27,161 bases of DNA, taken from positions 1-27,161 of IMG/VR virus record IMGVR_UViG_3300043331_001321; one strand, given 5' to 3'. The notes below the pieces were generated by a model, which was given only the letters and a program-made list of their open reading frames with translations, did no database searches and was not told the origin of the DNA. Positions 1 to 27,161 of this stretch are shown one piece after another (position 1 is the first letter of the stretch; every line of letters begins with the position of its first letter). The position numbers and the translations under genes were made by a program. This DNA comes from a virus.

Positions 1-235
1 ATAAATAGTTTTCGACGACTTGCCAGATATGCTCGCGCGCGTTGAGAAACCGCCTACGAGCGCGGCGCGTCAACTCGTTGAGAAACCAATGCTCGAATTC
101 TTCGGTATCGATTGCTTGACCCGATGGCGTCCTGACAGCCTTGCATATCGGCATATGCCAGTCAGTGAGCATTTCGGTTAACACGGCGACCTGCTCTTCG
201 GTCGCGCAGTCAAGATTTTCGATAATAACGTTCAT
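1..235 (-). CDS. Hypothetical protein, 3' end beyond left edge
   Basis: An open frame starts at an ATG at 233-235 and stays open to the left edge, giving at least 78 residues. An SD (AGGGCGG) lies just upstream and overlaps the end of the preceding gene, whose TGA is at 244-246. The visible protein begins MNVIIENLDCATEEQ and then has a Trp- and Arg-rich stretch. I recognise no family. It directly follows portal and the 90-residue gene in the same direction, so it is probably the third gene of the portal operon. A head or morphogenesis role would be a guess from position only. Confidence 0.7.
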   Translation of the reverse strand, partial: MNVIIENLDCATEEQVAVLTEMLTDWHMPICKAVRTPSGQAIDTEEFEHWFLNELTRRARRRFLNAREHIWQVVENYL

Positions 236-243
236 GCCGCCCT

Positions 244-516
244 TCAGCGCTCCGGCAGTTTACAGATGCATCCAGCCGCCAAGCAATTGCCGTCGGACTT
301 CGAATGGACCCGCATCAAATGCCCGCACCCACACTTGATATCTTTGCCAGATCGCCATCTAACCACACGCGCTTCGCGCAGGCGTTGTCGCATGCTATGG
401 CCATGTTTTGCCCATGCGCGTTTGGCATATCCAGAATGCGTCATCTCAAGGGCGACCGCCATTTCTCGCAGCTCGAATTCAAGGTGAAATAACTGATCGA
501 GCGTCATATGGTCCAA
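244..516 (-). CDS. Small Cys/His-rich (zinc-ribbon-like) protein
   Basis: 90 residues. The N-terminal half is helical and charged. The C-terminal third has a dense metal-ligand pattern, CGCGH-LMRVH followed by C-x5-C-x-C (residues about 62-86), which suggests a small zinc-binding fold. The start overlaps the last 13 bases of portal, so translation is probably coupled to it. No enzymatic motif is visible. Function unknown; it is one of roughly a dozen tiny Cys-rich proteins in this window. Confidence 0.75.
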   Translation of the reverse strand: MDHMTLDQLFHLEFELREMAVALEMTHSGYAKRAWAKHGHSMRQRLREARVVRWRSGKDIKCGCGHLMRVHSKSDGNCLAAGCICKLPER

Positions 517-2372
517 CCGTCGTATTTATCGCGCGGCTGTTTTACGTCGGCGTACACTACGAATCGCCGCTGGGCCTTTTGGATTTCGGCCTGTCGCAGT
601 TTTTCATCCCCTTGTCCGCCTTCGCCAACGTCTTGACGCCCGGCCATTTGATCGCCGCCGCCATCTTCGTCTTCTTCATTGCCCAGCCCATCGAGCACAT
701 CCTGCGGCAAGCCGTGCTCCTGGGCCTGCGGACCCATGCCCATCGCCTCTTGCTGCTGTTGCTGCATCTTGCCCTGATATATCGCTATGAGCGACTGATT
801 GAGCGGCGCTTCGCCAATATCGGGGTCTTTCATCTCTTCATCGCCCAAGGCGTGACGCGCTTCATTGACGGTCCAGGCGAGCTTCTTTAGCTCGAAGATA
901 TTTTTCTGGTCTTCGCGGTGCAGGCCCACATACCGCATGACATAATCCGGATTATACAGCGGTATCAGGAATTCGTTGTAGATTTGCTCTATCCAGCTAA
1001 CCAGCGGCTCAAGACCCTTGTCGCGCGACTGCGCGAGTTTCTCCGCTTGATCTTGTCCGCCAAGCGGCGTAGAGCTGCGCGACGTAAACGAATCGAAATT
1101 GATCTCTTCCGGCGCTATCGTGTAGGTCGCGCAAATAATCGAAACCAGGAAGGTCATCCACTTGGCGAACTGCATCTCGTTTACGCCTTCGTCGATTTTC
1201 GTAAACTCGGATGCCGCCTCGCGGCCCTTGCTGATGAATACCGGCAAGCGCCAGCGCTGAGCCGGACCCGATAGACTCGCATTCCACATGCGCTTGAAGT
1301 GGTTGATTTGCTCTTCATCGAAATTGCCAAAAATGGTCATGATGCCGCGCGGGATATTATTACGGTCGAAGTAGCTCATGTTGTAAGTCATCGTGTTTAG
1401 AAAGCCGGTGACTACCTTCACGAAGGTTTCTGTTTCGGCCAATCCGTAGCGCGATGCCGTAATGTCGGAACGCGGGTTTCTGACTTCGTAGATGATATCC
1501 TTCGGCGTAAAAAACGATATCACCATGTCGTTGAAAATTTGCAGCGCAACGATTCTATCGTCGCCAAAGTAACCGTCTTCGTGTGCGATGCGCACGGTCT
1601 CTGCGGGGATATTGTAGAAACCTGATATTTTGTTGCCCGCAATAGTCATTTCAGTTTCAATCGGGCATGCATCGCAGGTTAACGTGTCGCGCACGAGTTT
1701 GGCTATAAAGCCGGTCATGTTCTCGCGCTGATGAAGCCATTTTCGTTTGCGCGGGTCTTCTTCGTCGCCGCAATTCAAAATGAACTTCGCAAGGTCCGCG
1801 CCGATTTTCTTTTCCTCATCGGTCAAGCGGTCGTTAACCTTCTTGCCCTTGGGAATACAGACAAAACCGAGCGGATGATCATCCTGGGAATCGAAAGGGC
1901 ATGACATGGCGTTTAGCTGGCGGATGCGAGTAATCATGACGGCGTTTAACACTGGCGTGTGCTCCACCATCATCTTGAGCGCCTGAAACCCAAAGGGCGA
2001 AAGCTTCTCGACCCAATGGTTCATATGGCCACCGCTGATCATTCCCAATTCATCGATATAGAGATGCGAGCGATGTCCGCCGCGCCGGTTCAATACCGGT
2101 ACGACGCCTGCGGGAAAAGCTTGCACGGCTTTCGAAATTAATTCGTCGGCGCGACCAACATCGCGCTGGAATGGCTGTAAGCCGGAAGCGTTTTGTGCTT
2201 GCTGGGGAAGGGACAGGTAATGTTGCAGTTCGGCGATATCTTCGGGATGAATTAACCTGTCTTTGATATCGCCAAGGAAAGTTTTGAATAATTCGGCTTG
2301 CGCGTCATACTTTTCGTCGTGCGGTGCGCTTTGGCTTGTTACTACCGCGAAGCGTTCATCGAAAAACCCCAT
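504..2372 (-). CDS. Phage portal protein
   Basis: 622 residues. Portal proteins form the dodecameric ring at one head vertex through which DNA is packaged and the tail attached. The call rests on the length, the mixed alpha/beta core with segments typical of portals (IPRGIMTIFGNFDEEQ and HFKRMWNASLSGP, then RWRLPVFISKG), the late helical region (SRDKGLEPLVSWIEQIYNEFL), and a low-complexity acidic tail with a run of five Gln and a Glu/Asp/Gly-rich stretch. It lies downstream of the large terminase in the same direction, but some 6.4 kb of small genes separate the two. The ATG at 2372 is preceded by G-rich sequence (GGGGGCG) and a stronger GGAGGG further up. It is the second gene of a transcript starting near 2551. 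Confidence 0.88.
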   Translation of the reverse strand: MGFFDERFAVVTSQSAPHDEKYDAQAELFKTFLGDIKDRLIHPEDIAELQHYLSLPQQAQNASGLQPFQRDVGRADELISKAVQAFPAGVVPVLNRRGGHRSHLYIDELGMISGGHMNHWVEKLSPFGFQALKMMVEHTPVLNAVMITRIRQLNAMSCPFDSQDDHPLGFVCIPKGKKVNDRLTDEEKKIGADLAKFILNCGDEEDPRKRKWLHQRENMTGFIAKLVRDTLTCDACPIETEMTIAGNKISGFYNIPAETVRIAHEDGYFGDDRIVALQIFNDMVISFFTPKDIIYEVRNPRSDITASRYGLAETETFVKVVTGFLNTMTYNMSYFDRNNIPRGIMTIFGNFDEEQINHFKRMWNASLSGPAQRWRLPVFISKGREAASEFTKIDEGVNEMQFAKWMTFLVSIICATYTIAPEEINFDSFTSRSSTPLGGQDQAEKLAQSRDKGLEPLVSWIEQIYNEFLIPLYNPDYVMRYVGLHREDQKNIFELKKLAWTVNEARHALGDEEMKDPDIGEAPLNQSLIAIYQGKMQQQQQEAMGMGPQAQEHGLPQDVLDGLGNEEDEDGGGDQMAGRQDVGEGGQGDEKLRQAEIQKAQRRFVVYADVKQPRDKYDGWTI

Positions 2373-2436
2373 CTACGCCCCCAGCCCGGCCCTCCAAATC
2401 TATGAAGAGCCGGGCAAAATCAAGAGAAGTCCGGTT

Positions 2437-2529
2437 TTACTCTTTCTCACCAGCTTCTTGCTCAGATTCAGATTCTGACTGCTCAGATTCTGGTGCGGGG
2501 GCTTCTTTAGTCGGTTCGTCTTTTTCCAT
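2437..2529 (-). CDS. 30-residue acidic microprotein ahead of portal
   Basis: ATG at 2527-2529 with a strong SD (AAAGGGAG) seven bases upstream; it ends at TAA 2437-2439. The 30-residue product is almost entirely Glu, Ser, Gln, Lys and Pro, including SEQSESESEQ, and has 13 acidic residues, so it is probably disordered. It is the first gene of the transcript initiated at the promoter at 2558-2586 and precedes portal by 64 bases. It could be a real acidic peptide or a short leader ORF that loads ribosomes. No family is recognised. Confidence 0.55.
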   Translation of the reverse strand: MEKDEPTKEAPAPESEQSESESEQEAGEKE

Positions 2530-2557
2530 AAAAATCTCCCTTTCCTAAAGTGCCGCT

Positions 2558-2586
2558 AATATTGAATAAACAGGAATAGATGTCAA
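2558..2586 (-). promoter_or_regulatory. Sigma70-type promoter for the portal operon
   Basis: On the minus strand a perfect -35 (TTGACA, 2581-2586) is followed by a 17-base spacer and AATATT (2558-2563), which matches four of six -10 positions. The predicted start is near 2551, giving a short leader before the SD at about 2536-2543. It sits directly downstream of a rho-independent terminator, so portal transcription is probably set separately from the genes upstream. Confidence 0.65.
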
Positions 2587-2590
2587 GTGG

Positions 2591-2631
2591 AAAAAGAAAC
2601 CCCGGCAAGGTGATGGCGGACCTCGCCGGGG
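2591..2631 (-). terminator. Rho-independent terminator
   Basis: Inverted repeat 2600-2611 / 2620-2631: a 7-bp GC stem CCCCGGC/GCCGGGG, one mismatch, then four more pairs (AGGT/ACCT) and an 8-base loop. On the minus strand the stem is followed by TTTCTTTTT (2599-2591), a good U-tract. It would stop transcripts arriving from the small-gene region above 2725, about 5 bases before the -35 of the portal promoter. Confidence 0.85.
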
Positions 2632-2724
2632 CAGTTGGGCTGGTAAGCTACGGCCCGCCGACGACGAAGCAGGCTCGAAGCTATCTATCCAGATGTCATA
2701 GCATGACGCGAAAGTCAACTACTT

Positions 2725-2970
2725 TTAGAAAAGCCTCGGCTCTTCATGTTTAACCTTCGCGCCTGGGAATACCTGTTTTGATTTATAAATAGCGCGTAGC
2801 TCAGTCTCTGACTTTTTCAATAGGTCTGGAAATTCAGATTTATAAAACACCGGGCGAGTGTCTTTCTTGTCTTGCGGCACCCAGCCGGGTTTATTCGTAA
2901 CCCAAATCTCGCCATCGAATATCGGAACAAAGACGACCAGAAATTCATAGGGCACGGTTCTTTGAGTCAT
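2725..2970 (-). CDS. Hypothetical protein, 81 aa
   Basis: The start is taken at ATG 2968-2970 because it forms an ATGA overlap with the stop of the zinc-ribbon gene upstream; the longer open frame would run through that gene out of frame. The N-terminus is hydrophobic and aromatic (VPYEFLVVFVPIFDGEIWV) and looks like a beta-rich core. The C-terminal half is charged and helical. It is the last gene before the terminator at 2591-2631. No family recognised. Confidence 0.65.
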   Translation of the reverse strand: MTQRTVPYEFLVVFVPIFDGEIWVTNKPGWVPQDKKDTRPVFYKSEFPDLLKKSETELRAIYKSKQVFPGAKVKHEEPRLF

Positions 2971-3161
2971 GTAACCTGCCGTGGCACAGGGCCTCTGCCT
3001 ATCTCGAACACAGCAAAGCAGGGCCAGCAAATGTAGAAGCTTGGGCGGCGGCGCGACCCATCGTGGTGAACCAACAGCGCGACGGTATTGCCGCAGTTGC
3101 CGCACCGTGACTTCGTGGCTTCTTGTAGTATGTAGTCAGACTCTTTATTCTGCCTCTTCAT
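2967..3161 (-). CDS. Zinc-ribbon mini-protein, 64 aa
   Basis: Carries CGNCGNTVALLVHHDG followed by FYICWPCFAVFE: two CxxC knuckles about 23 residues apart, the usual zinc-ribbon arrangement. A clear SD (GGAGGACAA) precedes the ATG, and both ends form ATGA overlaps with the neighbouring genes, so it belongs to a translationally coupled series. Binding of nucleic acid or protein is possible; nothing more specific can be supported. Confidence 0.72.
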   Translation of the reverse strand: MKRQNKESDYILQEATKSRCGNCGNTVALLVHHDGSRRRPSFYICWPCFAVFEIGRGPVPRQVT

Positions 3162-3277
3162 TTGTCCTCCGCTGTTTTGCGCATGGCGGCGCGTACCGTG
3201 CGCTGCGACGCGGCCCTGAGCGCGATAAGGTATTTATCTTTCTTTTTCTTATCAGTGGCGCATACCTTCTCGATCAT
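3158..3277 (-). CDS. Basic microprotein, 39 aa (start uncertain)
   Basis: ATG at 3275-3277 to TGA 3158-3160, the latter overlapping the next start as ATGA. The product is strongly basic (KKKKDKYLIALRAASQR, then RAAMRKTAEDK). A GTG at 3329-3331 in the same frame would give 57 residues; neither start has a convincing SD. The frame also stays open upstream to the TGA that ends the 50-residue gene at 3347, so the two could once have been one gene. Function unknown. Confidence 0.5.
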   Translation of the reverse strand: MIEKVCATDKKKKDKYLIALRAASQRTVRAAMRKTAEDK

Positions 3278-3346
3278 CTTATCTACCAAGTGTACGGCGC
3301 TAGACGTTTCGCAGGCTAGATGCCGTGACACGGCAAGCTGCGCCGG

Positions 3347-3499
3347 TCAGCCCCCACCATGCAAAACAAAAGCGCTGGCTTGTTTGCCGCACAGCACCCT
3401 AGTCCCTTGCTTCAGGTGCCACCTGAAATTTGCCCGGTGACGTTTATTGAGAACAGAGAACGCTTTAAGCAAAAGAGCTTTTGCTTTGGCTTGTGTCAT
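3347..3499 (-). CDS. Basic microprotein, 50 aa
   Basis: ATG at 3497-3499 overlaps the stop of the upstream gene as ATGA; it ends at TGA 3347-3349. The product is Lys/Arg/Ala-rich (MTQAKAKALLLKAFSVLNK), may form an N-terminal helix, and ends in Gly-Gly-Gly. No family recognised. The same frame continues open after the stop into the 39-residue gene downstream. Confidence 0.5.
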   Translation of the reverse strand: MTQAKAKALLLKAFSVLNKRHRANFRWHLKQGTRVLCGKQASAFVLHGGG

Positions 3500-3663
3500 A
3501 ACACATCGACCCTTTTGAAGTTTTTGAACTTTGTAATAACTCTATCCCGTTTTTTAGGACGCCTGCTTAGTTCGCCGAGCCAAATGCAATGGATGGCCGA
3601 CCACACTGGCTTGCTCGAAAAATACTTAATGCCTTGGCGATCTTGTGTTTTCCAAATCGTCAT
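3496..3663 (-). CDS. Hypothetical basic protein, 55 aa
   Basis: The start is placed at ATG 3661-3663, where GCATGACG makes an ATGA overlap with the end of the DUF4326 gene. The first visible element is MTIWKTQDRQGIKYFSSKP. The rest is aromatic and basic (RRPKKRDRVITKFKNFKR). Function unknown. Its place between coupled neighbours supports that it is translated. Confidence 0.55.
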   Translation of the reverse strand: MTIWKTQDRQGIKYFSSKPVWSAIHCIWLGELSRRPKKRDRVITKFKNFKRVDVL

Positions 3664-3950
3664 GCGGTCATTCCGTTTGCGATCTTTAGCAGCACATCGG
3701 CGTGGCACGGCTGATCCAGCGGGCACCAGCAAGCCAAGTCTTTGCCGCGCAAAAACTCTTGCGCAAACGCTTTCACGCCAAAGCCCGTCGTGTTGTGTTC
3801 TAAGTACAGCCGGAACGCTTCAACCGCTCCACGTTGACCCCAGTCCTTAGCCTTAAAAGGGTTTGCCAATAATGACGGTCGCCCTACATAGACCGCGCCC
3901 TTTGGCATCCGCCAGCCCTTGGTTCGTTTACGCTGGATTCGCTTAGGCAT
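3660..3950 (-). CDS. DUF4326 family protein
   Basis: 96 residues and a full-length match by eye to the DUF4326 pattern: TKGWRMPKGAVYVGRPSLLA then NPF near the N-terminus, a middle helix (GAVEAFRLYLEH), and the hallmark LRGKDLACWCPLDQPCHADVLL at the C-terminus. This small domain is common in phages and mobile elements. Its biochemical role is not established to my knowledge; the conserved Cys-x-Cys...Cys-His suggests a metal or active-site cluster. An SD (AAGGA) lies eight bases before the ATG. It is followed by an ATGA-coupled gene. Confidence 0.88.
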   Translation of the reverse strand: MPKRIQRKRTKGWRMPKGAVYVGRPSLLANPFKAKDWGQRGAVEAFRLYLEHNTTGFGVKAFAQEFLRGKDLACWCPLDQPCHADVLLKIANGMTA

Positions 3951-3954
3951 TGCC

Positions 3955-4398
3955 TCATTCCTTGATCTTGAGGGCGCGAACGGCTCGCGACTTATTGATG
4001 GCGTCTTTTTGCCAGCGCTCCAGAAGCTTCGCCGCGCAACAGCGCTCTTCGTGGTACGCGCGACATGATCGCGATGGGCATACGAAAACAGTCGTTGATA
4101 ATGTCATGCGGCAATCTGCGCATGCAATTTCAGTTGGACAGCCGCAAACGTGGCACACCGTCGTTCGCAAGGCTGTATGTTTAAGGGCGGCGCGAGCGCG
4201 AACGATTTCGACCGGCTCGCCATCCCAAATAATTCCCATCGTTTTGAAAATTCCCGCTTGCCACTTTTCGAACAGCTTTACGCACGCTTCAAGGTGCATC
4301 ACCAATTGCTTCAACGATGCACTTGAAGTTTCATCAGGCCATTCGCAACCCGGCTTGCCGCAAAACGGTGTCTTCAGTTCCGGCGTGCATTGACACAT
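3955..4398 (-). CDS. Cys-rich protein with C-terminal zinc ribbon, 147 aa
   Basis: The start is placed at ATG 4396-4398 because AAAGGGG lies about nine bases upstream and the preceding gene ends at 4412; the longer frame would overlap that gene. The N-terminus has CQC...FCGKPGCEW. The middle is helical (LKQLVMHLEACVKLFEKWQ). Residues about 83-120 hold CHVCGCP, CADC, CPSRSCRAYHEERC, consistent with one or two zinc knuckles. It precedes DUF4326 by a few bases. Family not recognised. Confidence 0.7.
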   Translation of the reverse strand: MCQCTPELKTPFCGKPGCEWPDETSSASLKQLVMHLEACVKLFEKWQAGIFKTMGIIWDGEPVEIVRARAALKHTALRTTVCHVCGCPTEIACADCRMTLSTTVFVCPSRSCRAYHEERCCAAKLLERWQKDAINKSRAVRALKIKE

Positions 4399-4411
4399 TC
4401 CGAATCCCCTT

Positions 4412-4591
4412 TCATTTCCGGAAATACTCCAAAATGCCGCTTGCCAATTCGTCCAGCATCTTTGAGTACCGCCAGATCGAGTGTGTTTGGCGTGGTAATC
4501 CGACCGCTTCGTAAATGTCAAAATGGGCCTCTATGATGGGGTCGATGGCACCAATAGCCAAATCTCCATTTATCGCACCGTCGCTTCTCAT
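4412..4591 (-). CDS. Hypothetical protein, 59 aa
   Basis: Product starts MRSDGAINGDLAIGAIDPII and continues with helices (LDELASGILEYF). The ATG at 4591 has AGGTG nine bases upstream; a GTG at 4603 is an in-frame alternative without SD. A competing 32-residue frame (ATG 4616 to 4518) overlaps it and forms an ATGA junction with the microgene upstream, so the organisation here is unclear; a frameshift merging the two is possible. Function unknown. Confidence 0.5.
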   Translation of the reverse strand: MRSDGAINGDLAIGAIDPIIEAHFDIYEAVGLPRQTHSIWRYSKMLDELASGILEYFRK

Positions 4592-4612
4592 ACTGAGAAG
4601 CACCTGAATCGG

Positions 4613-4702
4613 TCATGGACCATCGTCGCAATTGTAGTGCGTCGAATGAAAGCATCGGGCTGTGGTTAAGATTTGGGCGCGTTCTATATCGGTTATTGCC
4701 AT
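4613..4702 (-). CDS. Possible 29-residue microgene
   Basis: ATG at 4700-4702 to TGA 4613-4615, filling the gap between the 193-residue gene and the 59-residue gene. The product reads MAITDIERAQILTTARCFHS and then THYNCDDGP; the C-terminal Cys and His residues could bind metal. No strong SD. The stop overlaps another ATG (ATGA), in keeping with the coupling style of the region. Support is limited. Confidence 0.33.
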   Translation of the reverse strand: MAITDIERAQILTTARCFHSTHYNCDDGP

Positions 4703-4715
4703 ATGGTCACGACTT

Positions 4716-5297
4716 TCAATCAACCGGCGAATTTTTTAGCTTAGCCAGCTCGGCGCGGAGGGCGGTGATCTGCGCCTCTTGCAAATCTAGTAAACGGTGC
4801 AGACCTCTAATTGCCACGTCACAGCCATCCGCATATTCCCTCCAGGTCTGTCGGCGCATTAAAGTATTATCGTTGGGGCATAGCTCTATTTTCGACCGGT
4901 CGTCGGTTCCAACCTGCCCGGTCTGCGCCGCAAGGAATCTCTTGTGCAGAACGAAACCGCATGACTCACAGACCCAATTACCAGGGACATGCCCGGCGAC
5001 GGCTTTATCTTCAACCATTCGCATTCGCCTTGCGACTTCGGTCCAGAAGAGCTTCCGCTGCGGGCGAATCATGATTTCGAATCGCCCTTCTGCCTTCCCC
5101 GTGCTCCCTATACACTTAGCCAGTGCAAGTTTTCGAGCAACCCGCTTACTGTCTCTCCACGAAGCATTCGCTCGACTCCACAACTCACCGTTCTTGTAAA
5201 GCAAGCAAGTGACGAAACCGTGGCGCGTTGCCTGCCCCTGCGCCTGATACTTGAACTCGACCTTGAACACGTCTTCGCCTAGCGTAAATGGTTTCAT
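4716..5297 (-). CDS. Phage zinc-ribbon protein with C-terminal coiled coil, 193 aa
   Basis: Start at ATG 5295-5297: it has AGGAGG upstream and an ATGA overlap with the exonuclease gene. The N-terminal ~90 residues are beta-rich. Around residue 110-145 comes a WVCESCGFVLHKRFL segment ending in LCPNDNTLM, then TWREYAD. I have seen this CxxCGF...CPND-TWREYA pattern in phage hypothetical proteins of unknown function. The last 30 residues (LLDLQEAQITALRAELAKLK) form a probable coiled coil. Confidence 0.75.
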   Translation of the reverse strand: MKPFTLGEDVFKVEFKYQAQGQATRHGFVTCLLYKNGELWSRANASWRDSKRVARKLALAKCIGSTGKAEGRFEIMIRPQRKLFWTEVARRMRMVEDKAVAGHVPGNWVCESCGFVLHKRFLAAQTGQVGTDDRSKIELCPNDNTLMRRQTWREYADGCDVAIRGLHRLLDLQEAQITALRAELAKLKNSPVD

Positions 5298-5896
5298 ATC
5301 GCCGTTCCTCCTGGCCCCGTTCGCCACGTAAGCCGCTTATACACTTCGCGCGCCGCTACAACGTCGGACTTGCAATACTCATAGATTTCTTCCAGCCGAC
5401 CGGCCATATAGTAATCATACACCTTGCTGCCATCCAGTCCGGTTTGTTTGACGGGAATTCCCAAAGCTTCGCAAAGCGCTGCCAGGCTCACCTTCCCGCG
5501 AAAACTCCATTTGCACCATTCCTGCATAGTGTCGAACACTGGCCAGTCTTTAAATCTAGCGAATGGGATATCGCGCGACGGCCTAACGCCATTGATAATC
5601 GACCGCTGCAAAATAAACAGCAAATCGAAGTCCAGCACGTTGTGCCCTACGATACAATTCGCTTTTGCGATTGCCGTCCAGAACCGTTGGAGAATCGAAT
5701 TTTCCTCGCCGTCCAAAATAATAGGCTCAGCGTGATTGATCGCTATGCCGCAACACAAGATGCGCGCCGTCAATGCTGATAAGCTCAGCTCTTTAATAAC
5801 CTCATTGGCGCTTGCAAGATCGGATGGCGTCGCTTTTTCTACAGCGCCGTCGATTGGCACCGTTTCGATATCGATAAAGACTGTCTCACCGGCCAT
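5294..5896 (-). CDS. DnaQ-like 3'-5' exonuclease (RNase H fold)
   Basis: 200 residues with the DEDD exonuclease motifs in order: FIDIET (D9, E11), GHNVLDFDLLFI (residues 84-95) and YCKSDVVAAREVY with Y174-x3-D178, so DEDDy type. This fits the predicted PolB-like exonuclease group. It would remove nucleotides from 3' ends in proofreading, repair or recombination; no polymerase is seen in the window. ATG 5896 has AGGAG ten bases upstream. A GTG at 5905, overlapping the previous stop as GTGA, is an alternative that adds three residues. Confidence 0.87.
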   Translation of the reverse strand: MAGETVFIDIETVPIDGAVEKATPSDLASANEVIKELSLSALTARILCCGIAINHAEPIILDGEENSILQRFWTAIAKANCIVGHNVLDFDLLFILQRSIINGVRPSRDIPFARFKDWPVFDTMQEWCKWSFRGKVSLAALCEALGIPVKQTGLDGSKVYDYYMAGRLEEIYEYCKSDVVAAREVYKRLTWRTGPGGTAI

Positions 5897-5901
5897 TGTG
5901 T

Positions 5902-6099
5902 TCACGCTCCTTTACTAGCGCAAGGCTGGACGCACGCGAAGCCGTCATAGACTCTTACGTACACCCCGCCACTTGCATGACAGGACGCTTCCGCTTCGCG
6001 AATCCGTTGGCTACCTAGATAGAAGACAACGACAATCACTGATAAACACACTACTGCGACCGTCACATATAGAAATTGTCTCAACAGAATAATGTTCAT
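5902..6099 (-). CDS. Small single-pass membrane protein, 65 aa
   Basis: The N-terminal half is one hydrophobic helix (FLYVTVAVVCLSVIVVVFYL, residues about 10-29) followed by a charged segment and a short soluble domain with two Cys (SCHASGGVYVRVYDGFACVQ). The likely topology is N-in, C-out, with the Cys pair possibly in an oxidising compartment. ATGA overlap with the gene upstream and GTGA at its end. No holin or spanin family is recognised. Confidence 0.65.
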   Translation of the reverse strand: MNIILLRQFLYVTVAVVCLSVIVVVFYLGSQRIREAEASCHASGGVYVRVYDGFACVQPCASKGA

Positions 6100-6383
6100 G
6101 GCTCTTCGTTACGTTCACGCCCCTTTACTGTGACCAGCCATGCGTAGGGGTGAGTGCGGTCTGTCGCCGCCTGTTGAGCAGGAGTCCCATCCCGAAGATA
6201 ACCAGGCCGGTCATTAAGTGGGGCCTCATAGTTGCGACTTACCCGCAACACTATGACGGGAAATTGCCAATTAAGCCGATCTTTAGTCAGTATGTAATTC
6301 GTTCGCACATCCAGCGTGTGCGTGCCCGGTTCCACGCAATAACGCTGTCCATCGCAATAGGGTGTGCAGGTATGAGGAATCAT
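6096..6383 (-). CDS. Hypothetical protein, 95 aa
   Basis: Start at ATG 6381-6383, which overlaps the ASCH gene stop as ATGA. The N-terminus has a Cys-rich patch (HTCTPYCDGQRYC), followed by a beta-type region (LTKDRLNWQFPVIVLRVSR) and a polar tail. The Cys patch could bind a metal but is too short to call. Function unknown. Confidence 0.6.
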   Translation of the reverse strand: MIPHTCTPYCDGQRYCVEPGTHTLDVRTNYILTKDRLNWQFPVIVLRVSRNYEAPLNDRPGYLRDGTPAQQAATDRTHPYAWLVTVKGRERNEEP

Positions 6384-6883
6384 GGCCTGCTGTCCCACTC
6401 TTGGTTTATTAGAAACTGCTCTGGATACCAGAATTTCTGATGGCCCTTACATGGCACCGGCTGGCGGAAGGCAACCGGATTGTCTAACAGCCATGCCCAA
6501 CGCCCCGGCGTATAATCACCAAACGCCAGTTCGTGCCCGTCATGAATCCGATTATACAGTTCTATGGGTAGCGGCGAATCGTCTGTCGGCATCTGAAAAC
6601 AATCGACAATATCGACCATGCCGAGGATGCAGCCCAACGGTAAGGGCGGCTCGTATAACAGGGCGACATCTGTGTTCCACGCTGCGGGCGATTGCTTCAG
6701 CGCGCCTATGAACGGTTCGTCGTAAGCTAACTCGCGCTGCCATTTGTCGAATCGCATCGCGGCATGAATAAACACTTTGCCTCGTACTCGCGTTGGGTAG
6801 TCGCGGGTCTCGCACCGCTTCTTGCCGAGCACACAAAGCGACGCCCACGGTTGATATAACGAGATCGCCGGAACTAGCGCCAT
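6380..6883 (-). CDS. ASCH domain protein
   Basis: 167 residues. The N-terminus AISLYQPWASLCVLGKKRCE then TRDYPTRVRGKVFIHAA is the classic phage ASCH pattern (PUA-like beta-barrel), and the end has FGDYTPGRWAWLLDNP and the Pro-rich PVPCKGHQKFWY. ASCH domains are thought to bind RNA or modified nucleotides; some family members act on modified nucleosides. The actual substrate cannot be read from sequence. SD GAGAG lies before the ATG. It lies three genes upstream of the DnaQ-like exonuclease in a coupled run. Confidence 0.87.
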   Translation of the reverse strand: MALVPAISLYQPWASLCVLGKKRCETRDYPTRVRGKVFIHAAMRFDKWQRELAYDEPFIGALKQSPAAWNTDVALLYEPPLPLGCILGMVDIVDCFQMPTDDSPLPIELYNRIHDGHELAFGDYTPGRWAWLLDNPVAFRQPVPCKGHQKFWYPEQFLINQEWDSRP

Positions 6884-6893
6884 TGGTTGTCTC

Positions 6894-7118
6894 TCACAAT
6901 TCGACTAGAAAATAGATTTGCCCATCACGCTCCATATTTGCAAAGCCCGGCTGTATATCGGCCCACCGGAAAACTCGACCATCGGCCTTGCGAATAAACA
7001 GCGCAATCTTTTGGCCTTCGAGGGCATAGCTACCATCTTCATTGCGTCTTTCGAATAGGTCGAACTCGCGTCGATGAATTTGGAGAACGCGCTGCGCTGG
7101 AACACTTACCCAATTCAT
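6894..7118 (-). CDS. Hypothetical protein, 74 aa
   Basis: Start at ATG 7116-7118 (ATGA overlap with the upstream stop); the longer open frame runs antiparallel to sense within the neighbour and is unlikely. The product is beta-rich with alternating charges (ALEGQKIALFIRKADGRVFR) and ends IYFLVEL. No family recognised. Confidence 0.58.
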   Translation of the reverse strand: MNWVSVPAQRVLQIHRREFDLFERRNEDGSYALEGQKIALFIRKADGRVFRWADIQPGFANMERDGQIYFLVEL

Positions 7119-7309
7119 ACAGCCATCCAACGCGCCAGATAAATAGCAATGCCTACAACGACTATCCATGCAATACGCACCGCAAGACACGCATTGCAGT
7201 CTAGAATGTGGCTAGGTGCGCAAAACCAACAGACTCGCGCGTGACACAGGCGCAGCACCACGTTAATCCGTAGTTGCCCGCCACATAATGAGCAATGAAG
7301 TATCTTCAT
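7115..7309 (-). CDS. Zinc-ribbon plus transmembrane helix, 64 aa
   Basis: N-terminal CSLCGGQL, a second CHARVCWFC cluster and a CNAC knuckle, then one transmembrane helix (VRIAWIVVVGIAIYLARW). This looks like a membrane-anchored zinc ribbon with the ribbon in the cytoplasm. The ATG at 7309 lies only about seven bases after the possible -10 of the promoter at 7316-7344 and has no clear SD, so its mRNA may be leaderless. A TTG at 7315 is a less likely start. Confidence 0.62.
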   Translation of the reverse strand: MKILHCSLCGGQLRINVVLRLCHARVCWFCAPSHILDCNACLAVRIAWIVVVGIAIYLARWMAV

Positions 7310-7315
7310 GCTCAA

Positions 7316-7344
7316 AGATTATCTTTGCAGGCGGAATAAGTCAA
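7316..7344 (-). promoter_or_regulatory. Promoter B with operator-like element
   Basis: On the minus strand, TTGACT (7339-7344) overlaps the stop codon of the wHTH gene. A -10 candidate is GATAAT (7318-7323, spacer 15) or TAATCT (7316-7321, spacer 17). Between the two lies TTCCGCCTGCAA (7325-7336 on the minus strand), which matches in 11 of 12 positions the element in promoter A (19612-19623) and is close to the one at 23982-23993. The transcript would start almost at the ATG at 7309. Confidence 0.5.
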
Positions 7345-7676
7345 GAGGAAAAGAGCGACGGCTGAACGCCGGGTTGCGGTTTGATATACCATGTCACCGC
7401 GCGGCGCAGCGTAACCGAGCACTGGCGCTGTTGACCGTTCATTAGGTGCTGATCGGTTCGCAGGTCCGGTAGGCGCTTGTGCAGGACTTCATTGGGAATG
7501 CCGGTAATCGCCGCCAGCTCGCGCGAAGTCTTGCCGGGGTTTGCCGTGACGGCTTGAAGAACGCGGGTCTTTTGCCGGTCGCGCTCGCCAGACTCGGTTA
7601 ACTCTTCGGCGCTTTGGTGGGAGCTATCCAGGTCATCGCGTCGCGCGATGGGTTCATCGTTGGGGAAATGTGCCAT
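7341..7676 (-). CDS. Winged-helix DNA-binding protein, 111 aa
   Basis: Residues about 36-75 (KTRVLQAVTANPGKTSRELA then AITGIPNEVLHKRLPDL) form a typical winged-HTH: helix, turn, recognition helix, then a wing (RQCSVTLRRAVTWYI). The N-terminal 35 residues are acidic and probably disordered. The SD AAAGGCG precedes the ATG at 7676. Promoter B overlaps its end. It could be a transcription regulator or DNA-binding accessory factor; its target is unknown. Confidence 0.68.
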   Translation of the reverse strand: MAHFPNDEPIARRDDLDSSHQSAEELTESGERDRQKTRVLQAVTANPGKTSRELAAITGIPNEVLHKRLPDLRTDQHLMNGQQRQCSVTLRRAVTWYIKPQPGVQPSLFSS

Positions 7677-7809
7677 GCTTTTCGCCTTTCTATTTTGAGC
7701 TTGGACTGGGGTTCCTCGCAGCGTGGCCCCAATGGGCAGTTAAAGCTGCATATGCAGATTTACTTTGGCGATTATGGGGTCGAGCGCCGACCGACGCGCG
7801 ACGCCCTTT

Positions 7810-8163
7810 TTAACAATACAGCGATACTCTATAAGCGTTCACCGAACGGATAGTCTCTGTTCTCGTTATCTTGTGGTAGTAGAAATAATAAGCGTTGCAG
7901 CCATCCGTTCCCTCATACACTTTTGTAACCGCGCCGATGCGCGCCGATGCCGACCAGGCGCGCACGTCTGCATCTATGTCCGCCTGTGGTCTACGGTTGC
8001 GCATAAACTCTAAAAACAGTATTCGCTCATTTTCTTTAATGCGGTCTGCTTTGCGCCTCAACTCTTCGAGCTGCTGGAGCGAATTCGGTTCAGTCTCTAT
8101 TTCCGCCGCGCCGATTAGGCCCAACATGGCAAGCCACAACGCAAGCAGCATCGCCTCTTTCAT
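7810..8163 (-). CDS. Exported hypothetical protein, 117 aa
   Basis: Begins MKEAMLLALWLAMLGLIGAA, a short positive n-region and hydrophobic core resembling a signal peptide with cleavage near residue 20. It then has a long charged helix (LQQLEELRRKADRIKENERI) and a Tyr-rich C-terminus (CNAYYFYYHKITR). Start at ATG 8161-8163 by ATGA overlap; GTG 8169 is an alternative. A periplasmic or envelope role is plausible, possibly lysis-related given the neighbouring small membrane protein, but no spanin motif is clear. Confidence 0.6.
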   Translation of the reverse strand: MKEAMLLALWLAMLGLIGAAEIETEPNSLQQLEELRRKADRIKENERILFLEFMRNRRPQADIDADVRAWSASARIGAVTKVYEGTDGCNAYYFYYHKITRTETIRSVNAYRVSLYC

Positions 8164-8312
8164 CGGCACGCCTCAAGGGAGCGCTCTGCCAATGGTTTCG
8201 CGGCCCATCGCTCGCAGTCGCCGCTGTCGAACGTTCTCGATTCTAATGCTACAAGCGCTACGATCAATGCGCCGATTAGCAATGTTAACGATACCCAGCC
8301 TGTAATTGTCAT
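8160..8312 (-). CDS. Small membrane protein, 50 aa
   Basis: Start at ATG 8310-8312 with GGGAGG upstream and an ATGA overlap. One transmembrane helix (VSLTLLIGALIVALVAL, residues about 7-23) followed by a short soluble tail containing two Cys. It is coupled to the exported protein downstream. Its size and topology fit a holin-like or accessory membrane peptide, but nothing specific identifies it. Confidence 0.63.
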   Translation of the reverse strand: MTITGWVSLTLLIGALIVALVALESRTFDSGDCERWAAKPLAERSLEACR

Positions 8313-8521
8313 CTTACCTCCCACATCAAGCGAACGAACTCTTTCACTGCACTGTCGATGGAACCTCCTTTGCCGCACGGGACGCTTGGAACAATTTTCA
8401 GGGCAAGGTTCATCCGCCCTCGACCGAGCCACCAACCATTGTCATCTTCTTTTTTGAGCCAATATTCGTTTGGCAAATCCAAGCGAACGACCTCTCTCAC
8501 CAATTTGTCGTCCTGTGTCAT
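8309..8521 (-). CDS. Hypothetical protein, 70 aa
   Basis: Start at ATG 8519-8521 because of an excellent SD (GGAGGGAGG) and ATGA overlap. The product has a central WLKKEDDNGWWLGRGRMNLA stretch and ends with a helix (AVKEFVRLMWEV). Family unknown. Confidence 0.62.
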   Translation of the reverse strand: MTQDDKLVREVVRLDLPNEYWLKKEDDNGWWLGRGRMNLALKIVPSVPCGKGGSIDSAVKEFVRLMWEVR

Positions 8522-8748
8522 GATGTTGCCTCCCTCCATCGGTTGTGAATCATTTCTGGAAAACAATGCGTGTCTTCCATAACCAGTTCTTCGGTATCTT
8601 GCTTACACGCTTTATGGACTTTTACCTGACACCCATTCGGCAACTGAACGAGCGCGAAAATGCCACCATACTTAGCTAGCGGGCCATTGCATAGCCAGCA
8701 CATCGGCAAATGCGGGCCGAGTAATTTACTGCCAATACTGCGCCTCAT
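8518..8748 (-). CDS. Cys/His-rich mini-protein after TerL, 76 aa
   Basis: Starts at the base after the large terminase stop (TAAATG) with GGGAG upstream. It carries CWLCNGPL and, about 28 residues later, VKVHKACKQD, giving C-x2-C...H-x2-C, compatible with a treble-clef or zinc-knuckle fold. The position suggests co-translation with terminase. It might assist packaging or cleavage (HNH-like treble clefs occur beside terminases), but the HNH catalytic residues are not visible. Confidence 0.65.
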   Translation of the reverse strand: MRRSIGSKLLGPHLPMCWLCNGPLAKYGGIFALVQLPNGCQVKVHKACKQDTEELVMEDTHCFPEMIHNRWREATS

Positions 8749-10839
8749 TTATTTCTTCTCCCATGCTCTCACATCTCGCGGCAACCAGTCGTCGCATTTT
8801 GGGTCTTGGTTTCTGACAATCTGGTTATGCCATTGGAGGCCAAGACAACGCCCTTCGGCGCTGCCCTCTTCGGCATTAAAGTTATTACAGCCGCCACACG
8901 TTTCGGATACCCGTTGGCCGATATGGGGAATCCGCGCTTTTAGCTGGGCCATTGCCGGATTATCGGCCCGCATCTGTCTATCGGCATCGATAGCGCTGGC
9001 TTGATCGGCATCGATTTCGTGAGTAACCAAGCGAGTCGTTCCATAGGCGCGCGATATCGCCACATCAGCGCACATATTCGCATAGACAAAATGCGGGTCT
9101 TCTGAACCGATCTTTTCGACGCGATTGGTCCGGCGTTCTTCTTTCTCGTTTCTGCGCTCCGATATCAAAGCGACCTTCGTTAAATGCTTGGTAAACAGCG
9201 CCGCCAGATTATCGTTAATCCAACGGCCATTGACAAGGCGACGCTGAAGCAGCGGCTTCTTTAGCGGGTCTGGCATTTCCATATTGCCATCCTGAATCTT
9301 ACCCAGCGCATAGCTCATAAACTTGTATTGATCGACGCTGACAACAAACCGATTGCGCGCTTCATCGACCGTGCGCCGAACGGCATCGGGGTCGCTTGTC
9401 GTGCGGTCGCGCCATCTTAACATCTCACCGGCCATCGCCTGATTGCCATACTCGATAACAAACACGCGGCCCTCGAACTCTTTGGCGAACTGAAATGCCT
9501 CATTGAAGTTTGGCAGCGATTCGAGCGCCCCATACAAAATATTATACTCAGTCATGATTTCGTAGGCGCGCACAAAGGGGTTCGAGTCTTCAATCCATTC
9601 CAGGTGTAGTATCCGTTCCTTTCCGCCTGGAATGCGCCGCTTGACCACTATTACATTAAGATTGCCCATGTGGTCAAGCCCTAAAAAATTCTCCCCTTGC
9701 CGCTTGTTCTGAGCGCTCAAGCCCGGCCAATCGTAATGCGTCCGATAGCACCGTTTCAGTATTTCCAGGTTTATCGGAATTTCATTAGGGTTCGAATATG
9801 GCCGTCCCAGTTTGCGGTTATAAAAGTTTTGTTTGTCGTGGCTTTCGTCCCATGCCTTTAGCATCTCACTGGCCGTGACGCGCCGCGATGCTGTTTGCCC
9901 GAACGTAAAGCCGCGAATCTCGTGACCTGGATTGTGTGCGATATAGCGTCCGCGTTGCGGGTCAACGATTTCAGTATCGCAATGCGGACACCGATAGTAC
10001 ACGCGCCCATCGAGCCGCTTAGCAATACACTCCGGCCATTGCTCGGCCATTTCTATGCCATCGGAGCAACGGCAGTCGGAATGCCAGTGTTGCTGATCGG
10101 AGTTTTGAAACCATTCATCGATATCGGCCTCTGGCCACTTCGGCGTTGAGACCATCCCGATGCCCTTGATAAACGATGCTGATACACGTTCGCGAGTCTT
10201 CTCGATTTGCCCCCGCGTCATGCCCTGAACTTCATCGAACACCAGCACATCGAGCGGCATTGCCTCAGTTCTCATGGTGTCGCGCTGGCCTTGGCCTATG
10301 CCCATATTCATACCGGTGTAGAGAAACATGACGGTCGATGGTCCAAGCTTTCGAATAGACTTTGACCCGATATCTTGACGCCCGGCCCTATCTTCCATCA
10401 ACGCCAACAGGTCGGGGTTATGCTGCATCATTTTTTTGTAGCGAGTATCCGAGAAGGCATATGTCGTGGTTTCGTCTGGCAGGTAATAACCGACATTCAT
10501 TGGTCGGCGTAGCGGCAAGTAAATCCCGGCCCATAACAGGTAAATGATCGACCCGCCGCCCTGGGCGCTCTTCCGCACAACGCTCTCATGCCCATAGACC
10601 TGATCGTCACTCGCTGGCAGGTCGGGAAAGCTTTCGTAGATTGGCTTCAGGTAGGCGAAGTCGCGATAGTTGAAAGTCTCACGGTCTATCCATAGCCCTG
10701 AGCGTTCAGCCCACTGCCAGAATGGCAGCTCGCGCGCCAAGCGCTGCAATACCGGCACCGTCGAGCGCGCCGAGTATATTTGCGCTTCTTCTTGCGCGAC
10801 TTCCCACAACGCACGCGAGATAGCAACGCCGATATCCAT
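8749..10839 (-). CDS. Terminase large subunit, lambda GpA type
   Basis: 696 residues. This ATPase-nuclease motor cuts and packages DNA into the head. The N-terminal ATPase has a Walker A of GpA style (RKSAQGGGS, residues 89-97, comparable with the KSARVGYS region of lambda GpA) and Walker B DVLVFDEV (197-204). A Cys-rich insert follows (C256, C258, C284, C287, the last pair as CPHC). The nuclease domain begins near FLGLDHMGN (D389). Near the C-terminus is an extra Cys module, CGGC then C then C (about residues 645-680). It is slightly longer than lambda GpA. No strong SD precedes the ATG at 10839. No TerS is adjacent; a candidate lies at 13047-13625. Confidence 0.93.
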   Translation of the reverse strand: MDIGVAISRALWEVAQEEAQIYSARSTVPVLQRLARELPFWQWAERSGLWIDRETFNYRDFAYLKPIYESFPDLPASDDQVYGHESVVRKSAQGGGSIIYLLWAGIYLPLRRPMNVGYYLPDETTTYAFSDTRYKKMMQHNPDLLALMEDRAGRQDIGSKSIRKLGPSTVMFLYTGMNMGIGQGQRDTMRTEAMPLDVLVFDEVQGMTRGQIEKTRERVSASFIKGIGMVSTPKWPEADIDEWFQNSDQQHWHSDCRCSDGIEMAEQWPECIAKRLDGRVYYRCPHCDTEIVDPQRGRYIAHNPGHEIRGFTFGQTASRRVTASEMLKAWDESHDKQNFYNRKLGRPYSNPNEIPINLEILKRCYRTHYDWPGLSAQNKRQGENFLGLDHMGNLNVIVVKRRIPGGKERILHLEWIEDSNPFVRAYEIMTEYNILYGALESLPNFNEAFQFAKEFEGRVFVIEYGNQAMAGEMLRWRDRTTSDPDAVRRTVDEARNRFVVSVDQYKFMSYALGKIQDGNMEMPDPLKKPLLQRRLVNGRWINDNLAALFTKHLTKVALISERRNEKEERRTNRVEKIGSEDPHFVYANMCADVAISRAYGTTRLVTHEIDADQASAIDADRQMRADNPAMAQLKARIPHIGQRVSETCGGCNNFNAEEGSAEGRCLGLQWHNQIVRNQDPKCDDWLPRDVRAWEKK

Positions 10840-10845
10840 GCCGAA

Positions 10846-11148
10846 CTATGGCTCATTGGGCGCGAGCACGCGCTTGGCTTCATCGCCTTCATCAACGTCG
10901 GGCACTTTAATCCGTTCTGGATATCGCGCCTTATATCGTTCGACCCGTGCCGTCAGTAAATCAACCGACTCTAGTTGCCGTGGCCCAGCGCCAAGCTTGA
11001 CACATTCCCGCTTGTACGTATCGAGCACGGCCCTATTAAAAGCCGCGTCGCCAGCGAAGAAAAACACGCCGTCTTCGTCGGTCTTGACATTACCAGGCTC
11101 GCCGACGCGCGTTGCCACGATAACTCGCTTTCTATCAATTGACTCCAT
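10846..11148 (-). CDS. Hypothetical protein upstream of TerL, 100 aa
   Basis: Directly precedes the large terminase with a 6-base gap. The product is beta-rich at the N-terminus (RKRVIVATRVGEPG, FFFAGDAAF), then a helix with many Arg (LTARVERYKARYPERI) and an acidic end. The SD AAAGGCGG lies about 11 bases before the ATG, inside the upstream gene. It may assist packaging because of position; I recognise no family. Confidence 0.65.
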   Translation of the reverse strand: MESIDRKRVIVATRVGEPGNVKTDEDGVFFFAGDAAFNRAVLDTYKRECVKLGAGPRQLESVDLLTARVERYKARYPERIKVPDVDEGDEAKRVLAPNEP

Positions 11149-11151
11149 AAA

Positions 11152-11505
11152 TCAATACCGCCTTTCTTTTTCGTTTTTCACACCTATTGTTCGCCCATCG
11201 GCATACCGAAAGATAACAGACCGGCGCTTGAAAATCTCTTCGGCTTTTTCGGGATTAAGGGCAATTAACTCTTCGAGCAAATCAAAGAGATTGTTGTCCA
11301 ATTGCTCCTGGCGTTCCCATTCGCGCGCAATTCGCAACGTTTCAGCGTCGTATGAATACTTGCGTTCAACGGCCTTGATGCGTTCCTCTTGCTCCGGCGA
11401 CTGCGTAAGCACTAACTGACGTACCATGATGACCTGCGCTACGGCACTTGTCGTAATCATGCCACCGATTAGCCCGTTGATGGCGGACTTTATAACCCAG
11501 TTCAT
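11152..11505 (-). CDS. Membrane-anchored coiled-coil protein, 117 aa
   Basis: Start at ATG 11503-11505 with GAAGGAAAG upstream and an ATGA overlap with the Cys-rich microgene. The N-terminus is hydrophobic (AINGLIGGMITTSAVAQVIM), a probable single membrane segment with GG motifs. Residues 35-90 are charged heptad-like helix (ERIKAVERKYSYDAETLRIA onward). The C-terminal tail is basic. The topology resembles phage holin-like or i-spanin-like proteins, but no family match is clear. Confidence 0.6.
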   Translation of the reverse strand: MNWVIKSAINGLIGGMITTSAVAQVIMVRQLVLTQSPEQEERIKAVERKYSYDAETLRIAREWERQEQLDNNLFDLLEELIALNPEKAEEIFKRRSVIFRYADGRTIGVKNEKERRY

Positions 11506-11663
11506 CGCTTTCCTTCTTTCTTGACTCGACACGGTGCGCACGGTGCGCACGTAGCATGACACGCGCAATCTGGACTATCGGCGCAATCGGGATGGCCGAA
11601 GCATACGCGATGGCGAAAATTCTTCGACTTCGGCTTATGTCTACAGGAGCGCTTTGATCGCAT
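11502..11663 (-). CDS. Cys-rich microprotein, 53 aa, 8 Cys
   Basis: ATG at 11661-11663 to TGA 11502-11504, the latter overlapping the next start as ATGA. The product begins basic (MRSKRSCRHKPKSKNFRHR) and then has seven more Cys in a 28-residue stretch: VCFGHPDC, DCAC, HATC, APC, APC. The CAP repeat comes from two tandem copies of a 9-bp unit (CGGTGCGCA, 11532-11549, plus strand). It could bind metal or be disulphide-rich. The tight overlap and in-frame Cys pattern argue for a real gene, but SD support is weak. Confidence 0.5.
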   Translation of the reverse strand: MRSKRSCRHKPKSKNFRHRVCFGHPDCADSPDCACHATCAPCAPCRVKKEGKR

Positions 11664-11667
11664 TATT

Positions 11668-11904
11668 TTACGGGGTCTCGTCGATGGCCGCTAAGTCTGT
11701 AGCCGATGGCTTATCGCGCGTTGGCCCTAAATATATGCGCAATTCCAATGGTGGCGACGCGCATGGGCCACATATCAAATTTATCTGAGATTTGTCGATG
11801 AGGCTTTGGACAGCGATAAATACGAGAGCGCTCGCTTCCAACACAGTTTCTGGAATAAGTGAGACACAATCGCGGTCGCCACCGGTTATCACATGAACCT
11901 GCAT
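11668..11904 (-). CDS. Hypothetical protein, 78 aa
   Basis: Start at ATG 11902-11904, ten bases after AGGAG; the longer frame would run through the small membrane gene upstream. It begins MQVHVITGGDRDCVSLIPET, with a helix (ALVFIAVQSLIDK) and CGPC. Family unknown. The first strand-loop (VHVITGGDRD) faintly resembles nucleotide-binding beta-alpha starts, but is too short to claim. Confidence 0.55.
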   Translation of the reverse strand: MQVHVITGGDRDCVSLIPETVLEASALVFIAVQSLIDKSQINLICGPCASPPLELRIYLGPTRDKPSATDLAAIDETP

Positions 11905-11912
11905 ATACTGTT

Positions 11913-12038
11913 TTATCTCCTGGTGCGCTTGTAAATATCGAAGAGTTTCACAACCGCGCATAGCGCGACAAACAACACGCCGACGCCAATGGCTGGCAAA
12001 ATGATTTCCGTAACGAATCTCGCTATAGCGTTATCCAC
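11913..12038 (-). CDS. Small membrane protein, 41 aa, GTG start
   Basis: GTG at 12036-12038 to TAA 11913-11915. A single transmembrane helix (IILPAIGVGVLFVALCAVV, residues 12-30) is followed by a basic tail KLFDIYKRTRR, so the C-terminus should face the cytoplasm. The stop overlaps the SD of the next gene. There is no strong SD for the GTG; the frame is open back to the previous microgene stop. Its composition makes chance unlikely. Confidence 0.5.
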   Translation of the reverse strand: MDNAIARFVTEIILPAIGVGVLFVALCAVVKLFDIYKRTRR

Positions 12039-12065
12039 GGTTGCTTTCGCGTTCGCGCCCTTGAC

Positions 12066-12146
12066 TCATACAATTCCCAGCTCGACCATGACCCATACCA
12101 AACCGATGAGCGTGCCGATGCCGCCCAGTATGATAAAAATATTCAT
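12066..12146 (-). CDS. Membrane micropeptide, 26 aa
   Basis: ATG 12144-12146 overlaps the stop of the upstream membrane protein as ATGA. The product is essentially one hydrophobic helix: MNIFIILGGIGTLIGLVWVM followed by VELGIV. The Gly-spaced face (GGxG, LIG) suggests helix packing in the membrane. With the neighbours at 11913 and 12143 it forms a cluster of three tiny membrane proteins. Role unknown. Confidence 0.5.
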   Translation of the reverse strand: MNIFIILGGIGTLIGLVWVMVELGIV

Positions 12147-12385
12147 ACCCGTTCACACCTATGCGTCGAAGCTCTCGGCCAATTAAGATTGCCGCGATAC
12201 CACTCGCATTGTTCTTGTGTCCGAAACGGCCCCAACACTGCTGGCGCGACCTGGAATGCGGGCAACCCTCTGAAGGTAAAATACCAGCCGCCACCGCTGC
12301 CAGCAATCAACATCGCGCCTAAGAGTATCGCCACCGACAGAAGTATTGCGCACAGCCCAATTGTAGCTATCGCTCTGAACCTCAT
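12143..12385 (-). CDS. Membrane-anchored small protein, 80 aa
   Basis: N-terminal helix (ATIGLCAILLSVAILLGAML, residues about 6-25) then GSGGGWYFTFRGLPAFQ and a soluble domain with PFRTQEQCEWYRGN and a second Cys near the end. The two Cys about 19 residues apart may pair outside the cytoplasm. SD AAGGGGCGA precedes the ATG; ATGA overlaps at both ends. The fold type (TM followed by a 'GPF-T-EQCE' segment) is one I have seen in phage small proteins of unknown role. Confidence 0.65.
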   Translation of the reverse strand: MRFRAIATIGLCAILLSVAILLGAMLIAGSGGGWYFTFRGLPAFQVAPAVLGPFRTQEQCEWYRGNLNWPRASTHRCERV

Positions 12386-12570
12386 AGGTTTCGCCCCTTG
12401 CGCCGTTGCGGCCTGTCATTCTCGCTCGGAAGACGCCCTAGCAACCTATTCCGCGCATCATCGATAATACGCCGCAACGCCTTATTATCGCCGAATATGT
12501 ACCCCGCTATATATGCCCGATTGCAGTCGCGCCTGTATCGTTCAATGGCGAGATTGATCAATTGAGCCAT
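12382..12570 (-). CDS. Basic helical protein, 62 aa
   Basis: Arg-rich throughout (LINLAIERYRRDCNRAYIAG, LRRIIDDARNRLLGRL, ending RPQRRKGRNL). Probably helical and nucleic-acid-binding by charge, but no motif identifies it. The start overlaps the upstream zinc-ribbon gene by 13 bases; its stop makes ATGA with the next gene. Confidence 0.6.
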   Translation of the reverse strand: MAQLINLAIERYRRDCNRAYIAGYIFGDNKALRRIIDDARNRLLGRLPSENDRPQRRKGRNL

Positions 12571-12827
12571 GCGCCACCCGCATTTATAAGTCGCTCCAAC
12601 AGGGAATAAGAACGACCGCGAATTATAAATTCTCCCGGTATCACCAGCACCGGCTGCGCCATTTTTTCTTCATCGTTAGGTCCAGGTAACATCGCTGGGA
12701 TGACAACGCAATTTTCCAGCTCACATTTCCGGCACTTGAAATGCCATTGCCACGGCGCGTGATTTGGCGGTTGAAACATTCTGACGTTATTGGCCGAGCA
12801 ATGCGGGCATTTGAGCATTGTTGTCAT
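12558..12827 (-). CDS. Zinc-ribbon protein, 89 aa
   Basis: Two CxxC knuckles: CPHCSANN at residues 7-14 and CRKCELENC at about 32-40, spaced as in a classical zinc ribbon. The rest contains an acidic loop and a C-terminal helix. The ATG at 12827 overlaps the upstream stop as ATGA; a second ATG at 12818, better spaced from GGATG, is possible. Likely nucleic-acid or protein binding. Confidence 0.68.
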   Translation of the reverse strand: MTTMLKCPHCSANNVRMFQPPNHAPWQWHFKCRKCELENCVVIPAMLPGPNDEEKMAQPVLVIPGEFIIRGRSYSLLERLINAGGAWLN

Positions 12828-13069
12828 CCTTTTTTGCGTTCATCGTTGATCTTTGCTGAGCTGATTGGCAATCCCGCACGTTCCAGGTTCTCCATGATAG
12901 AGTCTTCGGTATCACCGGTTATGACAATCAACTCGCAGTCCTGCCAGCCCATATCTTTAAGCGCAGTATGAATAGGCTTACCTTCACCCATTCGTCGAAT
13001 ATTTTCCGCGCTTAGACCGATAAGCAACGTCTTCACACCAGCCCCGTTAGTGTACGTCATTTTCAGCAT
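12824..13069 (-). CDS. Conserved phage hypothetical protein, 81 aa
   Basis: Start at ATG 13067-13069, preceded by GGAGGGTTC. Product MLKMTYTNGAGVKTLLIGLS followed by AENIRRMGEGKPIHTAL and ELIVITGDTEDSIMENLE. The pattern GLS-x-ENIRRM-x-EGKPI ... ITGDTEDSI is one I associate with small phage proteins of unknown function that sit near structural and packaging genes. It overlaps the end of the TerS-like gene by 23 bases. Confidence 0.66.
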   Translation of the reverse strand: MLKMTYTNGAGVKTLLIGLSAENIRRMGEGKPIHTALKDMGWQDCELIVITGDTEDSIMENLERAGLPISSAKINDERKKG

Positions 13070-13625
13070 GAACCCTCCGGTCGTCGTTGGGTACAGGAAG
13101 TAAACCCGATGGCGGTTGCTGTTCCTGTATATTCGCATTTATACCCAAGATAACACCGAGCCTCTGAACTGCCGATAAGAATTGCTCGCGCGGTACGAAC
13201 TCGCGAAGTAGCTGCACTATGCCACGCCCGATGGCGATGACATGCGGATGATTCTTAATCTCGATTTCCAGCTTAGCGCCATACGACTCGCGTTTGTGCG
13301 ACCGCAACAAGAATTTGATCATCTCCGCATTCTTGTCGTTTATCGCAAGCGACACCGCGCCGATTTCAATGGCGTCGATGCTGGCGTTGATTATTTCATC
13401 GACCTTCGCGGCAAACGCCGCATCGTCTTGCCGCCAACGCCAGACCGTCGTGCGCTCGACTCGCGCGGCCCGCATGGCTTTAGCCTGGTCGAGAGTCTGC
13501 GACAGCTTCAGAAGATAGCGCGACTTCTTCTGAGCAACGCTAGGTAGCCTTAAGCCACGCCGCCCGCGATGCCTTACCCTTCGCCGCGTTGCGTTTGGTT
13601 CCCCTTGTTCCCGTGCTTCAGCCAT
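13047..13625 (-). CDS. Putative terminase small subunit (HTH protein)
   Basis: 192 residues. After a basic N-terminal tail (RRRVRHRGRRGLRLP) comes a helix-turn-helix: AKAMRAARVERTTVWRWRQD followed by DAAFAAKVDEIINASIDAIE, then a repetitive helical region and KFLLRSHKRESYG. This order (HTH with TTVWRWR, DAAFA, I-IGAVSLAI, LLRSHKRE-YG) matches phage small terminases that recognise DNA before handing it to TerL. It is about 2.2 kb upstream of TerL rather than adjacent, so the assignment is by domain, not by pairing. SD GGGGGAT. Confidence 0.72.
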   Translation of the reverse strand: MAEAREQGEPNATRRRVRHRGRRGLRLPSVAQKKSRYLLKLSQTLDQAKAMRAARVERTTVWRWRQDDAAFAAKVDEIINASIDAIEIGAVSLAINDKNAEMIKFLLRSHKRESYGAKLEIEIKNHPHVIAIGRGIVQLLREFVPREQFLSAVQRLGVILGINANIQEQQPPSGLLPVPNDDRRVHAENDVH

Positions 13626-13628
13626 TGA

Positions 13629-13841
13629 TCATCCCCCAGCGCCACCAGCCGAGTCACTCTCGACCCATAAACCCAAATCATTCAGGTGACTATGGGCGTC
13701 GAGCCAGCTCCGGAATCCCCGTGCTCTAGCCTCTCGATTCAGAAGCATGTTTATCTGGCAATCTCCATCACCCGCATCATGCGGCCACGGGTCCAAATCA
13801 TACAGAAGGCTGATAAGAGCACGGAATTCTTGCGTTTTCAT
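13629..13841 (-). CDS. Hypothetical protein, 70 aa
   Basis: Product begins MKTQEFRALISLLYDLDPWP and contains GDCQINMLLNREARARGFRS, then WLDAHSHLND. A mostly helical small acidic protein. Its stop lies just before the SD of the TerS-like gene, so the two are co-translated. The AGGGGGAT box lies ten or more bases before its own ATG. No family recognised. Confidence 0.62.
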   Translation of the reverse strand: MKTQEFRALISLLYDLDPWPHDAGDGDCQINMLLNREARARGFRSWLDAHSHLNDLGLWVESDSAGGAGG

Positions 13842-13848
13842 TAAAAAG

Positions 13849-14217
13849 CTATCCCCCTGTTTTTCTCATTCTTATCAACTTCAACTCATCCCGTTGCCTT
13901 TGATAGTGTTGCGCAACCCTGCTCGCATCTAAAATCCGGCTCTCCAAGCACTCAGTCGCACGCTGAAGAAGCAATCGCTCCGCTTCTTTGAGGGTCTTGG
14001 CTGCACCACAACCGCAACCGCCAACCATTACGCAATATTTACCCGACTCCAAAAAGCTGCCGGGTGGCCATATCGACAACGTTATGTGGCCTCCACCGAT
14101 ACACGGGATTGGCTTATAATGCCGCGCTTTCGCGCTTCGGCGTTTACGCATTAAAGGCTCTCCGCAACCGGGACAACAAACCATTCCAGAACGAGCCACA
14201 AGGCACTTTTCCGCCAC
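13849..14217 (-). CDS. Zinc-ribbon protein, 122 aa
   Basis: CCPGCGEPLMRKRRSAKARH near residue 14 and a CMVGGCGCGAA cluster near residue 62 can supply four or more metal ligands; the C-terminal half is a long charged helix (LKEAERLLLQRATECLES onward). GTG at 14217 follows the lipoprotein stop by ten bases; ATG 14184 would remove 11 residues. Role unknown. Confidence 0.62.
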   Translation of the reverse strand: MAEKCLVARSGMVCCPGCGEPLMRKRRSAKARHYKPIPCIGGGHITLSIWPPGSFLESGKYCVMVGGCGCGAAKTLKEAERLLLQRATECLESRILDASRVAQHYQRQRDELKLIRMRKTGG

Positions 14218-14227
14218 CGCGCGCGCT

Positions 14228-14671
14228 TCACATGCCCCCTGGCGGCACTGGCGGCTGGTTGATCTGAACCGCGTTGTTTCTCAAATTATTACTATTGTTT
14301 ACAACCGGATTGGCAACCGCCGTCGAGCTGGCTGCGGCCCCGCTCTGGCTCACATTGACCGATTGATCAGGGCGAAGCTCCCGCGCGGCAATAATACCCA
14401 GCCCGCCGCCCACCGCCGCCGCTCCGGCACCGGTCATAATGGCGCACGCCAAGTTTGGCCCCTGCGCCCGCGCGGCATCCAGAAGCTTCTCTGCATCGAA
14501 TAGATACGATGTCACCGACTCCACACAAGAGGCATTCCCGACAGCCGTTGCGAAGAAATAGGTCTTGTCTCCGACCTTCATTTCTTGAGCCTTATTGGCA
14601 TTTTGCAAGACACAGCCGCTAACCAACAGGAGAGCCACAATGGCACTACTCAAATTTCGCATAATCCCCAT
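14228..14671 (-). CDS. Lipoprotein with glycine-zipper segment, 147 aa
   Basis: A signal peptide ends in a clean lipobox (VALLLVSG then Cys at residue 20), so signal peptidase II processing is expected. The mature part has a soluble domain, then a Gly/Ala-rich hydrophobic stretch (MTGAGAAAVGGGLGIIAA), then an Asn/Ser/Val/Pro-rich tail ending PPVPPGGM. The layout recalls glycine-zipper outer-membrane lipoproteins or an unusual o-spanin. ATG 14671 has AAAGGG nine bases up; ATG 14662 is an alternative. It may be envelope-modifying (superinfection exclusion) or lysis-related; neither can be decided. Confidence 0.7.
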   Translation of the reverse strand: MGIMRNLSSAIVALLLVSGCVLQNANKAQEMKVGDKTYFFATAVGNASCVESVTSYLFDAEKLLDAARAQGPNLACAIMTGAGAAAVGGGLGIIAARELRPDQSVNVSQSGAAASSTAVANPVVNNSNNLRNNAVQINQPPVPPGGM

Positions 14672-14894
14672 AAATCACTGCCCTTTCTTTTTCATCCTGC
14701 TCGCGCAGGATTTTATCCGCTTCCTCGTAATGCTTGCCAAGCAAAACCACGACGTTTTTCTTACCGCACTTGGGGCAAATCCCCATTGCTTTCATGCGCT
14801 TAATAGCGACACTCAGCAGCATTGGCAGGGGGAGGGCTTCGCGCCATTTGCTCGAACAATCGGGACACGACAAAATCATCTGATTCATTTTCAT
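14646..14894 (-). CDS. Zinc-ribbon protein, 82 aa
   Basis: Start at ATG 14892-14894, with GGAGCTGG upstream and an ATGA overlap with the wHTH gene. Two CxxC knuckles (CPDCSSKW at about residue 10 and CPKCGKKN at about 39) form a typical zinc ribbon, with a helical linker containing MLLSVAIKRMKAMGI. The end is highly charged. The last 26 bases overlap the lipoprotein start. Probably binds nucleic acid. Confidence 0.68.
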   Translation of the reverse strand: MKMNQMILSCPDCSSKWREALPLPMLLSVAIKRMKAMGICPKCGKKNVVVLLGKHYEEADKILREQDEKERAVIYGDYAKFE

Positions 14895-15169
14895 TTTCCA
14901 GCTCCGAAAACCGCCCACCATCGGCGGACTCCCCCTCTTCCGGACTCCGCATGCGCCACCCCTTTCAAACTCAACTTCGCGAGATACGACCCGGCAGCAA
15001 GCCACATGCCCTTGCCCCTGGTCGAGCCGCGCCCGGTATTCTTACTTTTGCTCCAGCCCTTGGACCCTGGCCACATATGTTCAGCGAATATCCGCGCCGT
15101 AATGCCGGGATGGCTTTTCAAAATATCAAGCGCCCGGCGCTCCGACGCGCTTAGCTTTTGTTCACTCAT
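14891..15169 (-). CDS. Winged-helix phage protein, 92 aa
   Basis: Contains LSASERRALDILKSHPGITA, RIFAEHMWPGSKGW and, after a Gly/Ser-rich loop, MWLAAGSYLAKLSLKGVA and a C-terminal RRWW. The pattern (ERRALDIL--PGITAR-FAE-MWP ... AAG-YL-KL---G) is a recurring small phage winged-HTH domain. DNA binding is likely. Start at ATG 15167-15169, overlapping the end of the Cys-rich gene by eight bases. Confidence 0.7.
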   Translation of the reverse strand: MSEQKLSASERRALDILKSHPGITARIFAEHMWPGSKGWSKSKNTGRGSTRGKGMWLAAGSYLAKLSLKGVAHAESGRGGVRRWWAVFGAGK

Positions 15170-15296
15170 CACTGCCACAATCCACGCATCGAGCGTCCTG
15201 TTCGGAATTGCAACAAGACCCGAATCGGCGACCGCATCTCTCGCAACAGTACCAATCGTTGCCTTCTATCAGCTCGTCGCACACTTCACACTTCAT
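15162..15296 (-). CDS. Double zinc-knuckle microprotein, 44 aa, 9 Cys
   Basis: ATG 15294-15296 to TGA 15162-15164, with GGGAGCGG upstream and an ATGA junction to the upstream gene. The sequence holds CEVC near the N-terminus, CCERCG in the middle, CC, and CVDCG near the end, a cross-brace-like spacing as in RING or DnaK-suppressor-type mini zinc proteins. The short length, SD, overlap and Cys spacing together argue for a real gene. Confidence 0.62.
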   Translation of the reverse strand: MKCEVCDELIEGNDWYCCERCGRRFGSCCNSEQDARCVDCGSDE

Positions 15297-15574
15297 CGCC
15301 GCTCCCGGCCCATTGCTCTGTTGGTTTGCTCTTCATCGAGACCGGCTGCTTTGCACCCTGCTTCAGTGCAGTGAAAGTAAACCACACTTTGCCCCGGCGC
15401 TGGGATCTGATGGATCACCAGACATTGCTTCTCTAGCTCCAGAAGCATTTTGAAATCATCGCTCCCCGGCTCGGATGCAAAGAAGTTTCGATAGCCCCAA
15501 TCACGTTTATCGATGTGGCTCTGTGCCCCTACCATGTGGGTTAAAATAGAACGCCCAACATCGGACACTTTCAT
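15293..15574 (-). CDS. Conserved phage hypothetical protein, 93 aa
   Basis: Contains RDWGYRNFFASEPGSDDFKM followed by LLELEKQCLVI and, near the C-terminus, YFHCTEAGCKAAGLDEEQ. This GYRN-F-A--GSDD--L--LE--GLV ... TE-GC-AAGL pattern is recurrent in phage and prophage proteins of unknown function and looks like a winged-helix-type fold with an end-helix. SD GAGGGG; ATGA overlaps at both ends. Confidence 0.7.
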   Translation of the reverse strand: MKVSDVGRSILTHMVGAQSHIDKRDWGYRNFFASEPGSDDFKMLLELEKQCLVIHQIPAPGQSVVYFHCTEAGCKAAGLDEEQTNRAMGRERR

Positions 15575-15951
15575 TGTCGCCCCTCTAGCTTCGCCACGAG
15601 AGCCTTAAGGTCTTCGAGTTTGACTTGCTTCAAGCTAACGCCGTCAGCGACGACGACGAATTCGACCCCAGGATATCGACGGTTAAGAGCCTCCAAGATG
15701 AACCGCGAAGAAGCAATATGCGCTGCTTCCTCGCGATTTTTCGCTTCGATTATTACGACGCTGCCAGGCTGCAATGTCAAAGAAGATATCGATGCTAGCG
15801 CCCAATCGCGAATAGGCGTATCGCCCAATGCCGCCAATCCACAGCCCGTGCATTCCAGTTTCTTTATATCCTTGGTCGGTGAAAACAGCTCATAAGTAAA
15901 CACCGCATCGCGTTTGCAGATTGGACAGAATGCAAAGCGTGTCATTTCCAT
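15571..15951 (-). CDS. Zinc-ribbon protein, 126 aa
   Basis: N-terminal ribbon CPICKRDAVF ... CTGCGLAALGD (residues about 9-42), then a ferredoxin-like alternation (GSVVIIEAKNREEAAHIASS, FVVVADGVSLKQVKLEDLKA). SD GAGGGG. The second half resembles small regulatory alpha/beta folds but I cannot name one. It lies between RNase HI and the conserved 93-residue gene in a coupled chain. Confidence 0.66.
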   Translation of the reverse strand: MEMTRFAFCPICKRDAVFTYELFSPTKDIKKLECTGCGLAALGDTPIRDWALASISSLTLQPGSVVIIEAKNREEAAHIASSRFILEALNRRYPGVEFVVVADGVSLKQVKLEDLKALVAKLEGRQ

Positions 15952-15960
15952 TTTTGCCCC

Positions 15961-16398
15961 TCAGCGCTGAATCGCGAATTGAACGCCTCTACGTTTCAGC
16001 TCCAGTTTTGACAATTCATCGGCATGACCGTTTTGGTCTCGCGGAATCCATTCGCCACGCACAAACCGAAAATCAGACAGCATTGCTTTGGCCTTGCGCG
16101 CTATCGCAACATAGTATCCCGATTTCATTCGCCAGTGACCAAACATCTGCCTTATAACAAGCATCGAATCTCCGCGAATAACTATCTCACGGCGACACAG
16201 CTCGGCCTCTTTGAGATAACTGAGAACTTGTAAAAAAGCTGTATATTCAGCGACATTGTTGCTGGTCTCCCCTGGCGGGATATAACCGGCGGTCTCCCAT
16301 ACAACCTTGCCATCATCACCAAAGACCACCGCGCCGTAGCCACAATGACCACCGGGATTGATCGGCTCACATGCGCCATCGAAGTAGGCTTTGATCAC
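15961..16398 (-). CDS. rnhA: Ribonuclease HI
   Basis: 145 residues, about the usual RNase HI length. Cleaves the RNA strand of RNA-DNA hybrids, for example replication primers and R-loops. Catalytic residues are in place: D7 (AYFDGACEP), E51 (NNVAEYTAF), D77 (IRGDSMLVI) and D127 (QNGHADELS), with the conserved H125. The start is GTG 16396-16398: AGGAGGG is ideally placed and it forms GTGA with the upstream stop; the longer frame would run through the membrane-peptide gene. It may help primer removal or clear R-loops around the origin. Confidence 0.92.
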   Translation of the reverse strand: MIKAYFDGACEPINPGGHCGYGAVVFGDDGKVVWETAGYIPPGETSNNVAEYTAFLQVLSYLKEAELCRREIVIRGDSMLVIRQMFGHWRMKSGYYVAIARKAKAMLSDFRFVRGEWIPRDQNGHADELSKLELKRRGVQFAIQR

Positions 16399-16526
16399 CG
16401 CGCCCTCCTGATGAGCCTGGCGATGCCACGCCCCGCAAACCAGCCCGCCACGATAACGCCCAGCGCCGTAAGCCACCAGTATTCACCTAACCAGAATTCG
16501 GGATTTAGCAACTGTATAACTGCCAT
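16395..16526 (-). CDS. Small membrane protein, 43 aa
   Basis: Start at ATG 16524-16526 with GGAGAGAACA upstream. One transmembrane helix (WWLTALGVIVAGWFAGRGIA) preceded by FWLGEY and followed by a basic RLIRRAR tail, so C-in topology. Coupled to RNase HI through GTGA. The aromatic residues at the interface are typical of a single-pass membrane peptide. Role unknown. Confidence 0.62.
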   Translation of the reverse strand: MAVIQLLNPEFWLGEYWWLTALGVIVAGWFAGRGIARLIRRAR

Positions 16527-16543
16527 TGTTCTCTCCAACGCTT

Positions 16544-16846
16544 TTAACCGGCAACTTTCATGATAACGTTCCCAGCGCTTGAGATCGTTAGCTCCCCTCT
16601 TATGCCAAAATCGTTCATGGCGCGCATAATAGCGCCGCTCGATAGCCCGCCCTTTAGCCTGTGAACGCTTGTCAAGAACGTGCCACGTTGGGCCTCGTAG
16701 TACCACGCACGTTCCTCCACCAGCTTCCTGATGAGGGAGATTTCAACGTCATCCTCAAACGAGTCATCTCTATTGCGATCGGGATACAGCGCTCGAAGCA
16801 CTGATACTCGTTTTTCTAAAGCCTCACCTACTCCCTTGTCGGTCAT
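16544..16846 (-). CDS. Hypothetical protein, 100 aa
   Basis: The N-terminal half is a charged helix (LRALYPDRNRDDSFEDDVEI). The middle has YEAQRGTFLTSVHRLKGGLS and a final beta pair (GELTISSAGNVIMKVAG). GAGGATGAAG upstream of the ATG provides the SD. It lies directly after the MazG-like gene. Family not recognised. Confidence 0.62.
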   Translation of the reverse strand: MTDKGVGEALEKRVSVLRALYPDRNRDDSFEDDVEISLIRKLVEERAWYYEAQRGTFLTSVHRLKGGLSSGAIMRAMNDFGIRGELTISSAGNVIMKVAG

Positions 16847-16847
16847 C

Positions 16848-17231
16848 TTACTTCATCCTCAACTCTTCGCTGAGAGCATGAATTTCTTGATGCAGTTCCA
16901 CTTTGCGCTTACTAATGTGCTTGAGCTGCTCACGCAATGTATCTTCGGCCAAGACACCCACGGAACGTGAATATTCAATCATCGACAAAAGCTTCTTCTT
17001 TTTAGCGACCACTAGATTGATATCAATCAGACGTTTGGGCAAAATGCCTTTTTCTCGAAGAATCAAGAGCGTCGCGACAAGATCGTTTATCTCTTGTTTA
17101 AGCCGAACATGGTTTGGTGGACGCCCTTCGAATTCATCATCCATTCCAAATCGCAGACACTTGGATACGGCATGGGCAATCTCTGTGCCCTCTTCGGCTA
17201 AACACTGTAATAGTAGCTCTCGTTCGTTCAT
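16848..17231 (-). CDS. MazG-like nucleotide pyrophosphohydrolase
   Basis: 127 residues. The E-E-x-x-E...E-x-x-D metal motif typical of all-alpha NTP pyrophosphatases is present: LAEEGTEIAHAVSKCLRFG (E13, E14, E17) and LKQEINDLVATLLIL about 35 residues later. These enzymes hydrolyse (d)NTPs to monophosphates; phage versions may purge unusual nucleotides or alarmones. The C-terminal 45 residues are a charged helix. ATG 17231 has GAGGGG ten bases upstream; an ATG at 17336 would add 35 residues. Confidence 0.74.
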   Translation of the reverse strand: MNERELLLQCLAEEGTEIAHAVSKCLRFGMDDEFEGRPPNHVRLKQEINDLVATLLILREKGILPKRLIDINLVVAKKKKLLSMIEYSRSVGVLAEDTLREQLKHISKRKVELHQEIHALSEELRMK

Positions 17232-17350
17232 GGTTGCGTAACCCCTCAATGCTTGAGCCTGCGCCGTTTTCCTGCACAACAGGTGCGGTTCGTACCCCAG
17301 TTGATTCGCTGCGCTCGAAAATGCAGGCCCAAGCATTCAAGAGTCACACG

Positions 17351-18103
17351 TCATAGCATCACGACCTTCTCTTTGCCGCCGCGTCGCTTGGCTACCAAGA
17401 ATAAACAGCTCTGGCGTCCTTTGACTCGCGGCCTGACACCAGCTTCAATTTCAGACTTAATTTCCGTGAGGCTCTCTTCTGAACGCCACTGCAACGCCCC
17501 GGCCATCGCCTTGAAGATATCCTCGGTCACTCTATCGTCTTGCTTGCACAGATTGACGATATCGTTGGCGAGGCGCGTTTTTAGCTTGATAATCGCTTCA
17601 TCGGCATGTGCATCTTTGAGCACCACTTCGCCCCAGCCATAGAACATGCCCCATACGAAAAATGGGATGCGCTTGTCGTTCTTGAGGCTATCTAGCAGCT
17701 CGCCATAAAACTGCTTAATCTGTTTTATTGGAGCGGTGAGCAAGGGCGCGAGCAGGTCATCGATATCGTGCTCGATCTGATCGATATCGTCTTTGTCGTG
17801 CGCCGTTGAATACACTGCCAGCCATTCTGTCCATCCCTCGACCATTTTCTTTACATTCATTGCTGGTTTCTTCTTTCCATCACGCTGCGGCCCTAGCGCC
17901 ACAGCATAATATAGCAATACCGCTACGTCGCGAAGCGATAGGCCCTGCTTGCCATGCTTACGACACAGCAGGAAGCCGCGCCCCATTAATCCAAGATCAC
18001 CAATACCGAGAACCTCGCTGCGTAAATCGCGTGATGTCACTTCCTGTTGTGTCTCATCAATCTTACAGACAAACGTTGCCTTCACGGCCTGGTCTATCGT
18101 CAT
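17351..18103 (-). CDS. Hypothetical protein, 250 aa
   Basis: Start at ATG 18101-18103 by ATGA overlap. The N-terminal region (residues 1-80) contains FVCKIDETQQEVTSRDLRSE and SLRDVAVLLYYAVALGP. The middle is acidic and helical (DKDDIDQIEHDIDDLLAPLL). The C-terminus is basic (RPRVKGRQSCLFLVAKRRGG). I do not recognise the family. It sits two genes downstream of the DUF5131 protein but does not look like its usual TcmP partner. Confidence 0.7.
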   Translation of the reverse strand: MTIDQAVKATFVCKIDETQQEVTSRDLRSEVLGIGDLGLMGRGFLLCRKHGKQGLSLRDVAVLLYYAVALGPQRDGKKKPAMNVKKMVEGWTEWLAVYSTAHDKDDIDQIEHDIDDLLAPLLTAPIKQIKQFYGELLDSLKNDKRIPFFVWGMFYGWGEVVLKDAHADEAIIKLKTRLANDIVNLCKQDDRVTEDIFKAMAGALQWRSEESLTEIKSEIEAGVRPRVKGRQSCLFLVAKRRGGKEKVVML

Positions 18104-18405
18104 AACGCCCACCATTGCTCATGGATGACCTCGTTTAATTCCGCGCGTCGAAACCTGATTTTCTGCTCCAAAATTGGCCAGTCTTGAATCGCCATATGAC
18201 GTTCGACGTAATTCCGGCTTTTAAGCAGTCGGCGTGCAATCATGATCTGGTCTTCAAGGGTAAATATTTCAGCGAGCAATTCCTTGGCCCGCTTCGGCAA
18301 ATATCCAAGCCAGCACGCGACCGTCACAAGCCATAGCCGCTTACGCCGGTCTGTAAAATTCGCGGATACGAAACTCTTTAGGCCATTCATGAATGCTTGC
18401 GCCAT
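18100..18405 (-). CDS. Hypothetical protein, 101 aa
   Basis: Helical and Arg/Leu-rich (KRLWLVTVACWLGYLPKRAK, LEDQIMIARRLLKSRNYVER, LEQKIRFRRAELNEVIHE). It overlaps the end of the DUF5131 gene by 65 bases, or 50 if the ATG at 18390 is used; neither start has a good SD. The pattern suggests a compact helical bundle. Function unknown. Confidence 0.58.
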   Translation of the reverse strand: MAQAFMNGLKSFVSANFTDRRKRLWLVTVACWLGYLPKRAKELLAEIFTLEDQIMIARRLLKSRNYVERHMAIQDWPILEQKIRFRRAELNEVIHEQWWAL

Positions 18406-19246
18406 GACGCCAATCCTGCAAGTCTAAAACGACTGCCCCATCCACCGGCAGCGCTCCGAGTTGTTTGACGAATACCGGCACACCTTTATCCTGGCAATCG
18501 TGAATAATTTGCAACGCATGATCCAAACGAAACGGGCGCACTTTATTTTGCGCCTGCTTGCTTTCGCCCTCGATAATAACCCAATCTAGTTTGCCGCCTT
18601 TGTATTCAAGTCGAAGGTCGGTGAATCGTGTCCCTGACAAATAATCACACTCGACTACTTTGTTTATGATTTGCAGGTCGCTCTGCGGTGCGGGCATATT
18701 GGGTACTTTTACGCGCCGAAGATTCACTTCGCCGAGCATTGGTCCAATCGACACACCGCGTCGCCACGCTGGAATAGCGAACAACTTTCGCAAATCGCGC
18801 TCCGCTTCATGTTGATTTACGATAGTAGCCATCATGACGACATTAGGATAGCCAGCACCCCAATCATCGGGCAGCATCCGTTCGACATTGCCGATTCGTT
18901 TGGTGAGAAGTAGCCAGTCTAGATGATCTTGGGTATCGCGGATTATTCTCCACATCAGCGCGCGCTTCTCATCGCCATTTGGCGCTTCGCTATCTGCCCA
19001 ATCTCCCATTGACATACAGAAGACTCGCTTTCGAGAACCGCCGCTAGCCGCGCGCGCCCATCTATAAGGCTCCGCAAAATGACTCCCAGGAAATTCCCGG
19101 TATACGCCCTTCCATGCATTGCCGAAACCGGTAAACTTTGCCCATTCGCGGGCATAGCAACTATCACAGCCGGGGGATACCTCCCGGCATCCCCACCAAA
19201 GGTTAAAAGTATGATCACACCAGGGAATAGCCGACTCTTTACCCAT
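18341..19246 (-). CDS. DUF5131 (phage Gp37/Gp68) three-Cys protein
   Basis: 301 residues. The N-terminus carries IPWCDHTFNLWWGCREVSPG then CDSCYA: a C-x6-C-x2-C-Y three-Cys cluster found in DUF5131/Gp37-Gp68 proteins, reminiscent of but not identical to the radical-SAM C-x3-C-x2-C site. Later family markers are present: RRGVSIGPMLGEV, a VIIEGESK segment and VPVFVKQLGALP. The family is common in phages and prophages, often next to a TcmP gene; the enzyme activity is not established. Start ATG 19246 is used because CGGAGA is well spaced from it; ATG 19252 is too close. Confidence 0.88.
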   Translation of the reverse strand: MGKESAIPWCDHTFNLWWGCREVSPGCDSCYAREWAKFTGFGNAWKGVYREFPGSHFAEPYRWARAASGGSRKRVFCMSMGDWADSEAPNGDEKRALMWRIIRDTQDHLDWLLLTKRIGNVERMLPDDWGAGYPNVVMMATIVNQHEAERDLRKLFAIPAWRRGVSIGPMLGEVNLRRVKVPNMPAPQSDLQIINKVVECDYLSGTRFTDLRLEYKGGKLDWVIIEGESKQAQNKVRPFRLDHALQIIHDCQDKGVPVFVKQLGALPVDGAVVLDLQDWRHGASIHEWPKEFRIREFYRPA

Positions 19247-19580
19247 TTGCATTCTCCGATAGCTCGTTTATTGCGCTTTGCGGCACCCTGTATCCAAGCC
19301 CCCGTAGTTCTTCGAGCCACGCCGCCGCTTCGCGGTAACTCAACCCGCTCCGCATCTCTCCGGCATATCGCCGCTGGTGAGGCAAGTAGGGCAGCTCTTG
19401 CCATTGCTTCCAGGCTTTCCGATACCACAGCCAGGCCAGCGCATCACCACACCACGGGATTTCGGGCGATGGCACAGGACACCATTGAGTCGCGACATGC
19501 ACGGTCACACCGCCACTCATATCGTCATAAGCGTACACATCGCAGCGAAATTGCATGCTCGAAAATCTACAATAGCTCAC
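19239..19580 (-). CDS. Conserved phage hypothetical protein, 113 aa
   Basis: Begins MSYCRFSSMQFRCDVYAYDD, a start I know from many small phage proteins of unknown function that then continue with a VTVHVA segment, as here. The Trp-rich middle (ALAWLWYRKAWKQWQELPYL) and a helix with SGLSYREAAAWLEELRGLGY follow. The start is GTG at 19578-19580, with GTGGGA about nine bases upstream. It is the first gene after promoter A, so its mRNA should begin near 19600. Confidence 0.78.
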   Translation of the reverse strand: MSYCRFSSMQFRCDVYAYDDMSGGVTVHVATQWCPVPSPEIPWCGDALAWLWYRKAWKQWQELPYLPHQRRYAGEMRSGLSYREAAAWLEELRGLGYRVPQSAINELSENANG

Positions 19581-19605
19581 GTTTCAAATCCCACGATCAA
19601 TTGCG

Positions 19606-19634
19606 TTTATATTCCGCCTGGAAAACAAAGTCAA
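19606..19634 (-). promoter_or_regulatory. Promoter A with embedded palindromic operator
   Basis: Minus-strand -35 TTGACT (19629-19634), 17-base spacer, -10 TATAAA (19606-19611); five of six matches at each box. The spacer holds TTCCGCCTGGAA (19612-19623, plus-strand reading), an inverted repeat TTCC-N4-GGAA. A protein bound there would block RNA polymerase. The -35 abuts the stop of the DnaC-like gene. It should drive the 19580-and-below gene series. Confidence 0.72.
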
Positions 19635-20318
19635 CTACTTTCTTTCAACCCGCCAGTCGCCCCCCTTAAGAGTTATAATTTCTCCCATCTCGACAAGTCT
19701 AGATGCGAGCCGATCATCGATTAGCTCCGCGACCTTTTCAAGAGTTAAATTGCTAGTTATTACAGTCTGACGCATATCGTTGTAGCGCCAGTCTAAGATC
19801 AAATACATCTGCTGCCGCGACCAGTCGGAAATTCGCTCAGCTCCTAAGTCATCGATTACTAAAAATGGCGTTGTGCCATAGTGGCGAATTGTCGCCCTCT
19901 CGTTCCCCTCGTCGATACTGGACTTTAAATCCAACAATAACCGTGCCGACGAAATAAACACGGGGATGCTCCGAATAGCGAAATGCTTCGAATAATACAA
20001 AAGCGCCAGCCCATAGGCCATGTGAGTTTTGCCAACGCCTGGAGGGCCGCTAATAAACGCGCTCTTGCCTCTAGATATCGCCTGGCGCGCTAAATCGACT
20101 TCCGCTTCATAGCCTTGGAAATTACTCAGAGACTTGCCGATAAAGCGAGCCGGGATACCTAGCCGGTCGTTGGCTACGCACGAGCGCCCGTTAACAATCT
20201 TTTCTTCAATCTTCTCTTCATCGACCACCGGCCTCGGTTTTACCAATGCGGACTTATCTCGAATCGCATCAACCAAATTTGTGATACTTGCCGGTGTGTG
20301 GTCTGACTTTGTTTCCAT
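19635..20318 (-). CDS. DnaC/IstB-like helicase loader (AAA+ ATPase)
   Basis: 227 residues. Walker A GPPGVGKT (91-98) and Walker B FLVIDDLG (152-159), with an Arg/sensor region near the end (VITSNLTLEKVAELIDDRLA then SRLVEMG). This is the layout of DnaC and of the ATPase beside phage initiators (the gene P role): it loads the host replicative helicase at the origin. The N-terminal ~60 residues are the likely helicase- or initiator-contacting part. ATG 20318 has AAAGG at good distance; GTG 20327 is an alternative. It overlaps the initiator gene by 50 bases. Confidence 0.9.
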   Translation of the reverse strand: METKSDHTPASITNLVDAIRDKSALVKPRPVVDEEKIEEKIVNGRSCVANDRLGIPARFIGKSLSNFQGYEAEVDLARQAISRGKSAFISGPPGVGKTHMAYGLALLYYSKHFAIRSIPVFISSARLLLDLKSSIDEGNERATIRHYGTTPFLVIDDLGAERISDWSRQQMYLILDWRYNDMRQTVITSNLTLEKVAELIDDRLASRLVEMGEIITLKGGDWRVERK

Positions 20319-21045
20319 CGATGCCACCTTTCTTTTTTCCCAGCCCGTTAATCCTGGTTATAAACACACCAAGGGTATGACCAGTCTTCTGAATGAAGTC
20401 GTCGTTTTGTAGAAAAAATTCATCGATCTTTGCTTTCACGACATCGATATCTCCGAACGTGGCCAATGACCGTTTAACAGCCATTGCGTCCTTACCGCCC
20501 GCGAAGTGATACTTCTCGTTGTGGACAATCAGATACTTCTCGGCCCAATAGTCTATCAAGAGTTTTATGCGCGGATCGGGTGCTGTCTTATTCTTATAAG
20601 ACAGCTTCTTATCGTATCGTATCGTATCGTTAAGAGAGGCCCTTTGCGCACTTTCGCGCTCTTCTGCGGCAATCTGCGGCAATTCGCGCTGTTGTGCGTC
20701 AGTATGCGGCAACACGATGCGCCGCTCCTTGGGAATGTAGCTCTGATAACGGTAGAATGATTCAGGGGGGAAGTAGATGCGGTCGGCGTGTTTAACTAAA
20801 AGCCTGGTATCTTCAGCGCTTAGGACTGCCAGGGCGTCGGCGACATTTTCTGGAGTCTTGTCGCGGCGACCTGGAATAACCAGATACATAAGCTCTTCGG
20901 GGTCTGCTGGTAGTGAACAGTCATCATCTGCATGCGCAATCATCCATGTGTAGAGAAGCACCGGAAAGTCGCCATGAGTCATCCCAACACGGTTCAAAAC
21001 CTTGTCGTGGGATATCTTCGTGCTCAAATCCCGTCGTCTAGCCAT
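20269..21045 (-). CDS. Phage replication initiator (gene O / DnaT-like role)
   Basis: 258 residues. The N-terminal ~100 residues (MARRRDLSTKISHDKVLNRV, FPVLLYTWMIAHADDD, PGRRDKTPENVADALAVLSA) match the winged-helix start of phage replication organisers. The linker from about residue 112 to 150 is built from sequence repeats (LPHTDAQQRE, LPQIAAEERE) and a pentanucleotide run coding NDTIRYDKK. The C-terminal domain has LLIDYWAEKYLIVHNEKYHF and HTLGVFITRINGLG. It immediately precedes the DnaC-like loader. It probably binds the repeat array within its own gene. ATG 21045 is chosen for its spacing from GGAG; 21048 is nearly equivalent. Confidence 0.82.
   Translation of the reverse strand: MARRRDLSTKISHDKVLNRVGMTHGDFPVLLYTWMIAHADDDCSLPADPEELMYLVIPGRRDKTPENVADALAVLSAEDTRLLVKHADRIYFPPESFYRYQSYIPKERRIVLPHTDAQQRELPQIAAEERESAQRASLNDTIRYDKKLSYKNKTAPDPRIKLLIDYWAEKYLIVHNEKYHFAGGKDAMAVKRSLATFGDIDVVKAKIDEFFLQNDDFIQKTGHTLGVFITRINGLGKKKGGIDGNKVRPHTGKYHKFG
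20582..20605. repeat. Perfect 10-bp hairpin in initiator gene
   Basis: GCTGTCTTAT (20582-20591) and its exact reverse complement ATAAGACAGC (20596-20605) flank a 4-base loop. It lies between the pentanucleotide tract and the C-terminal domain coding region and codes for a KLSYKNKTA linker. It may be an extruded structure at the origin, or a translational pause in the mRNA. Not followed by a U-tract, so not a terminator. Confidence 0.8.
20611..20630. repeat. Pentanucleotide tandem repeat (ATCGT)x4
   Basis: Four exact ATCGT copies in the initiator linker. Five is not a multiple of three, so gain or loss of one unit would shift the reading frame of the initiator. Runs of this kind (coding DTIRYD-type peptides) occur in the linker of phage replication organisers. 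It may form an easily melted part of the origin; it is also a potential slippage site. Confidence 0.85.
20645..20714. repeat. Iteron-like array, probable replication origin
   Basis: Seven 10-base units in exact register from 20645: TGCGCACTTT, CGCGCTCTTC, TGCGGCAATC, TGCGGCAATT, CGCGCTGTTG, TGCGTCAGTA, TGCGGCAACA (plus strand), consensus YGCGNYNNTN. At a larger scale 20653-20682 and 20683-20712 are a 30-bp tandem repeat identical at 25 of 30 positions. The array lies inside the initiator gene ahead of the pentamer run and hairpin, the arrangement known from lambda ori within gene O. The origin call is an inference. Confidence 0.65.
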
Positions 21046-21198
21046 CATCGCTCCACAAAGGGCGAACGCGGATTGCCGCACTATGCCGCAAAATAGCGCA
21101 CCCTGATAAATCAACTATTTACAAACATTCGTCGAAACACACGTCCCATCGGTGTGACGATAATGGTTAACAAATGGGACAGTAGAGGCTAAATTTTT
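21046..21198 (-). promoter_or_regulatory. Leader/control region of the initiator gene
   Basis: Non-coding. Contains two TGCCGCA sites 10 bases apart (21074-21080 and 21084-21090), the same 7-mer as in the in-gene array but in opposite orientation; a 7-bp inverted repeat GTCCCAT...ATGGGAC (21143-21149 / 21174-21180) with a 24-base spacer; and, on the minus strand, an AT-rich TTGTAAATAGTTGATTTATC. The GGAG for the initiator is at its lower end. No -35/-10 pair is convincing. The TGCCGCA pair could let the initiator repress itself. Confidence 0.5.
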
Positions 21199-21558
21199 TT
21201 AGGCCCTGTTTCGACCACGGGACGCTGGGAACAGTTGAATCTGGCGCTCTTCGCTGGTCATCTGACGCTCGCTGATAATCTCGCCCGTGTCGAGCCGCTT
21301 TGTTACCATCATCCAGCGCTCTTCATCGCGGGACTCTTCTATCTCGACATCTCTCATTTCAGCGCGCTCAGCGACCACTTTTGCCAATTTGGAAATCTTT
21401 AATTTTTGCGCTTTGATGTCACCGGTAAGCGACGCGATGGTACTCGATTTTTGCGTTTCGAGATTTTCCCGCGTTTGCGTAGCATTGGCCAAGTCGGCAG
21501 CGCGCTGCGCGACTTCGGCATCGGTAAGCCTTACTGGCAATTCTCTAGTCTCTGCCAT
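21199..21558 (-). CDS. Conserved phage coiled-coil protein, 119 aa
   Basis: Starts MAETRELPVRLTDAEVAQRA, continues as a coiled coil (ENLETQKSSTIASLTGDIKA, KLKISKLAKVVAERAEMRDV) and ends with ERWMMVTKRLDTGEIISERQ followed by MTSEERQIQLF. This pattern (PVRLTD-E ... LDTGE--ER-MT-EERQ--LF) is recurrent in phages beside recombination or replication genes, with no assigned role. SD AAGGAGGG. Confidence 0.76.
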   Translation of the reverse strand: MAETRELPVRLTDAEVAQRAADLANATQTRENLETQKSSTIASLTGDIKAQKLKISKLAKVVAERAEMRDVEIEESRDEERWMMVTKRLDTGEIISERQMTSEERQIQLFPASRGRNRA

Positions 21559-21571
21559 AACAACCCTCCTT

Positions 21572-21937
21572 TTATAATTCCGATCTTCCAGTTCTTAGAT
21601 AGTCACGTTGGATGACGCCGCTTTTCCGGTTGCGTTCCTTGTCTATCACGTTTTTGGCTCGTTTGACCAGCTCTTCAAAATCAGTAATCGCCGCTGCAAC
21701 ATCTCCATTGTCGTCGGCGATTTTGTCGAGCACATTATAGGCATGAATCACGGCGGTCTTATGATCTTCTGCTATCCCTTCGAGCTTAGCTTTCATGGAT
21801 TCTAAAACCGCTTCCCATTCGTCATTAGGCTCGACCGCAACGTCGATCTGAAATGAATACGAGAATGTCGCTGGCGCTCGATGGTGCGGGTCTTCGACAA
21901 CGCGCCCGGCGTTGATAGTTAGTTTTTCGACTTTCAT
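21572..21937 (-). CDS. Hypothetical protein, 121 aa
   Basis: Start at ATG 21937, four bases after the stop of the ATPase C-terminal ORF. N-terminal beta-rich segment (MKVEKLTINAGRVVEDPHHR, ATFSYSFQIDVAVEPNDEW), then long helices (VLESMKAKLEGIAEDHKTAV, AITDFEELVKRAKNVIDKER). No family recognised; the position between the ATPase and the 119-residue gene suggests the same operon. Confidence 0.65.
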   Translation of the reverse strand: MKVEKLTINAGRVVEDPHHRAPATFSYSFQIDVAVEPNDEWEAVLESMKAKLEGIAEDHKTAVIHAYNVLDKIADDNGDVAAAITDFEELVKRAKNVIDKERNRKSGVIQRDYLRTGRSEL

Positions 21938-21938
21938 G

Positions 21939-23519
21939 TCACCACGCACACAGCTCCGAGCTGGCCCTAATTGAACCACGTTCCGGCGCAGTCAGCAGCT
22001 TGCGCGCCATCAACCGGGAAATATATTCATCGCGGCTTGACCGCTTGTATGTCAAGTTTAAATCATCTCGCTTCACTGAGCCTGGATATACATCTATAGC
22101 AGCATCGAGAATTGCTCGCTCGCCTGGAGATAATCGCTGCCGCCAGTATGCTAACAAGTTCGCGCCGGTAGGCAATGGTGCGAAATTGCTCCCCAGCGTG
22201 CGCATGCCAAGCTGCGTCGCCTTAAGGGTCTCGCCAGATTGTTCTATTAGCCCCTTGGACTTCAGTCGGCTAATAAACTCATCGCGGCTGGAGCGTTTGT
22301 ATCCCGTCAGCACTGATAGCTGATCGCGCGTTACGCCATTGTATTGCGCGGCGGCAACTAACACTTTCATCTCGCCGCCTTGCTTTAGGGCATCAGGCTT
22401 AGCCGTGCCAGTATCTGATTTTTTAATCGGCCTGGCTGAGTCGAGGCCCGTACAGCCGCGCACAAACTCGGTTTGCGGCTTGCGCGAGCCGGAGTCAATA
22501 CCAAGCACGACTGGAGCTGATAGCGCGACTTCGCTCACCCTCAAGTGCGATGCCTCAGTTAGCGATTCTGCCAAGCGCGAGCATGTCTGGCGCAATGTTT
22601 CATACGATGCGCGAACGTCGGTAAGTTGTTTTTGCAACGCTTCAATATGCGGCACATGGACGGTATCGCGGGCCTGCTGTTCCTGGGTTCTACCCCGTAG
22701 GTATTCTTCCGCGACCTGTTTGCGAAGCGCGGCGATTTGTTTTTTCAGCTCGTTTGGGTCATCGGCCCTTGCCTTCTCGATTGTCGCCGCCATGCGCTCG
22801 CGGTACTTCTCAAGGTCCGGCTTTGTTGGCCGTCCTGGCGCTTTAAGAGACTTGCCCGGTCTTGGAGTAGCTGAGCTATCGAACGTGTCGGCTAATTTGA
22901 TCTGAACTTCACCCTCGAAATCTAACCATTCCGGCGACACGACCAAAGCCCGACCACGGGGCAATTTTCTTAGTCGCGCTACCAGTTCCTTGTGGCGCTC
23001 TTTTGGAATATGCTCGCCAAACCAATCGACGATGGACGCAATGGAATTTGGCCCAGCGGTTTGAAAGGCAACCATGCATTCGGCCAGCTCCGACACGGAT
23101 TTATTCATACGCGCTGAGCGCTGAGTAATAAGCGTAATGCCCATCCCGTAATTCCGCCCCCATTCCACAGCCTCTTCGATTGCCCCAATGCAATCGGCGA
23201 TATCGAGCGACCCCTTCATTGCGATCTGAGGCACAAATCTGCCAGCTTCGTCGATTATCAGCATCAAGGGATGGCGCTTCTCGCCTTGCCGTTGAAAGAG
23301 CCGCCTCACAAAATCGCGCATAAACCGGATGCGCTCGCCGTTCGACCAGCTCTCGCCGTTCGCGCGCCTCATTACGATGATCGTGCTGCATTGCTCATCC
23401 GCGACAAAATCGGCGACGACATGCCCAGCCCCAGCCTCAATTGGGATATCGCCGTGTGTACCACCAAGGATGACGCAATTGACCCCTGGTTGATTGCCGG
23501 GCCGTGCTGAAGACCCCAC
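21939..23519 (-). CDS. HerA/FtsK-like ATPase, C-terminal part (frameshifted)
   Basis: Open frame of 526 codons that begins inside the ATPase domain: GVNCVILGGTHGDIPIEAG, then the Walker B LMLIIDEAGRFVPQ (about residue 86-99) and GMGITLITQRSARMNKSVSE, typical of HerA-type hexameric pumps. After it come a coiled coil (residues about 230-310) and two winged-helix units with almost identical recognition segments, YKRSSRDEFISRLKSKGLIE and YKRSSRDEYISRLMARKLL. Its Walker A is in the -1-shifted frame at 23372-23710. It may be one 590-residue protein interrupted by a one-base deletion near 23510, or made by frameshifting. HerA ATPases drive DNA translocation or act with nucleases in processing and defence. 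Confidence 0.78.
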   Translation of the reverse strand: MGSSARPGNQPGVNCVILGGTHGDIPIEAGAGHVVADFVADEQCSTIIVMRRANGESWSNGERIRFMRDFVRRLFQRQGEKRHPLMLIIDEAGRFVPQIAMKGSLDIADCIGAIEEAVEWGRNYGMGITLITQRSARMNKSVSELAECMVAFQTAGPNSIASIVDWFGEHIPKERHKELVARLRKLPRGRALVVSPEWLDFEGEVQIKLADTFDSSATPRPGKSLKAPGRPTKPDLEKYRERMAATIEKARADDPNELKKQIAALRKQVAEEYLRGRTQEQQARDTVHVPHIEALQKQLTDVRASYETLRQTCSRLAESLTEASHLRVSEVALSAPVVLGIDSGSRKPQTEFVRGCTGLDSARPIKKSDTGTAKPDALKQGGEMKVLVAAAQYNGVTRDQLSVLTGYKRSSRDEFISRLKSKGLIEQSGETLKATQLGMRTLGSNFAPLPTGANLLAYWRQRLSPGERAILDAAIDVYPGSVKRDDLNLTYKRSSRDEYISRLMARKLLTAPERGSIRASSELCAW

Positions 23520-23710
23520 CAGACATCAAGCGGGTCTGTTACGCAAAACCGCAAGTGGTTTTTGGACAACTCTTCGGCAAAGGCCCGCCCGAAATTGGTC
23601 TTGCCCTTGCCCCTACCGCCATAAACGACCAGCGTGCTCGTTACCGCATCGGTTCCAAAGCAAAACGGCTTCGCGCTCGTGCTATCTCCTATTGTGCCAA
23701 TGGTTATCAC
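23372..23710 (-). CDS. HerA/FtsK-like ATPase, N-terminal part (frameshifted)
   Basis: Open frame of 112 codons with a Walker A (VVYGGRGKGKTNFGRAFAEE) and the strand-loop CVTDPLDVWWGL that leads into HerA-family ATPases. After WWGL the frame loses similarity; the expected continuation (SARPGNQPGVNCVILGG) is in the -1 frame. So residues up to about 67 belong to the ATPase and the last 45 are probably out of frame. GTG 23708-23710 overlaps the XRE stop as GTGA. See the partner ORF at 21939-23519. Confidence 0.75.
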   Translation of the reverse strand: MITIGTIGDSTSAKPFCFGTDAVTSTLVVYGGRGKGKTNFGRAFAEELSKNHLRFCVTDPLDVWWGLQHGPAINQGSIASSLVVHTAISQLRLGLGMSSPILSRMSNAARSS

Positions 23711-23934
23711 TTCACGCCTTCGCTTTCTGACGCTAGCTGACAGACGCGCTCAAACGGCTTGCGCGTTAGCTTAGCGATGCGCCGAAGAGTTTGAAAATCT
23801 TTGATGCCACGCTCGCCACGGTAGATATTGCACAAAAAGGGCTGCGAGATGCCGATTAGCTTGGCAAACTCGACTTGCCTTAAGTTGCGCTTGTCTTGTT
23901 CCTGCTTAAGCAGATTTGCGAGTGGAGTATCCAT
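23707..23934 (-). CDS. XRE-family (Cro/CI-type) DNA-binding regulator, 75 aa
   Basis: A single HTH domain: NLRQVEFAKLIGISQPFLCN then IYRGERGIKDFQTLRRIA, with the usual Q-x-EFA-x-x-IG-x-x-Q recognition layout. Short, with no C-terminal protease or dimerisation domain, so more like Cro or a compact repressor than CI. It is divergent from the recombination operon and first in the minus-strand series, the expected place for a switch regulator. Candidate targets are the operator-like elements at 23982-23993, 19612-19623 and 7325-7336. Confidence 0.86.
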   Translation of the reverse strand: MDTPLANLLKQEQDKRNLRQVEFAKLIGISQPFLCNIYRGERGIKDFQTLRRIAKLTRKPFERVCQLASESEGVK

Positions 23935-24037
23935 GAGTCTACCTATTTAGCATACCGATGCGCATGACGCAATTAAAAACTTTGCGCCTGGAATAAAACC
24001 CTTGACAGGATTATGCTTCTTTGGTATTTGGCAACGC
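23935..24037. promoter_or_regulatory. Divergent promoter/operator region
   Basis: Plus-strand promoter: perfect -35 TTGACA (24002-24007), 17-base spacer, TATTTG (24025-24030, weak -10). It would start near 24037, right at the ATG, so possibly leaderless. TTGCGCCTGGAA (23982-23993) lies eight bases upstream of the -35 and is the third copy of the shared element. An 8-bp palindrome ATGCGCAT lies near 23958-23965. The minus-strand promoter for the XRE gene is not obvious; TATGCT or TAAATA just above its SD could serve as a -10. Confidence 0.62.
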
Positions 24038-24949
24038 ATGGCCAATAAACCGAATCTTCATGTATCCGGTCTTGAGCTTCTTTACAAATGCGGCGAAGCC
24101 TACTACCAGCGCTACGTCCTGGGTCGAAAGGCCCGGCCATCGGTGGCGGCGGTTATAGGCAGCTCGACACATCAATCCGTGCAGGCGAACCTGCAAAATA
24201 AACTTTCGAACAATGGAGCGATGCTGGAAGTCGAGCATATCAAGTCAATTGCCCGTGATGCTATAGAAGACAGGTGGAAGGGTAATAGCGAAGACGATGA
24301 ACCCGCACTGACGAAAGAAGAGCGGGCAACCGGATTAATTGCCGTTAAGCGCGATTCCATCGACACGACCATAAAACTATCTGTTCTTCATCGCCTCGAC
24401 CTGGCCCCCATTATCCATCCGACCAGTGTTGAGCGTCCCTATGTCGTCAATTTAGACGGTTATCCATATAACCTCGCTGGCAAGACTGACATCGAAGAAT
24501 GTTCCGGCGATGTTATCCGCGACACCAAAACAGCCGCGAAGACTCCGAGCAAAGAAGAGGCGCACGACTCTGAGCAGCTCACCATGTACGCGCTGCTAAA
24601 ACGAGTTGTGCATGGCAAGCTCCCATCTCGATTGTATCTCGATAAGCTTGTCAAAACGAAAGAAGTCAAGGTAGAGACAAGAGCGACCATTCGAACCGAA
24701 GACGACATTGCAATGCAAATGCGACGCATCGAGCGCGCCATCGACGTTATCGAGCGCGGGGCTTTCGCGCCAACAAATCCGGCCAATTGGTGGTGCTCAG
24801 AGAAATGGTGCGGCTATTGGCCGCAATGCCCATTCGCGAAGCGTCCCGTATCTGTGGCAATCATGAACGCAACTTACCCGACTGAACAAGACTTACGACA
24901 AGCCATAGACCATCAAAGGAATCAACATGGCACAAATCGCTCTAGTTAG
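24038..24949 (+). CDS. Cas4/RecB-like PD-(D/E)XK exonuclease
   Basis: 303 residues. Nuclease motifs: D151 (AGKTDIEE), D162-x-K164 (IRDTKTAA) and Q180-x3-Y184 (EQLTMYALL), the PD-(D/E)XK fold with the QxxxY of the RecB/Cas4 group. One Cys near the N-terminus (YKCGEAYYQ, C18) and three near the C-terminus (C253, C258, C264) match the four Cys of the Fe-S cluster of Cas4/AddB nucleases. It would resect DNA ends for the annealing protein two genes on. ATG 24038 is used; it lies in an SD-poor leader. Confidence 0.87.
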   Translation: MANKPNLHVSGLELLYKCGEAYYQRYVLGRKARPSVAAVIGSSTHQSVQANLQNKLSNNGAMLEVEHIKSIARDAIEDRWKGNSEDDEPALTKEERATGLIAVKRDSIDTTIKLSVLHRLDLAPIIHPTSVERPYVVNLDGYPYNLAGKTDIEECSGDVIRDTKTAAKTPSKEEAHDSEQLTMYALLKRVVHGKLPSRLYLDKLVKTKEVKVETRATIRTEDDIAMQMRRIERAIDVIERGAFAPTNPANWWCSEKWCGYWPQCPFAKRPVSVAIMNATYPTEQDLRQAIDHQRNQHGTNRSS

Positions 24950-25313
24950 GCTTCGCTGGGCAAACAAAGCGCCAGCCGTCCTGCGATATCGACGCTGGAT
25001 TCCCGTTTACTGGCCACCCCACACCGACCCCGAATTGTCCTTAGCTGCGGCGCAGCGTCATTGCCATATAGCGTTTAACCGAATGGCATTACGCTATCGC
25101 GTACACTTCGCAATTTTCGGCGCAGTATATGCTGACGACATACTCGCCATTCGGCATCCCAAAACGCCCCCGCCGATTATCACTCCATCGGTATCCTGGC
25201 GTGTTGATGACCTTACCGATAAGAGTAACTGGAACAAGTTTATTGAGCGATGGCGAGAAATATCAACAGCCCGACAAACAGCGGGCCTCAACAAAGGGAG
25301 GAACAATGGCTGA
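24927..25313 (+). CDS. Hypothetical basic protein, 128 aa
   Basis: Starts inside the end of the nuclease gene with AAAGGAATCAAC before the ATG, and ends eight bases inside the annealing-protein gene. N-terminal half Arg/Trp-rich (RLRWANKAPAVLRYRRWIPV), middle FAIFGAVYADDILAIRH, C-terminal DKSNWNKFIERWREIS. No family recognised. Its tight coupling to both neighbours supports a role with the recombination genes. Confidence 0.66.
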   Translation: MAQIALVRLRWANKAPAVLRYRRWIPVYWPPHTDPELSLAAAQRHCHIAFNRMALRYRVHFAIFGAVYADDILAIRHPKTPPPIITPSVSWRVDDLTDKSNWNKFIERWREISTARQTAGLNKGRNNG

Positions 25314-26301
25314 CATCATTAAGCGCGATGAAATCGCTGGCACGCAAGAACAGTCCCTTGCCGAGCTGGACCCATCAGGGTCTGCGGCAAGAGAAGTAGC
25401 CGAAATTCAAGCGGCATATATAATGGCGCTGCGAAAACCGCGCGATGAAAAGAAATGCTCCGAGCGTTTAGTCGCCGCCTGTAGACGCGAATCATTTGCC
25501 GATGAAGCGCAGTACGAATTTCCGCGCGGCGACAATCAGGTTAGCGGGCCATCCGCCCCATTCGCAAGGGAAGCGGCTCGTATTTGGGGCAATTTCCGCT
25601 TTGGCTTAAAAATCATTCGGGAAGACGATGACACCAGAACGATCAAAGGCTGGGCGCTCGATCTTGAAACCAATGCGTATGATGAAGGCGAAGACCATTT
25701 CAAGAAGCTCGTTCAGCGCCGGAGAAAAAACCCCGCAACTAACAGGACCGAAACTGTATGGGTCACGCCGGATGAAAGAGACTTGCGCGAGCTAACAAAC
25801 AGGCGCGGCGCGATTTTAATTCGAAACGCCATCTTGTCGCTCATTCCAAAGGATATAATCGATGAAGCTCTAGCGACGGCGGATGATACCGTTCGCGTCA
25901 ACGCCGATGCAAATAGACCGGAGATGATAGGCCGGATTAAACAGGGTTATCTAAAAGCCGGAGTCGCTGTCGCTGAGCTGGAAGCATACCTCGGCCATTC
26001 AATCGACGCCGTTACCAAGGATGAAATTTTGGACCTGCGAAAAATTCTCCGCGCGATTGTCGATGGAGTCTCGCGCAAAGAAGAGTATTTCGGAGCGAAT
26101 GCGCCCAAGCGCACCGAAACCGGCAATCTCGATTTATCAAAAATGCAAGCAGGAGACCCTGACCGGTACGACGACCACAAGTCGTTTTCAGAGCAGGCCG
26201 CTGTCGGCGCGGACATGACCCAGGGGGGAGGGCAAAGCGCTCCACAGGAGCGCACGGAGAACGCTGCCCAGCCTAGATCAAAAGGCGGGCGACTCTTTTA
26301 A
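25306..26301 (+). CDS. Putative single-strand annealing protein
   Basis: 331 residues, ATG 25306 with AAAGGGAGGAACA. The core (AALRKPRDEKKCSERLVAAC-like start, FPRGDNQVSGPSAPFAREAA then RIWGNFRFGLK, KGWALDLETNAYDEG and RRGAILIRNAILSLIPKDII) matches a family of phage proteins that sit between a nuclease and a resolvase and which I associate with Rad52/Erf/Sak-type annealing proteins. The Gln/Ser-rich tail is typical of such proteins. If correct it would coat single strands made by the Cas4-like nuclease and anneal homologous ends. Assignment rests on context plus pattern. Confidence 0.66.
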   Translation: MADIIKRDEIAGTQEQSLAELDPSGSAAREVAEIQAAYIMALRKPRDEKKCSERLVAACRRESFADEAQYEFPRGDNQVSGPSAPFAREAARIWGNFRFGLKIIREDDDTRTIKGWALDLETNAYDEGEDHFKKLVQRRRKNPATNRTETVWVTPDERDLRELTNRRGAILIRNAILSLIPKDIIDEALATADDTVRVNADANRPEMIGRIKQGYLKAGVAVAELEAYLGHSIDAVTKDEILDLRKILRAIVDGVSRKEEYFGANAPKRTETGNLDLSKMQAGDPDRYDDHKSFSEQAAVGADMTQGGGQSAPQERTENAAQPRSKGGRLF

Positions 26302-26318
26302 AACAATGGGGGGTTGTT

Positions 26319-26894
26319 ATGTTGTGGATTGGAATTGATAACGGGTTAACCGGCGCGGTTGCGTCCTACAACGACGCCACTGGCACGGTAACTAGCATAG
26401 TGGATACCCCAACTTATGTTGTGCAGAAACCAAATCTGCGCAAAGGGGGAGTCACTAAACTTCGCAACCGCACAATGTATGATGACGCCGCAATGTATCA
26501 ATTACTCGCAGGGATATGCGCCGGAGAGCGAGGGCGAGTCAGGGTAGTTATAGAAGAAGCTGTCCCAGCGCCGATAATGGCCAAACAACGCATAAAAGGC
26601 CAACTGGTCAAGGGCCAACCGGTCGGTGCTGCCTCAATATTCGCTGTCGGTTTAGGCTTTGGCATTTGGCGCGGTATCCTGGCTAGCATACAGGTGCCAT
26701 ACGAAAGAGTTCATCCGGCAACATGGAAAGCTGAAATGCTTCGTGGCAGTCCACGGGGAAAGGAATCTGCCCGAATAAAAGCGCTGGAATTATTTCCCGA
26801 AGCCGCGCCATTGTTGAGCCGCAAAATGGATCACAACCGCGCCGAAGCACTGCTAATACTCGAATGGGGGAAGCGTCGTTGGTCGGGCCGCTGA
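26319..26894 (+). CDS. RuvC-like Holliday-junction resolvase
   Basis: 191 residues with the RuvC (RNase H-fold) motifs: IGIDNGLTGAVA (D7), VVIEEAVP (E79/E80) and MDHNRAEALLILEWGKRR (D171, with H172 and E176). It lacks no key element, though the central part is Gly-rich and shorter than in bacterial RuvC. It cuts four-way junctions made during recombination or packaging. SD GGGGGG lies six bases before the ATG. It is downstream of the annealing protein in one operon. Confidence 0.85.
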   Translation: MLWIGIDNGLTGAVASYNDATGTVTSIVDTPTYVVQKPNLRKGGVTKLRNRTMYDDAAMYQLLAGICAGERGRVRVVIEEAVPAPIMAKQRIKGQLVKGQPVGAASIFAVGLGFGIWRGILASIQVPYERVHPATWKAEMLRGSPRGKESARIKALELFPEAAPLLSRKMDHNRAEALLILEWGKRRWSGR

Positions 26895-26932
26895 CGGCCC
26901 TAACCCCTAAACAAAGAAAGGTTCTAAAGATC

Positions 26933-27161
26933 ATGTCATATGCGATCACTCATCTGTCGATACATAATTTTCTCGCCATCGTCGAAGCGTCGATATCGCT
27001 AACTAAGCCGATCAATATATTTATTGGCCATAACAGTTCCGGCAAGTCTTCGCTCGCGTCCGCCCTTGAATATTTATTCAAGGATACCATTGGGGAGTTG
27101 CAATACATTCGTGAGACAGTCGGCGTCATTCGAGATGGCGCAAAGCGCGCGGAGATAACGG
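26933..27161 (+). CDS. SMC/RecF-like ATPase, N-terminal part, cut by right edge
   Basis: At least 76 codons, open to the edge. Begins MSYAITHLSIHNFLAIVEAS and contains Walker A GHNSSGKSS, the N-terminal signature of SMC/RecF/AAA_23-type ATPases. The rest, including Walker B and signature motif, is outside the window, so SbcC-, RecF- or OLD-like variants are all possible. AAAGG lies before the ATG. Directly after the resolvase, it may take part in DNA repair or recombination, or be the start of a defence-type ATPase. Confidence 0.78.
   Translation, partial: MSYAITHLSIHNFLAIVEASISLTKPINIFIGHNSSGKSSLASALEYLFKDTIGELQYIRETVGVIRDGAKRAEIT

Follow-up and report, generated by a model that had tools for sequence, protein, structure and literature searches.

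What is the short DNA signal that three promoters of an uncultured phage have in common, and which protein might read it? The window, by which we mean the whole stretch of 27,161 nucleotides that was analysed, carries the signal in two promoter spacers and beside a third promoter. If it is an operator, the phage may have a small regulon of its own.

Results

The element has three extended copies

A scan of the entire 27,161-bp window for the 12-bp element, with up to two mismatches allowed, returned exactly four places, the same four that an earlier note on this DNA had listed, including its perfect fourth copy within TerL codons:

Site A, 19612–19623, plus strand: exact copy, TTCCGCCTGGAA, with a perfect TTCC-N4-GGAA dyad
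Site B, 7325–7336, minus strand: one mismatch, TTCCGCCTGCAA
Site C, 23982–23993, plus strand: one mismatch, TTGCGCCTGGAA, within the divergent gap between the XRE and exonuclease genes
TerL copy, 9621–9632, plus strand: exact copy, within codons for I-P-G-G-K (L-P-D-G-R in homologues)

The likeness among sites A, B and C runs past the 12-mer into the same flanks, and the full element exceeds 12 bp:

Site A extended, 19610–19625: TATTCC-GCCT-GGAAAA
Site B extended, 7338–7323: TATTCC-GCCT-GCAAAG
Site C extended, 23995–23980, minus strand: TATTCC-AGGC-GCAAAG

The extended form, TATTCC-N4-G(C/G)AAA(A/G), reads as a pseudo-palindrome with the core TTCC-N4-GGAA. When the window was searched with the consensus TATTCCNNNNGSAAAR, itself derived from sites A, B and C, three exact matches were found in 27,161 bp, namely these three sites. 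Both halves of the core are intact at site A, while one half is changed at B and at C; symmetric positions number 8 of 12 at A, 4 at B and 3 at C, against a random level of 3. The orientations of the sites are mixed, those of A and B being opposite. Rfam gave no matches, and the literal spellings TTCCNNNNGGAA, TTCC-N4-GGAA and TTCCN4GGAA were unmatched in the literature, where such an operator may still be published.

Sites A, B and C adjoin promoter-like sequences

Promoter A, 19606–19634, minus strand: TTGACT (19634–19629), a 17-nt spacer containing site A, TATAAA (19611–19606)
Promoter B, 7318–7344, minus strand: TTGACT (7344–7339), a 15-nt spacer containing site B, GATAAT (7323–7318)
Promoter C, 24002–24030, plus strand: TTGACA-17-TATTTG, with TG preceding the −10
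PD-(D/E)XK exonuclease gene, 24038–24949, plus strand: heads the plus-strand recombination unit

Sites A and B occupy the −35/−10 spacers; site C lies just upstream of TTGACA and ends 8 nt short of it, in close proximity without spacer overlap. With gaps of 2 nt at B and 5 nt at A, all three are within ten bases of a TTGACT or TTGACA box, as the earlier note had it. Promoter A has a predicted start at ∼19599 and reads into the GTG at 19580 of a 113-aa gene, after which comes the DUF5131 gene. The predicted start of promoter B (∼7311) precedes a small Cys-rich ORF with its ATG at 7309, and that of promoter C (∼24037) precedes the exonuclease ATG at 24038. The minus strand at C holds no clear promoter for the XRE gene itself, only −10-like hexamers and one weak −35/−10 match (score 8.0 of 12).

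Because A, B and C all lie beside TTGACW boxes, the shared bases might belong to the promoter itself, for example as a phage-specific signature for a dedicated polymerase factor, and a 15-mer of promoter A, AAAGTAGTTGACTTT, does recur at 2711–2725. A signature of this sort would hold a fixed position, whereas the distance from the box and the orientation vary here (the element lies in the spacer at A and B, in opposite orientations, and at C it precedes the box), which makes this explanation highly improbable.

The dyad AAAGT-N5-ACTTT, found in promoter A and at 2711–2725, was also considered as an XRE operator; it was set aside because the XRE gap does not contain it, even with two mismatches allowed.

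Significance comes from the association with TTGACW boxes

The earlier note had regarded recurrence of the 12-mer as unlikely by chance, which proved overstated. Dinucleotide shuffles gave 2.73 matches at up to two mismatches, and 32 of 100 reached four; at least three places within one mismatch exist for 773 of the 27,150 12-mer positions in the window, and at least four for 134. When intergenic DNA alone was considered (1,847 bp in 18 gaps, taken from hand-curated genes), a three-gap match arose in 11 of 200 shuffles. The motif was, moreover, selected after the data had been seen. Three promoter regions that are alike by chance, picked out by a reader comparing many stretches, are thus an explanation that has to be considered. 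Against it stands the association with TTGACW boxes, from which alone the significance of the element comes. In base-composition shuffles of the box flanks, a three-way match appeared in 13 of 2000 trials when all 25 boxes were included and in none of 5000 when the five intergenic boxes were used. Together with the likeness that continues beyond the 12-mer, these figures lead us to consider chance unlikely.

Leave-one-out analysis with a two-way model ranked each site third in the window, right behind both training sites. A one-way model gave weaker results for site A (9 of 3000) and site C (41 of 3000, with a window rank of 4).

The TerL copy requires no function, since a site equal to or better than it occurred in 58 of 500 shuffled windows under the two-way model and in 460 of 500 under the one-way model. 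Synonymous shuffles of TerL produced an equal or better site anywhere in the gene in 300 of 2000 cases; in 90 of 2000 such a site lay close to the original position. We therefore discarded this copy as an intragenic operator; the shuffles show that it fits chance.

The XRE protein is the preferred candidate binder

A Pfam scan of 50 window ORFs found an HTH family only in two proteins:

XRE protein, 23707–23934, minus strand: 75-aa XRE-type helix-turn-helix protein, HTH_3
wHTH protein, 7341–7676, minus strand: 111-aa winged-helix protein, HTH_24 above cut-off, phrog_1123

The XRE protein scores 25.4 bits for HTH_3 against a Pfam cut-off of 23, and matches PHROG transcription-regulation and phage repressor families. 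Under a model trained on sites A and B, the XRE/exonuclease divergent gap scored 19.5 at best, at site C, a value reached by 1 of 20,000 gap shuffles. The gap upstream of the wHTH gene (7670–7815) lacked the element, its best score being 0.2, and we prefer XRE as the candidate binder for this reason. The earlier proposal of a shared operator for XRE or wHTH thus keeps its first part, an operator-like element at three promoters, while the wHTH protein appears the less likely partner.

A single-sequence structure model of XRE (pLDDT 77, pTM 0.46) had no match in the PDB at E ≤0.001. Its top PDB rows (E ∼1), in which HTH antitoxins and repressors predominate, were given no weight, nor was the wHTH model (pLDDT 55).

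A real operator with another binder, whether the wHTH protein, a regulator encoded outside the contig or a host regulator, is somewhat unlikely. The HTH_24 match and the overlap of the wHTH stop codon with promoter B speak for it, and the contig, a virus record of unstated completeness, may lack further regulators. In unrelated phages of the Streptococcus suis type, in addition, a small repressor gene of a different family, phrog_876, has a promoter with this layout next to it. The absence of the element upstream of wHTH weighs against that protein.

Relatives

No orthologous promoters were found in the collections searched, and the phage collection contained no close match to the early region of this phage. 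Viral contigs yielded no relatives when queried with one protein at a time, namely XRE, wHTH, the DnaC-like protein, TerL and the phrog_3657 protein; the exonuclease alone led to 6 loci and a four-row alignment to 10, all 23–35% identical. Genome contigs held no TerL relative and one distant exonuclease locus. ORFs were listed for four of these loci (L003, L004, L010 and L012), and tblastn over L003–L018 detected no XRE or wHTH relative, leaving no promoter there for comparison. At loose E-values, tblastn against phages and plasmids yielded only weak XRE matches, too distant for operator comparison.

Discussion

Our preferred reading, in which our confidence is evenly balanced, is that the element is the operator of an XRE dimer that silences two minus-strand units, autoregulates XRE and affects the recombination unit. 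The 75-aa XRE protein encoded by the phage would bind, as a dimer, to TATTCC-N4-GSAAAR with its TTCC-N4-GGAA core. At A and B, protein bound between −35 and −10 would block RNA polymerase, silencing the units that lead from A into the DUF5131/terminase part and from B into the portal part. The site at C, between the XRE and exonuclease genes, would serve XRE autoregulation, with an effect on the divergent recombination unit. Judged from sequence, we interpret the whole as a regulon in which a repressor of the XRE family acts on dispersed operators, a well-known kind of circuit and a common means by which phages coordinate their genes.

A variant in which XRE represses at A and B, where it would cover the spacer, and has an activating or switching role at C, ∼50 bp ahead of the predicted exonuclease start, seems improbable; in this reading the mRNAs from B and C, whose predicted starts fall within 2 nt of an ATG, could also be leaderless. 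Were it correct, the phage would possess a compact switch between the recombination unit on one side and the packaging and portal units on the other. If the preferred reading holds, an uncultured phage gains a directly testable operator sequence, and a small XRE protein a likely link to three transcription units. As the kind of circuit is already known, the gain is chiefly one of annotation.

Comparison with known systems, as described in the parts of the sources cited here, places these features among several familiar arrangements. The restriction-modification controller C.Esp1396I is a small helix-turn-helix homodimer with three non-identical pseudo-symmetric operators (PMC3758141), which the three candidate operators here would resemble, the candidate XRE being the putative homodimer; the XRE protein has a weak sequence match to C.BclI (E 0.3). 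The C-box pseudo-dyad GAC(T)/(A)GTC with its 4-base TATA spacer differs from the core seen here, TTCC-N4-GGAA at A with a single changed half at B and C. The HipB antitoxin operator has the consensus TATCC-N8-GGATA (PMC3376134), of which the half-site TATCC resembles TATTCC, while the N8 spacing differs from that of TATTCC-N4-GSAAAR. The best NCBIfam lead for XRE, couple_hipB, fell below cut-off, and the ORFs scanned included no hipA-like gene.

Stoperators of the mycobacteriophage L5 type are repressor sites spread through the phage genome (PMC9283540), as the sites are here; there, more than 20 asymmetric 13-mers follow the direction of transcription and occupy non-promoter gaps as well, in contrast to three sites of mixed orientation here. 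The P1 C1 repressor inhibits its own promoters and has 22 operators with a 17-bp consensus dispersed over the genome (PMC8546580). One phage repressor, here the candidate XRE, with dispersed operators is the common feature; the P1 sites are asymmetric and of another consensus, whereas the 27 kb here contain three, whose core appears symmetric. In Phi11, 15-bp CI/Cro operators lie between divergent genes near promoters, and the repressor displaces RNA polymerase (PMC3991615). Site C, as a putative operator, is placed likewise. All three Phi11 operators share a single cI–cro gap. The candidate operators here are dispersed, with one in the XRE gap and two at distances of ∼4 kb and ∼17 kb, and the ORFs scanned included no cI partner. 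With an XRE helix-turn-helix domain, a putative operator in its own divergent gap, and sites A and B overlapping promoters, the candidate agrees with repressors of the XRE/Cro type.

Sites and shape of the element

A search of the window, the entire virus record of 27,161 bases, recovered four 12-mer copies at the positions that the earlier note had assigned to them: one in each of three promoter regions, here A, B and C, and one within TerL (9621-9632). The promoter sites, spelled in one common direction, and their promoters are listed below; predicted starts follow our own convention of seven bases beyond the -10.

Sites and promoters
19612-19623, plus strand: site A, extended form TATTCC-GCCT-GGAAAA (19610-19625); fills the spacer of promoter A, TTGACT-17-TATAAA, directly past the stop of the DnaC-like gene; predicted start 19599
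7325-7336, minus strand: site B, extended form TATTCC-GCCT-GCAAAG (7338-7323); within the spacer of promoter B, TTGACT-15-GATAAT, which overlaps the stop of the wHTH (111-aa winged-helix) gene; predicted start 7311
23982-23993, minus strand: site C, extended form TATTCC-AGGC-GCAAAG (23995-23980); ends 8 nt before the TTGACA of promoter C, TTGACA-17-TATTTG, with TG ahead of the -10; predicted start 24037

In a motif scan of the whole window, exact matches to TATTCCNNNNGSAAAR fell at A, B and C and nowhere else; one mismatch added 1842-1857 and the TerL copy. A looser earlier pattern, TTTKCNNNNGGAATA, was exact at B and C and had one mismatch at A. At A the core TTCC-N4-GGAA forms a perfect dyad, whereas B and C each carry one altered half. 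Outside the core, symmetric positions numbered 8/12 at A, 4/12 at B and 3/12 at C, against about 3 at random, so that wider symmetry is good at A only.

Trained on all three sites, a two-way model scored A at 28.0, B at 24.5 and C at 24.1, the next-best places in the window being the TerL copy (15.8) and 26023 (14.1), within the phrog_3657 gene. When each site was left out in turn, it ranked third in the window, behind the two training sites. The one-way model pointed the same way, but more weakly: shuffled regions reached the site score in 9/3000 (A), 0/3000 (B) and 41/3000 (C) cases, and the window ranks were 3, 3 and 4.

The TerL copy was treated as chance. A site equal or better occurred in 58/500 shuffled windows under the two-way model and in 460/500 under the one-way model. 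Its codons spell I-P-G-G-K, against L-P-D-G-R in the three homologues compared (Touem01, a fourth, was set aside), and the peptide is therefore constrained in part.

Recurrence relative to chance

Chance recurrence of the 12-mer at three promoters had been thought improbable; as a plain repeat, the 12-mer does not exceed chance. With up to two mismatches allowed, shuffles averaged 2.73 matches, 32 of 100 reaching four, and in the real window 134 of the 27,150 12-mer positions had four or more places when one mismatch was allowed. Within intergenic DNA (1,847 bp in 18 gaps, from a hand-curated gene list), a match common to three gaps arose in 11/200 dinucleotide shuffles.

The tie to promoter boxes was upheld. 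The window holds 25 TTGACA/TTGACT boxes, five of them intergenic; with 30 bases taken on each side, a three-box match arose in 13/2000 shuffles for all 25 and in 0/5000 for the intergenic five, as in a smaller initial run (1/300 and 0/300). These values give moderate support, because base composition is all that the shuffles preserve and the motif had been seen before the question was framed. The element thus exceeds chance when tied to promoter boxes, not as a plain repeat.

An identical 15-mer, AAAGTAGTTGACTTT, with the dyad AAAGT-N5-ACTTT, lies on the minus strand at 2711-2725 and 19627-19641, at the ends of two genes; flank identity past the box amounts to nine bases, an extent reached in 24/5000 shuffles.

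Candidate binder

A Pfam scan of 50 window ORFs found HTH families in two proteins, XRE (75 aa) and wHTH (111 aa), either of which had been proposed to bind the element. A DUF4326 domain was also present among the scanned ORFs. Training on A and B alone gave a model that scored C, which lies between the XRE and exonuclease genes, at 19.5, a value reached in 1/20,000 shuffles of that gap; its best score in the gap upstream of the wHTH gene was 0.2. Because the element lies in the XRE gap and not in the wHTH gap, and because self-regulation is frequent among small phage repressors, the XRE half of the proposal is favoured. We conclude that the element is real and probably an operator, and that the XRE protein is its most likely candidate binder. 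Its action would be ordinary promoter occlusion combined with autoregulation.

Promoters and transcription units

XRE's own promoter is not clear-cut, because the minus strand at C offers, toward XRE, a single weak TTGCCA-16-AATCCT match besides the following hexamers.

-10-like hexamers from C toward XRE
23977-23972, minus strand: TTTAAT
23954-23949, minus strand: TATGCT
23941-23936, minus strand: TAGACT

Promoter C faces a PD-(D/E)XK exonuclease gene, a phrog_3657 gene whose function is unknown and a Holliday junction resolvase gene. The first two adjoin each other in another viral contig (L003) too, which suggests an exonuclease-annealing pair. Promoter A reads into a 113-aa gene and the DUF5131 (phrog_2045) gene at 18341-19252, with small-terminase-like and TerL genes farther on. 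Promoter B reads into a short Cys-rich ORF (7115-7309), then toward PolB-exonuclease-like and portal genes; this ORF has a likely membrane stretch, and neither PHROG nor NCBIfam yielded a match to it at E 0.1. The predicted starts of B and C lie at most 2 nt from an ATG (7309; 24038), so leaderless mRNAs are possible there.

Elsewhere, a P-loop (GGRGKGKT) ATPase-like gene, which we take to resemble HerA/FtsK, is apparently split into overlapping minus-strand frames (23372-23710 and 21939-23519), probably a frameshift, a sequencing error or a programmed shift. A terminator-like inverted repeat (2600-2631, minus strand, within 2581-2631) is followed immediately by a promoter-like TTGACA-17-AATATT, a small acidic ORF and then the portal gene; 2581-2631 is a possible transcription-unit boundary.

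Relatives and comparison with known systems

Comparison of 18300-27161 with the phage collection found no near DNA match, and single-protein scans of IMG/VR found no relative of XRE, wHTH, DnaC, TerL or phrog_3657. The exonuclease has distant relatives only; TerL relatives, at about 30% identity, occur in phages of about 90 kb.

An exact IMG/VR scan for TTGACW-N5-TTCC-N4-GGAATATAA gave seven matches in five contigs, all seven with the core TTCC-AAGT-GGAA. In two contigs (L019:2954-3459 and L023:5133-5628), two near-identical promoters, which carry TTTCCAAGTGGAATATAAT within and just past the spacer, flank a 74-aa phrog_876 repressor gene, one lying upstream and the other overlapping its 3' end. 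Part of L019 matches Streptococcus suis phages, and its 74-aa protein matches phrog_876, a transcriptional repressor, at E 2e-13. These sites are likely an autoregulated operator pair of Streptococcus suis-type phages. Other phages therefore do have a repressor gene beside a promoter whose spacer holds a TTCC-N4-GGAA dyad. However, the repressor family differs from that of the window, whose proteins had no significant match in L019 (best E 0.014), and the shared layout appears to reflect convergence and not kinship.

The window element lacks the testable hallmarks of L5 stoperators, HipB operators and C-boxes. P1 C1 is an example of a self-regulating phage repressor (PMC8546580). Its dispersed operators are a known kind working alike, as are the repressor/operator gaps of phi11-type phages.

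Follow-up and report, generated by a model that had tools for sequence, protein, structure and literature searches.

The origin of phage lambda lies in the middle of gene O, where its repeats are flanked by an AT-rich tract, and the gene for a replication partner comes next (PMC7466680). In phage SPP1, oriL is likewise located inside initiator gene 38 and consists of direct repeats and an AT-rich unwinding element, at which a loader and the helicase act (PMC6316719). In the mycobacteriophages Miko, Rachaly and Jeeves, repA is both necessary and sufficient for autonomous replication, and the authors of that study suspect a lambda-like origin inside repA or adjacent to it, with no repeats identified (PMC7157519). 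Few phages of this kind have an experimentally determined origin. Among plasmids with iterons, self-repressing Rep proteins are served by inverted iteron copies in the rep operator.

Here, we analysed an entire virus record of 27,161 bp (hereafter, the window), which carries portal, terminase and replication genes. Our analysis suggests, with a probability that we put at roughly 80%, that positions 20582-20714 are a phage replication origin embedded in the gene for its own initiator protein. The interest of the locus lies mostly in the generality that was revealed by comparison with other phage initiators.

The initiator and its neighbouring genes

The gene that contains the repeats, the domains of its product and the gene that follows it are as follows.

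20269-21048, minus strand: initiator gene, an open reading frame of 259 amino acids
Residues 8-99 of the initiator: N-terminal winged helix (AlphaFold2 pLDDT of 92-96 across most of it)
Residues ~111-155: disordered linker (AlphaFold2 pLDDT below 50 across most of residues 122-154)
Residues 159-235: C-terminal helical domain, from the predicted structure
19635-20327, minus strand: DnaC/IstB-like helicase loader (Pfam IstB_IS21, 2e-17; PHROG DnaC-like helicase loader, 1e-42)

The ATG at 21048 is the likely start of the initiator, because it is preceded by GGAG and homology begins there; an alternative, longer reading from a TTG in the same frame would cover the upstream array described below. 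In a fold search of the predicted structure, winged-helix folds align to residues 4-102. The search yielded generic winged-helix matches alone, including the PhoB effector domain on its box, with no Foldseek E-value of 0.001 or less and with Z below 8. The protein has no direct match in the Pfam, PHROG or NCBIfam profiles. A tblastn search found the replication initiation protein of Moorella phage MCACPph1 (E 3e-11), which itself matches PHROG 270 and 16167, and DnaD-domain proteins of Paenibacillus phages. In addition, a profile of the relatives that was built without the window record matches the window initiator at E 4.3e-5; matching the window protein to an alignment in which it was itself included was circular, and that result was discarded. 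By sequence, the window initiator is thus related, though distantly, to the PHROG families of winged-helix replication initiation proteins.

The loader gene starts at GTG 20327 or ATG 20318 and overlaps the 3' end of the initiator gene. Ten genes located downstream of the initiators of relatives were tested, yielding four DnaB helicases (L014, L018, L019 and L053) and three G39P-type loaders (L044, L052 and L068), each directly downstream of the initiator, and three unrelated genes. Elsewhere among annotated phages, the initiator is followed by DnaC-like or ATP-binding proteins. A single-sequence search for a DnaC-like loader beside the relatives' initiators found none, and it was family profiles that gave the other loaders and helicases.

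Two further genes of this part of the record deserve mention. A DUF5131 gene (18341-19252, minus strand; Pfam E 1.5e-44) is located in the replication half of the genome. On the other side of the initiator, a HerA/FtsK-like ATPase gene (21939-23710, minus strand) seems to be divided in two by a change of frame near 23,520, with the Walker B motif in the open reading frame 21939-23519 and the Walker A motif (GGRGKGKT) in another frame upstream. This frame change may represent a sequencing error, decay or a programmed shift.

Repeats within and upstream of the initiator gene

The following elements were identified in the DNA that encodes the linker and in the region preceding the start codon.

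20645-20714, plus strand: module 1, seven 10-bp units in exact register in linker-coding DNA, a putative initiator-binding array
20610-20630, plus strand: module 2, four tandem pentamers (TATCG/ATCGT), from TRF
20587-20636: 50-bp segment of lowest stability in the record, from a nearest-neighbour stability scan, a candidate unwinding element
20582-20605: perfect 10-bp hairpin with a 4-nt loop, from inverted-repeat analysis
21061-21100, minus strand: second array of four 10-bp units, non-coding, a candidate operator, from inverted-repeat analysis and the unit model

All of the repeats inside the gene had been listed in the original prediction, with coordinates that proved exact to the base. The units of module 1 (TGCGCACTTT, CGCGCTCTTC, TGCGGCAATC, TGCGGCAATT, CGCGCTGTTG, TGCGTCAGTA and TGCGGCAACA) all start with YGCG, and the third of these is the best unit. 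TRF recovered the predicted 30-bp tandem at 20653-20712, with 25/30 (83%) identity, and the four predicted pentamers. The array itself encodes residues ~111-135, at and within the predicted disordered linker, and all of the repeats together encode residues ~111-155, which is the linker of the initiator. Because the gene is on the minus strand, the order in the coding direction is the 10-bp array (20714 to 20645), the pentamers (20630 to 20610) and the hairpin (20605 to 20582).

The array is the strongest 10-bp periodicity of the record. Its lag-10 identity is 36/60, and the highest-scoring 70-bp interval of the 27-kb record, with a value of 37, starts at 20641, whereas the next best value elsewhere is 30. 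The maximum was 34 in 300 Markov-shuffled 27-kb sequences, and recoding the peptide synonymously 20,000 times gave at most 35 (P < 5e-5). In the original prediction, the 10-base phase would put successive units on one face of the helix, as for an initiator filament, which is one of its weaker points.

The pentamer stretch also exceeds synonymous recoding (P = 3.5e-4). An easily unwound segment adjoins the repeats, and the AT content of 20582-20635 is 65%, compared with 48% for the record. The hairpin is present as had been described but is not remarkable, since one was found in the record against 0.2 expected by chance; it may be coincidental, and we rejected it as a functional element. A change in GC skew near 20.6 kb, which the original prediction had offered as a check, was not seen. 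The cumulative curve has its only turn near 25-26 kb, at the switch of the gene strand, and GC skew is therefore uninformative either way.

The second array was absent from the original prediction. Its units (TGCGCTATTT, TGCGGCATAG, TGCGGCAATC and CGCGTTCGCC) are located 13-52 bp upstream of the initiator ATG and are inverted relative to module 1. When the record was scored with a model derived from the intragenic units, no other place outside module 1 came close: the 3-unit score is 29.2 here, whereas 200 random 27-kb sequences reached 21.6 at most. The clear arrays of the record are those at these two places. The existence of a non-coding copy is direct evidence that the units are DNA signals, and its position suggests autoregulation of the initiator. 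No such non-coding array was found in the relatives, and we therefore rejected it as a family trait. Upstream of the second array, the AT-rich (61%) intergenic stretch 21101-21198 contains further dyads and is likely to serve as promoter region for the initiator operon; the minus strand yielded no sigma-70-like promoter.

Selection acts on the DNA of the modules and not only on the peptide. No match to close DNA relatives of the phage was found among phage records, nor were close relatives of the loader and terminase of the window found in IMG/VR, and codon conservation was therefore measured in related initiators rather than in the window's own gene. Where amino acids are unchanged, identical codons are used at 158 of 168 positions (94%) in the modules and at 952 of 1333 (71%) in the rest of the gene (Fisher P = 3e-12), as counted in eight gene pairs hand-picked to share few sequences. 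When all pairs, which overlap, were pooled, the values were 82-83% in the modules and 59% elsewhere. An exact 21-mer is common to module 1 of the window and the phage loci L014, L015 and L016, and exact 19-21-mers are common to the window and L014, L015, L016 and L018, the initiators of which are only ~16-23% identical to that of the window. Among the relatives, the motif is not tied to one strand of the gene; together with the codon conservation, this agrees with selection on DNA.

The two-module layout in other phage initiators

A gene-blind motif scan of IMG/VR with the pattern YGCGGCAANNYGCGGCAANNYGCG identified 19 contigs, in nine of which the array is located within the linker of a winged-helix initiator. 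The motif-found initiators that were tested match PHROG replication initiation families, and the array is often accompanied in these contigs by adjacent sequence of low complexity, for example (GAATCC)n, (CTTATC)n or purine-rich repeats. A protein search identified 49 IMG/VR loci encoding relatives of one motif-found initiator. Their linkers contain 10-bp-phased arrays, many of them of other sequence (TGCAAGCAGA and TGATATCA types), followed by tandems of AATCC/CGAATCC, ATCGAG or GATACCC. Twelve phage records from other hosts add more versions of the layout: phages of Mycobacterium and Propionibacterium contain TCGCGA at 11-bp spacing and then 8-bp GGAACAGG tandems, and those of E. coli, Pseudomonas and Bordetella contain GCACCATGCAA-like sites at 11-bp spacing and then TGATTCC.

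To quantify the layout, we used 38 initiators, consisting of 26 representatives with <75% identity (the window included) and the 12 phage records, and a cut-off set at the 95% limit of 691 control coding segments, which ~5% of the controls exceed. A 10/11-bp-phased array (module 1) is above the limit in 32 of the 38 initiators and a 5-8-bp tandem array (module 2) in 31, the window included; among the initiators not selected by the motif, the corresponding numbers are 23/29 and 24/29. Module 1 precedes module 2 in 24 of the 26 genes that have both. By comparison, 11% (module 1) and 0% (module 2) of the winged-helix halves of the same genes are above the limits. The window itself has values of 22/30 for module 1 and 19/24 for module 2, both exceeding the 95% control limit, with the modules in the same order. 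The lag-10 periodicity exceeds synonymous recoding in 22 of the 26 representatives. The layout is therefore conserved across phage initiators; the arrays of the relatives differ in sequence, and the likeness is partly one of layout and period.

Module 2 or the linker is unusually unstable in three of the 26 representatives, one of which is the window, and we therefore rejected easy unwinding as a general sequence property. As instability is not general in the relatives, the conserved feature may be the tandem module rather than AT-richness. Comparison of the repeat classes with the residues of the winged helix revealed no clear pattern, and common descent confounds this comparison. A motif scan of bacterial genomes was set aside: of the 100 stretches listed, only L081 and L099 are located within a profile-recognised initiator, and most of the others resemble random hits, as a collection of such size would yield.

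Several other observations were made in the course of this survey. The actinophage initiators L172, L173, L176, L177 and L182 contain a near-invariant 8-bp tandem of GGAACAGG (three to four copies) after TCGCGA or TTCCGG sites, and this region is a candidate origin for many phages of Mycobacterium, Gordonia and Propionibacterium. In L009, L011, L016, L025, L027 and L031, GCGCGCGC runs (alternating purine-pyrimidine) stand beside the two modules. A TGCGGCAAGG 10-bp array is also present at L012 8121-8144 and L013 5551-5574 in a different kind of gene, which encodes a helix-turn-helix (HTH_3-like) protein of 227 aa; the array comes directly after the DNA-binding domain, and this protein is possibly another type of initiator that uses the same trick. 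We found no description of the two-module layout in these initiator families in the open-access literature, although subscription journals may hold one.

The origin reading, its alternatives and known systems

The proposal of a lambda-like origin inside the initiator gene, made in the original prediction, is supported by the position of the repeats in the linker, by the DnaC-like loader, which Pfam and PHROG matches place directly downstream as predicted, by the conservation of the layout and by that of the codons, which goes beyond what the peptide requires. In the mechanism that we propose, the winged-helix domain would bind the 10-bp units in tandem, approximately one helical turn apart, and the assembled complex would open the adjacent, weakly paired pentamer segment on its downstream side. 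The C-terminal domain and the adjacent DnaC-like loader would then, to judge from their families, put the replicative helicase on the opened strand. Through the inverted four-unit copy before the start codon, the initiator may repress or tune its own synthesis, or the copy may pair with the origin array. Several results count against the origin reading: the GC skew does not switch at 20.6 kb, module 2 lacks unusual instability in most relatives, the second array was not found there, the initiator has no direct profile match, and the arrays of the relatives differ in sequence.

Other explanations of the arrays must be weighed against this one. We consider it unlikely that they are operators only, bound by the initiator or another repressor that controls the initiator-loader operon, for example by looping, with the origin located elsewhere. 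The second array does stand at the usual place of an operator, inverted and ~350 bp away from the intragenic array, and winged-helix regulators, a group represented among the fold matches by the PhoB effector domain, can bind 10-11-bp tandem repeats. However, the relatives have the array in the linker with no upstream copy found there, the second tandem module mostly stands beside it, and the helicase and loader neighbours point to replication; moreover, a pure operator would have no reason to lie in a linker with a 5-8-bp tandem array after it. Somewhat less likely again is that the locus is an origin whose 10-bp units are read by a host protein or another phage protein. Near-identical TTGCCGCAGA units do occur in phages with initiators that are only ~16-23% identical, as would be expected for a conserved host protein, but within one initiator family the units vary by lineage (TGCGGCAATC, TGCAAGCAGA/TGATATCA, TCGCGA at 11 bp and GCACCATGCAA), which is more easily explained by co-evolving initiators, and the site adjoins the coding region of the initiator's own DNA-binding domain, as in lambda.

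Two remaining explanations do without an origin. Repeats are common in regions such as the linker, which is predicted to be disordered and might tolerate repeats born by slippage that are neutral or matter for the peptide. This is very improbable and already contradicted: the 10-bp period is out of frame and is not reproduced by synonymous recoding, synonymous codon use is more conserved in the modules than in the remainder of the gene, and the motif is found in both orientations relative to the gene and in a non-coding copy. Least probable of all is a centromere-like site for partition or a hot spot of recombination at which modules are exchanged. Centromere sites, too, typically contain short tandem arrays, and phage replication genes are mosaic, but none of the window proteins scanned (part of the open reading frames) was recognised as a partition protein, and recombination scars would not be expected to show synonymous constraint in the two modules or to keep them in a fixed order after the binding domain.

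We therefore favour an origin that is read by the initiator. Whether it exemplifies a wider class is, in our judgement, evenly balanced: the two-module layout, in which a 10/11-bp-phased binding array is followed by a 5-8-bp tandem array in linker DNA, may define a general class of origins that has so far gone undescribed and is used by winged-helix initiators in phages of Firmicutes, Proteobacteria and Actinobacteria. The second module would then serve specifically for loading or strand opening and would be more than a plain AT-rich stretch, and in the window the duplicate upstream array would couple the amount of initiator to the firing of the origin. Should the layout prove to mark origins, sequence alone would be enough to predict where replication starts in very many phages and metagenomic viruses, minimal replicons would become available for shuttle plasmids, and how a winged-helix initiator reads tandem one-turn repeats would become testable. 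The concrete question raised is the role of the conserved 5-8-bp tandem module.

Among known systems, the PHROG families 270, 1408, 2149, 5810 and 16167 share a winged-helix N-terminus and a two-module linker and, in several cases, a helicase or loader downstream; the window protein is mostly 13-23% identical to their members, with no direct profile match. The RepA proteins of Miko, Rachaly and Jeeves differ in being of plasmid type and in having 320-350 aa. As in iteron plasmids, a second, inverted set of sites, identified by sequence, precedes the initiator gene; unlike in those plasmids, the main array is located inside the coding sequence. SPP1 (gp38/gp39/gp40) resembles the window in the oriL-type position, and G39P-type loaders are located directly downstream in relatives of the window initiator. 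However, the window loader is DnaC/IstB-like rather than G39P, SPP1 has a second origin ~13 kb away, and the likeness is one of layout. Lambda and its Stx phage relatives share with the window an origin layout within the initiator gene, repeats, an AT-rich tract and a partner gene, and the order in the coding direction, from the array to the weakly paired segment, is that of lambda. Lambda-type origins contain four to six iterons, each an inverted repeat, whereas the window has seven direct-tandem 10-bp units and a pentamer array and, unlike lambda, an additional inverted array before the start codon. No relation between the initiator and lambda O was detected in Pfam, PHROG or NCBIfam, and a remote relation at the level of the fold may still exist. 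The window origin would thus work like those of lambda and SPP1 with, as far as tested, a different initiator family and different repeats.
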